DNA of 64,000 nucleotides, from NCBI GenBank assembly GCA_012845835.1, contig JABAKD010000002.1:19118629-19182628 (forward strand), in the 5' to 3' direction. This DNA is from Undaria pinnatifida. Taxonomy: Eukaryota; Sar; Phaeophyceae; Laminariales; Alariaceae. A program made the position numbers and the translations under genes. Each line of letters begins with the position of its first letter. The first letter of the stretch is position 1. This document shows, piece by piece, positions 1 through 64,000 of this stretch. The notes beneath the pieces were generated by a model, which was not told the DNA's origin, did no database searches, and saw nothing but the letters and a program-made list of their open reading frames with translations.

Positions 1-361
1 AACCACTGCTCTTCTGTCTTCCACGTGGTACAATACGTCCGCAAGCACCGAGACCCTTTCCAGAACAACCCGCATAGCTCTATCGCCCACGCCTAGCATC
101 GAACGCCCCCAGCGGGAAAACAAAGTTAAGAGCGACGGCTTGACGCATACAGTACAGGACACCAAATAAGAAACACGCCAACAAGAAAGCCAGGCTGACA
201 TTCGCACAACATTAAGAAATCCGGGACCCGTTGTAGTGCAAGTAGTGTGTAGAACGCGCCCTCTCCCAGATAAGAAACCCAAGCCTGGATCAGTATTGGT
301 GATTCCTATTAGGGGTCCTGTGTTATATTATAAGAAAAGCAGCAGACGCCACCCCTCTCAC
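1..361. other. Left flank: probable intron of the STN1-like gene
   Basis: Minus-strand sequence downstream of the splice donor of the neighbouring STN1-like exon. I looked here for the next expected exon, which should carry a D-D-x-T-G type motif, and did not find it, so it probably lies beyond the left edge. Around 140-200 there is a weak resemblance to 37050-37100 in the old LINE copy, too short to call an element. Confidence 0.35.
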
Positions 362-560
362 CGTATCCGCCGAACATCTTCGTTGCTCCTGGTTTGACGT
401 GGACAACCATGCCCAGAACCTCGACCCGGTGAATCGCCTTGCCGTGCAAAACGTGGGAGTCATCGATGCCGTCCAACGTGTCCAACCCGTGCACATCTCG
501 CGCGAACAGCTTGACGTAGCTCTTTTCGATGACCGGTGGAATCCGCACGAAAACAGGCAC
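362..560 (-). CDS. STN1-like OB-fold protein, N-terminal exon (CST complex)
   Basis: STN1 is the OB-fold subunit of the CST complex, which binds single-stranded telomeric DNA and helps fill in the C-strand with DNA polymerase alpha. The frame holds the block YVKLFARDVHG and, further on, HGKAIHRVEVLGMVVHV. From memory these match human STN1 blocks FAKLYIRDIL and NGHPIKQVDVLGTVIGV, with the same number of residues between the K-L pair and the conserved G before the strand. The exon ends in a good donor (GTGAGA) after ...MFGGY, in phase 1, just before where STN1 proteins carry the D-D-x-T-G motif. No in-frame ATG precedes the conserved block: the frame opens with GTG, and an in-frame TAA lies at 576-578 with no AG acceptor between. 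So the start is non-AUG, or the copy is damaged, or the true first exon joins unusually. The gene runs off the left edge. Confidence 0.62.
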
Positions 561-904
561 GAGACGATGCGGGTGTTACCATGGATGCCCCCGGCACTTG
601 ATACTAAAGTTGAGTACTTTCGGGGGGGGAACACTGGCAGAATTCTGCGAGTACTGGCAGCAAAAAGCAGTACTCGGAGTATGAACGAGAAGGCGCTTCG
701 CTCAGGAAGGAAAAGTAGAAGAAAAATTGTGAAGCGGACAGAGGTCCGTGATTTGTTGTAGGTGCGAACTTGCGAATTGATAATGCCAAGAGACCCGCCT
801 CCATGCTTCACGAACACAACTCGGGCACCACACGTATGCCGTATGCGCCTGGTATCTTACTGTCGTACTTGCGATGTATATGTCATACGTCGCTATGCCC
901 TCGT

Positions 905-1222
905 TTTTATCCTAGATAATAATCCAGAAGTGCGGTAGAGGCGGCTCGAGGAACAGCGGAGGAGCCGCCTCTACCGCACTTCTGGATTGTTATCTAGGAT
1001 CAAGTATGGAAATCGGGGAGTATTTTCATCTGTGAATTTAATGGGTAGGGTTGGGGGTCAGGGTTAGGGGTAGGGTTAGGTTTAGTATCTAAAGTAGTAT
1101 TTTGGGCAGTTTTTGATAATTTCCTTCTCAAAATACTGGGAGCAAACGTGGACCAAACCAAATTCCCCGATTTCCATACTTTATCCTAGATATCATCCAG
1201 AAGTGCGGTGAGGCGGCTCGTA
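905..1222. repeat. Nested fold-back repeat with telomere-like core
   Basis: Arms at 909-948 and 961-1000 are inverted copies about 40 bp long with a 12-bp loop. The second arm plus 1003-1020 is again mirrored at 1163-1220, so one arm sequence (TCCTAGATAA...CAGAAGTGCGG) occurs three times. Between the outer arms, 1048-1084 is a run of G-rich units such as GGGTTAGGGG and TAGGGTTAGG. This is a MITE-like fold-back element, probably two copies head to head, with no coding capacity. Confidence 0.7.
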
Positions 1223-1625
1223 CGTCATCATCGCTTTGGAACGGCAGCCATCATTTTTTTTACAAATGCTGGTATTGGGGATTGCGTTCAAAAGTTTCTG
1301 CTTTCAACTCCCCGACCTCCTGCCCCGTACCAAACCCCAGCCTAATCGTACGCAACCTCACGTGAAGTTCCGTACTTTAATGGTAAAGGTCTTCTTCCCG
1401 TCTCTCAGTACTTCTCCGCCTGTCTATCCACTGAGCCCGCCAAGCTTTCTGGCCGTCTTCTTCCCCATCCCCCTTTCCATCCTACCGCTGCTGTGAATTT
1501 GATTTTCTTGGGGCATTCACTTAAAATTGAAAATTTCTACTACTGCTGGTGCACAAAAAAACGTCACACCAGTTACGTCAGTACTATGTGCCAGCTGTCA
1601 GTAGTATACTACTATATATAAATTC
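1223..1625. other. No feature seen
   Basis: A pyrimidine-rich stretch containing one open frame (1236-1496) whose composition follows the base bias. It has no conserved motif or convincing start context. I see nothing to annotate. Confidence 0.4.
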
Positions 1626-2105
1626 GTCTAGGGTGGCCGATACGAGCAGGCCAAGCGGGCTCGCTTTTACAGGGCCTTTTGGCCCGAATGGCTTCTTTCA
1701 TTCAGACCTCTCCGCCCGACTAGCTTCCTTCATTCAGACGACTAGCTTCTTTCAACTTCTCGGCCCGATTAGTTTCTTGCTTTTACAGACTTCTTGGCCC
1801 GACTAGCACCAGCAGCCTTTTCGCTTACTAGCCCGTTGAGCACGCGACAAAAAACGTACGAGCATGGCCAGCAACAACTCGTTTCAGCTGACGTATCTGG
1901 ACCTGCTGGACACCTCTCACAACACCAACCTCGCCATCCATCAGCAGGGGAAAAGCTGTTGCTCTGCTCTGCTTGCCTGCTGCTGCTGTTGGTGCTACTG
2001 CTGCTGTTCTTTGCTGCTACACGACTGTCTATAGCTGACCACTGCTTGGCTGTTGTGGTTGATGCGCGGGTGTATTTTCTGTGTTGTGTTTGTGTAAGTC
2101 AGTTG
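1626..2105 (+). repeat. Dispersed unit Z, copy 1 (may carry a small Cys-rich gene)
   Basis: This unit recurs at 2600-2870 and 5634-6165. It has a conserved leader (GTGGCCGATACGAG..GCC, then CTTTTACAGGGCCTTTTGGC), a short open frame ending in Cys codons, and a conserved trailer (GCTGACCACTGCTTGGCTGT). Copies 1 and 3 share leader and frame; copies 2 and 3 share the end of the frame and the trailer. It could be a duplicated gene with its flanks, or a non-coding repeat whose TGC-rich segment mimics coding sequence. Confidence 0.6.
1864..2034 (+). CDS. Candidate 56-residue Cys-rich peptide
   Basis: An ATG opens a 56-codon frame beginning MASNNSFQLTYLDLLDTSHN, followed by AIHQQGKSCCSALLACC, a Cys-rich tail (C-C-W-C-Y-C-C-C) and a stop. 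The copy near 5.85 kb keeps the same order: QLTSLDTSHNTD, then KGESRCFGLLAYCRCFCYCC. Differences between them include synonymous changes and an in-frame 9-base length difference, which hints at past protein-level selection. The copy near 2.65 kb keeps only QVCCSDLLACCRYYCYDCC. No family is recognised. The Cys runs come from TGC repeats, which can arise without selection, so coding status is uncertain. If expressed, clustered cysteines could be lipidated or metal-binding, which is inference only. Confidence 0.3.
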   Translation: MASNNSFQLTYLDLLDTSHNTNLAIHQQGKSCCSALLACCCCWCYCCCSLLLHDCL

Positions 2106-2340
2106 GGGACTCCCAACAGCACAGTAGTGCCGATACGTGCCACCCCAAAATACCAGCACTACTAAGGACTACTGGGAATCGAGCTACATTTAGTATAGAA
2201 ACTTAAAGCTCCATTCATACGTCGTATTTTCTCGGCTAAAGAGGGAATTGGCACTTTTCAACCGGCACAGCAAAATACATGCCCGAGGAAAAACGAAAAA
2301 GTCGAAGCAAAAATATGTACCTGGTACGCTTACAGCAGAG

Positions 2341-2365
2341 CAGCAGCAGCAGCAGCAGCAGCGAA
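2341..2365 (+). repeat. (CAG)n microsatellite
   Basis: A run of CAG triplets, about eight units. Confidence 0.8.
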
Positions 2366-2599
2366 GAAAACAAAAGATAGCGCCCGCCGCTTGATCTCTC
2401 CGTATCACACAGCACTAGGTCGCACAGGCTCGTGCGCCCATGTGTACCTTGCTGCTCAGCGCTTTGGCCTGGTGCTGCACAGCACCAGCACGCTTCCAGA
2501 CGGAGAGGCACCCCGCTCTTGCTGCCTTTTTTGGGTCGGCACGACTGAACAAATGCATTATTTTTTGTCTTTTTCTTCATTTGATTTTGGGAGTGTCAG

Positions 2600-2870
2600 C
2601 ATGCTGGTGCCGGGGGGGAAAAATGCAAGTTTGTTGCTCTGATCTGCTTGCCTGCTGCCGGTATTATTGCTACGACTGCTGCCCTCCTGCGAAAGACTCT
2701 GCAGCTGACCGCTGCTTGGCTGTAGCTGACCACTGGTTGGCTGTGGTGCTCGGTGTACAGGTGTGTCTACTATGTGTTCCGTGTTTGCTGAGATACCTGT
2801 ATGTTCCGGGCAGATACATACATACCGCGAAGCAAACCTCGACTTTCGAACAACGCCAGACTACATCGCC
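2600..2870 (+). repeat. Dispersed unit Z, copy 2 (3' part)
   Basis: It matches the 5.9-6.16 kb copy from the Cys-rich segment through the trailer GCTGACCACTG..TTGGCTGTGGTG, the block GAGATACCTGTA and the end ACCTCGACTTTCGAACAACG. The leader is missing, so this copy is truncated or rearranged. Confidence 0.6.
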
Positions 2871-3116
2871 TACTACAGAGAGGTTCAGTCGTGCCAAACG
2901 ATACTACCGGCATCATACAGAACAAATGACGCTATTTAACCTGCACTGTTGCTCGTTCAGAAATGAATGGCACCGAAAAACGTACACACGCCTTCAAACC
3001 AAAAATTGAATTAAATTTTTAGCACAACGCTAGACGACACAACGTCATCATACAGGAAGAAGAGCATGGCGGAAGCGGGGAAGGTCCTGCTCTCCTCTGC
3101 TCTACTCTGCCCGTGT

Positions 3117-3205
3117 GCTGTCGCTGCTACTGCTGCTACTACTACTGCTGCTACTACTGCTGCTGCTACTACTGCTGCTGCTACTACTGCTGCTCTGCTG
3201 CTGTC
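3117..3205 (+). repeat. (CTG/CTA)n microsatellite
   Basis: About 30 triplets of CTG and CTA in alternation (CTGCTACTACTGCTGCTACT and similar). The poly-Leu frame here is an artefact of the repeat. Confidence 0.85.
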
Positions 3206-3329
3206 TGATGTGTCTGACTGATGCGTTGCTGCGGTGCGTGTTTTTCTTTTTTTTCTTTTTTTTATCCTCCGGCGGATGGGGAAAAATAAAGCTTTAGCTC
3301 ACCACACTTCCACGTATTTTTATACGCGT

Positions 3330-3795
3330 CGTTGCGGTGCGTGTGTTTTTTTTTGTGTGACAGACAGCACTCCATACATGAGTCTGACGTGCGTATGCGT
3401 AGCGATAGGTAGTACGTGTAATATATACGTCGTAGTCTTCCCTGGGTGGCAAGCGATATAGACGGGTTTTTAGGCGCGAGTAGCGAGACGTATGCACCAG
3501 TATGGACCTGGCACATCGTAGGCTGACTCCCGGTTTCACATTTTATATGTTTCTGGCGGAGGCATGAATTGCGTCAGCTGTGATATATGCGTGTACCACC
3601 TTTGGTTTGTGTTTTTTCCCCTCCCGATTTCATATTTTATATGTTTCTGGCGGAGGCATGAATTGCGTCAGCTGTGATATATGCGTGTACCACCTTTGGT
3701 TTGTGTTTTTTTCCCTGGGGTATTCCTCAACTGCAGAGTGACTGGAGCCTGTCCTGTGACCACGGACTTGATTATGCAAGTTAATGTAAGAACAA
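3330..3795 (+). mobile_element. LINE 3' end, 5'-truncated copy
   Basis: Homologous to the 3' untranslated ends of the LINE copies at 32.37-32.69 kb and (reversed) 44.33-44.70 kb. Shared blocks are GTGCGTATGCGTAG, GGACCTGGCACATCGTAG, GAATTGCGTCAGCTGTGATA, GTATTCCTCAACTGCAGAGT and the terminal CTTGATTATGCAAGTTAATG. The tail is a single ACAA. A ~93-bp block (about 3533-3625, repeated from 3626) is tandemly duplicated inside it. No coding region remains. Confidence 0.85.
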
Positions 3796-5633
3796 TATGG
3801 TATAATAATACATGGTATAACTTTTTCAAAATAGTGCCGGCATGTGTCAGCCCAACATACCGTCACTGTTCAAGGCACCACAACAAATGGTGCTTGTTGT
3901 CCTTTCGTCATCGATGGTGCAGCCAGAGGGTCAATCATTAGGAGTTAATAGGATCATGGAAGGGAAATGGGTACCGCCTCCTGGTTACACGAGGAAATCG
4001 GTATAATTATTCGAAATTCGGTTGTTAAAAAAGGAACTAATTAAAACAGTGAGGTGATCTCAGCTTTTATGGATGATAATTGTTGGCATGACTTCTTACC
4101 TTTGCGGAATATGCTTTGGAGTTAGGAAACCCGTTGGTTCCCTAATAAAAAGCAGGGTGGGCCAATGTGGTAATAATTTCAAAGTTTAAAAAATCAGGAC
4201 GGGCCAATGTGGTAAGAATTTCAAATTTCGGTGATAAATTGATGGAAGGCGCCCGGAAGACGGAAAAACAATATAATCAGTGGGTTGGGTCGGCACAATG
4301 AAACGGGGAACGTGCCGGGTTACTGTCGCTAACTTTAGTACGCACGTAGAGTGTTATACGGAATGGAGCAAGATTCGTTTCTACGTACGTAACTGTTGAA
4401 TAAGATTTGGAAATTAGATCGATACGGACCGTTACATGAGAGGATAATAATTTGGGGTTGATGGATATGGGTCTTGGTCATAAGAGCAGGAAATAAATAT
4501 CGCGAAGAAAGGGTTTATGGTTTGTAGAGGATCGGTTCAGTTGATAATAGTGAATGAGCGTTCTGGTTTGTATGGACATGAGCAGGAAACGGTACTAAAA
4601 GAGTACGTGCACATGCAAAAGTGAAAGGACAGTTTATTGGAATAGTTAAAAGCACGATGATTGGTTGACGTTTGAGAAGGATGACAAGTTGTGGGTTTTG
4701 GGAACCGAGGTTGCGGTTGGGTGTTGTTCCGATAGCCCGAGGATGAAAAATTGAGAGACGTGATTGGTCAGTTGAAAAAGGATTTGAAATGATAAAATAC
4801 GGCAGCTTGTTGGATAAGAGAGTTCGAGGTGCTTCACCCCCGACGAGACCAGAGTGTCTTGGGGCATCGGGTCTAGCGGTTCCAGCTTGTTCCGCGATCG
4901 AGGTAGAAGCACGTCGGCAGCGATCGAGGTGGAAGCACGTCGGAAGCGATCGAGGTAGAAGCAGCGAGGTCGAAGCGCCTAGAGTGGAAGCACGCGGTTC
5001 ATATAGCAGAAGAGTGAGGACTGCCGAGAGGGGAGATAAGTCAAGGCAGTGTTGTTGTGCGATTGCTTGGTTTCGTTGGAGCTCAGAAGGGTTGCGATTA
5101 GAGACCAAAACAATAAGAAAAGAAAAGTGACATGCAAGGCAAAAAACTGTCAGAAACAAGAGCTGATCTTAGAATCATCATCATCGTTACAACCACACGT
5201 CGAACCTGAGAAAGACAAACACTGTAAATCAACCAAACGACTAGCGAGAGGCTGTGTGGTGCTTCGTTAGAGGGCGAAGGCACCCTTCGGGAGCTAGATC
5301 ACCCTAAAGCAAAGGTGGTCACCGGGCCATAATCCATAAGTTGATTCGTACGGAGCTAAACAAAGAAAGGTGTTGATTTATATTGTTCAAGAACAAACGT
5401 AGATCCTCTTGGGTGAACGCAGAGCTAGCGGCGTCTGATCTGTTTAGTTTATCAGCAGAGTTCCTTTACCCGTGGTTCCACTATTTGGTTAGTATCTGCT
5501 TTACCGTTCCCTTCTACGTTATTACGTGCTTTTAGGTTCTACGCTCACTTTATATTTCTCTGCCTAGCATTGCCCTCCTTATATTTAACCTTCGAAGGGA
5601 TAGCTTGTATTTTATATTAACATGTATACTCGA
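3796..5633. other. Non-coding stretch with a 26-bp minisatellite
   Basis: At 4895-4992 a 26-bp unit (CGATCGAGGTAGAAGCACG...) occurs three times and then decays. A minus-strand open frame of 214 codons (4515-5159) overlaps it. Its composition mirrors the purine bias of the plus strand and it has no recognisable domain, so I do not call it a gene. Nothing else is seen. Confidence 0.5.
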
Positions 5634-6165
5634 GTAGGGTGGCCGATACGAGTAGCCCAAGCGGGCTTGCTTTCACAGGGCTTTTTGGTCCGGCTATCTT
5701 CTTGTTTTTCACTTTTTGGCCCGACTAGCTTCTTGCTTTTACAGACTCCTTCGCTTACAGCAGGCGACCGCAGGCGACGGCCCAATAGCCCGCAGTGTTG
5801 AGCGCACGGCATAAAACGTACGAGCATCGTCAGCAATAATTGTTGACAGCAATTTCTCAGCTGACATCACTGGACACCTCTCATAACACGGACATTGCCG
5901 CAAACCAGAAGGGAGAAAGCCGCTGCTTTGGTCTGCTTGCCTACTGCCGCTGTTTTTGCTATTGCTGCTGCCCTGCTGCTACACCACTCAATGTAGCTGA
6001 CCACTGCTTGGCCGTTGTAGCTGACCACTGCTTCGCTGTGGTGCGCGGTGTGCGGGTGTGTTTACTTTGTGTTCCTTGTTTACTGAGATACCTGTACTGA
6101 GCAGATACATATCGCGAAGCGAACCTCGACCTTCGAACAACGCCAGAAAAAAAGCATTGGAGAAC
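5634..6165 (+). repeat. Dispersed unit Z, copy 3 (most complete)
   Basis: It carries both the leader shared with copy 1 (GTGGCCGATACGAGTAGCCC) and the trailer shared with copy 2, so it defines the unit at about 530 bp. The internal frame reads QLTSLDTSHNTDIAANQKGE then a Cys-rich stretch, but without an in-frame ATG matching that of copy 1. A related TGC-rich piece follows at 6175-6260. Confidence 0.6.
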
Positions 6166-6514
6166 GGGCAACTGTCCTGCTCTGGTCGTTTCTTCCCCGT
6201 TTGCTTGCCTGCTGCTGCTACTGCTGCTGCTCTACTACTGCGCGAGAGTGTCTACAACTCTGTCTGCTGCTCTCATATATATGGTCTCTGTGTGTGGTTT
6301 TGATGCTTCTACTCGTCGTATGTTAATGTGAATGGGGCTTCAATAACGCCGGCAAACAACGCCGGTATGAGCCAGCACAAATGCCGGCACTGACCGGCAA
6401 TGTAAGTGGAACAGGGGTTCCATAGCTACTATCGTTGAGGCATCATGTAGTCGTGCCTCACGTTTTTGCCGGCATTATAAAGAACAGCGGTTCAACCGTG
6501 GCGCTGGAGACTCG

Positions 6515-6745
6515 TGCTCGACGTATTATTATAAAAAGAAATAAACACTCCAGCTGTGAGATCGAAGATTTTGTCGAAACTCATCTTTGCAAGCTGTGTG
6601 TGTGATACTCCGATCGCGCGCATTACGGGTTGTGTGTCCTCATTAGGGATATAGGTCGGCGACTCCCCTTGCAACTACAGTGTAGCTATCAGGGTCAACA
6701 GGGTGATCTTCGTCAGTCTGTGCGCGGAAACTATAAAACCCATTA
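6515..6745 (-). mobile_element. Retroelement family R2, copy 1 (5'-truncated)
   Basis: Read on the minus strand it ends with the constant 3' terminus TCTCACAGCTGGAGTGT followed by a TTTATTTCTTTTTATAAT tail. Its 5' side stops at the TATAGTTTCCGCGCACAGAC block. Other copies lie at 34.48-35.33, 38.81-39.26, 48.77-48.90, 49.29-49.96, 56.27-56.43 and 60.15-60.44 kb. No protein is encoded. Confidence 0.75.
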
Positions 6746-7261
6746 TTATTATTTGTTGTATGGCTGGATGTCCGTATTCTACTATTTGTGGATGTTTCGC
6801 CATCTTCATTTTTTTTTTGCCTCTTTGTCGTTTCGTTAACTGCTTCTTGTGCTATCATATCCGCAGCATGGACCTTTTTTTTCACTTTTTGCTGCTGTTT
6901 AAGCTTCTTGCATGACAGATTTCTTGGCCCGACTACAGCCCACCGCCCCAAAGATCCGGGCGAACAGATTGCTAGGCAAGCTCCCCAGAGCAGCTCAAAA
7001 TGGTTTTTTACCTCTTCGTCGTTTCGTTGACTGCTTCTTGTGTCAGAATATTCGCAGATTTTTTTAATGATTCGTCCTCCTGCTGCTCTCTTCATTCCAA
7101 TCTACGCTGAACCTCCTGTACTCTTCAAGATCGCACCACTACTGTTGATAGTAGGGCTGTCATACATATATTTAGTTTGTATTAAGAGCTCCAGTCGTCC
7201 TACTTTTTCCAGCCTTACAGAGAGCGGTGGCACTATTCAACCGGCACCATTGGGAGTCCAC
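6746..7261. other. No feature seen
   Basis: TGCTGC-rich sequence with short open frames only. I see no gene or clear repeat boundary. Confidence 0.4.
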
Positions 7262-8640
7262 TGTTCGTTAGCTCCAAGCGGGGTAGGTTTCAAGTAATTG
7301 TATCACGTCTCCCAACCACAGGGTAGAGGCAAGTCGAGCAGAGAACTCATGCGTGAGACCTCTGAGAAGAGAACTCGTGCGTAAGACCTCCGAGAAGAGT
7401 GAGCTCCCGAGCGAGAACGCACAGCAGAATACCATCAAGAACGCCAACCAGGTACTACTAGGCACCCAATAATAGTCCAATAGCCCGAAACGGCACGAAA
7501 TCGATACGTAACTGTCATACTGAAAATCCCAAATCAACACCCTCCCGGATTCTTCACAAGACAGTGACGAATCACTAATTGACTCAATTCCATCACCCAA
7601 AACAACAAAAAATGGCAAGAGGAAACTCATCCACATGAGCAAAACCCTCTCCCATACTTCCACTTACAACCATTGTAATCACTAGAAGAGATTACAACAG
7701 CCGCGCCATCAGGGCAAAAACTAATGCGACAGATAAAGTGTCATACATCGCTAGGTCACCCGGCCAAAGGTCTCCCGTTGTCTCCTACTACCGCCATAGA
7801 TACACAGATCATATCGGTAAAACAATATAGCATAAATTATTGTCCGCAAACACACAGAACATATTTGACGCGGAAATCAGCCTACGCCCTCCCCGATACG
7901 TAGAGTATTTGACCATCCACAAGCCACCCCGTTTTTTATTGCAAAACAAATGCTAAACTTGCTTGTAAAATAATCAAATTCTCAAAACATATCCTTCGAA
8001 TTCCCAAACAAGATTGCAACCACCCATCAAGTTTAGAAAATCAACATCGGTAATCCAATGATTAATTGTGACTTTGCATCCCCTCTCTCATTTGAGATCA
8101 GTATGTCCTGTACTGTACGGTCACAAGGATGCCCCATCCCATCTCATCAACACACGAAGGCAACCACAAACAAGAGATAACAACAAGATCTATTAGCCAA
8201 TGTAACCAATCCTCGCCAACAAGCGTAATTACCCGAAATATTGGTTATTCGCAAACCACCATTAAACCGAAAATACTCTCCTTTGGGCTTTTGCTTGCTA
8301 TATATCCAAATAATCGAATAAAAAAACAATTAAAATGCCGCCACTGTCGATACGAACAGCTCAAGCGCTCTCAGCTACGCAAAGTATTCGACCATCGCAA
8401 AAACATTTCGTGTTTCACTCCTCCTATGCGAACAAGCATTCGCAATGATACTGTCGGTAAAACAACCAATCAATCATGTATATGCCCACTTCTATTTTGC
8501 AATCAGTCAGAAGACTACTGCCAAAACAAACGATACCCGCGAAATTCAATACAGTCAGTGCCACCATCAATACCATACATCAGCGGTACACCTCTCAATT
8601 TGGTGCACCTACGTACCCTTTTCTCCACATCGTTATTGTA

Positions 8641-8892
8641 TGTATCTCATCAGCTCCACCAGTTCTCTTCTGGTCTCGTCTACACCAGAAAAACACTACA
8701 AGTTTTTGGATTTACAAAGACTGTTTGATTTGAACATGAAAACACACTTTCAAATTTACCAGGCGTTATCGTCATGTACATCAGCTCCACCAGTTCCCTT
8801 CTGGTCCTGCCTATACTAGATAAACACTACAAGTTTTTCGGGTTTCAAAGACTGTTTGATTTGAACATGAAAAGCACTTCAAAACTACCTGG
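8641..8892 (+). repeat. Tandem duplication, two ~130-bp units
   Basis: Units begin at about 8641 and 8774 and share CATCAGCTCCACCAGTTC, AAACACTACAAGTTTTT and GACTGTTTGATTTGAACATG. Divergence between them is moderate. Confidence 0.8.
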
Positions 8893-9590
8893 CGAAAAGG
8901 GCTACTTGTACCATCCAGAACGAATCTTAGATGGTACTATCTGCGGGTCTCCACTCTAACCGCAAATAAACCGCCTATTATTTAACGTGTCTTCACTCTT
9001 GCCGTAAATAAATAAACGTCATATTCGACCAAAAACAATGCTTCGATGAAAAGTGAATCCATCGCAAAAATAAATTCACCACTTTGACCAGACCTGTCCC
9101 CCCCCCCCCGCCCCGCGATGCTGCCGAACCATGAATCTCCGGCTGGCGAAATAATGAACCGATCTGCTCCCTCCATGACCTCTCCTGCTGCTGCTGTTGC
9201 TGCTGCATATCATGGAGTGCGTGCGGCCATGCCGCTCGACTTGTTGCCAGGACGAAACCCCATCGTTATTTGGTACTGCTGCAGACAGCCCACGATTACC
9301 CCACGTCCTTTCCTACCACTGTTACCAGCAGCAGGAAGTACACAGCTATTATGCCGCGCGACTTCGCCCTACCAAATCACTCACCATGGCAGAGTGCACA
9401 CGGCTGGCGGCCATGCGACTTCTTGCGGAAAAATGCAGATAACCCCATACCTGCTGCCTCCACAACCAACCTTATGAAGTCGAGGGCGCACGGCAAATAA
9501 TAACAATAATAAATGCCGTGTGACTTTAAAATCCTCCCCGCTCGCAACACACGGCGAGGGTGCCTACGGCTGTACTTCCGCCAAAGGGCT

Positions 9591-10186
9591 TTTAGCTGCT
9601 GCTGTAAACCCCGTCCGCGCTATACGGTGGGGGTGTCCTAGGTTATGCTATCACCATGGACGTAAGCTGCTGCTACTCACTGCCTATGGTCAAGCTCCAC
9701 CGTAGGGCTTTAGCTACTACTGCTGTAGTACATAGTGTACAGCAGCAGTGGCTTCTCCCTGAAAACGACGTCTCCACAAAAACATCATCTCCGGGTCCGA
9801 AGACAACTCGCCTATCAAGCTGCCCTCCCTCTTCCACCATCGAAGAATTCCGACGATGGCAGTACAGCACCTCTCCCTGCCATACCAGCGGTGGCTCTCT
9901 CCTTCTCCCCACCGGACTCCTCCTTGCGCCTCGCTGCTCATCTACGCTGATCTCGAAAAAAGTTGGCTCCACAAACATGGCCCTTCCTTCCCCACCACGC
10001 TTCGATGAAAGTACGGCCCTATTCCAATACTGCTGACCCGTAGACCCCTCATGAGGGTAGTAGATAAAGCCCTACGGTGGAGCTTGACCGTAGGCAGGGA
10101 GTAGCAGCAGCTTAAGTCCATGGTGATGCGTAACCTAGGACACCCCCACCGTATACAGCGGACACGGGGGTTTACAGCAGCAGCTA
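9591..10186. repeat. Large inverted repeat, ~120-bp arms
   Basis: The arm at 9591-9712 (TTAGCTGCTGCTGTAAACCC .. CTCCACCGTAGGGCTTTA) is present inverted at 10064-10186, around a ~350-bp centre. The arms remain highly similar. It is a fold-back structure inside the candidate LTR element, possibly an insertion of its own. Confidence 0.8.
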
Positions 10187-10561
10187 AGATCTATTAGCCA
10201 ATGTAACCAATCCTCGCCAACAAGCGTAATTACCCGAAATATTGGTCATTCGCAAACCACCATTAAACCGAAAACACTCTAGAGTGTTCGTTAGCTCCAA
10301 GCGGGGTAGGTTTCAAGTCATTGTATTACGTCTCTCAACCACAGGGTAGAGACAAGTCGAGCAGAGAACTCATGCGTGAGACCTCTGAGAAGAGAACTCG
10401 TGCGTAAGACCTCCGAGAAGAGTGAGCTCCCGAGCGAGAACGCACAGCAGTATACCATCAAGAACGCCAACCAGGTACTACTAGGCACCCAATAATAGTC
10501 CAGAAGCCCGAACCGGCACGAAACTGATACGTAACTGTCATACTGAAATCCCAAATCAACA

Positions 10562-11708
10562 TCCGCCACTGCTGTTTGGTATGACATACGCTGGATGCTG
10601 CTTCTTAGTGTATGATTGTGATTGGTGCTTCGTTTGTTGTGCTACTCCTATTAATACCAGTACTCAAGCACCGTACTGTGTCGCATATATATGCCTTCGC
10701 TCCCTTCTCTCGGGTCACCATCTTTGGGTCTCCTTCTGCTTTATTTTCCGTTCTCTACCTCAGTGTTTATTTAGTGCCTGGGTTCTCCGCTCACTTTTAT
10801 TCTCTGCCTATCATTCGGCCTCCTTATATTTCACCTCCGAACGGAGAACTTGTATCTGGAAATATTCCAATTTTGGACAAGGTAAATGTGGCAAACCCCA
10901 CATGGAGAAACTCAGTTTTCGCGCACACTACCACCGACATCTGGTTTGTGTTTGTGTAAAATCTGCCAAAAGCGCACTCTACGAAGTGCTGTTGCTGTAG
11001 CCTGCTGTGAGTGTTGTTTTTTGCTGGAATTTTCCAGCTAAAGTTTGCATGTTTGTTTTCGCGCCGGGTAGATTGTTTTTTGTGCTGGGTACGTACGGCG
11101 CAGCAGTGTTAAATTGTGCACTGCTGCAATGCCGTGAGTAGTGACAGTATTAATATATTAGACTATACTAACTGTAGATACCGCAGTAGTAGTGGAACGC
11201 TGTTGTTGTACAGATGTACGCATCAAATGTGCTGAGCACACAATAATAACAAAAAAAAAAATTCTGATTGTATGTTGCACCCGAATGCTTACGCCGGACA
11301 CATGAAAGCCGCCGCTGCGGTAAACTTACTGCATGCACCAGGTAGACTGAAACATACATCCCTCAACCTTCATTTCGATCAACAGCAGTATAGCTCCATT
11401 CACTGTACCGTCAGGGTGCTGGCAAAAGCAAGGGGGTGCAAAAAATCGGCAGCTTTGCGTCACCCTTCGTCCGAAAGGGGACCCTGTACGAGTGTACTGT
11501 TTCGCGCTCAGGGGTCTTTCTTACACAGCAGTAGACCCCCTGGACTAAAAATTAGGCGGCAAGCTCCATGCTCCGTGAGGAAAGCTAATGCTTGCCCACC
11601 GCCGCTTGAATTCGAGTGTGCTTGTGACGAGCTGTTGGTGACTGCGCCTCAAAATCTGGGCTCATGTGAGCAAGTTCGAAAGTTGCATATGCTCGTGCTC
11701 GCAAGGCC
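10562..11708. other. No feature seen
   Basis: Mixed-composition sequence with short frames on both strands. I found no splice-consistent exon, tRNA or repeat boundary. Confidence 0.4.
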
Positions 11709-12419
11709 GTGCGGGAACACCGGAAGTCTATGGGAGTAATTATATGCGCCCTGATGGTACGACGTCCATTTTCCCCCAGCGGTGCCTGCGAGGTCCTGTC
11801 AGATCCAATTGATCGTGAGGTATGCGTGGCTCGCGCGAGCACACTTCCCGTAAGGCCTGGCGAGACCGGAGGCAAGACCCAGACGGTGAAGTACAGCAGT
11901 ACGAGCACTGGAATCAAGTCACTTACCCAAAAGAGTGGATTGAGTCCCCATTCGTGCACTCGCAATCCAAGGGTGGATTCTTCAGGAACTGCTTCCTCAT
12001 CTCCGTTTCCTTCTCCTCCGAGCCCTAACCCCTTCTGCTTTACATCTAACTCTGGTGCACCACTCTCTCCCTTCCCAGGCGTACGGGCACGCTTCATCCC
12101 TCTGGTTAGTGACTTCTCTCAGGTCGAGGTCGAGGTAGTGGAAGAAATGGGAAAAAGGCGGTGGAACCTGCGGGAGTTGCATTGTAATATGGGATTACGG
12201 ATACATTTAATTCCACCGCACCCTTCGCCGCACACCTCACACCTCACCACCTCGCCCCGCACACCTCGCACCCCTCGCCCCACGAACCACGAACAGCGAT
12301 ATAGCGAGATGCCCATCCTGGGTCCATCTTTTAATCACCTCGACTATTACGTCTCGTCCTTGCGTAAGACAACGCTTGACCAAAGTAACGACGTGAATCC
12401 ACAACTCCCCAAAAACTAA
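11709..12419 (+). CDS. Hypothetical open frame, 236 codons
   Basis: A long uninterrupted frame opening MREHRKSMGVIICALMVRRP. A Ser/Pro-rich centre is followed by a His/Pro/Thr-rich run that is simply the translation of the CACCTCGCC minisatellite at 12226-12292. A 170-codon frame overlaps on the other strand, which is common in GC-rich non-coding sequence. I do not recognise a domain. It precedes another ambiguous coding segment at 12.42 kb, so the two could belong together, but no splice site settles this. Probably not a gene as drawn. Confidence 0.13.
   Translation: MREHRKSMGVIICALMVRRPFSPSGACEVLSDPIDREVCVARASTLPVRPGETGGKTQTVKYSSTSTGIKSLTQKSGLSPHSCTRNPRVDSSGTASSSPFPSPPSPNPFCFTSNSGAPLSPFPGVRARFIPLVSDFSQVEVEVVEEMGKRRWNLRELHCNMGLRIHLIPPHPSPHTSHLTTSPRTPRTPRPTNHEQRYSEMPILGPSFNHLDYYVSSLRKTTLDQSNDVNPQLPKN
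12226..12292 (+). repeat. CACCTCGCC-type minisatellite
   Basis: Degenerate ~9-bp units of CACCTCGC and CACACCTC, about seven in a row. Confidence 0.75.
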
Positions 12420-12444
12420 AAACGGGCATCCTGCTCTGCTGCAG

Positions 12445-13271
12445 GCTACAGGCGCTAGCGGTTACCCTTGGCGCAGAGGCTGTAGAGGCCGCCCGGGGAT
12501 ACCGCGCTATTATGTCACCTGCTACGCAAGAGGACAGCCCAGCTAGCGCAGCGCCGACCCCAGAAATTATCGATGCGAGAAAATACGGTTCTGTTAGTCC
12601 TCCATCTGCAGCAGGCATCGTGGTGTCTCCTCTGGTGACAGTTGATCCTTTCCCCAACGATCGCTATATGACACCACCTGCTACGCAAGAGGGCAGCCCA
12701 GCTAGCGCAGCCGCGGCACCATTGCTATTATGTCACCTGCTACGCAAGAGGACAGCCCAGCTAGCGCAGCGCCGACCCCAGAAATTATCGATGCGAGAAA
12801 ATACGGTTCTGTTAGTCCTCCATCTGCAGCAGGCATCGTGGTGTCTCCTCTGGTGACAGTTGATCCTTTCCCCAACGATCGCTATATGACACCACCTGCT
12901 ACGCAAGAGGGCAGCCCAGCTAGCGCAGCCGCGGCACCATAACTGATCGATGCGACACAAGACGATTATGTTGGTCATCCATCTGCAGCATGCCGCACGG
13001 TGGCCCCTCTGGTGGCAGTGGATCCATTCCCGAACCGGTGCCGGCGCCCTCGACGAGCGGGCTGTTGCAAGCGGACCGCTCACGAGCGACGTGGCATTCG
13101 CGAATGGCAGCGCCCAAGTTGTCGACATTGGCCCTTGGCGACAAACTTTCCTACATCGAGCGCACAGGCCAGATCAGGCGCCTCCAAGCAAGTCAGTTGC
13201 CCAGAAGATACCGGCAAGTAGCCCAGAGGAAGAATCGTCGACGCACGTGGAATGAGGCCATAAGCGATTAA
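12445..13271 (+). CDS. Possible terminal exon with duplicated segment (ambiguous frame)
   Basis: After a possible acceptor (TGCTCTGCTGCAG ending at 12444) a frame reads LQALAVTLGAEAVEAARGYR, then MSPATQEDSPASAAPTPEII and VVSPLVTVDPFPND. A 218-bp block is duplicated in tandem (12512-12729 and 12730-12942), and a diverged third part follows (LIDATQDDYVGHPSAACRTV, VAVDPFPN). Because 218 is not a multiple of three, the duplication shifts the frame. Near the 3' end one frame ends SYIERTGQIRRLQASQLP..WNEAISD-stop at 13271, which looks protein-like. All three forward frames and a reverse frame are fairly open here, so which is real cannot be settled by eye. No family is recognised. A gene interrupted by recent duplication is the best reading. 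Confidence 0.25.
12512..12942 (+). repeat. Near-perfect 218-bp tandem duplication
   Basis: The two units appear identical by eye over about 210 bp, so the duplication is recent. A third, older partial unit covers about 12945-13040. Confidence 0.95.
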
Positions 13272-14217
13272 GGGGATTTCGCGGTAACGAGAAACTCTTT
13301 CCGCGGTGAGACGCTGTTGCTGTGTGCGTCTGTTTCCTGACGGAGGCTTTACGGTCGATGTCCCAACGATGTTGCGGTTTGTAAGTCTCTTACTATCATA
13401 TCCTATTTGAAGCTTCTACCCTAACCCAAGATGGCGATGGGTGGGTGTTCTCGAAAGCACCCAAGTTGAAACCGTAAACGTGCCCCACAAAAGATTGTGT
13501 TGCGTGACGAGACACCAGTGCTTCAGATACACACTACCCGTGGTACCTCGTGCAGCAGTATGGGTCTCGAGCGTCTCAAGCTGGGGAACGGTACGATTGA
13601 CAAGAGCACCACCAGTAGAATCTGAATACATGTATGTGTATCTACGATCGAACTCACAGCGGACGTGAATTCATTAAATATATATATATATACACACAAG
13701 GGCTTCGCTCGCGGAAGGAGGAATGGACATTCAGTAGAAAGGCGGAAAAGAAGCACAAATGGCGCAACTGGCGACTAGAAAATGCCAAGAGGTCCATATA
13801 CAGTACAACGGTAAACGATGGAGACGATTGTGATTATGAGTTTGTTATTATCATCCATTCGCCCAGTCCATGATGGGCACATCGGAGGACTTGCTTGGCA
13901 TATCCTTCCATCTCTCAGGTAGCACCTGTACACTTAGTAGTAGCTCTCTCTGAGTCGATCATCAATAATAAATTATCGCAGTGCATAAACACCAGGCATG
14001 CGCTTGTCAAGGATAGAGACAGGAAAACTACAACTTAAGATGTAAAGGAGCGCAGTGCCAAAAAAAACGTGCTGGAAGCAGGAACTTGAACGCACACACC
14101 GCAAGCATGTGAAGTACATTTGTATTCCGAAGGACGAAGAGCATGCATTTAGGCATAGTGCTCAAAAAACGATGCTGGTATATAGAAACCACAACGTTCT
14201 ATATAAAGAATGTGCTG
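13272..14217. other. No gene seen; short (TA)n run
   Basis: At 13676-13696 there is an ATATATAT microsatellite. The rest has only short frames and nothing recognisable. It is the 3' flank of the minus-strand gene at 14.2-16.7 kb. Confidence 0.4.
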
Positions 14218-14319
14218 TCAACATTGCTTCCGAAGGAGCATGCAGGCTTGCTTGGACTCCTCTTCAGCGGAGGTACCCAGCACCTTGCACTCTTGTTTTT
14301 TGTCGATGATCTTGTGAAT
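14218..14319 (-). CDS. Unknown conserved-type host gene, last exon
   Basis: The minus strand has an acceptor with a pyrimidine-rich lead (..CAACGTTTGTGGACAG) at 14320-14321, then 33 codons IHKIIDKKQECKVLGTSAEE, ESKQACMLLRKQC and a TGA stop. It starts in phase 0, matching the phase-0 donor of the exon at 14597-14764. The 277-bp gap would be a normal intron. Composition is mixed and protein-like: charged helix, two cysteines in the tail. I do not recognise the family. See the other exons of this gene at 14.6, 15.3, 15.8 and 16.2-16.65 kb. Confidence 0.5.
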   Translation of the reverse strand: MHKIIDKKQECKVLGTSAEEESKQACMLLRKQC

Positions 14320-14596
14320 CTGTCCACAAACGTTGAAGCATAGCGGGAGGACGTCGATAAGTATGTGTAAAAAAGTATTCGTACTTCTCTCCAGCAGACG
14401 TCGTAACCATCCAAACTGTTGGAGCTCCTTCTTTCGTTGTTAGTAATTGTTGTGGTATCGTTGTACTTGCTCTTGGTACTTGGAAGAAGAGCCGCACTTC
14501 ATAGACTATATCCGCACGCAATCCCCTAGTCTTGAGCAAGAGATATGGATGTCTCGACTCGTGACACACAGGACGCAAGATAAGAGTAGAACGTAC

Positions 14597-14764
14597 CTCG
14601 ATGTCGAACGCCCTCTTGGCACCGTGGGAATGGAATGCGGCATGTATATCGAGCAAGCGGTAGCCTGCCTTCTTCAGGAGGTCACCGACCTTGATGTCGC
14701 CGGTGCACTTCGTGTTTATGTCCTCGCCGACTTGGCGGCCCTCGGCGACTGCTTCGCAGGGCTT
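14597..14764 (-). CDS. Unknown host gene, internal exon (56 codons)
   Basis: This is the clearest exon of the window. The acceptor GTTGTCGTTTGCAG and donor GTACGT flank exactly 168 nt in phase 0 at both ends. It encodes KPCEAVAEGRQVGEDINTKC then TGDIKVGDLLKKAGYRLLDI and HAAFHSHGAKRAFDIE. The residue mix is that of a folded soluble protein, with no signal peptide or membrane segment. The G-D-I-K-V-G-D-L-L-K-K-A-G-Y-R-L-L pattern suggests an amphipathic helix after a short strand. No known family is recognised. Reading on into IHKIIDKKQEC of the last exon is smooth. Confidence 0.6.
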
Positions 14765-15239
14765 CTGCAAACGACAACAACGGATGGGAATACCTAGCGT
14801 TCAGTGAATGTTCAAAATGGTAAGGCCACGTAGCTGTCGTCGGTTTCCAAAGTTTGAAAGGAAGTCGTACAATTTAACACTGTTGTAATGAAAGCGGTCG
14901 TTTATGGGCAAAGCCCTGCCTGGTACCACAACGTTGCTAACACCTATGAAACCACCACTGGGACAGGAACGAACGGGATTCACAGTCGCAACTGGTAAGC
15001 GTAAGCCCCGGTATACTGCTATATAAGGACTACCGGCGGAATACCGACAACGAAGGGTAAGAGTCAGTACCTGCTGTATATATTGTTCCGTACCACTCTA
15101 TTACTGCTGCTATCAATACTAGTACGACCGACGTGTACTGCGATTCCTGAAGAGGTTGCGCACCCTACTTGTACTCGTTAATACAAAGAGTTTATGTGGT
15201 TGTATGAAAAATGAGTAACAGTAGTAGTACACCGCGTCA

Positions 15240-15790
15240 CTACATGAACAACTTGCTAACCCCAATCACGGGACTGCTCTCCAGCACCACCCAGGTTAAC
15301 TTCAGCTCCTGTTTAATTCTATATATCAACCTCCAGTGTGTACTGCGACTGGTGCTGATGGTATCATGCTGCTGTGTCATTTATCACTGCATGGACCATT
15401 TTTACAACCCTGGCTGACCCCCGTGATGGGACTTGCCCGTTTTCATTGCGTCTTACATGTATAGATACCACGTAGTCGTAGTCGTACATCCAAAAAGTGT
15501 GTTTATATCACAGCACAAAGCGTCACTGCATGGATCACTTGTTCAACCCCCGCTTACCCCGATGACGGGACTGCCCCGTACTCGTAGTCGTACATACATG
15601 AAGTGTGTTTGGTTGTACGTTGTACAACCCCCTCTTACACCCCGATGACGGGACTGCCCCGTACACGTACTCGTACATACGAAAAGTGTGTTTGGTTGTA
15701 CGCATGAAAAAGAAATCACAGCACGCAGCGTCACTGCGTAGACAACTAGTACAACATGCTTACCCCGACGACGGGACTGCCCTCCGTGAC
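15240..15790 (-). repeat. Tandemly multiplied exon-end / splice-donor segment
   Basis: Read on the minus strand, the segment GGCAGTCCCGTCRTCGGGGT, that is the last codons S-P-V-V-G of the exon at 15764-15886 plus its donor, recurs at about 15655, 15570, 15435 (degraded) and 15265. Each copy is followed by related intron sequence. Spacing is irregular, roughly 85 to 170 bp. The result is a row of competing 5' splice sites in one intron. Confidence 0.7.
15261..15308 (-). CDS. Unknown host gene, possible duplicated mini-exon (16 codons)
   Basis: Bounded by AATTAAACAG and a weak donor GTTAGC, it encodes ELKLTWVVLESSPVIG, phase 0 at both ends. This parallels LKFALVVTEGSPVVG, the end of the exon at 15764-15886, so it looks like a diverged tandem copy of that exon end. 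It could be spliced in without shifting the frame, used alternatively, or be a relic. Confidence 0.3.
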
Positions 15791-15886
15791 CACCAAGGCG
15801 AACTTGAGTTTGTTCAGGCTACGCGTCCCCAAGCACAGCTTCCACACCGTGTAGTAGTTCGACCACGCTGGTGTAGCACACACATG
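15764..15886 (-). CDS. Unknown host gene, internal exon (41 codons)
   Basis: The acceptor TTTGCTGTAG and donor GTAAGC enclose 123 nt in phase 0 at both ends. It encodes HVCATPAWSNYYTVWKLCLG then TRSLNKLKFALVVTEGSPVV and G. The aromatic-rich W-S-N-Y-Y-T-V-W run followed by a hydrophobic strand looks like part of a beta domain. It joins in frame to KPCEAVAEG of the exon at 14597-14764. Its link upstream to the zinc-binding segment at 16.2 kb is not settled: that segment ends in phase 1 and I could not find a fully consistent connecting exon, though a 24-nt candidate lies near 16.08 kb. Confidence 0.45.
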
Positions 15887-16199
15887 CTACAGCAAACGTT
15901 GCAGATAGGCACACAAGGTCAAACAATGTAAATTTCAATGTGCATCATTATTGGAAACATGATTCGCTTGAGTTCACCAACACCCAAAACCACATAGTCT
16001 ACTGCGCGCAACTTGCAGCACACTCAGCCAACACTCAACGCAGCACTACCGAAAATACAGGGTGTTGACATCTAGTGTCTTACCTATGTCGCACGGCGCT
16101 GAACACACTGACAACGGGAACAAACTCTCAGCATCAGTAGGATAGTAGCTGACAGCAAACAAACATCACAATCCAACAACACGAAGAAATGAAACTCAC

Positions 16200-16640
16200 G
16201 TTTCGTTAAGCTCTCAGTTCCTTCGTTAGGGACGCCGATCGAAGGTGAATCACAGGTGCCCGCGTCACACCAGTCACATACACGAGGGTTGTCGCCGCTT
16301 CCCCAGTGCTTCTTGTTAAGGTTATGAAAATCTTGGCACGTGAAAGGGTCGTCACTCCTGCAGGTGTCGCAGACAGCGAACTGGGAACTCCTGTTTTTTC
16401 TATTTCATGCGATGAGGAAGCCGTCACAACCCTTGCTCGGGCACGGCCAATCAGGATTGCCAGAAAAAGCTGAGTCCCGTTCTTGCCCGACCAGCGTCCA
16501 CACGCCAGATCCTGAACCTCCACCACCCCCACTGTTGGCGGAGCCTCCTCCCGCACTAGCCTTGGTCCGCTTCGCAAATTTCAACTTCAAATTGTTATTG
16601 CCGATCCGGCAAATTTCAAATTCAATTTGTTTGCAGCCGT
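16200..16640 (-). CDS. CxxC zinc-binding segment, same gene or neighbour; in-frame TGA
   Basis: One minus-strand frame reads ..FAKRTKASAGGGSANSG, a Gly-rich linker, VWTLVGQERDSAFSGNPDWP, CPSKGCDGFLIA, a TGA codon, NRKNRSSQF, then AVCDTCRSDDPFTCQDFHNL, NKKHWGSGDNPRVCDWCDAG. It ends at a strong donor (GTGAGT, 16194-16199) in phase 1. The C-x2-C ... C-x2-C spacing with F-x4-F and K-K-x-W-G between resembles Stc1-type zinc-binding domains, only weakly. C-x4-C upstream may add ligands. The single TGA lies between the two cysteine clusters. It could be a damaging change from CGA or TGC, or the true frame could splice around it using the AAAACAG acceptor at 16391. Selenocysteine is possible but unsupported. 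The start is not determined. Confidence 0.42.
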
Positions 16641-17190
16641 CAACGGCAATTCCCTCTCAACAGCCAGCAATTGGCCAACTTCAAATGTAAAAGTACAAAA
16701 AAGAAGTTGCTGAAAAAGCAAAATAAAAATATCAGAGAGCAAGGAGTAAAAAGATCAGAGAATGAGAGCTAAGAATTAGACTATAGGGAAAGCAAGGAAG
16801 ACAAGGAACTTCGGGACGGTTCTTTTCCCCAGCAGCTAATTTTCTTTTCGGCAATTACGGGCTGAGAAGGGCTGAGAGGGGGGAGGATATGCCGAGCGAG
16901 ACCTCCGAGGGGGTCGAGGTCTAAGTAATTAAGTTTATATATAGACTAGTCTATATGTACAAATACGCGGCGGGAGTATCACGCATCTTGCAAGGCTGAG
17001 TATCTATCACTCCAGTGATCGAGCTCACAGCTGATGTATTTGAATAAAATATATACCTGGTAGACTATATGATGAGCACTGAACACAAACTCAGATGGCT
17101 GGCCGACGTCGATCTCCAGAGGCTACGTAACGCAGACTCGTTGTGAAGAGAACCACAGCAGCGACATACGAATTATGTATTGACAATGGG
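16641..17190. other. No gene seen; diverged R2 end at 16975-17050
   Basis: GTATCACGCATCTTGCAAGG .. GAGCTCACAGCTGATGTATT at 16977-17045 matches the 3' terminus of retroelement family R2 in a diverged form, plus strand. A TACCTGGTA motif follows at 17054. Nothing else is seen. Confidence 0.4.
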
Positions 17191-17199
17191 AGCACATCG

Positions 17200-18070
17200 T
17201 CGCAACACCACGAACGGAGGATAACTTTACGACATGTTCCCTTTCGTAGAGAAGGAACAACAGAGCAGCAGTCACTGCCGAGTAGGAAACCAAGCAGAAG
17301 ACGGAGCAGCAGCCATTGTCAAGCGGTCAAGCAAGCAAACAAGGTATTATATAACCATCCTGTAGACTCAAATTATTCAACACCTTTCTTCACTGCTCAC
17401 TTGGCGATGACTGCTGCTCCGTCTTCGGATGTTCGTCAATACCAAGCCTGACTGCCCACTGCGATGTCCGCTGCTCCGTTTTCGAGGCATCCCCCGTCTA
17501 TGATATGTACGGAAGGCAACTGGTCGAATAAACCTAGTCTCCGTTCTTAAGCTTGCTTCCATGTGGCCCCGTCGTCCGAAGATGTGTCACTACTGTGGTT
17601 CTTCTCGCGATGCTGAATGTTGGACGTGTTGCAGGTATAGTCTACATGTGTCTCGTCTTGCTGGTGATGCGATGCTGTCCGATCGTTCATTCTGTGCTTG
17701 ATGAGGACTGGCCGAGCACAGTACTCTTATTTCTATATGGCTTGAAGTGGGGCTTATGTCTTTCCCCCCTGTCAGATCCGTGTCCGTCTTGTGGCTCAAT
17801 GACACGTAGAAGCACGAATGTTGCCGCCTTGGCGTGGTATGTAGTTTGTGTGATTTTGAGCAGGACCACAGCAGTAACAGCGATATTTTTTCGACGACGA
17901 GAACACATCGGACCAAGACCAAGAACGGAGGACAAGCTTCTTAGACCGGCTCCCTTTCGTAAAGGAAGAGAAACACCTCGAAGACGGAGCAGCAGCCATT
18001 GCCAAGCGGGCAATCAAGCAAGACGGATCAGCCGCCATCGCCAAGCGGGCAAGCAATCAAGGTATCGAAC
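17200..18070. repeat. Dispersed block in direct and inverted copies
   Basis: The block CGGAGCAGCAGCCATTG.CAA GCGGGCAA..AAGCAA appears at 17295-17345 and 17980-18060 in direct orientation and inverted at about 17395-17490. Nearby TTCCCTTTCGTAGAGAAG / CTCCCTTTCGTAAAGGAAG and AGAACGGAGGACAAG also recur. Long open frames on both strands here cross the copies and are not supported as genes. Confidence 0.6.
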
Positions 18071-18887
18071 GCCTTCCAATCCAAATTATGCCGCATAATG
18101 ATTTTGTTTGTGGGATTTCTGCGCCTATCTCAGTCAAATTTGGCCTATTTCTTATTAGCTTGTACAATGGATTTATTTCCAATCACATGTCCTGTCAGGT
18201 AGGTGTTGATGGCTGCACCCATTGTATACAGCACTGGGCAAGGCGCTCGACGCTCTGCTGCTATACCCAACACCTCAGCAGGGCTATTTGCACCTGGCAC
18301 CGTGATCGCAGGAATTAAGGTCACTTTCTCCTCGTACTTGTGAGCATGAACGCGCAGCCGATATTATGCCCCGCCTTCCTCTATGGATGCATGCGTATCG
18401 CATGGTCGAACCCATGGGCTGCCTGCCTGCCTACGCAGCTACCAGGTGCGTTCGACCTCAGAAATATAACGGCGAAAACCCCAATAAACAGGTGTTCACC
18501 GTCGTAATTCTCCGAAAATGATTGATGCGTTATTGGTGCTATGTGAATGTTTGCAATATACGACATTGAAAACGCGGCATCCGAGTATTGTCCCGTCTGA
18601 TTAAACGCCTAAGCTACGGCTATCGTCATAGCTTCGACAGGCCCTCAAGTTGCTCGTTTTTTTGAGTCGAGGTCTCTTCAACCCCGATATCTGCAACGCT
18701 TAATCTTCTGACGGGCTGGGGTGATTTTGTTTAACGCTCACGCTAAACGCGCACAAGACGTGAAAATACCAGGCTGGAAAATACAAACTATGCTATTGAT
18801 ACAAGCTACATACGTTGCCCCAAAAGTGATATACCAATTATATATCTCGCTATTATAAACACCACTGATGCTACAGGCGTTAATATA
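18071..18887. other. No feature seen
   Basis: Nothing recognisable beyond short frames. Confidence 0.4.
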
Positions 18888-19075
18888 TCAATTTCGCTAC
18901 GAGTACCACCAACGATACATCAAAACTACGCGGTGGCAGTAAAACATGGTGAAGTACATGTTGTACCTTATATACCAGGTGTCATTTTCGCTACGAGTAC
19001 CACCAACGATACATCATACATACGCGTTGTCAGTAAAACATGTGAGGTATATGTAATATATTTTTCATAACCATA
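18888..19075 (+). repeat. Tandem repeat, two ~95-bp units
   Basis: Units at 18888 and 18984 share TTTCGCTACGAGTACCACCA, ACGATACATCA and GTCAGTAAAACATG. Confidence 0.85.
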
Positions 19076-19489
19076 CAGCGACTCACCTCCCTCTAAACCT
19101 CTCGAAAAGCCGACCTTCCTGTGATCTACGATATTGCCCTTGTTGTTCGGCTCTTTCCCTCGCTCCCCATATAACCGCCAGTGCGGTCGCGACTATTCAC
19201 GTTCTAATTATCGACATGTGCTGAGTGTATCAGTCGACAAGTAAAACATCGTTGGGGTTGCACAGTAAAAGCGTTCGCCTCCAGATCATGACACTGCTAT
19301 ATACCACTTTTGTGGCCCTTACTACAGCAGATACGGTACGTGCTGAAAACGCCCGAAATCGATAACAAGAGGTAAGGCACACTGCCTATCCCGAATCTGC
19401 CGCGAGAGAAGCGAATTTAATGGGCAATCCCATGTACAGACTCATGAACTAGGTATACAGAAATTAGCATTGCTTTTATTCTATTTACA

Positions 19490-19965
19490 TTTCGACGATA
19501 TTTGGGTTGAGGAGCGGCCCCACCGCCGAAAAACAGTTTAGCCAAAACGTTCTACCTCTATCGTGGCAGGCGTCTTTCCTCTGACAGGGGCTCTTTCACT
19601 GAGGAGCAACCCACGATATTTCGACTTGGGCACCATGTTATTCGGTAGACCATGGCTACAGTGGGGTAGGGGCGATGTTGGGATATACCCCCTTTTTCAC
19701 TTCTTGGTCTTCACCACTCGCCCCGAGTGACTCCGTGCACCTCGACGAAAACAATACTTCAGGCAATCTGATTGGCGGGGCGGCATGGCTTAGCTTACCG
19801 TTTCATGGCGGTTTCATATGGCAAACAACCATTAGCGCGAAAGCTTAAGACAGCAAAGGAACAGGGGGGTCACTCGCGCGAGCGAGCCAGAGCCACTCCA
19901 AAAAAACGGCTCCACATGTGCCCCCCGCACCGTAGCCATGGTCGTTAAGTACCTGACGCGTGCTA
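19490..19965. repeat. Dispersed repeat families F and D
   Basis: 19495-19590 (GACGATATTTGGGTTGAGGA, then GTTTAGCCAAAACG) matches family D seen in tandem at 56.73-57.0 kb. 19705-19925 matches 51.05-51.26 kb and 41.85 kb (family F), including AGCTTAAGACAGCAAAGGAA and the palindrome TCACTCGCGCGAGCGA at 19870. Confidence 0.6.
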
Positions 19966-21885
19966 CGGTAGAGCTAGCACTTTTTGACCAAAGTTTTTTC
20001 GGAGAGACCGGCTCCTCAACTCAGGAAACTGTCCGATTAGGCTTGAGACGTTCGGGCACAGCGAGCCTACCATGATATGGTCTAGAGACCACATTCAACA
20101 ACAACCGACGCTCACGCCGACAGGGAGGGGGGGCAGGGGCGAAAAAAATCGTTTCTTGTTTCGTTGGGCGATACGGTGTGGTTTCCTTTTGGGTTGAGGT
20201 GTGGGCCACTCGAAGACGCGCATTGAACGGGTTTTGTTGTGCTGCACTGTCCGAAACGTGTGCGCAGGTATCTCACTTTCATGCGAAATGATGCGATTTT
20301 GTGCGTGCCGACAGATTCACCTGCTAAATATGGATATTATATAGCTGCCGCTGGGAACTCGCTCAAAACACGATACTTGAATTATGCTGCCAGAGGGATT
20401 TGCAGTGCACAGCGCAGCGCGGCGGCTTTCGCATGCATCCCCTTTCGCGCATCACAACGTTTTTGTCCTGCGCTATCCACGGCTACTTTACGTAGGCTAA
20501 AAACCAAAAGCATACTGTATTTGTACGTATTGATGTAGCGATAAATGGAGGTGAGGGAATTGTGTCTATCCACTGAGCTGCACCGCACCTACCGTTTTAT
20601 CTTCCCCCTCACCCCGGAAAGACCTGGCTTCATTATTTTTTTCGTATACTTTGTGGGGGATCTATATTTTCTCCTGGTAGGGATGTGCCACTCGTCACCC
20701 AAGGGAACCTCTTCGAACACCCTCCAACTCCCCTCAACCCGCCTTGCAAACCCTTTACGTTGTTTTAGATACCTTGTACCTGACGATTAAATATTGACGC
20801 TCACCTCCTTGGCATTGGCGGCAATTTCACGAGCTCCGTTGCTACAGCAGACGCGACAGCAGGTATCCTCGATAAATTTTTATATGGGTAACGCGCATTC
20901 CTCGGCGACGCACCTACCGCGAATAACACAAGTAGGTACATAAGGGGCGGGGTGCTGATGCGGATTTACGAGGTACAACGTTTCATATGATAGGTGCATC
21001 TGCGCAGTGTGCTCTTGGTGGGTATGTTACCGCACCCGCTAGGTGTATTGTCTAGAGTGCGGTTCCCCAATACGGCCGATCCCGCTCAACTACGGCACCA
21101 CGCACATGGTCACGAGTATCTGATCGCTCGAAACAGCGTAGCTTGATGCAGCCAATCGAGACTCAGCGCTAGTTGCGGTGCAGCAAAACCTTATGGCGTT
21201 CCCATGGCCAGGCTTCGCTTTTCGAGGGAGCAGCGAGAGCATTTTGGGCAGGCCCAACACAACAAGAAAATTATTAACAGAACGATTTAAGCTCGAAGCC
21301 GCTGCGCGCCCTGCCCGGCCTACTACGCGTTATTTACCTCTGTGGTTACCGGGCGCTCGCACTGGGCGGAGAGCAAACACCCCCCACTGCATCTACTGTG
21401 TATGGATATCGCACATGACTGATCAGATCGCGACTGTTGATATTAGGAGCACGTGCTCCTCACCGGGTACGGCCGGTTATGGAACCCCGCATAACAAGCG
21501 TCAAACTCTCTCGCGTAGTGTACTAACACACGATGCGTGCTACGATAGAGAGGTGCACCCTTTTTTTTCTTCAATACTACACCTCACTTTACGAGGTAAA
21601 TACATGTCCTTCTTAACCCAAAAGCTTATTTGGAAAAAAATTGAAGTGCGAGGCCGGATGCAGAATTCCATATGGTCTAGGTACAAAACGAAAATCAAGC
21701 ACAAAACAATAACCTACTTTTCTACGACTCTGGGTTAAGTAGCCCCGTCGTTCAGAAATCGTTGCAGACGAAAAGTGATACCTCGATATCGTGGCACGCG
21801 TCACACGCCGACCGACCGAGGAGCGTCGGGTGGTGAGTTCAATGTTTAGCTTGCATGCCAACCAGCTGGGGAGGATGTTACGGAG
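19966..21885. other. No gene seen
   Basis: Contains a 186-codon open frame (21178-21738) without recognisable domains; its 3' part overlaps family D sequence at 21710-21800. I do not support a gene here. Confidence 0.4.
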
Positions 21886-22149
21886 GAGTCATCCCACGGT
21901 AGGGTTTGTCACTTTTTGGGCCAAAATGTAATGGCCGGTTGGCCTCCTCAAGTGTGGCTCTATCGTGTTGATAGTGCGATAATTTTACGAGTATGCTTGT
22001 TTTAGGCATAGCGCATAGAAGTGCTGGTCGGGTTGCGCGAACGAATGCCTTCGAAGTCATGTTCCGGGTGATTTATTGAGCTAGCTCCTCATGTTAGGAG
22101 CTCTCAGAAAGTTCTCAGAATCTGCTGCACCCCTAGCGTGGGATGGCTC
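21886..22149. mobile_element. MITE family M1, copy 1
   Basis: Inverted ends GAGTCATCCCACGGTAGG and (reverse complement of right end) GAGCCATCCCACGCTAGG, 264 bp. The interior AAGTGCTGGTCGGGTTGCG .. GTGCCTTCGAAGTCATG type blocks and GAGCTAGCTCCTC.TGTTAGG are shared with 36.13-36.39 kb. A third copy lies at 58.05-58.34 kb. No coding capacity. No clear target duplication, so the superfamily is open. Confidence 0.8.
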
Positions 22150-23695
22150 TGCATGGCAACTAAATCGTCGTTTGCCTACAATACTGGGACGGAGCACGTC
22201 GGGTTTTCACCGACCAGGCGTGCAGGGCTGCGGGTCTAGATGTCTTGCCGTACTTACTCGTGATACTCGTGACCCTCAACGATGTTCATTGTAGTCACCT
22301 CCCCTACCGCTTCCGTGGCCCCTTCCGCCACCTCCACACGATTGTGGGTTCCGCTACAATTTACTCAACGCCCCCGTTCACTTGGCTCACGCTCATACCT
22401 CTGGGATTTGCAGCTGCGTGAAAGACCTCAGCCCCCTCCTCAACGGCCGGTGACCAGTGTCATATCGATTGGCTGTGCGATTACACCGTTAGTAGTCGTC
22501 AATTGCCGTCAATATATGCGACCAGGATGCCTTTCATTATTGGCTAATTTTGTCGCCAACTGGCCAAGGAAATTCGCATGCTGAGGTCCTTGGTCGGCTA
22601 CATCATATAACAAGGTCAGCCGACGCCTTTCACAGACAACGACTCTTAAGCACAACGCCAGCAAATATTCATGGTTGGACTTGCGTATGCTCTCGTCGGC
22701 CTGGGACGAAAAGCGCCGAAAACTCACCAGAACGCACTGTTCAGGTTTGAAGACTCATGGCGGAAGTGTCTCAGCATTGTTATAGAACAACTACGCGCGA
22801 TTCGAGGAATACGTATACCCAAGACAGGTAGGTACGCATGACTGACTAAAACTGATGTGCGTCGGAAACTAACAATTGGGCAAGCCGCACGCACATCCGA
22901 TGAACCATCCCATGGTCTATACCCTGGTAGTGAATAATTGTACAACACAGATGATTTTCGAACAATTGCATCATGTACGGGGCCGGACGCGGAGGAGGTG
23001 TGCATCTATTCGTCGGGCGGATCCTGCGCTACAAGGTACTGAGTGCTTCTGTTTCGACGACACCACGCATAAGGCACCCCTGTCTACCGTTGCCACATTA
23101 TCAGGTACAGCCTTGGAATCAACTGAGCTCCCTCTTGTACCATTTCCACTTTACCCTGCCATTGATCAGCGTACCCTGTGCCATGGACTGCGTATTCCAA
23201 ATGCTGCGCCTTGTTCCTGCCAGGCTCACGAAGGCGCATTGAAAGGCGTTGGTGACACACCAACCAAAACGTGGGGAAAGTACTACGCTTTCGAGGAGTT
23301 CAACCATTCGCTATCTCCTCCATTGACCTATTTTCTATGCGGTGGCCGCAACGTTTCTATATGCGAAAGCTGACGGCGACGTTCTGCTCTAAGTACCGTG
23401 CATGACCCGACAAGGTCAAACTAAAGCGGATAAGGCGATCATGGCGTGGTGCCGTACTTTCTTGCAGCACAGGCTTGAGTGCGCTTCCTTCGATACCATC
23501 GTGCAAGAGCGTCCTAATGGCTAGTTATTGCGAACGTGGTATCATAGAGCAATGACAGCTGTACGGCGTTAGAAGCCCATGAAAGACGGGCCGTCCGAGT
23601 CGTTTTAGAGCGCATACGAAGAAAATATTGTTGAGCAAAGAGAGGAAAGCTTAAAAGGCATCCGGAGTACCTAAACAACCTCCCGTCATCCGTGT
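22150..23695. other. No gene seen
   Basis: Several overlapping open frames of 60-165 codons on both strands, none with a recognised domain or convincing splice sites. It includes the region where a second exon of the Pro-rich pseudogene would be expected on the minus strand, and I did not find one. Confidence 0.35.
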
Positions 23696-24009
23696 TCAAC
23701 CTATTTTCTAGTCTCCAGCGGCGCCACCCGATTATCTATCGTGTTTTCTCTATCAGGCGTCTTGCTGTCGCTGCCCTCGCCGCCCGTGAAGACCCTTCCA
23801 AAGCTGTCACCCATGGAAAAGTTGCCGTCGTTGCCGTTGGTCGTGTCGCGGAGACGCCAAGTCATCGCCGTTGGGGGGAGGCGCTCGTGACGGGGTCGAG
23901 TCGTGCACGCCGGCTGGAATAGGACACACACGCCTGCCGTATTTCCTTCTTCAGTCGCTCGATGGCGAGAGATTGATCCCGGAAGAGCTATGTCTTGGAT
24001 CTGACCTGA

Positions 24010-24820
24010 GGGCCCGAATTAACGAGGAACTTGCAAAATCGAATTTCGATTTTTTTTTATAGAATTTAGTTTAATTTGCATCTGATTGGTCAAGAAATGG
24101 ATCACCAAGCAGGCATTCTCAGAATTATTACGAAAAATCAAATTCAACAAAGAAGTAAAAAAATACTTTCTCGGTCGAATTTAGTCGAAAATCGAAATTG
24201 AATTTAGGGAGTTTGTCCACCTAGACATGGCTTGTTCTGTGTAACCGAAGCCGGCCACGCGAATTGGTGCCATGTCATCGGCTGATTGAGAGGCGAGAAG
24301 CCAACATTGCGAGAGGTAGGACCACCGGAGCAGCCGCAGCGCGGCCTCCGAAGGTCCTTAGCACAGCGTAGACCGCCTGCGACGCTTCGAAAGCAACCGA
24401 GACCGCCGCAAACCCAGTTTTTCGTCGCCCTGCACCTCGAAAGTTACACGACCAACTACCACATGATGACTTCGCTCAGAAGTTCGACCGCTATATCCCC
24501 GTCGCTGCTGCCCGTGTCGGGCGGCGGGGTGGCGCCAGCCCATCCAAGAGACACCTAGAGCCATAGCCTCCAAGCCGCTGCCGGCCAAAGCATCTGCGGC
24601 TAGCCGCGGCGCTCCGGGGAGGACGCGAGCCATCGCTCGCCTCGGTCGTTGCCCACGGGTGTTCGTTGACCCTTTTGCGTTTTTTGCATTTTTTTATTTC
24701 CTAGAACGCACTGCGCCGTTCCTTGATAAGAACCAAAGTTGAATTTTTCGTTTATTTTTCATGAAATTAAAAAAAAAAAATCGAAATTCGATTTTGCAAG
24801 TTCCTCGTTAATTCGGGCCC
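24010..24820. mobile_element. Non-autonomous TIR transposon, TGA target duplication
   Basis: Left end GGGCCCGAATTAACGAGGAA continues CTTGCAAAATCGAATTTCGA; the right end is its reverse complement over ~50 bp. The flanks are TGA on both sides (24007-24009 and 24821-24823). A 3-bp T-N-A duplication fits PIF/Harbinger-like transposons. At 811 bp the interior has no transposase. It is inserted in the Pro-rich pseudogene, whose sequence resumes on both sides. The near-identical ends suggest a fairly recent insertion. Confidence 0.85.
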
Positions 24821-26571
24821 TGAGGGAAAGAGTTGGGAGTCCTTGGCCTGTGCCCACTACCGGAAGGCTTTGCTCTGCCACTTGTCGTCCGGGAAGAATT
24901 AAAGGTGACCGGCCTGTGTCCGGTTGGTGAGGGGCCCTGCCCTGCCACTTGACGCTTGGGGGGAAGCGTTTGGGACGCGTAGGGGGAAGCGTTTGGGGTG
25001 CTCTGTCTTCATCCGTTGGTGGAGCGTTCTGGACTTCCAGTTTCCGTCTGAGGGGGAGCGGTGGGGGCGCCTGGTCTACGTCCATCGGTAGAGCGCTCGG
25101 CACTTTCGATGGTTGCCTGGGGGCGGGGCCTGGGAATGATTCGCCTGCATCCGTTGCTGGAGCGCCCTGCACTTCCATTTGCCGCCTGGGGGGGGGGCTT
25201 GGGAATATTTGACTTGTGTCCGTCGTTGGAGCGCTCAATTCTGCCCCTTGTTGACTAGGTAGAACCGGTGTGGGTGCCTGATTCACGGCCGTCGGTGGAG
25301 CGCTCTGCACTTCCATTTGCCCCCATGCGGGAAATATTGGGATGCCTGGCCTACTTCCGTTGTTAGAATGTTCTGTTTTGCCATGTGCGCCGCTGTGGAG
25401 GTGATGGTGCCTGATCTATGCTCGTCGGTTGAGAACTCTGTAATTCCAATTGTTGCCTGGGGGGCGGCTTGGGGGTAGTTGGCCTGCGTCCGTTGTTGAA
25501 GGGCTCCACTCTGCCACTTGTCGCCTTTGGGGGGGGGATTGGAGATCCCCGACCCGCGTCCGTTGTCGGAGCGTGCTGTTCTGATATTTTGTTGCCCAGA
25601 TAGCAGCGGTGGAGGGTACTGATCTGCGTTTATCGGCGGGGCACCCTACACAATCGTTTGCTGCCTGGGGGGGGAGCCTTGGGGGTGTTTGGCCTGCGTC
25701 CGTCGTTAGAATGCTCTGTTCCTCCCCTTGTTAACTAGGTAGACGTGGTGGAGGGGCCTGGTCTACATCCATCGGCGGAGCGCGCTGAGCTTCCATGTGT
25801 TGCCGGGGGGGCTTGGGGGTGCCTGGTCTCCGTTCGCTGTTGGAGCGCGCTCTTCTGCCATTTATCGCCCTGGGGGGAGAGGTGGGAGTGCCCGGCCAGC
25901 GTTCGTTGTTAAAGCGCTCTTTTCTGCCACTGTTTGCCCAGGTATAAGCAGTGGAGGCGCCCTATATGTCCATCGGTGGAGCTCTCTGTACTTCCATTTG
26001 TCGCCTCGGGAGAAGCCTTGGCGGTGGTTGGCCTGGGTTTGTCGTGGAGTGCTCTGTTCTGCTACTTGTTGCCTTGGTAGAAGCGGGAGAGGGGCCTGGT
26101 CAACGTTCATCGGTAGAGCGCTCTATACTATTTCACGTATCGCCTGCGTGGGGGGCTCGGGGTGCCCGGCCTGCGTCAGTCGTTGGAGTGATCTCTTCTG
26201 CGAATTGTCACCCTGCGGAAAGCGGCGGGGGTGTCTGGCTTGCATCCGCTGTCGGAGCGCTCTGTTCTGCCATTTATAGCCTAGGCAGAAGCGGGTGGGC
26301 GTGCATTATCAACGTTAATCGGTCGAGCGCTCTGCGCTTCCATTTGTTGCCTTGGGGGTGGTGGCTCGGAGGTGCCTGACCTGCGTCCGTTGTTGGTGCG
26401 TCCTGTTCTGCCACGTGTTGTATTAGGGTAGAAGCGGTGGAGGTACCTGATCTATGTACATCGGTGGAGCGCTCTTCACTTGTCGTTTGAGGGGGGGTAT
26501 CGGGGGCACCCGGCCTGCGTTCGTTGTTGAAGCGCTCTGTTCTACCGCTTGTTGCCTACCCTGAAGTCGTT

Positions 26572-26806
26572 CTACACGGTAGCCCCCCCAGCTTTTCTTC
26601 AACGAAATCGCTCGTTTTGAAACCAGGTCCCGGCCGCATCTCCTGAAATACGGTGTGTTCCCTTGCCACCCCAAGGTCATTGTTCGATAGGCCTTTGCAA
26701 GCGGATATTATTTTATTACTTTTTTTTCATAGCATCTTTCCTGGTGTGGAAGGGCCATCAAACGTTCGTTAAAGATGAACACTGTTTTGGGGGGGGGCTA
26801 TCGTAG
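26572..26806. mobile_element. MITE family M2, copy 1
   Basis: Ends CTACACGGTAGCCCCCC and GGGGGGGCTATCGTAG are inverted. The interior (TTTTGAAACCAG.TC.CGG, CGATAGGCCTTTGCA, AACGTTCGTTAAAGA) is shared with 59417-59661. 235 bp, non-coding, inserted in the Pro-rich pseudogene array. Confidence 0.82.
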
Positions 26807-27150
26807 ATTCACGCCTGGGTAGGCAAAAGCGGTGGAAATGCCTTATATTCATCCGTCGGTGTCGCCAGGGGGGAAGCGTTGGGGGTGACTGGCTTGTTGT
26901 AGTTGTTGGCGCGCTCTGTGTTGCCACTTGCTGTCTGGGCGGAAGAGCTCGGGGTGCTTTGCCTGCGACCATCGGCGAGGCGCTGTGCACTCGCATTATT
27001 TGCCTTGGGTGCAGTGCCGGTGGGATCCGGTCTGCTCATTGGTGAAGCGTTTTTCACTGCCGTACGAAGCTTGTCCTGTGGGAGCATCGGGATCGCCGAG
27101 AAACGAGGCGTTTGATATGATGGACGCCGTTTTTTGTGTCCTGCAATAGA

Positions 27151-27798
27151 CAATGGTCGCCACCTACCTCGGACATAGCCGATGATATTAGCGCTAGTTT
27201 CGTCAGTCCAGGTAGCAGATTAATATCGCGCAAAACATGTCTTTGTGACTAATCAGATACATCAGATACGTTGATTACGTCACCTTCATCTGCTGCGTCA
27301 GCTCCATCAGCTGCATACACCACATGCAATGCCGCATACACCTAGCGTTTTGTGAACGCTACCCAAATAACGAAGAAAGTAACAACCACCCTGCCCACTG
27401 TCAGTTGATACGTGTCTAGTCGCGTATCCACTTCCCACGCAGCGCGCTTGATGCGTCGCTATTCAACCGTGATACTCGTTCTATCAATAGGAACTACTAT
27501 CTGATGAGTCGGAGAGCTCGTGCAGCCTGTAGCAAACGCTCCATGTCTCCTAAACCGACTAGAGCCAGCCAGTCTCGGTCGTACCAATGCTGACCAAGCG
27601 CTCCACCGCGCTATAACACTTATATTACACCATACTGGGGACTAATGATACATGGATAGCTCTCCAATGCCTTTTTTGGTGTAGTTGCGATTGAGTTTTC
27701 GTAAATATGCGCTGGTCTCGCTAGAAGATTGCGTCGAACACCGTATGAGAACCACCCACGTAAAAGCGCCTATACAAACTCAAAGCGTCTTAGCAAGC
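27151..27798. other. No feature seen
   Basis: Probable 5' flank of the minus-strand pseudogene. No motif is identified. Confidence 0.35.
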
Positions 27799-27806
27799 GC
27801 AACAAC

Positions 27807-28156
27807 TAGAGCTGTGAATCGGCAAGATTTCACGACTAAAATCTAATCGGTAGGTGCCTTTAGCAAATAAGTAACATTAGTCCGCAAATAGGCTGACGTA
27901 ACTAGCTGATGGTCCGCCGACTTGCCGCCTCAAGTCAGGACAGCGAAGGGAGCCAAGTCACTCCCCCCCCGGCCGAGCGGGCCCCGCCGAAAAAAGGAAA
28001 ACTGCACTCCGCATGGAGCAATACTTCCTACGAGCGTGGAAACCCAATAAGTCGGATAGCTGGGACCTCCGGGAAACTACCAACTGTTATTTAATAGCAC
28101 GACTAATAAATAGTTGATGACTCAAGTGACTAAAGTCGTGTCGACTCACAGCTCTA
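27807..28156. mobile_element. hAT-type MITE with perfect 8-bp target duplication
   Basis: The left end is TAGAGCTGTGAATCGGCAAG. The reverse complement of the right end is TAGAGCTGTGAGTCGACACG. Both flanks carry GCAACAAC (27799-27806 and 28157-28164). The 8-bp duplication and TAGAGCTGTGAATCGG-like terminus are hallmarks of hAT elements. At 350 bp with no transposase it is non-autonomous. A 61-codon frame inside (27909-28094) is not supported as a gene. Confidence 0.9.
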
Positions 28157-28164
28157 GCAACAAC

Positions 28165-30555
28165 CCGACGCAGTAAGTCGGTGAGTAATGCGGAGGTGCT
28201 GAACCCAATGTGCGGCAAAACATGAAAGGCAGCCGACCGGGGTATGTGATGGAGAGGGTGTTGGCGACAGCTACACCGCTCCAACCGTTTATGAGCCTCG
28301 GTATTGGGGCTAGCCCTACTTTTTGCCTGGGAGAAGCGCGCATTAAAACATCTACAACTCATCACATCCAAGAAGAAGAACCACAAATAAATGCGGGAGC
28401 GCCGGATTGTGACCGCCAGTCTTATCCTGTTGACGAGGATCGTAGTCAGACAAAACAACGGCTAGCAATACTTGTACATGCGGGTGATATTTAAAGACTG
28501 GCAGGGCGAACCCATATGATGAGACCAAGCTTTGCTTCTGCGTGTCTGCAGGAAGCATTGTGGACGACTTCCAAGTATTCCGAGCCACCCAGAGACCAGT
28601 CTGAAAACATATCCCCGTTGTTGATTGATGCTTGTGATTGAGAACATACTACTGGGTGTGGGCGACAGAACCGTGGAGGGAAGGGGCGTGCAACAAGCGG
28701 GGGGTGGAGGGTGAGGGGTGGGGGGCGCGTGGAACACGTGGAAGGGGGTGGGGAGAGAGCTGGAGTCTTGACGGGCGCATTTCGGATGCAGGAGGCAGCG
28801 TCGAGGACCCGTGGACGACACGCAAACCAGGCAGCTCATGCGCCAAGATTTTCAGCTTTGACAAATCGGGTGATGGGGGGGGGGTAGCAGCGGCAGCCAA
28901 TCGTGGCTGCCAACGAGAAGAGCGAGAAGGAGATAAAATACCGTATGGGAGGTTCTAGTAGTAGTTTTATTACAGTAGTAGTCGCTCTATGGTGCCGGTT
29001 GAGCAGTACCGGCCACCTGCTATTGTATAGTGCCTGTGAAACCGCCTGGCACATATCGGAAAAGTCAGTAGTGTGTGTATGTGGAGTAGTGCGTGTTGCC
29101 GCTACAGTGCCGGTGTTTCCGGCTGGCACCAGCCGGCACTATAAAGGAACCACTTTTGTAACATGTAGTTGTGACTGGCGGTGGAGACGATGGCGCTGCT
29201 GTGGCCTACATTTTTTTTTTTCCCTTCTCTTTTCTTCTTTCAAGTTTGTTTCTCTATTCTTTGTTGCGGACTTCTCTCTTTCTTACTGCATGCATCGCGC
29301 ATAAAATGCGACGCACGGAAGGACGGGTGTGGACTTGCCCGGTTTTCACTTGCTTCTCTTTTTCCAGCATTGACTGGATATAATGAGTACTCCTTTTTCA
29401 TCTGAAGTTTGCAGCTTCTGTTTTCTGTGTCGCCGTGGCTTGTGATCACGCATCTTTCTGTGTTGTCGCAGCTTGTGATCGTGCAACTCCAGTAGAATGC
29501 TGAGTAAACCGGCACGGAACCTGGGTGTGCTTCGAGGTGTGTTCGATGTCCGCAGTATTGTAATGGGGTAGAACTGACACCGCTGTTTGATGGTATTATG
29601 TCACGTGTCATACATCTTCACGCGCACAATTTAAGTATTACAATTTTGCACCGACGGGGGCACGTAATTCTGCTCTACTTGTGGTGTATGAACGCTAGTG
29701 ACCCAACAACCTCAGACCTTCAGCCGTCGACGCAAAGCTGATGGATTAAAAATGTGTTTCTGAACGAATGAAAAATAAGTTCAACACCAAAAGGCTTTTT
29801 TCACACCCGCTTTAGCTGCGCGATACAACAGTAACAGCGCAGTCTCAGACATACTAAGTAGGAAGACCACAGCACGTTGTTGGCGTTGCGCACCGCGTGG
29901 AGTGGAGCAGGTATTGATTTAACACGATGGAGGAGTGAAACACTCACAACGGTGGTGTGCAGTACATGTGGGTTACTTTTTGGTTGCTGAGAAACGTATG
30001 TTCCTCTTTCCATGAAGAAAGTAAGCAGGACTAATGCAGCATACCCGTCTACCGGCCGGAGGACAGAAACGGAAATCAGAGCGCAAGGCACCCAAGCAGT
30101 ACGTACGCATGATGACATGTCATCTCTATTTAATAGCAACGACGTACTCCGAGTATAATATTTTTGCTATAACCCTCCACATGGATTTGCGGGCGACGAG
30201 ATCACAGTTCTACACTGGCGAGCGTACTGGTGGACTCCACAAAAGAAGGCACCGTCGCGGGAAGCCTCGTCAGATTATATAGCGGGGGGAGGGTATTTCC
30301 CTCCCGCTGCTAGTATCCATCATTCCTGCGCACTGTATATACCCTGGCATTTACGTCAAGTAGCATAGTTCGAAGAAGGTGACCCGTATTTAGTCTCACC
30401 AGCACAGGCTTATAGCACGCTCACCAGCCGTGATAATTGGTGCTACGTCGGTGCTGGCGTTTGGTTTGGCTCCACTTGGAGGGTATTCCACACGACGTGG
30501 ATAACGTCTCATAATGTATGCTCAGCACGCTGTTCAAACAAATAAAATCGTTTGT
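28165..30555. other. No gene seen; G-rich tract
   Basis: 28670-28770 is G-rich (GGGGGGTGGAGGGTGAGGGG and similar). 29090-29145 has GCCGG/CCGGC palindromes resembling 6350-6480. Open frames up to 133 codons lie in this biased sequence without recognised domains. Confidence 0.4.
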
Positions 30556-30559
30556 GTAA

Positions 30560-32697
30560 TTGGTATGATACATGCATTGATACAATGCAGGATCGCCTTA
30601 GTGACTACTGCGAACGCGAGACCATTTCGCCGGAGGAACAGTGCGGGTTTAGACCCCAACGCTCGACGGTTGGCATGATGTTCGTAGTACGAAGACTGCA
30701 GAAACTGGCGCGGAAGAAGGACATCCCCTTCACTTGTGCTTTGTCGACCTCACCAAAGCATATGACTCCGTCGACCGAACCCTTCTGAGGGATGTCCTTG
30801 CTCGTTTTGGCGTGTCACCGAGAATGCTCGCCGCCATCCGCCAGTTTCACGACGGCATGCAAACATGTGTACGTTTGGATGATGGAGAGCGCTCGGATAA
30901 GTTCGACGTGGGGCAAGGTCTCAGGGAAGGGTGCGCGCTCACGCCACTGCTGTTCAACATAGGTTTCACAGCGGTACTGCGTGTGGCCGAGAAACGCTTC
31001 CTCGCTGATGCAGCCACCACTGACAACATGGTGCAGCTTCAACGAAAGATGAATGGGGAGAAGAAGGGCATATCACGCACAGGAAAAGTCAACGGGCGGG
31101 GGTGGAAGGAGGAGGAGGAGGTAAAGAGGTTGTGAGCTGTACGCTGGCGCTGCGGGCATCGTATCGCGATCATTAGAAGGTCTGGAGAGTATGATGATGG
31201 TGATCGTGACTGCGTGCTCGGCCTTCGGGTTTACGGTCTCCGAGGTCAAAACGGATATCATGTGCCTGCAGACTAAAGGTGAAGGAAAGGTGTCGTTCAC
31301 CATCAATGCCGCCGGCCAGGTACAAGTACAAACAAACGATCGAGTTTGTGTACTTGGACGGACCAATCAGCGCAGACAGAAAACTCTGCATCGAGATATA
31401 ACGCGGCGTCTTCAGAGGGCCTGGGCGTGCTTCCAGCGGTACAAGATGGAAGTCTATGATCGCCCGGGTATGCGCTTGCGATTGAAGGTGCGGTTGCTGA
31501 AATCGGAGGTGATCAAGACATTGCTCTACAGTTGCATGACGTGGAGCCCGAACAAGCCTGATTATGACAAGCTACGACGGCTTCACCACTCCATGCTCCT
31601 CCGATGCCTCGGATGGCGGAAACGGAAGCGCGACGACCACACCCTATCGTACGCCGACGCGCTTGCCAAGACAGCCTCCGAGAGCATAGATGCGATAGTG
31701 CGCAAACGGAGGATATTGTTTGCGGGATTCGTAGCACGTATGCGGGAGGAGCGTCTGCCACAGAGGGTGATGTTTGGGGAGCTTGTTGGGAGTAAGGGCT
31801 ACTCAGGGGGGCAAGAGAAGGACCCGATAGTGCATCTGAAGGAGGATATGTCGGCCTTTGTAATGAAGTTCGAATGGTGGCGAAAGGCTGCACAGAAGGC
31901 CGGCTGATGGCTTCGACGGATAGAGGTGGGAGAGAGTCCTTCATGCGGAAATGGCATGACGCTGTGAGATGCAAAGCTGCAGAGCGACACGCAAAGGCTG
32001 CGGCAGTGCCATTCATCGTCGGCATCTCTAAGCGGCCGGAGGAAGGGGGGTGGGGGGGCGGCGGCGGGGAGGGGAGGGGGGGAAAGGGGGGCGTCCGGCC
32101 CAAGAGACTAAAGTCTGGGTCTGGCCATCATCGTCTTGAAGTTTGTGGACCTTCCACTGGCCGTCACAAGACTGCGTAAGGCCGCCATGACTCTTTTGCC
32201 TTGTTGCATTTTCTCCCCAATGCTATTGGTGCACTTGATACCCTCTATGAGCCCAATGCCGTCTTTAGTCAGTTCTTGGGGTCTGCTAGTACGACATTTT
32301 TTCTCTTTTCGTTCCGTTGATTCCTCTTCTTGTCTTTTCTTTTCTTTTCTGTTCTTTGTTTTTTCCAATCGACTTGCGTATGACGTGCGTATGCGTAGTG
32401 ATAGGCCCTACGTGCAATATATACGTGGTAGTCTTTTCTGGGTGGCAAAGTGGTGTGTTGTCGGTTTTTCAGGCACGAGTAGTGAGATTGATGTACCAGT
32501 ATGGACCTGGCACATCGTAGGCTGACTCCCAATTTAACTTTTGTATACTTTTCTGGCGGAGGCATGAATTGCGTCAGCTATGATATAGACTATGCGTGTA
32601 CCACTTTTGGGTTCTGTTTTTCCCTGGGGTATTCCTGTGACCGCGGACTTGATTATGCGAGTTAAGGTGACAACAACAACAACAACGACAGTGTTTC
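30560..32697 (+). mobile_element. LINE (non-LTR retrotransposon), 5'-truncated, decayed RT
   Basis: The reverse transcriptase fingers read [20 protein letters not shown]. Motif A is [16 protein letters not shown] in a second frame, so a frameshift lies between them near 30730. Motif B is GLREGCALTPLLFN. Motif C is damaged: where the sister copy has LYADDAGIVSR, this one reads LYAGAAGIVSR, so both catalytic Asp are lost. A second part from 31191 encodes the C-terminal region (ITRRLQRAWACFQRYKMEVY; LLRCLGWRKRKRDDHTLSYA; RRILFAGFVARM). The 3' untranslated part includes a pyrimidine tract (32290-32365) and ends CTTGATTATGCGAGTTAAGG plus (ACA)n at 32668-32690. The 5' end is missing. The family resembles brown-algal LINEs as I remember them. 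Confidence 0.9.
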
Positions 32698-33329
32698 GGG
32701 CTTTTATTATGCGCTCTCCTCCTGCTTTTTGGACCAATCATCGATTCAAGTTTTTTATCAGTCGTTTTACCACACAAGTAAGCTTGTTTGGGCGCGTGCC
32801 TCCATACGCCACAATCGCATGTGCTGTGTCTGGCGGTGATCCGCAGCATTATGAACACCCAGCACACTGATTGTCATTAGCTTTGCGTGAGAATAAATCT
32901 AGTCTAGAGAACAAACCTGACCCCTTTGCGTTTGGTGTCGACCTCACTTGGCTTCGAATGGAAGCGATAAAATCTGCGAGTCTCGTCCGCTTCTCAAAAT
33001 TTGGCCGCGGTTCAGACAAGCAAAACATGCTCGATGCAACAGTAGCTTATTCATATACAGCAGTAGTAGGGGTGGTGGCGTGCCGGAGAAATGTAACCGC
33101 CTTAATTGGGGAAGCCGTCTTATTTGTATTTCATTCGCGTATATTGGACACATACTTTGATATTTGGTAGAGCTGTGTGGTCTCTTTCTTTGCCGTTACC
33201 CCGCTATACCCCCCTGCCTGGCGAGACTACGTAACTTCTTACGAGCGTGTTATCTCCCGTGCTTATTTTCCTATCTCGTTTTCATTGTTCTCCCTATACT
33301 TGTCTCCTCGATACGACTTGTTGCTTCAA
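32698..33329. other. No feature seen
   Basis: Short frames only. Confidence 0.4.
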
Positions 33330-33425
33330 CTATGATATATGTGTTAACCACTTTTGGTTTGTTTGTTTTTGTTCCTGGGGGTATTCTTCCACTCCAGCGT
33401 GATGGGGGCCTGCGTCTGTATAGTT
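33330..33425 (+). mobile_element. LINE 3' end fragment
   Basis: ACTATGATATATGTGTTAAC .. GGGGGTATTCTTCCACTCCA matches the 3' untranslated region of the (CAA)-tailed LINE, diverged and lacking its terminus. Confidence 0.6.
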
Positions 33426-33807
33426 ATGCGTGGAATCCTTTTTTGTCGCAACAAGGAACCATTGCTCCTCTACAGCGTCGCGGCAACACCAACAGTTCCT
33501 GGTGCGCATATGATAGATGATCAATCATTCTACAGCTAACGCAACAACTGCAACGCTCAACCTGGTCACGTAAGGGCATACTGATGTGACTGGCTTGAAG
33601 CAGGGACGATCATGGATAAGGGTGCCGTTTTCCTGAAAGCTAGTTTATGGGCGCGGTGTAGAACCCCTCAAGTGAACCTTAGGAACACCCCTGCAGTATC
33701 ATGGGTTGGAATCCCCCCCAATCCCAGTAATATGGTCGGATACATCGTTCAGCCCTTGCCGGAGGGATAGGTGCACGCATTCACCGGTCGTCCTTTATTC
33801 GCGGGGG

Positions 33808-33915
33808 GATTGTTTTCCGTCGGTACAGCGGGCAACCATCCGGTATTGTTTTCCGTCGGTACAGCGGGCAACCATCCGGCGTTGCTTTTCATCGGTACAG
33901 CGGACAACAATCCTG
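33808..33915 (+). repeat. 36-bp minisatellite, three units
   Basis: TTGTTTTCCGTCGGTACAGC followed by GGGCAACCATCCGG, three units. The first two are nearly identical, the third diverged. Confidence 0.9.
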
Positions 33916-34479
33916 TCCATCGACGTGGTCCCGACACCCAGGAAATTTCCTCTTTTAGGAGCCCAGTCAAGACGTAGCGCGTAAGGATTGACGCACGAAA
34001 CTTCAGGGATGCACCTAAATGTTTTAAGCCTCCTCCCGTGAGGAACTCTACAGTATATCATCCAAAACCTGACTTTGTGAGAAACGTTGTATGCGTATCC
34101 CGATGAAACAATCCATGATCCTAGGTAATGGACCGCTTCGTACACGGGATCGGCTCGAAGCGAGGACAGGGAGATCAAGACGGTGTCGAGGTGCCACGAA
34201 GCACAGGAGATGAAGAAAAGTACGTACATTTATATTAACCATGCATTGTAGACCGAAGTTAAAGCAGGAGTACAAAGCGAAAAGAAGAAGTGGAAGAGGT
34301 GGAAGAAGGGGAAGTGAGCTGCGGGGTACCACTTTTACCCGGCTTCTCCCCGTTTCATACCATAACTCAACCTACTCGCTTAATTCCACATTGTAGACTC
34401 CTTCGGTGATCCAAGAACGGCCTTCATCCACCCGCGGCAACATGAAGTCGCTCCGTACTCTTACGTTCTAAGCAATACA
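33916..34479. other. No feature seen
   Basis: Purine-rich segment at 34260-34315. Nothing recognisable. Confidence 0.35.
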
Positions 34480-35330
34480 TGCTATAAAAATTAAAATACA
34501 CTCCAGCTGTGAGATCGAAGATTTTGTCGAAACTCATATTTGCAAGCTGTGTGCGATATCCCGATCGCGCGTATTACTGGGTGTGTGTCCGCATTAAGGA
34601 TGTAGGTCGGCGACTCCCCTTGCAACTACAATGTAGCTATCAGGGTCAACAGGGCGGTGTTAGTCAGTCTGTGCGCGGAAACTACAAAACCCGTTTATGA
34701 AGGAGACAAAGTCTGACAGCTGTGGAAGGAAATGCATCAGTTTATCGAATATACCCTGTATATCCAGTAAGTCGTATAACCGGTGAGGGGGGGGCGGAGT
34801 TAAGAAAACAAAATAAAACGGCGGGCCGGGGGTCAAAAACAGAAGAGCGGGGGGAGGGGGAGGCGAGGGGGGGGGGGCGGGGGCAACTCAATCCGTGCTC
34901 GGAAACTATAAACCCTTTTAGGGACAAATCTGACGATTGTGGAAGGAGTGCATCAGTTTACCATGTATATCCTATAAGTCGTACAACCGGTGAGGGGAGG
35001 GCGGAATGTTCGAAGGGGGGAGGGGGAAGGGGGAATTCCAACCGCTTTAGGTCGCATATATGTATACCTGGTAGGAACTTATTATACGCGTGGTGCTAGG
35101 TCGAGGCCATAGTGCAGGTAGCGGGGAAGGAGAGGGGGAGGGGGGGGTAATTGGAGCTACGGTATGGATGGCTAGTAATAGAAAGAAAATGAGGTGATAT
35201 CATCGGTCTGGTAGCGTTTAACACTCTGGCAGATTTTGATTCTACGCGGGGCGGTGGGAGAGAACACGGGGACAACTCTGACGGTTGTGGAAGGAATGCA
35301 TCAGTTTTCCATGTATATCCTGTAAGTCAT
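34480..35330 (-). mobile_element. Retroelement family R2, long copy
   Basis: Constant 3' terminus at 34495-34510 (minus strand) with a TTTTAATTTTTATAG tail. The upstream body is longer than in other copies and contains a sub-block (GGAAGGAATGCATCAGTTTA..; TTTATAGTTTCCG.GCAC on the opposite strand) repeated about three times (34700, 34930, 35285). G-runs at 34780-34890 and 35010-35140 expand between the sub-blocks. Confidence 0.7.
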
Positions 35331-35799
35331 ATGTATATAATACTCAAGCATACATTATACCGTGTATCATCGTGAATCCATGAACATACTGCTCCATCAG
35401 GCAGGCTGCAAGTACTAGATATTCTACAAGGTATTTTGAAAAAACGAAAACGTGATTACAACGACATTCATTGAGCAATTTGTTGACGGTAGTCAATTGG
35501 GGAGATAGATCCGCGAGTCATAAAATGTTTATGCCAAACAGCGATGTCCCCTTCGTTGCACGCGTCCATTGGTGGTACCCTACAAAGGCAAAGCGGGCGT
35601 ACCAGGTAAGCTGCCACGGGTACGGACGGCGATCACGCACAGGAAGAACGCGTTTTGAAACTTTATTCTCATGGCCAACAGGCCTCCCCCCCCCCCCCCC
35701 CCCCCTCCTCATCCTCGGCCTGTGGGTGCAGCGTGAGACAGGTCAGGAGCGCCAGGTAGCGGGGATCCACGGGGTGGGGCGCCTCCTGGTCGGGCCTGT
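35331..35799. other. No gene seen; poly-C run
   Basis: 35688-35705 is an unbroken run of C. Open frames across it are not supported. Confidence 0.4.
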
Positions 35800-37480
35800 C
35801 ACCCCTGCGACCGCATGGAGTATGTGCTCCGGTCCGCGTACCACGCGGAAGACGTGGACAGCATGGCGCAGCTCCGAAGATCGGGGATAATGAAGAAGAC
35901 AGGTGTCGGCAAAGCTGACGGGCTGGAGGAGCAGGAGGAGGCTTAGCCATTGTGGGCGATGCTGTAAGCTGGCGACGCCGGTATTGTATCGCGGTCACCA
36001 GGAGGACCGCAGAAGGTGACGAAAATATTAGAGAAATAAGACAACCACTGAGAGCTAACAGTCACGATCAGCGCTTACCAAAAGGGATTGCAACCCTTGG
36101 GCAAAAACGCTAGGTCCGGTCTTAACCGGGTCATCCCACGGCAAGGATTGCACTTATTGCGCCAAAAGGTTTCTGGCCGGTTAAGCGCCTCGGATAAGGA
36201 ACTACCAGTTAATCGAACACTTTTACGGTTACACTTTGTTTTGGGACTAGGGCGTAGAAGCTTGGTCTGGTTGCGCGAACGAGTGCCTTCGAAGTCATGC
36301 AGTATCGGGTGAGATATTGAGCTAGCTCCTCGTGTTAGGAGTCCAGAATTTTCTTAGAATCTTCTGCACTCCTACCGTGGGATGGCTCGACCGCCAGATG
36401 GATCCCAGATTGCGGTTTTGATAGAAGCACACCCCACACACTGAACTAGCTGTTAGTCAGCGCTGACTATTAGCTCAATGGCTAGGGTGCGTCTCTAAGG
36501 GATTGAAGTAGTGACTGCGTACCCGGCGTTCTAGGTTACGGTCTCGGACCCGAATATTGATAGAATTCGGGGCCTGGAAGCGAAGGGGGCGAGGAAGGCG
36601 ACGTTTACTGTCATTGTAGTCGTCGGCCAAGCAAAAGTGATTCATATTTTTTGCGTGCTTGGGCGGAGCTATCAGCGCATGCATACACCAAGGTCAGTGG
36701 CGAGATGGTCCGGCTTCTGCCCAGGGCTTGGTCGTGCTTTTGGCGGTATAGCATGGAAAACTGTATGGCCACCCGGGGGCGTGCGCTAATCGCTGGAGAT
36801 GTGGATGCTAAAGTCCAAGGCTTAGCCGAGGTTCTGTTGTACGCGCCGCCTAAGGCCGAAGCAAGGCTCCTACAATAAATGCTACGGCAGGTCCACCACT
36901 CCCCGGTCCTTCAGCGTGTCAGCTGGCCGAGAACGACGCGTGTCTACCACGCCCCCTCTCCTACGCCGATGTGGTTGACGAGAGACAGGATCCGAGAGCA
37001 CTGAGGTGGCGGTGCGCCGAGGGCTGATAATGCTCGCGGTTTTCGCTGAATACACAGTACAGGACACTCACTTACAGGAAAGCCCAGGCTGCGGTTCTTG
37101 TTTGGGGAGAGGGTGCCTTCAACACTAACTTCAATACAACGGCTCCCGGATTGATCATTTTGCTGCAATTATGAGCCCGCCTTTCGTATTACCCTGTTTC
37201 TTACTAGGCATTTTGTACTGCATGCATGGTGGAGGAGCGCCTGTGGAAAAGGGTGATGCTTGGGAACTTTAGCCGGGAGCAAAGGGGCATCTGGGGACAG
37301 GGGTAGGGAGTGGATGAGGTGTCTACAAAGAGCAATCTTGAGAAGTGCAGCGTCACGTTCGCAGGGTGGAGCGAATCAGCACAGAACGCCGGCAGATGGT
37401 ACAGAATGGTCGAGGACGGAGCGCAGACCTTTATACGGAGATGACCTGACGGGGGCGGGGGGGTAAAGTGGCAGTGCGAC
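35800..37480 (+). mobile_element. Old LINE copy, interrupted by a MITE
   Basis: Fragments collinear with the LINE at 44.1-46.2 kb. The peptides KKTGVGKADG and AGDAGIVSRSPGG (motif C region, Asp partly retained) come before 36040. After about 36490 come VTVSDPNIDRI, GLEAKGARKATFTVIV, RAWSCFWRYSMEN (for RAWACFQRYKMEI) and VEERLWKRVMLGNF. At 37360-37430 there is WSESAQNAGRWYRMVEDGAQTF (written here in pieces WSESAQNAGRW, YRMVEDGAQTF). It is much more diverged than the other copies, with several stops and frameshifts. Confidence 0.75.
36129..36388. mobile_element. MITE family M1, copy 2, nested in old LINE
   Basis: Ends GTCATCCCACGGCAAGG and CCTACCGTGGGATGGCTC. The interior GCGAACGAGTGCCTTCGAAG, GAGCTAGCTCCTCGTGTTAG matches copy 1 at 21.9 kb. 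The LINE peptide stops about 90 bp before it and resumes about 100 bp after, so the transposon split the LINE. Confidence 0.82.
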
Positions 37481-37554
37481 GTGCGAAGGTGGCAACCTCG
37501 ACACGGGTTGTTGGCATCAACGCGCGGGGGAACTGGGGGGGGGGGGAGGCGCCC

Positions 37555-38455
37555 TCCCATACTAAACATATTCTCGCCGGTAGTATCGGACCCCAGCGTG
37601 GGGTATCGTATTTCCGCCGGTATCGACCTTCGATATCGGGTATTATCGTATTTCCGCTTGGGAGTATCGGAACGGAGATCCCCCTCCGATATCGGGTATC
37701 ACCTTTCTGTCGGTACTGCGCCGACCTTTGACTCCAAGTACCCCAAAACATGTAGGTATCTTATTTCCGCCGGTATTGTCGGGATTCGGAACTTCCTCCG
37801 ATACTGAGTATCGCATTTTTGTCGCGAGCATCGATCGGGTTTCCAGCATCGGGTATCGTATTTTGGGCATCGAGCTGTGCCTCCGGTAGTAACGGGATGG
37901 AGAACCCCCCCCGATGCCGGTTATCTATTTCCGTCGGCGGGATCGGGCCGCGACACAGGGTATCGCATTGGGGGTATCGAATTTTCGCCGTTAGTACCCT
38001 ACTATTTAACAGAGCCGCATTTATTATTTATTTATTTTTTGCTCGTCCTATCTAACACAATCGCACTTTTTATTTCTCTTTCTCCCTCCCTAGATCCAGG
38101 GTCACCAAGCTAGCTGTTCTCCCCCATCCCCACTACGCTACGTGCCTTAGTTTTATCGCGAAAATACTTCAGGAGAGTCAACCCTTTCTTCCCTCGTCGA
38201 CTCCATTCGAATTGTTATTGCCTGGGGTGTATTATACGAGTAGACCTGGCGGTCACTTCGCAGCAGCATTGGGGGTCGTTCTTTTTGCGATTTCCGGACA
38301 GCAAGCCTCAGCGCCAGAGTCTCGTTCTCAATAAAAAACACTTTTAGTACTCTGTCGGGGTGGGGAACCCTCTCCGACACTACTGACTGGGTATAATAAC
38401 GATAGTGTTTCCGTCGGTCGGGTCGACGGGCTGAAGTGGGAATCACGTACCGCAA
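37555..38455 (+). repeat. GGGTATCG-type degenerate minisatellite
   Basis: Irregular units of ~55-75 bp built from GGGTATCGTATTTCCGCCGG, GGAACGGAGATCCCC and CTCCGATATCGGGTATC. Dense at 37560-38000, with a related block at 38340-38440 (GGGGAACCCTCTCCGACACT). The forward and reverse forms GTATCG and CGATAC make it partly palindromic. Confidence 0.75.
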
Positions 38456-38809
38456 ACGGGTGCGTGTTTAGCGGGGGGGGGGGCGTTCCGAACGGGGTGC
38501 TCCAGATTCAAAGGGGTCTGCCACGTTATATATCAGGCTGTTTTCGTATCCTAAAAATGCAGATTGCAACCCTGACTGCGTTTAGACGGCCTCTTTTCTT
38601 GCCTGCGGTATAGCCTAGGGTCCCCCAACAAGGCGGTCTGAGTAAGTAAGGCGGTCAAAATCGCTAGGCGCGACTGGGGAATTGCGCTCATAGTTAACCT
38701 GCAATGAACCGAGGCGGCTTCCCCCAATACTAAGGGGATCACAAACTCGAGGCGCACATATTCCGGCTCTGAACGTCCAAAATCGCGATATTTCCGAGTT
38801 TCAGATGTA
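38456..38809. other. No feature seen
   Basis: One G-run (38472-38483). Nothing else recognised. Confidence 0.35.
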
Positions 38810-39260
38810 TCACATATACCCCCTCCCCCACAAGAAGGATTTATAGTTTCCACGCACAAATTGACCTGCCCCACCCGTCCCCTCCCCCCCCTCCCCCCCT
38901 CCCGCCCCCCTTTTGATCAAAATCAGGCCCCCACGTCTTAAAAACTCCGCCCTCCCCTCACCGGTTATTCGACTTACAGGATTCACTTGATAAGCTGATG
39001 CATTTCCTTCCACAGCTGGCAGATTTTGTCCCCCTCAGAAACGGGTTTTATAGTTTCCGCGCACAGACTGACTAACATTATTACCCTGTTAACCCTGATG
39101 GCTACACTGTAGTTGTAAGGGGAGTCGCCGACCTACATCCTTCATGAGGACACACAACCCGTAATACGCGCGATCGGAGTATCACACACAGCTTGCAAGG
39201 ATGAGTTTCGACAAAATCTTCGATCTCACAGCTAGCTGGAGTGTATTTTCATTTTTTGTA
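38810..39260 (+). mobile_element. Retroelement family R2 copy
   Basis: Body from CCTCACCGGTTATTCGACTT and TGATGCATTTCCTTCCACAG through GTTTCCGCGCACAGACTGAC to the terminus GATCTCACAGCTAGCTGGAG, then TGTATTTTCATTTTTTGTAA. C-rich tracts at 38880-38915 sit in the body. Confidence 0.75.
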
Positions 39261-39589
39261 ATATATGCATCTATTCATAGTAATAGTAACAACAGGTGGC
39301 GGTGTGCCAGACCCAATATTACAGCCTTGTCGGGGAGTAAGAGCTTCTTATTCGTAAACATCGCGATAATATTGGACCTCGTAGTTATTCGGAAACATCT
39401 TGTTCGGAAATATCGCGATATTATTGCTGGACCTGTGGACCAGTACGTCGCTGTCATGTTTTGGTGCTACTGGGGGGGGGCTACTGTTGTTGTAGTACGT
39501 GTAGTCTCCCTGCGCCTTTTTGCGTGATCCGGCGCCTGTAATAAAAATTGTATAATAGTAATATTATATGCGAAAGATCCGCGCGACCA

Positions 39590-39980
39590 GGTCATCAGTG
39601 TTAAGGACTTAATGGGGTATTAGTCCGTTTGACCACTTGCAACTGGTTAACCAATAGCTTACCCAAACTAAGCCTTATAACACTCTCCCCCCCTGAAACG
39701 GCGGGATGGCAGGTCGGCCGGATATACGGGCGGGCCTGTCAATATATCCAAGTCGTTCCATTTCCTGGGTATACCGGGGAGAGTATTTTTCAAGTTCGAC
39801 ATGGGGAAAGTCTGAAAAAGTTTATTATGGTGGATGTGGGGATCGAACTCACGACCCAAAAACCCATTGTCTGTCGACGACGCCATTTGTTAAGGTATTA
39901 TTAGTGGGGTATTAGTCCGTTTGACCACTTGCAACTGGTTAACCAATAGCTTACCCAAACTAAGCCTTATAACATCAGTG
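39590..39980 (-). repeat. Tandem repeat with tRNA-like B box, locus 1
   Basis: A ~75-bp block (TTATAAGGCTTAGTTTGGGT AAGCTATTGGTTAACC on the minus strand) flanks a ~220-bp body on both sides (39613-39690, 39907-39975). On the minus strand the body contains GGGTCGTGAGTTCGATCCCC followed by ACATCCACCA, like a tRNA T-arm and CCA end. It is either a tRNA-derived SINE-like repeat or an element whose priming site copies a tRNA end. The same arrangement is at 47.76-48.30 kb. Confidence 0.6.
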
Positions 39981-41845
39981 AGTGCCAGCAGACCTATCAA
40001 GACACAACAATGTGGCCGCGCGGGGATCTTGCGGAGGGTAGTTTTTTTCACGCTCTCTCTTTAGCTGAGGGCTACATGATACGGTGGTCCGCGGATCGGA
40101 ATACAACGACCCTAACCGTGTAACCCTATATTGTACCATGCCTTCTACAAGTACCTATTGTTGATATCGGCATATATATCAGGCACATAGTAGGCGGGCT
40201 CATCACACCATCACCGAGCTCACAAGGATCTTTCGCCTTTTTTTTTCGCAACTTATTTCCTTTTTTTGCGGTGTTTGCAGCAGGAGAGGATAACGTTCTG
40301 CGGACATTCCGCCAGCCAACAGGATAACAAACACGGGTGATTGGCTACTACTAACAGCTACCGTTCGCATTATTATTGTTATAGTCTAGATTAATTGGCA
40401 TAATCAAAAAATATTCTTTCAAGCGAAGAGCCCACAGCGGCAGCAACAACAACAGCTAGCTGCTGAGTCCAGCCGCCAAATTGCCTCTCACTTCTCGCAA
40501 AGGCCGAGTACAACCATTTATCATATCTACCATATCCTTGCCATACCAGGCTGGCTACTATACCCACAGCTTCTCTATCTTGGCAACGACAACGATCTTC
40601 TGTGTCGCGGTGAGTGCATGCCAGGCGTGCGTGAGTGATGGTAGGTCGCCGTTGTCCTGCTGCTGCTCTATACCTGGTATGTATTTGACTAGACTATGCT
40701 GTGTGCTCAGTACTGCGTGATACCCATGTAACAACAGCAAAAAAAGAAGACGATCACATTCTCAACCCACCAGGTAGTATATATATGCTATGTTGTTCCT
40801 GATGAGAGGACAGGCGTATTTTTTTCTCGCGCAACCCACAGAGTATAGTCCACCTATCTATACCTACCTGTCTTTCAGGAAGCCCAAGCGCAAAAGCTAC
40901 GCTCATCGCTCTGCTTGTAAATATGAAAAAAAAAGGAGCTGCTGGAGAGATATCATAATACGCAGGTGATTACTAGCACTGCGTCTGCGCTATCTAGATA
41001 AACACAGATCGCACCATCCTACACTACTATTGCGTGTGGCTTAAGGCTACTATTTGATGCCACACACGGGTACCATCACATCGTACCAGTAGATACTACT
41101 GTAGACTAGAGTGTGGGTTTCCTTGTGAACGATTTGTTTGAGGAGGAATTTGAATGGTACCTTTCATCAGTCACTCTTCTTCCAAAACCACACTTCAAAA
41201 CACGCGCATAATATCTACGAGTATCTGATATTTTTGACGCGGCCAGGGTATAGGTACCGCCATGGATGGGGTGTCATGGCGCTGCCATTCATTTCATGGT
41301 CCAGCCATGGCACTCTTATGTCATGGGCCTTCTTGACACTGATGTAGGACTACAGCTAGCAGTAGAAGCACCTGCCATGACAGGCCACACGGCAAGCGCG
41401 GCACTCTGCCATTAGGCACCGCTGTTGTCATGAACTGCCACACAGTGAGTAAGTAACCCGAGTGAAATAAGCCGCCCCGAAACAAGCCAAAACAGGAACT
41501 AAAGAGCGCTCTTATTATCTGTTACCAGGTTAGCCTACACAATAGTAGTGGTAGGGAATAGACTACATCATTGTTTTTATGTATGACGTGACATGCCGAT
41601 TTGGCCGCTGCTCTTGATACCGGGATATCCACTGCTGTTACTGCTGTAGACCAATCGGCATTTTTGATGGTGCTATTATGCAAAGCGATCTTCTACTGAT
41701 TGAGCATGGCCAAGCCTGCCAGTCGCGCATCAGCTCCGCGTTAGGGCTAGCGTGTTACAGGGTGTAGGAACGGGGTAGTAGGTGAAGGGCACTGACTCAT
41801 GGTCATACGATAAGGGGTGGGTCCCGTTTGGAACCTTTTTTTACA
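39981..41845. other. No gene seen; CATGGC-rich patch and small hairpin
   Basis: 41250-41440 is rich in CATGGCGCTGCCATTCAT-like words, resembling the minisatellite at 51.5 kb. At 41594-41661 TGCCGATT and AATCGGCA form a loose inverted repeat. TACCTGGTA occurs at 40671. No supported gene. Confidence 0.45.
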
Positions 41846-42250
41846 ATGGCGGCTCGGGAGTCACTCGCGCGAGCGACCCCGCTGCTCCTTGCTGTGTTAG
41901 GCTGTCAGGCTGTGTTTTTGTTATTAGATGTGAATCCCCAACGAGATGGCCGAATACGCAGCTCCAAAACAACGGGGTTTGTCATTGGGGCACAGAGTCA
42001 CGCGTGCGACTGGCTCAGCGCCGGCAGAGAAAAAGGGGGTACCCCCCCTATACCGTAGCCTGTGTCTCACTGGCGGTGTCATCATGATGGAACTTCCATT
42101 GTGCACCGTCATAAACTTCCGGTTCACTGCCGCCACAGTGACAGGACATTCCTGTGCTGCCATGAAGTAGAGTTCCGCGGCGCTGCTGTTCTCACCGCCG
42201 TCGAGAGTGGCAAAAAACAACGCGCGGAGTACGGAACACCCCGCATTTTA
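41846..42250. repeat. Dispersed repeat family F, copy 2
   Basis: Shares TCACTCGCGCGAGCGACCCC and flanking blocks with 19.7-19.9 and 51.05-51.26 kb. Overlapping open frames (up to 101 codons) are not conserved between copies. Confidence 0.5.
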
Positions 42251-42599
42251 TTCCGGAAAGCAAACAGCCACAAAAAAATGTCAACGCATATCAGACTTAA
42301 TTTATTATCCGGCGAGCCACCTTGCTTATCCAAGGCAAAACCTCCCAGGAGTTGAGCTGCTGGAAAGTGGAGGTGATTGCGATAATAAGGAGTGTGTGGG
42401 CTGGACTCTCGTTCTCTTCCTCAGCCTTATTGCCATGTATGTGTAATTATCATTGCGGATAGATTCCGTAACTGAGTTTTGGGTTTACCGCTTATTTGAA
42501 AGGCTCTTCATAAATATTATCTAGTTTCAAAACCTTCCAAGCCCCCGTCCCCTTCGATGATGTCCTCTCTGACCACGCTTTTTCCTTGTTGTCTTTCAC
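42251..42599. other. No feature seen
   Basis: Nothing recognised. Confidence 0.35.
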
Positions 42600-43092
42600 A
42601 TATATATCATACATGCTTTTTCTTGCTTTTCTTGTCTTTTCTTTTTCTTTCCCTTCCTTTTTCGTTTTCTTTTTTCGCTTTCTTCTCTTTTCTTTCCTTT
42701 CCTTTCTGTTCTTATTTGTTCTTTGTCTCTTTTTTCCAATTGACTTGCGTCTGTCGTGCGTATGTATGCGTAGTGATAGATACTACGTGTAACATATACG
42801 TGGTAGTCTTTCTTGGGTGGCAAGCGGGATAATAGTCGGTTTTCCCAGGCGCGATTAATGAGACGTAAGCACCGGTACAGACCTGGCACATCGTAGACTG
42901 ACTCCCGATTTCACTTTTATATGTTTCTGGTGGAGGCATGAATTACGTCAGCTGTGATATATGCGTGTACCACCTTGGGTTGTTTGTGTTTTTCCCTGGG
43001 GTATTCCTCAGCTCCAGAGTGACTGGAGCCTGTCCTGTGACCACGGACTTGATTATGCGAGTTAATGTAAGAACAACAACAACAACATACCA
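42600..43092 (+). mobile_element. LINE 3' end, 5'-truncated copy with (CAA)n tail
   Basis: Starts in the long pyrimidine tract (42610-42738), then GACTTGCGTCTGTCGTGCGT, GGCACATCGTAGACTGACTC, CAGCTGTGATATATGCGTGT, and ends CTTGATTATGCGAGTTAATG TAAG with (AAC)n at 43071-43088. It is the best-preserved detached 3' end of this family and defines its terminus. Confidence 0.9.
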
Positions 43093-43835
43093 TCTATCTC
43101 CTCTCACATTACGGTATATAACGAACAGGGGAAACTCCACTCTTTCTTCTTGTTCTTGCTACGAAAGGGTTACCGGTGGTGTCTTGTTTCGATCTCGTCA
43201 ATGCTCCGATAAAACAAATGTTATGTACGATATGAGAGATAGATGATACAACATGCGGACCAATGAAAAACCAAACATTTTTTCAAATATTTTGCTTGTT
43301 GGCGACCCCCAATTCCCTCCTTTTTTTATCTCCATGTAGTCTAGTCTATATTTGCTAAAGATGAGTATTGACCCGAAATTCGTCGAACGCACGGCTAGCC
43401 GCTGTCGTCCTTTTAAAAAATATTTTTACAAAATACTTTCCTCCTTTCGAAAGAACCTTCGAGATTTTTTGCCAACTAACTGCTGCTATTATTATTGTAT
43501 ACTGTTATTAATAGTAGAAGGGTATCCAAATTCCGCTTTCGATCTTCTGGGTGGGGTCGAAGCTTTGACGATAGACAAAAAGAACGCACTACTACCCTGT
43601 TGTTGTAATAATAATGTTATACCCAAGAATTGCACGTAATCAATGTATCGTGCTATTAGTTTTAATAGTAGCTGACAGCATTGATTGAGAGGTCCTTACA
43701 CAAGAACTACCTAAGAACTAGCAGCTCTTATGTAAGACCCTCGATGCTGCCAGCTAGTAGTATAACACAGCAGTAGTATTATGTTTTAATGTTTTTTTTT
43801 GTTTTTTTTTGCACACTTCTACTTTCCAGCTTCTG
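43093..43835. other. No feature seen
   Basis: AT-rich; nothing recognised apart from short frames. Confidence 0.35.
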
Positions 43836-44010
43836 GACAAGCCGTGGTCACAGGTGTCGTCCTTTCTTCCCTCCGGTTCTTCCCTTCAATTTTTATCGCG
43901 CATAGGGTTCAGCAATCCCACTGCTCGTCGATTTTTCATCGAGTGTTGCTAACTCACGCTCTCGCGCTTTCCGCAAGTCAATTTGTGCACAAGAAAAAGT
44001 CCCCACGAAT
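43836..44010. repeat. Dispersed repeat family G, copy 1
   Basis: GACAAGCCGTGGTCACAGGT, TGTCGT..CTTCCCTCC and the block CTCGTCGATTT..TAACTCACGCTCTCGCG match 61788-61935. A related reverse-strand piece may lie at 46.48-46.57 kb. Confidence 0.6.
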
Positions 44011-44027
44011 TTATACGAGTATGTATG

Positions 44028-44085
44028 CGCTCGGGGAGATTCGAACTCACGAAACTGACCTATACCAGGCTCGAGGATAACCTGA
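44028..44085 (-). other. tRNA-like 3' half
   Basis: On the minus strand GTCAGTTTCGTGAGTTCGAA TCTCCCCGAGCGC contains a T-arm-like stem, a TTCGAAT loop and a B-box match. There is no matching 5' half or acceptor stem. The (CAA)n tail of the neighbouring LINE ends ~20 bp away. Probably a tRNA-derived fragment, not a tRNA gene. Confidence 0.4.
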
Positions 44086-44100
44086 TACCAGATACCTGTC

Positions 44101-44318
<218 letters not shown>

Positions 44319-46170
44319 CACATCATCTCGCATAATCAAGTCCGTGGTCACAGGACAGGCTCCATCAGTTGTTGTTCTCACATTAACTCGCATAATCAAG
44401 TCCGTGGTCACAGGACAGGCTCCAGTCACTCTGGAGCTGAGGAATACCCCAGGGAAAAACACACACAACCCAAGGTGGTACACGCATATATCACAGCTGA
44501 CGCAATTCATGCCTCCACCAGAAACATATAAAAGTGAAATCGGGAGTCAGTCTACGATGTGCCAGGTCCAGGCCGGTGCATACGTCTCACTACTCACGCC
44601 TGGAGAAACCAAATATTCCGATTGCCACCCAGGGAAGACTACCACGTATATATTACACGTAGTATCTATCACTACGCATACGCACGACAGGCATAAGTCA
44701 ATTGGAGAAAAGGAAACAAAGAAAAGAAAAGAAGATAAAGGAAAGGAAAGGAAAGAAAAGAGAAGAAAAAAAACGAAACAAGACGAAAAAGGCAAGCAAA
44801 GAGAAGAAAAAGACAAGAAAAGCAAGAAAAGACAAGACAGGAAAGCAAGGAAAGAAGAAGAGAAAAAAAGAAAAAAAGAAATAGAAAAAGAAAAGAAAGA
44901 AAAATGTCATACTAGCAGACCCTAGGAACTGGCTAAGGATGGCATTGGACTAACAGAGGGTATCACGTCCATCATCAATGGCACCTGGGAGAGAACGCAA
45001 CATGGCGAAGAAGTCAGGGCGGTCTTATGCTATCTTGCGATGGCCATTAGAAAGCCCACAACTTTCAATACGATGATGGCCAAACCCAGACTTCAGTCTC
45101 TTGGGCATGACGCTCCCCCTTCCGCCCCTCCCCCCTTCCTCCCTTTCCCCCTCCCCCCCCTCCCCCCTCCCCCCCTCCCCCAGTCCCCTCCCCGCCCCCC
45201 CCCCCCTTCCCCCTCCCCCCGGCCGCTTAGAAATGCCAACGGTGGATGACGCTGCCGCAGCCTTTGCGCGTCGCTCTGCAGCTTTGCGTCTCTCCGTTTC
45301 ATGCCAATTCCGCATGAACAACTCGGCTCCCTCCTCTACTCTTCGAAACCATCTGCCAGCCTTCTGAGCAGCCTTTCGCCATCCTTCGAATTTCATTCCA
45401 AAAACCGACATATCCTCCTTCAGATGATCCATCCAGTTTTTCTCTTGCCCCCCTGAGTAGCCCTTACCCCCCACAAGCTCCCCACACATCACCCTCTGTG
45501 GAAGACGCTCCTCCCCCATACGTGCTACGAATCCCGCAAACAATATCCTCCGTTTGCGCACTATTGCCTCTATGCTCTCGGAAGCTGTCTTGGCAAGCGC
45601 GTCGGCGTACGATAGGGTGTGGTCGTCGCGCTTCCGTTTCCGCCATCCAAGGCATCGGAGGAGCATGGAGCGGTGAACCTGTCGTAGCCTGTCATAGTCA
45701 GGCTTCTTCGGGCTCCACGTCATGCAACCGTACAGCAGTGTCTCGACCACCTCAGCTTTCAGCAACCGCACCTTCAACCGTAAACGCACACCCGGGCGAT
45801 CATAGATTTCCATCTTGTACCGCTGGAAACACGCCCAGGCCCTCTGAAGACGCCGCGTTATTTCAGTGCTAAGGTTTCTGTCTGCGGTGATAGCCCCGCC
45901 CAAGTATGCAAACTGGATTGTTTGTTTGTAAACCTGGCCGGCTGCATTGATCGTGAAGGACACCTTCCCCCCGCTTTTGGTTTCCAGGCACATTATCTCT
46001 GTTTTTGCCTCGGATACTGTAAGCCCGAACGACGAACACGCAGTCACGATCGTCGTCATCATCCTCTCCAGACCTTCTGATGATCGCGATACGATGCCCG
46101 CATCGTCCGCGTACAGCATACCCCACAATCTCTGCACCCCCTCCCCCTCCTTCCCCCTCCGTACATCAGT
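44319..46170 (-). mobile_element. LINE (non-LTR retrotransposon), best-preserved copy
   Basis: From about 46160 to 45025 one uninterrupted minus-strand frame encodes QRLWGMLYADDAGIVSRSSE (RT motif C, YADD intact), FGLTVSEAKTEIMCLE, FAYLGGAITADRNLSTEITR, RAWACFQRYKMEIYDRPGVR, ETLLYGCMTWSPKKPDYDRL, LGWRKRKRDDHTLSYADALA, RRILFAGFVARMGEERLPQR, a Trp-rich C-terminal segment and a Gly/Arg-rich end. RT motifs A and B are missing, so the copy is 5'-truncated near 46170. The 3' untranslated part has a long purine tract on the plus strand (44697-44910), the conserved terminus (CTTGATTATGCGAGTTAATG) at 44380-44400, a partial duplication of that terminus at 44325-44370, and the giant (CAA)n tail. It is probably one of the younger insertions. 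Confidence 0.93.
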
Positions 46171-46326
46171 AAATAATGTTGACTGACACCACTGCACACT
46201 GTGTACCTGTGTACAGGCAACACCTCTCGGGGTAACGCGGCGTCAACCATCGCAATATCATACAATTTCGGGCAATGTGATCTCCATTCAAAGATCCTGT
46301 TTTGTTTTATTCAATTGTCAGCCGGT

Positions 46327-46446
46327 CGCCCCCGTGGTCTAGTGGTCTTTACCCTCGAATACTCCTAACGTTTGTTTGTCCTTGAGTTCGATTCCCACCA
46401 TGATGAGATTTGACTTTATTTTGCAATGCAATGCAAAAAAAAAAAG
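46327..46446 (+). mobile_element. tRNA-derived SINE candidate with A-tail
   Basis: GTGGTCTAGTGGT (46334-46346) is a near-perfect tRNA A box. GAGTTCGATTCC (46384-46395) is a B box 38 bp downstream. About 40 bp further an A-run (46435-46445) ends the unit. Stems of a true tRNA do not close: the T-arm and acceptor do not pair. So this is a tRNA-derived SINE or a tRNA pseudogene. No clear flanking duplication is seen. Confidence 0.55.
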
Positions 46447-47755
46447 GACCAACGGCTGAGAGCGCCTAGCAGAGTGGGTAGGTACAATTCGACGCGAGTC
46501 GACGAGGGAAGAAAATGCTGACTTCTTCTCGCGATGAAAATGAAGGCACGTGTCGATGTGGGGAGGGAGGAGGAGGGCCCGCTATTGTGACCCCGGATCT
46601 GAGTTACTACTGCTGCTGGGAGGGAGCGCGAGAGTGGTGCGAGGACAATAAATGGGATGAAAAAAAAAATGTTGCAAAGGTATATTATTACTAGACCGCG
46701 CACAGCACCCCTCCCTATTTTTTTCCGTTTTTTTTTTATTTGTATGTGTCCATTTTTTAGGCAAAAAATATTGACAGGTTACTTATTTTTGGTGCAGTAG
46801 TAGTACATCCTGGAAGAAGATACTACTAGAGTGTCTGCGCCTGTTTTTTTTTCAGAAGTTGGGCTTGCTTTCAGTCGGAAATAAAAAATACTAAACATGG
46901 ACCTTTTCCGCTATCTATGCGCTTAGTCCGAAACGAAAAAATACAACTACCAGTAAGTAACACCTACCTGGTATGTTAGTCTCTAAGTACAGTAGGAAAT
47001 ACGCACGGCACTGTTAGCAGTCATGGTAGAGACACCCTGAATATTATTTACTGAGGGGACGCGTCCGATTTCAACAACGTGAAAGCACCCGTGAAGCAAA
47101 GACAGCAGCAGATACACATATCCCGCCTTCCCGAGTAAAAACAGAAAATAAGCGCTACGCCAACCTCCCGTACGAGCAAAGCCACCCCCGCATCTATCTT
47201 AGACAACGCCGCCGCAACGAGAGATAGCTCTCCTATTCTTCTTCGCTTTCCTCCTCGCCCGTGACCACGCAAACCAATGAATGCGACAGCCTTCAGGTAA
47301 TAAACAAATCAGGTAATAAACAAAGCTCTTCTAGAATCTTCCAAAACCTCGCCGGTTGACATGACCCCATGTCGACGCTTGACGCAAACCGACTTTGCGT
47401 CCTGTCGACTTCGAACCTCCATTGCCACGGGGACAGCAGTGCAGTCTCTTCGTTGATGACAAGTCCTCTTTCGTTTCACCTAGAGGCGAAGCAGGTTCTC
47501 AATACTCTTTTCGGTATTTTTGTTTGATATACGCCAACTTTCACTTGGCGGCGCATTTAACAACAGCAATGTGTTTCGCCTATTCTTGCCTTCTTTGTTG
47601 TATATGACGTTTTTCTTTTGTCAAATTATGCCCTTCATAATATCATGTTTGTATTAAACTCTTGGCATTACTTTAAAGTTCAACGGATGTCAAATCGGAC
47701 AGCTACACCTTAACTTGTCGAAGTGCTGCCCTGCCCTACCCGAAGCATGGGCGTC
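46447..47755. other. No gene supported
   Basis: A minus-strand frame near 47100-47290 (GELSLVAAALSKIDAGVALL) looks mildly protein-like but has no convincing borders. TACCTGGTA occurs at 46965. Nothing else is seen. Confidence 0.35.
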
Positions 47756-48300
47756 GGCGACACTCTCCCCGCCCCTGAAACGGCGGGATAGCAGATCGGT
47801 GGGATATATTTCGTTGAGGAATTAGTGGGGTATTAGTCCGTTTGACCACTTGCAAAAGGTTAACCAGTTGCTTACCCAAACGAAGTCTGATAACACTCCC
47901 CCCCCCTAAAACGGCGGGATACCAGGTCGACCGGATATACACAAAAACGTGTCCATATCCAAGCGAATTTTTCATTCCCTGGGTATACCGGGGAGAGTAT
48001 TTTTTAAGTTCGACACGGGGAAAGTCGTAAAAGTTTATTATTGTGGATGGTGGGATCGAACTCACGACCCAGAAGCCTATGGTCCTGCCGACGACGCCAT
48101 TTGTTAAGGAATTAGTGGGGTATTAGACCGTTTGACTACTGCAAAAGGCTAACCAATAGCTTACCCAAACTAAGCCTTATGACACTTCCTGCCGACGACG
48201 CCATTTGTTAGGGAATTAGTGGGGTATTTTAGTCCGTTTAACCACTTGCAAAAGGTTAAGCAATAATAGCTTACCCAAACTAAGCCTTATATCAAAACCC
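47756..48300 (-). repeat. Tandem repeat with tRNA-like B box, locus 2
   Basis: Three copies of the ~75-bp block (starting near 47822, 48113, 48214) and one body with GGGTCGTGAGTTCGATCCCA. It has the same layout as 39.59-39.98 kb, with spacings of ~291 and ~101 bp instead of ~294. Confidence 0.65.
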
Positions 48301-48544
48301 TTTCGTAGCAAGAAAAAATGGAGTCATGACTGCTGTAAGCGGAGATAAAAGAGAAGGAAGGGCAGTCTCACAGCATAAGAGAGGACATCATGGCGGGAAC
48401 GGGCGTTGAGGGTTTAAACACGGAAGGGCTTTGTGGAAATATATATATGTATATTATATATGCATGCAGTAGTAGTGTTAATAATAGCTGTCGCTATAGG
48501 AATTCGTGCTAGCGGATGTCTGACATCTGATGTTGTAACTGCTG

Positions 48545-48660
48545 TGTCGTGAACCGTTTTACTGGGGTATTCTTCCACCCCAGAGTGGCTGGAGCCCCTG
48601 TCCTGTGACCGCGGCCTTGATGATGCGAGTTAACGTGGGAGCGATAACTAAATTTTCTTG
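48545..48660 (+). mobile_element. LINE 3' end fragment
   Basis: GGGGTATTCTTCCACCCCAG .. CCTTGATGATGCGAGTTAAC GTG matches the family terminus, diverged, without a CAA tail. Confidence 0.7.
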
Positions 48661-48764
48661 GTGTGTATAATATAAATACCTGGCAGTTTAGCGCCAAGAT
48701 AACACACCTGTTGAATAATAACTGTGATATCTGGCACGCATTTTTAAGCGAAATGGTATATTAT

Positions 48765-48897
48765 AAAAATAAAAATACACTCCAGCTGTGAGATCGAATA
48801 TTTTGTCGAAACTCATCTTTGCAAGCTGTGTGTGATACTCCGATCGCGCGTATTACGGGTTGTGTGTCCTCATTAAGGATATAGGTCGGTGACTCAG
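48765..48897 (-). mobile_element. Retroelement family R2, short copy
   Basis: Only the last ~130 bp: constant terminus CAGCTGGAGTGTATTTTTAT TTTTATAATA on the minus strand, 5'-truncated inside the GTCGGCGACTC block. Confidence 0.8.
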
Positions 48898-49289
48898 TCG
48901 AAATGGCATATGTACAACTACAACATAAATATTTCGCAAACTTCTCACACAAGTCACCACCAAATAGTCGTCATGGTGATACTACATGATTGCATATGTC
49001 GAATGTTCTACCTTACGGCCAACTACCAGATCCATGTATGACAACACACCGAAGCTATATTGTAACACATTTGTATACCACAGTTCTAACGTTTTGCTAT
49101 CATCCACCTCCGCTCCCCGCCACCACCACCACCATCACCACACACACCCCCCTTCCCCCACGCACAAAAAAAACACCCCCCCCTCCCCCGCCACCTCGCC
49201 TAAAATCAAGAGTAATGAACACTACTACCAGACAGGTGATATCACCTCATTATCTATCCAGCCAGCCATGCCGTAGCTGCAATCCATTC
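48898..49289. other. No gene; C-rich (CCA/CACC) stretch
   Basis: 49105-49200 is C-rich with CACCACCACCACC words. Nothing else. Confidence 0.4.
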
Positions 49290-49957
49290 AATCCCCCCCG
49301 CGCCCCCCTCCTTCCCCGCTACCTGCACCATCGCCTAGACCTAGCACCACGCGTACATACAGTAAGTTCCTATCAGGTATACATCTATGCGACCTAAAGC
49401 GGTTGGAATTCCCCCCCTCGCCCTTCGAACATTCCGCCCTCTCCTCACCGGTTGTACGACTTACAATATATAAACATGGCAAACTGACGCATTCCTTCCA
49501 CAACCGTCAGATTTGTCTCCGCAAAAAGGTTCTATAGTTTCCGCGCACAGATTGAGTTGCCCCCTCCCCCCCCCGCTTCCCCCTCGTTTTCGCCCCCGGG
49601 CCCCCGTTTTTTTTTTTTTCAACTCCGCCCTCCTGTCACCGGTAATACGACTCACAGGATACACTTATGTCTTGATAAGCTGATGCATTTTCTTCCACAG
49701 CTGTCAGATTTTGCCCCGCTCAAAACGGGTTTTATAGTTTCCGCGCACAGATTTATCAAACATCACCCAGTTGACCCTGGTACAAGCTACAACGTAGTTC
49801 CAAGGGGAGTCGCCCGCCTATATCCTTAATGAGGACACACGCCCAGTATAATACGCGCGATCGGAGCATCACACACAGCTTTCAAAGATGAGGTCCGACG
49901 AAATATTAATCTTCGATCTCACAGCTGGTGGAGCGCATTTTTATTTTTATTGTAATA
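49290..49957 (+). mobile_element. Retroelement family R2, long copy
   Basis: Contains two sub-blocks (CGCATTCCTTCCACAACCGT at 49489; TGATGCATTTTCTTCCACAG at 49681) each followed by TATAGTTTCCGCGCACAGAT, then the common 3' part to CGATCTCACAGCTGGTGGAG with a TTTTTATTTTTATTGTAAT tail. Confidence 0.78.
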
Positions 49958-50339
49958 GGTTTTTGTCTCGATCGTGTGGGTCCCGATCACTGTGGTTCCC
50001 CGCCACAAAACAATGTCCACCAAAAAAGAGGATGCAAATCCAAAGTAAGGGTTTCACAGCTGTGCACTTCTTCGTGGAAAGCGTTATTATCATGGCACAC
50101 CTGTTGTTGTTGCTGCTGCTGCTGTTGTTCCCAAGGATGGATGGATGGTGTGTCTGAAAAAGAAAACTCGACCAATTCCTAAAAGGTTCATTATTTTTCA
50201 GGAGATCCGGCGGCCGGGCGGAACACACACGGAGACTTCGGTACCGAACACGAAGGTAGAGAGTAGGAGCCCCTTTTTTTCGCTCGTATAGTAAGTCATA
50301 TGTTACATATTATACTCACATTTATCCATCATAACAAGA

Positions 50340-50500
50340 TCAGACATCAATCGTCCACGCGCGGCGGACAGATCACCGACCCCCACTCACTCGATGATCT
50401 AGACCTATTCGAGGAATATCTGTATGGTGTAGCTCACGCTAACGGGTGGGAGCCGTGCGATCTGCGTGATTCCAGCAAATGTTTCTATTCTAACAGGGTT
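50340..50500 (+). CDS. Possible orphan exon, unknown protein
   Basis: A frame reads TDPHSLDDLDLFEEYLYGVA then HANGWEPCDLRDSSKCFY. Its acidic helix plus W-E-P-C-D-L-R-D looks like real protein rather than biased noise, and nearby frames are poorer. I cannot place reliable splice sites and do not recognise it. It may be a decayed exon. Confidence 0.22.
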
Positions 50501-50779
50501 GGATCTGTACGCTTCTTCTCTATACTGCGTATACACCAGGCAAGAAGAGGTAAATGCGTCTTACGCAGAACCAAAAACCGCCACGCGTCGCATACCTATA
50601 CCCGGTGGCTGTGCGCTCGTTGTCTGCGTCTGCTCTGCACATAGAACGTTCCTGGTACTTGGTATCCAGACCCCCTCTTTGGGTATGACATTGCTTTGGC
50701 ACCAAGCTCTCTGGTCTAGGTTTGGCGCCGAGCTTGCTTGCGCTGCTTCGGCGGCAAGGACGAGTGCAGCGATAGGGGT

Positions 50780-51265
50780 ACCCCTTTTCAGTAGTAATAT
50801 TTTCTGAATGACGGGGCTCATAACCTATGAACAAAATCGTCGGAATGCCAATTTTCTTGGAGGGGGGGGGAGGGGGGGGTCATTCTCTTATTGTGTTCCT
50901 AGGCCGTGGGTTTGTTCGTCGGGTTGCCTTTTTTCGGTTTCCTCAAAAACTGTTCTGTGGGTGAGGTACTAATATTATGGACCTCCTCAAGACCACAGGC
51001 TACGGTAGGCAGTCGGGGGGTGGGGGGTACCCTCGTTTTTTTAACTCATGGATTTGAGCTATCATACTGTCATACTTGCACGAGTGACTCTGTACCTCAC
51101 TGACGAAAATACTTTTTACGCGATATGCTTGGCGCAGCGTGGCTAATTACTGCGTTGCGGATTCACGCCGCGAAATAAAAATAGCACCCGAGCTTAAGAC
51201 CGATAAAGGAACAGGGGGGGTGTCGCTCGCGCGAGTGACTCCGGGCCACGGAAAAAAAAAATGCC
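50780..51265. repeat. Nested dispersed repeats D and F
   Basis: 50790-50850 (TTTTCTGAATGACGGGGCTC .. AAATCGTCGGAATG) is family D reversed. 50895-50970 (CCTAGGCCGTGGGTTTGTTC .. GGGTGAGGTA) matches 60.10-60.15 kb and, reversed, 56.68 kb. 51050-51260 is family F with palindrome TCGCTCGCGCGAGTGA. Confidence 0.55.
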
Positions 51266-51489
51266 CCCGAAAGTGAACTCCCCCGCGCAGCCTGGGTCCC
51301 TCAATAGGTTAGGAGCCTCGGGAAACAAAAGAGGTGCCCACACCCTCTACCGAAAGTTGTGTTCATTGCACACAAGTCGGGACATTGCATACGGTCAGTC
51401 TTCCGCGCTGCGGTTTCCTGGGTGTGCACTATGTTGCCTCATGGGCAGTCCCACGGCGGTGACATGGATACGACATAGCGTTCTATCGT

Positions 51490-52165
51490 ACGTTCATGAA
51501 CGTTCATGGTGTATTCCTGAAAGCTCATGGTAATGCCGTGGTGCTGCCATGATATTTCCCTGGGACTGCGATGGGATTTCCATGGGACTGTCACGGGTCT
51601 CTCACGGGTCTGTCACGGGACTGTCACGGGACTGCCACGGGACTGCCACGGGACTGCCACGGGACTGCCACGGATGCTGCCATGATACTTTCATGGAACT
51701 TCCACGGGACTGGCACGGGATTACCGTGGACCTGCCATGGGTGCTGCTATGATACTCCCATGGGACTGCCATGACAATTCCATGGGACTGCCACGGGACT
51801 GCCGTGGAACTGCCGTTGGACTGCCATGGGAGCTGCCATGAGAGCTGCCGTGGGACCGCCATGGGGGCTGTTATGGGACGGCCATGGGACTACCACATGG
51901 GACTAATTTCACATGGGATAATGAACCACCATGGCACTGCCATGACGGTGCCATCGATTGCGATGCTAGCTGCCATGGCACTCTCATGGCACTACCATGA
52001 GGCTGACACACGCACACCGTGGGGCTTTAATGGGACTGCCATGGAACCCTCACGGCATGTCGTGGCATTTCACGGCACTTTCGCGGCGCCTCATCGCCCC
52101 TCATGGAGTCAGATGACGAGATCTCATGGACTGTCACCCACGGCACCTCATATGGCCTTATGATC
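51490..52165 (+). repeat. GGGACTGCCAYG minisatellite
   Basis: Dozens of ~12-bp units GGGACTGCCACG / GGGACTGCCATG, cleanest at 51590-51670, drifting on both sides. CCATGG makes units self-complementary. Frames such as D-C-H-G-T-A-T-G-L-P-R are translations of the repeat. Confidence 0.92.
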
Positions 52166-52752
52166 GTAACACTTTATGAAGCCTACCTACCTCATGGCAG
52201 TCCGAGGCAATTCTATTTTATTGGCATGTGCAACCCAATGACACCCTCATTGTAGTCCCCATCACAGTTGTTATGAACGCTTCACGAAAACTGCCACGAA
52301 ACTGTCACATGTCAATCGGCTTCGTCAACGTTCATGAAGTCACGTATACGCCGTGAGAAGTGCAACGGAAACCGGTGAAAGCGCACGAACGCGCTTGGAG
52401 CGCAAGGTGCCGTGAAAGCGCATGAAGACCTGGAACGCAACCACTCAGGCGATTACGCCACTATGACCTGCTTCTGGACAGACCATGCGCGGGGGACGGT
52501 CCACCTATTTTGTACCGGTATGTCAAACACAGGAGATGCATTATTTTCGCGGTATCAGTATCCGCTCATACCCGAGATTGAAAAAAACGCCGCAACAACA
52601 TTGTCGGCCACACCCGACGTGTTGAGTGTTGGCGATTATCTGGCACACAGCTAACACGACAATATACGCCCATCGTCTCGTATCCCGGCCCTCAACGTAC
52701 TCCCACAGGACACGCTTGATTCATTGTACAGCAGTGAGGAACGGTTTCAGCG
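52166..52752. other. Upstream flank of the Pro-rich gene
   Basis: Contains decaying minisatellite words (CTGCCACGAAACTGTCAC, GTGAAAGCGCA) to about 52440. Downstream, TTGATTCATTGTACAG ending at 52731 and GCAGTGAG at 52738 are possible acceptors for the exon that follows. Promoter elements are not identified. Confidence 0.4.
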
Positions 52753-53816
52753 ATGAACGAAGACCAGGTACCACCGCCACTTCCCCCCCGGGGGCAAATG
52801 GAAGCGCTGAGCGCTCCATCCCCACCGCTTCCCCCGAGGCCACGGGTGACATCGCGGAACGCTTCTTCAACGCATGCAGACCAGGCACCCCCAGCTGAGC
52901 TTCCCAAGCAACGAGCGGGAGCGCGAGCCGCTACACCGATATATGGCGATCCAGCATCCCCATCGGGTCCTCCCAAACCAACGGTGCCGGTGTGGGGCAC
53001 TCCATCGATGTGCGAAGACCTGGCACCCCTAGCGGCATCCCCCAGGTGGCAAACAGACGAGCAAGCCGCTCCACCGATGTACGCGTATGTAGCCCCCGCA
53101 GCGCCACCGCCCAAACCAGAAGTGGCAGGGGCAGACGTTCCGCCGACGTATGCAGATCTAGCCCCCACAGCGCCCCGCCGCAACCGAGCGGTGGGCGCGC
53201 TCGACGCCTTTTCGCCGGCGTGTGTACATCTAACACCCCCAGCACCTTCCGTCACACCGTCCGCAGCAGCGCTCTACGCTCTACGGTTGCGTGCAGATGA
53301 AGAAACACCCCCAGCGCGTTTCCCCGCCCCAGTGGCTGTAGACGACGCTCGGCCGGAAAGCGCAGATCTAGCTCCCAATACCGACCAAGCAGTGGCAGCG
53401 CGCGGCGTTCCACCGATACACGCCGATCGAGCCCCCCCGCAGCTTTCCCCCAAGGCAGCGTTACCTGCGCGGAGGGCCACAACGCCTGGTGCGGGTAGGG
53501 CACCTCCGATGCCTCCGCCCAGGCCCGACCCCAGACCCGACATTGCGGGGCAGACACCCCGCTATCGAGCGAGTGAAGGGGGTGGTGCGGTGGGCGGGCT
53601 TCCTGCTCGAGCTGGCGTGCACTTCGCGACACGATCACGGGAGCTTCCCCCAAATGAGCATGGCGTGCCCGATAACGGCGGAAGCGGCAGCGGTGGAGGC
53701 GGCGGCGGTAGCCAATACTCCATGGGCGGTAGCGGGGGAGGCGAAAGGGGCGACCGTGACGGTCCTGAGGAAGATGATGTTCTCAATGACCGCCTTGAAG
53801 AGCTAGAGAAGAAGAG
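52753..53816 (+). CDS. 23-residue Pro-rich repeat protein, exon 1
   Basis: An uninterrupted 354-codon segment. It opens MNEDQVPPPLPPRGQMEALS and continues in 23-residue units, such as RVTSRNASSTHADQAPPAEL-PKQ, TVPVWGTPSMCEDLAPLAAS-PRW and EVAGADVPPTYADLAPTAPR-RNR, with P-P-x-x-A-D-x-A-P as the core. About eleven units drift toward the end (to roughly residue 260). A Gly/Ser-rich linker (GGSGSGGGGGGSQYSMGG) and a charged helix EEDDVLNDRLEELEKKR follow. The exon ends in phase 2 at donor GTCAGT. The first unit is partial, so an upstream exon is possible and the ATG is a convenience start. No signal peptide is seen at this start. Pro-rich repeats may bind SH3/WW-like or wall partners, which is inference. 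A broken inverted paralogue lies at 23.7-27.2 kb. Confidence 0.6.
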
Positions 53817-55033
53817 GTCAGTCAGTCCAGCGCGGAGGATACGGATGTTTCTTTGTCTTGATCATTGTATTTTGTTTTCTTCGACATAATCGGACATATT
53901 TGTGTCTTGTGTGTTTTTCTCGGATCCCTTAAACGTACATTTCTACCTGGTAATCTAGGTCGTTTCAATGCCTTCAATTTTCCGGCATATGAGGTGTGAG
54001 GGGGGCCTGTGCATGGTCTAGATACGAAACACGATAACGACAGGCAAGTGTTAGCGCTTGGCAAATACTGAGAATGTTCCACCAACAAAACGGTTTCACG
54101 TATTCCACGGCATTGCAAATATATATAGGTGTGTGTTATATAGGTGTATGTTGCGTTTTCTTCGTTATAGATGCCACATGACGGGACAACAAAATCTGAC
54201 CACTCTCTATCTCGCCCTACCCTAGCTTCGTCGGACCATGCGTTTTAGTTGCGTTGATTCGCCGCGGCGAGCCGTATTTTATGCCACGCTCGGCGGAAAG
54301 TTCAAGACTCGTCGGAATATCAATCGAATTTCCAAACGGTCCTTACATTTCGACCCAGAGCGATACAGCGCTGTAGCACTGTGTACCAGATTCGAGCAAG
54401 AACGAAGACGGTCACCGGTTGCATGCATTGAGGTTACAGAGCAGAAACGATCGACTCTACGAAGATCGGGGGGTGGGGGGGGGGTTCTTCCATTGGTATG
54501 CCTTTTTTTCTGTTTTATTTTCTGTGACCACGGGGTCTAGATTGGGTACAGGGGAGACAGTAATGCCTCCTTGTAGTGGACACCTTCCAATTACCTATTC
54601 TCAGGTAACTGCCTAAACTACATCTACGGGGAATTAGGAGCTTTCCAAGGCAATAAACACCCCAGGAATAATCACAAGTCTTTTTTGAAACTTTAACACC
54701 TTCTTAAAGTGCTGGGAAAATTAATCCCGCAGTGAGGACCGCTCTTGCCGAAGCAGGCGTTTGTTGATTTTTTCCAGTATTTTTTCTTGAAAAACTACAA
54801 AAAAAAAACTTCTAATTTCCAAACAAATACCACAGGAAAAGCCGTATTTTCTATTTTTATTTTTTTAAGCTTACTGGGTAGTTCCACGCCTGAGGGCCTC
54901 AACCGGTCAGAACCTTCCGGCCCAAAAGCAGCATCTTTTACCGCGAGATGACTCGCTGTGCGTTCCAATTCTCACCACGTGGCGTCTTGAACGCCTTCCA
55001 AAACGTATTGTCGTTTTTTTTTTCATCGGGCAG

Positions 55034-55187
55034 GGATAGATGGCAGGTCGTGGAATACGCCGTTAATGCTCCAGCCTACCTGGAGACAATGGAGGGTGTT
55101 GCGAGGATGGCTCAACACGGGGCCAATGTGGGTAACGCTTGCCTGTGGGGTGTTATGATTGTTCCATGTTTGGCCATCTGGCAATGA
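55034..55187 (+). CDS. Pro-rich repeat gene, exon 2
   Basis: The acceptor is a T-run, then CATCGGGCAG. The exon starts with one base completing the split Arg codon from exon 1, so phases agree exactly (..LEKKR then DRWQVVEYAVNAPAYLETME, GVARMAQHGANVGNACLWGV, MIVPCLAIWQ-stop). This extends the helix of exon 1 and ends in a hydrophobic stretch that could be a membrane anchor. Alternatively the exon may end earlier at a cryptic donor and join the block at 55624, which repeats the motif HQGANVGEA. Confidence 0.5.
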
Positions 55188-55623
55188 TCCCAATGGCAAA
55201 CGGGGGGGGGGCTTTTCTGGGGACTACCAGATCAAGGGGTTATCGAAGCATAACTATACCAGCAAGCTTTTACAATCACATGTTTCGAATACATAAGATG
55301 TGAGTTCGATCGGTTGAGTGGTCGATGCAGCACCCAGCACCCAGCTTTGCAAAGCTACGTGATACATTGGGCACGCCTTTTTCAAACAATTACCCATCGT
55401 TAAGGATGTACGAAGTAAAATATGCAGTTTACCGACTCCCCTGTGCGCTGACAAGTAAACGGGAGTTTTTTACGTGGGCGATTTCGAGCTACAATCGTTC
55501 TGCGCGCGCTGCTACTACATAACCCGTGTCATATTGTATGCAGGAGGTTATCTACGGTTGAAAAATTACCTCATGATGGCACCAATGGCTCCGAAACATC
55601 GATGATCCCGAACATGAATGCAG

Positions 55624-56255
55624 GCTGTTCACCAAGGGGCTAACGTGGGCGAAGCAATTGTAGCAGGAGCCCGCCATGGGGGCTCCGCTGGGCCGGGGCT
55701 CGAGATGGCCGGAGGTGCTACTGCAGTAGGAGCAGACGCGGGCCAAAACATCGAACAGGTATCTCGCATTACCGAAGGAGCTGCAGCAGCCGGTGGAGAA
55801 GGGGCTTGGGTTACCGGAGAAGCTTCCGCGGTGGGTGAAGAGGGAGCTCAGATTGCCGAACAAGCTGTAGCAACCGACGGGGTTCGGATTGCGGGAGAAG
55901 CTTCAGCGGTGGGCGGTGACGGGGGAGCTCAGCTAACCGATCACGTTTGCGTGGTGGGTGGGGAAACCGTTCTCGCTGAGCAGGCGGGGGCGACAACGAC
56001 CGCGGAAGCTGTTGCAAACCCTCCTGGGACTTGGGAAGCGGCGGATGGAGTCGATGCCGGAGCCGTCGAGATGGCCGACGGGGCTCAGGCTACCGAATTT
56101 GCGGCCGGCGGGGACACCATCGTCAACCCGGAGGGGCTGGCGACCGCTGAAGGCCTTGCAGACGGCGGACCGGCTTGGACAGACGTGGGGAACGCGGATG
56201 TCCCGGTGGACGAGGAAGTCGCAGGCATCATCGTCGAGGGTCACCAGTATTACTC
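55624..56255 (+). CDS. Ala/Gly-rich exon, same family, exon 3 candidate
   Basis: Between an acceptor GAACATGAATGCAG and an ideal donor GTAAGT, 210 codons stay open. They begin AVHQGANVGEAIVAGARHGG, continue with A/G-E-A-x-A-V-G-E repeats (TGEASAVGEEGAQIAEQ; AGEASAVGGDGGAQLTD) and end VDEEVAGIIVEGHQYYS. Low Lys/Arg and the absence of cysteines beyond one suggest an extracellular or structural region; that is inference. Its AVHQGANVGEA echoes MAQHGANVGNA of exon 2, so the exons may be duplicates. It ends in phase 2. The next exon is not identified; the exon at 62177 starts in phase 0, so an intermediate would be needed. Confidence 0.42.
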
Positions 56256-56264
56256 GTAAGTCTA

Positions 56265-56432
56265 TGACCCTGGTACTAACTGGCACTAAGGGGATCCACC
56301 CGTATTCTTTTTGAGGACATACACACCCCGTAGAAGCCGCGATCGGAGTAATCACACACAGCTTGCAAAGATGAATGGGTTCTCGACGAAATCCTCGAAT
56401 CTCGCAACAGATACTTTGTTTTTATCTCCGTT
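56265..56432 (+). mobile_element. Retroelement family R2, short diverged copy
   Basis: GAGGACATACACACCCCGTA, GCGATCGGAGTAATCACACA, CAGCTTGCAAAGATGA, then CGACGAAATCCTCGAATCTC; 5'-truncated. It lies just after the exon-3 donor, hence in an intron if the gene model is right. Confidence 0.7.
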
Positions 56433-56589
56433 TCACAATTTTAAGACAACCGAAAAGGTGTTTAAGGCTTTGCAAGAAGTAGTTTTACTACAAATAAAAG
56501 AGAAAATTCGCCGTGCCCGCGGAAACTCTTTCTCCGTCGCTAGTATATGGTAGTAGTCTAGGCACATAATACGGAAAATGTGCACTTTT

Positions 56590-56729
56590 TTTTCTGAGGC
56601 TCCTAACCTCTTGAGGAAGCTCCTTGCCTCTCACCCCCACACATTGTTTTGCGAGTAAACCGAACGTGCTTTTGTGGTGAACAAACCCATGGCCTAGGCA
56701 CACGAACATAGTCAGGTTTCCAACCAAGA
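56590..56729. repeat. Dispersed repeat (reverse of 50.9 kb)
   Basis: GAACAAACCCATGGCCTAGG at 56682 is the reverse complement of the block at 50.9 kb and is also related to 60.1 kb. Confidence 0.45.
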
Positions 56730-57000
56730 GCGGCGTTATTCCGACGATTTGGGTTTAAAGAGCCCCCCGTCATTCAGAAAACGTTTCCGCCAAAAAACGG
56801 TATACCTTAAGAACTACCAGGTATATCGTAGTTTCCGACGGTTTTGGAGCCCCACGTCATTCATAAAACGTTTTCGCCAAAACTCGGTATACCTTAATAA
56901 CTATGTATCGTAGTTTCCGACGATTTTGGGTTAACGAGCCCCCCGTCATTGGGAAAACGTTTATGCCAAAAAACGGTATACTTTAATAACTCTACCGTAG
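56730..57000 (+). repeat. Family D tandem array, three units
   Basis: Three units of about 75-90 bp with TTCCGACGATTTTGGGTTAA, GAGCCCCCCGTCATTC and AAAACGTTTTCGCCAAAAAA CGGTATACC. Single copies lie at 19.5, 21.7 and 60.0 kb and one reversed at 50.8 kb. Confidence 0.85.
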
Positions 57001-58048
57001 CACGCGTCTAGTGTGGTGCATTGGCGCGACCGGTGGGACAGGGGGGCAGTTTTGTTTGGGCTTTGGCCTACGGGACCGTTTCATTAGGCGACCACGTTTT
57101 TTCGAACCTTTGAGGTACGAAGGGGAGTGGGTATCTCTTTTTTTTTTCTCTTCCTTTCGTCCAAATTCTCAAAAACCGGCCTCCTCAAAACGCACCGGCC
57201 CCCTTGAACGAAGATTGCGATTGACGGTCTAGTTTTGACCCGTCAAGCCTCAGGCGTCTTTGGACGTATCATAATAATTTTAGAGTGTGGATTTCCTTTC
57301 CTTGACGGCTGTCCGTCAAGGGTTAAGAGTGCCATCAACCCACACATTTTCCCGTAAATCCAATAGATATATATGTATATACCCCCTCACTCTTCGGCTT
57401 GGCAACGTACCTGTGAAAACACAGCGTGCGGAACACTTTGAAGTATGGTGGGGTGCTCCGTCGCCATGCTCGCAAATATTACTGCGAGCCTTGGAGAGGT
57501 AAGGAAATGCGCATCTCGGGGCGGTAGAGAACAAGAGCGGCATTCATGCAGCAGGTCAAGTATTATAAGACTGGATAGGGGACACAAGAGTAACTTATGG
57601 CAGGCCAGTCTATTTTAGCAGGTCCTTGTGGCTACTCACGCGTGTTTGTTGCTACTGATAGAGACAAAGGAAGAGTAGCTTTTATTCAGTTCACGCGCCG
57701 GGATGAAGACTGGCCATGTGGCTGTTTCACATGCGCCTCGTTATCATTCTACGAAAAAGCCTTCCACGTCATACCAAGTTGTCCTAATTACCCGGTAACT
57801 CAGGTAATTACTGGGGCTTTCCAAGGTAATACCGTAACAACAGAGGTGGTCGAAGTCCTCGTATCTACCCCTGTCTCGCTAGATATCGAACCCGGATGCG
57901 TGCACAGCGGCTTCGAACGAGAAGCGGTCGCCGCGTGTACAGTGCTTTGTTTCCGAGCGAAAGACGCCTGGTATGAAAGAGGTGCAGCACCTCTTTTCGG
58001 CTTATTATGTTGTTCCCGGACGACGGGACTCCTTAACCCAGGCAAGCG
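57001..58048 (+). other. Open frame 57597-58070, not assigned
   Basis: A 157-codon frame (SRVFVATDRDKGRVAFIQFT, TRRDEDWPCGCFTCASLSFY, HPMVGE at the end) has varied composition, but a reverse frame is also open. Its 3' end runs into MITE M1 copy 3, and 57760-57835 resembles non-coding 54580-54650. I cannot support a gene. Confidence 0.15.
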
Positions 58049-58342
58049 TCATCCCATGGTTGGTGAGTAAGGGTTGAACTCTTCGGGGCAGGCGTTTCTA
58101 GCCGGGGGGTTGATTGAGCTACTCTTTCAAGTAAAAGGAACTACCGGTTGTTTTTGTCTTTTTTTTTTTCGGGTGTGTTTTTTTTTTTTCAGGACTAGCC
58201 CATGGAGTCATTAGTCTGACAAATGCGCGAGCGAACACCGTCAAACCTCACTGATTCGGGTGAACAGATGTTTAGCTTTTCTTGGGTTATGAGCCCATCA
58301 ACTTCCGGTGCACCCCCATCTCCTCTCCATAGCGTGGGATGA
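58049..58342. mobile_element. MITE family M1, copy 3
   Basis: Ends TCATCCCATGGTTGG and CCATAGCGTGGGATGA. 294 bp, with a T-run in the middle. The interior shares GATTGAGCTACT and TTTCTAGCCGG-like words with copies 1 and 2 but is more diverged. Confidence 0.65.
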
Positions 58343-59416
58343 TGAACTCCCAGAAAATCGTTGGAGCTGTCCTTCTTGCTTTTTTTGCGATAAACTCCGC
58401 TTTCACGTCTCGGTCACGAACGTTTTTTCACGTTTTAGAAATGCTTTGTGCTCAAGTCAGTGGTCGAGGGTGAGGAGCCCCCAAAAAAGTTTCCCCGCCG
58501 TAGCATGTGTCGGAAACGGGTTTTCAATTTGCGGCGTCGCCCAAAAATAACAATAGGGGCTCGTTTTACACCCCCCACCCCCTCTCGCGTACCCGATTGT
58601 TCTCTTGCGTGGTCGTCCCGCCCCTACCAAACACTGACCGGATCTCCCGAATATACTACTTGAAGGCCTTGCTGGGACGCACACACCCTAATCAACGCTT
58701 AATGACAGCAAAACATTTGTGTTGGGTTGGGTTGCGCTGGGGTTGGGTTGGGTTGGGTTGTGACTCTGCTGCTGCCCGCCTTTGCACACTGTTGTCGACA
58801 GTTAAAAATTTCCGCCAGTGCGAGTTCCTGGCGGAAGCCACAGCAGTACGAGATCTAGAACGCTTTGACCGCTCCGTCGATGCCCGAAGCGTGGGAGCAG
58901 CGTTGCGCTGCACCTAGGATTTTCCGCTGTTTGGATCGCTATGATTCCTCAACCAAAAAGCAGCCGCGCACGCTTTGTTTTTTTCGCCGTCTTCAGTGGG
59001 ATGGAGCGGTATACCTAAAGACGAGCAGGCGTTTTACTCTCGGAGCGTGGCGTCGTGGAGTTCACAGCAGGAGTAATTTTGCGTGTAACTAACTCCTTTC
59101 TTGTTGCTTTTTGTTAGAAGGCCCGGGGTAGATAGTTCACGTGTCGCTCTTTTTAAGAGAACTGCACTTTTTACTTGTGTTCCCTTTGCGTGTTGGCATC
59201 ATGCTACTGCTGCCAACAATGCGGTGCGCGCACTGTTTGGTGATTGTGTTTTTTTTTTTTTTTCCACGGGGGCTAGAGCTGTGAAGGAAACGAGATTTGA
59301 ATGATGTGAGATGACGCGGGGCTACGATAGCGGTAGCTAATATTGTTTTTCCTGAGTGACCGAGCCCCTTGACGTTTTTGGGACAAAATTACTTGGAATT
59401 AGTACGATGAGGCTTA
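58343..59416. other. No gene seen; GGGTT repeat
   Basis: 58725-58763 is (GGGTT)n: GGGTTGGGTTGCGCTGGGGT TGGGTTGGG. Other frames here have no recognised domain. Confidence 0.4.
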
Positions 59417-59661
59417 CTACGGTAGCCCCCCCGACTTTTCTGTTAACGAAATCGCCGGTTTCAAAACCAGCTCTCGGTCGTATCTCCTGCAATACGGTGT
59501 CCCTCGACACCCTCCCCGACGTCATCGATCGATAGGCCTTTGCACACAAGAGAATATTATATGGATACTTTTTCTCAATAGTAAATCCTTCCTTGTGTCT
59601 AGTAGCGCCATGAAACGTTCGTTAAAGAAAATCGCTGTTTTCGGGCGGGGGGCTATCGTAG
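59417..59661. mobile_element. MITE family M2, copy 2
   Basis: Ends CTACGGTAGCCCCCCC and GGGGGGCTATCGTAG. The interior is collinear with copy 1 at 26.57 kb (ATCTCCTGCAATACGGTGT, ATCGATAGGCCTTTGCA, GAAACGTTCGTTAAAGA). 245 bp. Confidence 0.85.
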
Positions 59662-60149
59662 AATCAGTCCGATATAGGTCGGCGTTTTTTAGCGCTCTTA
59701 AGGGGTTAACTCAAAAAAAAATCGCCGGAATGTGATTCTCGTTTTGTAATCCTATTATTATTCTAGACGATGCATGGTACGGCAGAAGTTCCTTCCTCGG
59801 TTGAGGAGAGCTCTTATCTAAATTCTCTCCCGAAAAAAGCTGTTTGGGGGGAAAACAAAAAAGTGCCACCCGATAAAAACCTACCCGACGAACAATCCAA
59901 TCCCATGTCATGAGCTTGTAGGCATACCACGAAAAAAATTACCCCCCCCCCCCAAAAAATAATAATCTTGGCGATATTCCAACCATGGGTTAAGAAAGCC
60001 GCCTCGTCGTTCAAAAAACGTTTTAGCCAAAAAATGGTATACCGTATCGCCTTTATCGTTGGATGAGTCAATGTGATTATGTTTTTGTTTTTATACCCAC
60101 CTAGGCCATTGGATTGCGGTTTCAGTTTACTCAAGAAACATTTTTCGGG
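59662..60149. repeat. Nested dispersed repeats incl. family D
   Basis: 59706-59740 (GTTAACTCAAAAAAAAATCG CCGGAATG) and 59990-60050 (GGGTTAAGAAAGCCGCCTCG, TTCAAAAAACGTTTTAGCC) are family D in opposite orientations, so they may be the ends of one ~340-bp inverted-repeat element. 60098-60150 matches 50.9 kb. Confidence 0.45.
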
Positions 60150-60440
60150 TGAGGTATGCTTGATGAACTGGTGCGTTTCCTTCCACAGCCGTCAGATTTT
60201 GTCCCCCTCAAAAACGGCTTTTATAGTTTCCGCGCACAGACTGATTAACATCACCCTGTTGACCCTGGTACAAGCTACACTGCAGTTCTAAGGGGAATCG
60301 CCGGCCTATATCCTTAATGAGGACACACACCCAGAAGTTCGCGCGATTGGAGCATCACGCACAGCTTGCAAAGACGAGTTTCGACGAACCTTCGATCTCA
60401 CAGCTGGAGGAGTGTATTTTAGGTTTTTATAATATGCGCT
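60150..60440 (+). mobile_element. Retroelement family R2 copy
   Basis: From GATGAACTGGTGCGTTTCCT TCCACAGCCGTC to CGATCTCACAGCTGGAGGAG TGTATTTTAGGTTTTTATAA. It shows the same 3' terminus and a 5' truncation different from the others. Confidence 0.8.
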
Positions 60441-61787
60441 CGTCTCAGAGCCCGAGAGAGATCGACTGTACTCTAAAACCAAGTAGTTAATGTGGCCTGG
60501 AACGGCTTACGGAGCAGCAAAATGAACATTCCGAGAAAGTCGTTAATCGAAACGAAAAGGAAGCGTTTTTCAGCGAAAAAATTAAAAGTGCGCGATTGTT
60601 ATGAAGCTCCCCAAGCCAAAAAGAGCCTCAGGAGAGAATAAAAATAAGACTAGGGCACCTTCGCCGTGGCACGGGCAACATTGGGCAACATTGGGCAACA
60701 TTGGGCAATCGCCATTATCTCAGAAGCGTAAATCACGAGCCGCCCCCCCTTTTTGTGTTGTTGTTGTTGGTCTCTCCCTCTCTCTGTAGAAACGCGCACA
60801 TCGTGTTTACTTCTAGACTCTCCCCCCCCCCCCCTTGTTGGCGCTGCGCATCTGAATCGCCGTATGTAGGTGTATCGAGGGTAACTGCCTCGTGACACCT
60901 GTCGAGTGGCTTGCACGTTGCGCGGTAGACGTGTACGGGTATCTTGGGAAGATCTTGTGCCGCTGCTGCTGCTGCTGCTGCTTAGGAGGAGGTGAAAATA
61001 CAGCGGCTTCGAGGGAGGTGAGAGAGAGAGCTATATGACACGGTAAAACTTCCTGCGGATTTTTTTTCCCCGCAACACCAGGTCCCTGGTATGCGGAATT
61101 TTCTTGCGGAATTGGTAAATAAAAGAAAAATATAACATTGGTTGGAGATGAGCAAGCTAAAAACAATCTATAAAAATAAAAATAAAAACTTCGGGAATTT
61201 TCTTCACAATAACATTATGATAAGACTCGCCGGGGGGGCGGGACCTTGAAGTCTGTATTCACGGATATCCGGTAGATACGTTACAAAACGAAATGCGGTG
61301 CAACCTGACATAATACGGTGGAAGCCAGAGGCCAAACAATCTTCAACACATGTATATGATCTGTGAGAGCGTAAACACCCGACACGTTGCAGCTTGCGCG
61401 CGAGGCTCAAAAGATTTCAAGTTGTCACGGTGCTTTCTTGTTTCCATCTCTTTTACTTTCCATTACCTGGCCAAGAGCAACTATTTACAGTCCATGGACT
61501 GCAGCTCTTAACTGCAGCCCATACGCTATTGCACTAACCCTAACCGTAAAGTTGATCCCACCACTTTATTTCTGCACCTACTAAGTGGGAGCAGAGCGCC
61601 GAATGAGATCCGGTCCGGGCGGGATGGGGGCAGAGGTGTTGACGAGTTAAAATGGGGGGGGTGGTCTGTTGAGCACCCCATTTAAAACCGTTCCAACCCT
61701 AGGGCTCAAAAACGCAATAATAGTAGAGTGTGGGCTGTACTTAAGTTCCGCAGTCCGTAGGTTGTGAATAGGCGCCGACTCTCTGGG
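60441..61787. other. No gene seen; small repeats
   Basis: 60676-60711 has three to four GGGCAACATT units. 60962-60983 is (GCT)n. G/C-runs occur at 60822-60834. 61490-61530 and 61735-61765 share short inverted words (CAGTCCATGGACTGCAG). Nothing else is seen. Confidence 0.4.
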
Positions 61788-61935
61788 CAAGCCGTGGTCA
61801 CAGGTTGTCGTTCCCTTCTCCCTCCCCCGGTGCATGCTTCCATTCTCATCACGCAGAAGTTTCATTCACTAGTCCCACGGCTGGTCGATTTGAACCGAAC
61901 TTTACCAACAACTCACATCGTGTTCTCGCGTTTTT
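61788..61935. repeat. Dispersed repeat family G, copy 2
   Basis: GGCAAGCCGTGGTCACAGGT and the following ~140 bp match 43.84-44.01 kb. Confidence 0.6.
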
Positions 61936-62176
61936 CAGCGACACCACTTTTTCCAGAGGCTGCGCATCCGAACGTCCCCCGGCACAACTCGAGACAGTCG
62001 ATCGCACCCACCACCCGTATGTCATCGATCAGTAGGGTATATACCCTGTGGGTACTCGGGGACGGGTACTCCGGTACATACCCGAGCATCACCAATAACA
62101 ATCAGATATAGTACCTGCGCACCCTGGCGTGTATACCCTACTAAACAAACTCTTGATCGACTTCGATTGCGCGCAG

Positions 62177-62346
62177 GTGGCGAGTGCCGCCGATGGTGCG
62201 GCGGGCGCTGCGGAAGAGGTCCTAGGACAGGCGGACGGCTATTTCGGCTGGATTTGGCAATGCTTCGACTTGTCAGACTTGTGCGTGTTGGACGAGGCGC
62301 TGGGATACGCATTACCGTGCTGCGGGCTGCTGTTTTCGTTGTTCAG
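62177..62346 (+). CDS. Orphan exon, Ala-rich then hydrophobic
   Basis: The acceptor GACTTCGATTGCGCGCAG and donor GTGATC (after TTGTTCAG) bound 170 nt, phase 0 in and phase 2 out. It encodes VASAADGAAGAAEEVLGQAD, GYFGWIWQCFDLSDLCVLDE, ALGYALPCCGLLFSLF. The second half is aromatic/hydrophobic with C-C, possibly a membrane segment. Its A-A-x-x-G-A-A-E-E style is similar to the Ala/Gly-rich exon at 55.6 kb, so it may be a later exon of the same gene 6 kb downstream, but the phase does not match directly. No family is recognised. Confidence 0.38.
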
Positions 62347-62435
62347 GTGATCGATTCATGCATAACTACATACTTTTGTCTTTTTCCGAGAGGGCTCGTT
62401 TGGTGCATCCCTGGTCTCTCATGACCTCCCACTAA

Positions 62436-63217
62436 GGCCATTTCTTATACAGTCGGATTTGTCAGTCGAAAACGGCCGTTTTCGACTGAAGCCCAAATGG
62501 GCTGTTTTACACAGTCGAAAAAGAGCTTTTTCGACTCAATTTTTTTCGACTGAGTTTTCCGAATGGGGAATCCAGTCGAAAAACTTGACTTTTTCGACTG
62601 GATCTGTCAGTCAAAAAACTCAGTCGAAAAAGTTTTACACCTGTTTTTTTGAACCCATCGCATATCGCTCACCCCAACACAAAACACACCATACACCAAT
62701 ATCAGGTATCACACAAAAGTATCATACAACAGCGCCGACGCTGCCTTGGCTATCACTGCTGTTGCTTCTCGCCGCAAGTCACCGTGGCGCACTCCTAGCT
62801 CCGCTCGCCAGCAGCGTGTATCACACGACAGCAGTAGCGCGCGTTATCGATGTCATTTTGCCAACAACGGCTGCGCCTGCTATAGCTTTGGCGGCTCTCG
62901 GCTGAATGCAACACCACAAACGCAGCTTTGGCAGATTTCGGCTAAGCCCAACGCCACCAACCCGCTTGGGCAAAGGTTCTTCGCGCGTGAAACACCCGTT
63001 GCTCGCGAAGAACGCGCGAAGCACAGAGCTGCCAACCGGTTTTCGACTGCCATACAGCAGCACTCCCTCACACCAACCGCCTCTAGGAAGAGCACAAAAG
63101 CTATAAAATCGACTGGATTGACGATAAGAAGAAGGACCAGAAAAATCCAGTAAAAAAAAAGTCCAGTCGAAAAGGGCCGTTTTCGACTGGCGGAATCCGA
63201 TTGTATAAGAAATGGCC
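62436..63217. mobile_element. TIR transposon with many TTTTCGACTG motifs
   Basis: The left end GGCCATTTCTTATACAGTCG and the next ~30 bp pair with the right end (reverse complement GGCCATTTCTTATACAATCG). The word CAGTCGAAAA, in either orientation, occurs about eleven times, mostly in the first 200 bp and at the right end, as expected of subterminal transposase-binding sites. Flanks are TAA and TGA, compatible with but not proving a 3-bp T-N-A duplication. At 782 bp it has no transposase. A 135-codon frame inside (62746-63153) is not recognised. Confidence 0.82.
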
Positions 63218-63309
63218 TGAGACACGGCCTCCTTCCGTTACTTGCAGAACGGTCCTGCTTTTCTTTGATTTCTTCCTTCACCTTTTTTTTCGTATAGGTG
63301 CACGAAGTT

Positions 63310-64000
63310 TTGTCATACCAGATCCCAGCTGGATTCATCAGCTCAGCTGCTCAGCTCAGCTCAGCAGCACAGCACCGCGTGGTGCCGTGGGGTGCCGTGC
63401 CATGCCATGCGGTGCGTTACTGTGCGGGGCTGTGCCGTGCTGCGCCATGCTGCGTGTTTTGCTGTACTTGCTCATTCGTACTCTTTCGTACTCAGTACAT
63501 CCCAGGTATCATTCGAAGTATCCAATTAGTTATACATACCAGGTCCCATCCGAGCTCAGCTTGGCTCATCAGCTCAGCTCAGCTCAACAGCGCACCGCAG
63601 CGCTAGCTCAGCAGCGCAGAGCCGGCGGTGCCGTGCGGTGTCGTGCGGTACCGTGCCTTGCCGTGCGGTGTCTTACTGTGCGGTGCTGTTCCGTGTTGTG
63701 CCTTGCGCGTGCTTTGCTGTACTTACTCGTACATGCCAGGTATCATTCGAAGTATCGTACCTGGTACCGGCTACCGGAACTACAGTAGTACGACAACACC
63801 AAGTTTGTACGTACTACATTGTTGAATCACAAAAAATGCACTCCCAGCTCAGCTTAGCCCCGCTATAGCTCAGCAGCGCAGCGCAGCGCCGTGCGGTGCC
63901 GTGCGGTGCCGTGCCTTGTTCTGCGGTGCGGTGCTGTGCCATGCTGCGCGGTGCTTTCATTCGAACATACAGCACCAGGTATCATGCGAGGTACCAGGTA
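63310..64000 (+). repeat. Higher-order tandem repeat, continues past right edge
   Basis: Three units, starting near 63335, 63555 and 63845. Each has a CAGCTCAGCT run, then a GTGCCGTGCGGTGCCGTGC run, then CTTTGCTGTACTTACTCGTAC and CCAGGTATCATTCGAAGTATC. Two TACCTGGTA/TACCAGGTA words lie here (63758, 63992). The frames through it are translations of the repeat. Confidence 0.85.

Follow-up and report, generated by a model that had tools for sequence, protein, structure and literature searches.

A proline-rich repeat exon of Undaria pinnatifida is predicted to open the genes of a local PLAC8-domain cluster

PLAC8-domain proteins of plants have been tied to fruit size, cell number and heavy-metal transport, and the motif of the metal-transporting FW2.2-like/PCR type is given as CC(I/L/W/F/V)XXXXCPC (sections of PMC10380795). 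Some family members are described there as lacking this motif. PCR proteins are characterized as small in the abstract-level account of PMC12467093. MCA proteins, mechanosensitive Ca2+ channel proteins of land plants, are multidomain proteins of ~420 residues with an N-terminal MCAfunc domain, a coiled-coil in the middle and PLAC8 at the C-terminus, and excerpts of PMC8049495 place the MCAfunc domain only in streptophytes and full MCA proteins only in land plants. Outside plants, the 50 top genes given for swimming Phytophthora zoospores in a portion of PMC7409359 include two that encode PLAC8 proteins.

The locus analyzed here lies in a 64,000-nucleotide stretch of the Undaria pinnatifida genome (the window). 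A first-pass annotation had read it as an inverted pair of genes of an undescribed, stand-alone family built on a 23-residue Pro-rich repeat. Comparison of the copies points instead to a local cluster of predicted PLAC8-domain (PCR/CNR-type) membrane protein genes whose 5' part is the repeat gene, and to an unusual version of the known PLAC8 family, not a separate one. The predicted gene has 10-11 exons, begins with the Pro-rich exon as exon 1 and ends in a complete PLAC8 domain. The pair also turned out to belong to a larger group, with at least four paralogues clustered on one contig within ~173 kb. We refer to the plus-strand copy in the window as P and to the wrecked minus-strand copy in the window as M; two further copies, F and T, lie outside the window and are open. 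Genome searches covered an assembly of 511,146,479 bp in 68 contigs.

All three predicted proteins match PLAC8 (PF04749) over profile positions 1-101 of 101, with 51.7, 53.4 and 57.3 bits in P, F and T (E 1.8e-13, 5.1e-14 and 3.3e-15; Pfam gathering cut-off 34.4 bits), and the full profile is matched even though two introns interrupt the domain. The PCR/CNR profile TIGR01571, searched in P only, scores 44.3 bits over positions 2-103 of 105 against an NCBIfam cut-off of 35.05 bits. The cysteine spacing CVxxxxCxC of the first motif is kept in P, F and T, as in PLAC8 and PCR/CNR proteins. The copies read CVTTCLCMC (P), CVTTAFCMC (T) and CVTSFCCGC (F), which departs from CC(I/L/W/F/V)XXXXCPC. Met takes the place of the CPC proline in P and T, and Gly does so in F; every other motif position is kept in all three. 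Since known members also lack the motif, PLAC8 membership stands, and metal transport is not claimed. In contrast to the PCR proteins, the predicted products have 863-1027 residues, a long Pro-rich arm and an Ala/Gly-rich spacer in addition to the replaced proline. A C-terminal PLAC8 domain in a longer protein recalls MCA as outlined in parts of PMC8049495; where MCA has its coiled-coil, the Undaria proteins have a charged, helical-looking stretch. A general Pfam scan of the three full proteins at E 0.5 returned no MCAfunc-like or EF-hand match and PLAC8 as the sole domain. A profile search found one other PLAC8 place in the genome, at C22:8750271-8750573 (0 of 14 control genomes matched). The full proteins match this place in PLAC8 only (four matches, E 1), with low-complexity sequence masked, so that an arm could escape. 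Four Pro-rich frames lie in the 30 kb around it.

Searches with the window parts returned little else. Exon 1 matched no Pfam profile in scans of single window stretches, and matches to MEDS in the exon 3 stretch (15.2 against 29.8 bits) and to SfsA_N in a minus-array stretch (14.3 against 25 bits) were rejected as below their cut-offs. Sequence searches of the PDB gave no relative of exon 1 and one unrelated match for the PLAC8 part of P (E 0.62). None of 146 pattern matches of the exon 1 tail in viral contigs was confirmed, tblastn with exon 1 found no relative in phages, and the window held no tRNA and no Rfam match at the gathering threshold.

Table 1. Features of the P and M copies. Positions are those of the window unless prefixed C26.
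Feature	Position	Strand	Description
5' flank of P	52492..52752	+	aligns with M (52492-52799) and, from ~52643, with T
P exon 1	52753..53816	+	Pro-rich arm made of degenerate 23-residue units; YSMG in the Gly linker; charged helix
P exon 2	55034..55127	+	DRWQVVEYAVNAPAYLETMEGVARMAQHGAN; flanked by acceptor GGGCAG and donor GTGGGT; phase 0 end
P exon 3	55624..56255	+	Ala/Gly-rich spacer, ~211 residues, ends IVEGHQYYS, then GTAAGT, phase 2
P exon 4	60870..61017	+	Cys-rich; homologue in F, broken remains in M
P exon 5	62177..62346	+	homologues in F and T
P exons 6-11	C26:19186165-19197420		outside the window; PLAC8 domain in exons 9-11
M exon 1 remains	23701..27039	-	longer Pro-rich array, stops in all frames, two insertions
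Insertion 1 in M	24005..24825	-	~820 bp, 54-bp inverted ends 98% alike
Insertion 2 in M	26576..26811	-	repeat 77% like window 59419-59666
M exon 2 remains	23123..23216	-	NKAQHLEYAVHGTGYADQWQGKVEMVQEGAQ; acceptor kept, donor TT instead of GT
M exon 3 end remains	22252..22284	-	IVEGHEYH with GTAAGT
M exon 4 remains	20799..20912	-	in-frame stop

Full gene models were built by comparing the paralogues, with 11 exons and 1027 residues in P, 11 and 875 in F, and 10 and 863 in T. Splice sites were picked by eye from alignments, which to some extent presets their AG/GT form; of the 29 donors, that of T exon 7 is GC. The exon 1 ATG sits at an equivalent place in P, T, F and M. The upstream flank shows no common frame across the copies and is therefore probably non-coding; a coding role was rejected on this ground. 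A CCCACAG at 52702-52708 could be the acceptor of a 5' intron. Exon 1 of P ends in phase 2 before GTCAGT, and the junction 53816/55034 of the first-pass annotation is supported by comparison, F and T having homologous sites in matching phase; the boundary of exons 1 and 2 falls in the charged, probably helical stretch. The second exon exists but is split in two: the unspliced frame from 55035 reaches a stop at 55185-55187, which argues for an intron at 55128-55623 that had been missed. A phase 1 donor for exon 2 was dropped, as exon 3 begins in phase 0 in P and T. Nor does the gene end at 56255, where a donor follows; P runs 14.8 kb past the window end. Exon 4 is absent from the T model and from the best 12 of 19 and best 14 of 17 F-T matches.

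The two arrays of the window share more than composition. Identity at a lag of 69 bp is 0.404 in the plus exon against 0.293 (sd 0.014) in codon shuffles, and 0.358 against 0.272 (sd 0.009) in the minus array; none of 500 shuffles reached either value at any codon lag tested. The 23-residue unit has the profile consensus APPTDADQAPPALPPRRQVAAQS. The linker motif and charged helix recur as NYSMGDG, RYSIGGS and DSALDARMEKLGKK in T and as RFSMDGG and DEDEVSELEKK in F. The period itself varies, with a weak 69-bp signal (z 2.1) and a main period of 27 bp in F and a lag of 141 exceeding that of 69 in T. Upstream of the array, minus 27284-26998 aligns with plus 52492-52799 at a score of 108, where the best of 200 shuffles reaches 34. 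In the 3' tail, minus 23967-23829 aligns with plus 53560-53692 at a score of 82, against a best of 31.5 in 200 shuffles. The 69-bp unit, the Gly linker with its [FY]-S-M-G motif, the charged helix and the matching donor position are confirmed as common to both arrays, and P and M as inverted paralogues. Exon 2 is similar between P and M at E 0.009, and 28 of 33 bases are identical at the exon 3 end. Comparisons of the arrays themselves gave a best E of 0.078 for plus exon 1 against the minus array (tblastn within the window), no match between the arrays among the best 80 rows of a self-blastn, and matches up to E 5e-6 in a narrower blastn of the two array regions cut out. The case for homology of P and M is carried mainly by the flanks, by exon 2 and by the end of exon 3, and repeat-only tests are weak. 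In genome searches, P exon 3 as protein and the M array as DNA return only themselves, so that searches with repeats only would miss the family. Two partial matches at C22:11937684-11937793 cover part of the exon, mainly the Gly-rich stretch.

As first proposed, one copy is wrecked by two insertions and the other is open. M exon 1 has stop codons in all three frames, and no exons after exon 4 were found in the 30.8 kb on the far side (E 0.01). Insertion 1 looks like a non-autonomous DNA transposon, and a 94% copy of it adjoins T at C26:19313343-19314157. Self-blastn shows the window to be rich in transposon copies.

Could the open copies be decaying as well, as unexpressed duplicates in a repeat-rich region? 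M is clearly dead and transposon copies abound, yet P, F and T remain open over 863-1027 codons. Pooled dN/dS over exons 4-11 is 0.49, 0.43 and 0.36 for P-T, P-F and T-F, and 0.47, 0.53 and 0.40 over exon 1, with synonymous sites near saturation in comparisons with F. For P-T, both shifted frames of exon 1 give 1.07 where the reading frame gives 0.47, and differences fall 84/83/132 on the three codon positions; exon 6 shows no constraint in this pair (0.91, low dS). The repeat region is an N-terminal arm under purifying selection, and decay throughout the cluster is highly improbable. Two objections raised in the first-pass annotation are thereby answered: against a lack of homologues outside the window stand F and T, and against a similarity of low-complexity Pro/Ala composition only stand the flank homology, the conserved splice phases and the dN/dS values. 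An arabinogalactan/extensin-type glycoprotein secreted into the wall, with its Pro-rich arm hydroxylated and glycosylated outside the cell, would fit an exon 1 with 18-20% Pro, 15-16% Ala and many AP/PP pairs. For arabinogalactan proteins, at least 50% of P, A, S and T is often used as a criterion. Exon 1 falls below this (45.8% in P, 47.7% in T, 41.2% in F), a 19-residue hydropathy window finds no N-terminal hydrophobic segment at the predicted 5' end in any of the three copies, and the protein runs on into the PLAC8 domain, which leaves secretion just as remote.

The block could also comprise two neighboring, co-duplicated genes, a Pro/Ala-rich gene of exons 1-3 and a PLAC8 gene of exons 4-11 or 5-11. 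Long introns separate exons 3 to 5 (4.6 kb from exon 3 to exon 4 in P), which would agree with this, as would the T model without exon 4. However, exon 3 ends in a GTAAGT donor with no stop in P, F and the M remains, exon 4 resumes in matching phase in P and F, and the shorter exon 3 of T, with its phase 0 end, continues in frame into exon 5. Order and strand are moreover identical in the three copies. We regard two genes as improbable, if slightly less so than decay or secretion. A single PLAC8 gene with a Pro-rich N-terminal arm is very likely the identity of P, F and T, because the exons keep the same order in all three (tblastn comparison), the splice phases agree and the only stop codons are terminal.

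The layout of such a protein suggests how it might work. Exon 1 would form a low-complexity, presumably disordered arm of degenerate 23-residue units (342-354 residues across copies, with differing repeat periods). Exon 3 would provide an Ala/Gly-rich spacer of widely differing length (211 residues in P, 100 in T, 63 in F). Cys-rich or hydrophobic sequence makes up exons 4-8, exon 7 holding one strong hydrophobic segment, and the first segment above threshold falls in exon 5 or 7 in all three copies (19-residue window). The C-terminal half would be membrane-seated, and the arm, having no hydrophobic leader, would hang in the cytosol. Its repeated PxLPPR/PxxPx[RK] and few PPxY motifs might offer many weak docking sites for SH3/WW-type partners and gather signaling or cytoskeletal proteins at a PLAC8 assembly. 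SH3 class II-like motifs number 5 against 1.2 in shuffles in P (p 0.007), 7 against 1.7 in F (p 0.001) and 4 against 1.5 in T (p 0.06), and PPxY counts are 2, 1 and 1 in the three copies (p 0.02, 0.28 and 0.06), all p values being uncorrected for 7 motifs in 3 copies and the PPxLPxR pattern having been chosen after the sequences were seen. Class I motifs exceed shuffles in none of the three copies. The recurrence of a PPxLPxR-like motif in the units and the class II-like excess in P and F recall SH3-ligand repeat scaffolds; the resemblance is one of short motifs without membership, and such scaffolds differ in that class I is not in excess here. Overall, the most likely reading is a PLAC8 membrane protein that bears a multivalent docking arm in the cytosol; the docking mechanism, taken alone, is a tentative proposal with somewhat less than even chances. 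Still more speculative, and rather unlikely, is a PLAC8 subfamily whose fast-changing arm acts as a tunable scaffold, each gene gathering different SH3/WW partners around a metal- or Ca2+-handling assembly. In this view, the copies would differ most in arm make-up and spacer length, with membrane parts that stay alike.

The literature searched, mostly openly available papers, yielded no description of a long repeat arm and spacer on PLAC8. The locus also carries a caution for annotation: seen by itself, the repeat exon passed for an orphan, since the PLAC8 exons sit 12-15 kb beyond the window. A supposed orphan family gains a testable home in PLAC8, as PLAC8 proteins predicted to combine a long arm of repeats with a spacer of variable length. 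Clusters of this kind, in which one type of membrane part carries unlike arms, lend themselves to asking what the arms are for.

The open plus-strand copy in the window (P) belongs by curated score to the PLAC8 family, as are two further open paralogues on the same contig (C26), F and T. All three full proteins cover profile positions 1-101 of 101 of this Cys-rich membrane domain (PF04749), and score 51.7 (P), 53.4 (F) and 57.3 bits (T) against a cut-off of 34.4. Joined last-exon pieces gave E-values of 2.7e-15, 4.8e-14 and 3.1e-11 for T, P and F, and PLAC8 was the sole family in a Pfam scan of the full proteins at E 0.5. The NCBIfam PCR/CNR model likewise places P, the one protein scanned with it, above its cut-off. 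The first-pass annotation had proposed an undescribed repeat gene, which gives way to a known family; the domain had been missed because the PLAC8 exons of P lie 12.3-14.8 kb beyond the window end. Compared with the CPC motif of PCR/CNR proteins, Pro is swapped for Met or Gly in this cluster. The N-terminal Pro-rich arm encoded by exon 1 appears to be a different architecture from that of MCA, and a limited literature search, including parts of PMC8049495, PMC10380795 and PMC7409359, yielded no description of it.

Gene models were built by aligning each exon among the copies, and the downstream exon order is identical in P, F and T. The predicted splice from the open exon to a second one is supported by conserved sites and phase, with exon 2 present in all four copies, but the model of P continues through 11 exons to a final stop. 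Exon 3 begins in phase 0 and spans 211 codons in P, 100 in T and 63 in F. The exon end, IVEGHxYxS followed by GTAAGT, is common to P and F and occurs in broken form in the wrecked minus-strand copy (M). Exon 3 of T ends in phase 0, not 2, and therefore joins exon 5 in frame despite the missing exon 4. Acceptors are AG in 29/29 cases and donors GT in 28/29, with a single GC (exon 7 of T), a count that is partly built in because sites were picked by eye. The phase agreement among copies, the reading frames that stay open until a single conserved terminal stop, and the completeness of the domain are not built in.

The two window arrays had been read as an inverted paralogue pair, one wrecked and one open. 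Common descent and the contrasting fates are retained, but the cluster has at least four copies rather than two and spans ~173 kb from the last remains of M to the start of T. The 23-residue (69-bp) unit is real in both arrays, with lag-69 identities of 0.404 (plus; 0.293, sd 0.014, in codon shuffles) and 0.358 (minus; 0.272, sd 0.009), values reached by 0/500 shuffles at any codon lag tested. Unit similarity by itself is no proof of kinship; no link between the arrays appeared among the best 80 self-blastn matches of the window, and the best tblastn match of P exon 1 to the minus array had an E of 0.078. The flanks provide the proof. The P-M alignment scored 108 for the 5' flank (best of 200 shuffles 34) and 82 for the 3' tail (31.5), and behind the minus array exon 2 (E 0.009) and the end of exon 3 (28/33 bases) were recovered. 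M retains remnants of exons 1 and 2, the end of exon 3 and exon 4, with no later exon found on the far side (30.8 kb searched, E 0.01). Stops interrupt all its frames, and it carries two insertions, one with a 94% copy adjoining another family member.

The window corresponds to C26:19118629-19182628. Searches of the assembly (511,146,479 bases, 68 contigs) passed only two short matches on contig C22 beyond T and F, and such copy counts are lower bounds. F matched the T protein at E 1.9e-9 in a smaller local search. Exon 1 is open in T and F, and ends in motifs and a charged helix like those of P. A frame-by-frame PLAC8 search, run without a positive control, returned at least one further place, on C22, besides fragments of the three genes.

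Coordinates of the cluster copies and other features
Feature	Location	Strand	Details
M, wrecked copy (exon 1 remnants)	window 23701-27039	minus	
P, open copy (exon 1)	window 52753-53816	plus	model of 11 exons, 1027 aa
F, open copy	C26:19228443-19209635	minus	model of 11 exons, 875 aa; found with T protein as query, E 0.002
F exon 1	C26:19228443-19227416	minus	
T, open copy	C26:19312650-19287552	minus	model of 10 exons, 863 aa, in frame although exon 4 is absent; found with P exon 1 as query; 105-130 kb beyond window
T region where the model lacks exon 4	C26:19306023-19303446	minus	
T intron 2 satellite	C26 ~19306950-19306350		GATCCC-AACATGAAT units
Further PLAC8 gene	C22:8748950-8750576		at least two exons
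Inverted repeat pair	window 31097-32362 / 46161-44842		81%
Inverted repeat pair	window 34484-35214 / 49950-49225		80%
RVT_1 match	window 45025-46242		at its cut-off
Minisatellite	window 51561-51895		11-bp unit TGGGACTGCCA, 30 copies, 73% matches
Tandem duplication	window 12506-13035		perfect, 218 bp, plus third, diverged part
Pro/Ser/Ala-rich open frame	window 12389-12856		
TGT microsatellite	window 44097-44316		73 copies, 98% matches

Both inverted repeat pairs lie between M and P, and the 81% pair carries reverse-transcriptase-like frames. P exon 1 starts <1 kb downstream of the minisatellite, and the 218-bp duplication falls within the Pro/Ser/Ala-rich frame. The satellite-like units of T intron 2 reach the exon 3 acceptor; the corresponding acceptor of P lies within a single stretch (GATCCCGAACATGAATGCAG) resembling them.

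A gapless 23-residue profile recovered 39 units, of which 21 come from the three frames of M and 6, 7 and 5 from P, T and F; the 19 windows observed compare with a mean of 0.23 (maximum 2) in 100 shuffles of exon 1 of P, T and F, a contrast that is not independent, as the profile was trained on the units counted. The z values for lag 69 are 8.7 (P), 6.6 (T) and 2.1 (F). In T exon 1, lag 141 exceeds lag 69. The main period of F exon 1 is a 27-bp, REVPQAKGA-like repeat within the Pro-rich arm, which is a private expansion of that copy. With p values uncorrected for seven motifs in three copies and repeated units acting as non-independent trials, SH3 class II-like PxxPx[RK] motifs number 5 versus 1.2 expected in P (p 0.007), 7 versus 1.7 in F (p 0.001) and 4 versus 1.5 in T (p 0.06), [LV]PP[RK] occurs twice in P (p 0.004), three times in T (p 0.001) and twice in F (p 0.02), and PPxY 2, 1 and 1 times in the three copies (p 0.02, 0.28, 0.06). 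SH3 class I motifs (1, 2 and 3) show no excess.

The arm is under constraint. The P-T comparison of exon 1 gave a dN/dS of 0.47 in frame versus 1.07 in both shifted frames, with 84, 83 and 132 differences at codon positions 1, 2 and 3. Bootstrap intervals of pN/pS were 0.49-0.69 (P-T), 0.68-0.88 (P-F) and 0.61-0.79 (T-F) for exon 1, where synonymous sites are near saturation in comparisons with F (dS 1.7 and 2.0), and 0.44-0.78, 0.40-0.63 and 0.33-0.57 for exons 9-11. Constraint is thus weaker on the arm than on the PLAC8 end in both comparisons involving F. Weak spots between P and T are exon 6 (dN/dS 0.91) and exon 11 (0.72).

The cluster most likely encodes PLAC8 membrane proteins with an N-terminal arm, the domain itself being observed in the sequence. 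The arm would be cytosolic because P, F and T all lack a hydrophobic segment before exon 5, and its composition suggests disorder. Repeated motifs point to sites at which the arm may dock SH3/WW-type partners, and the PLAC8 part would act by analogy with its role in plants and fungi.
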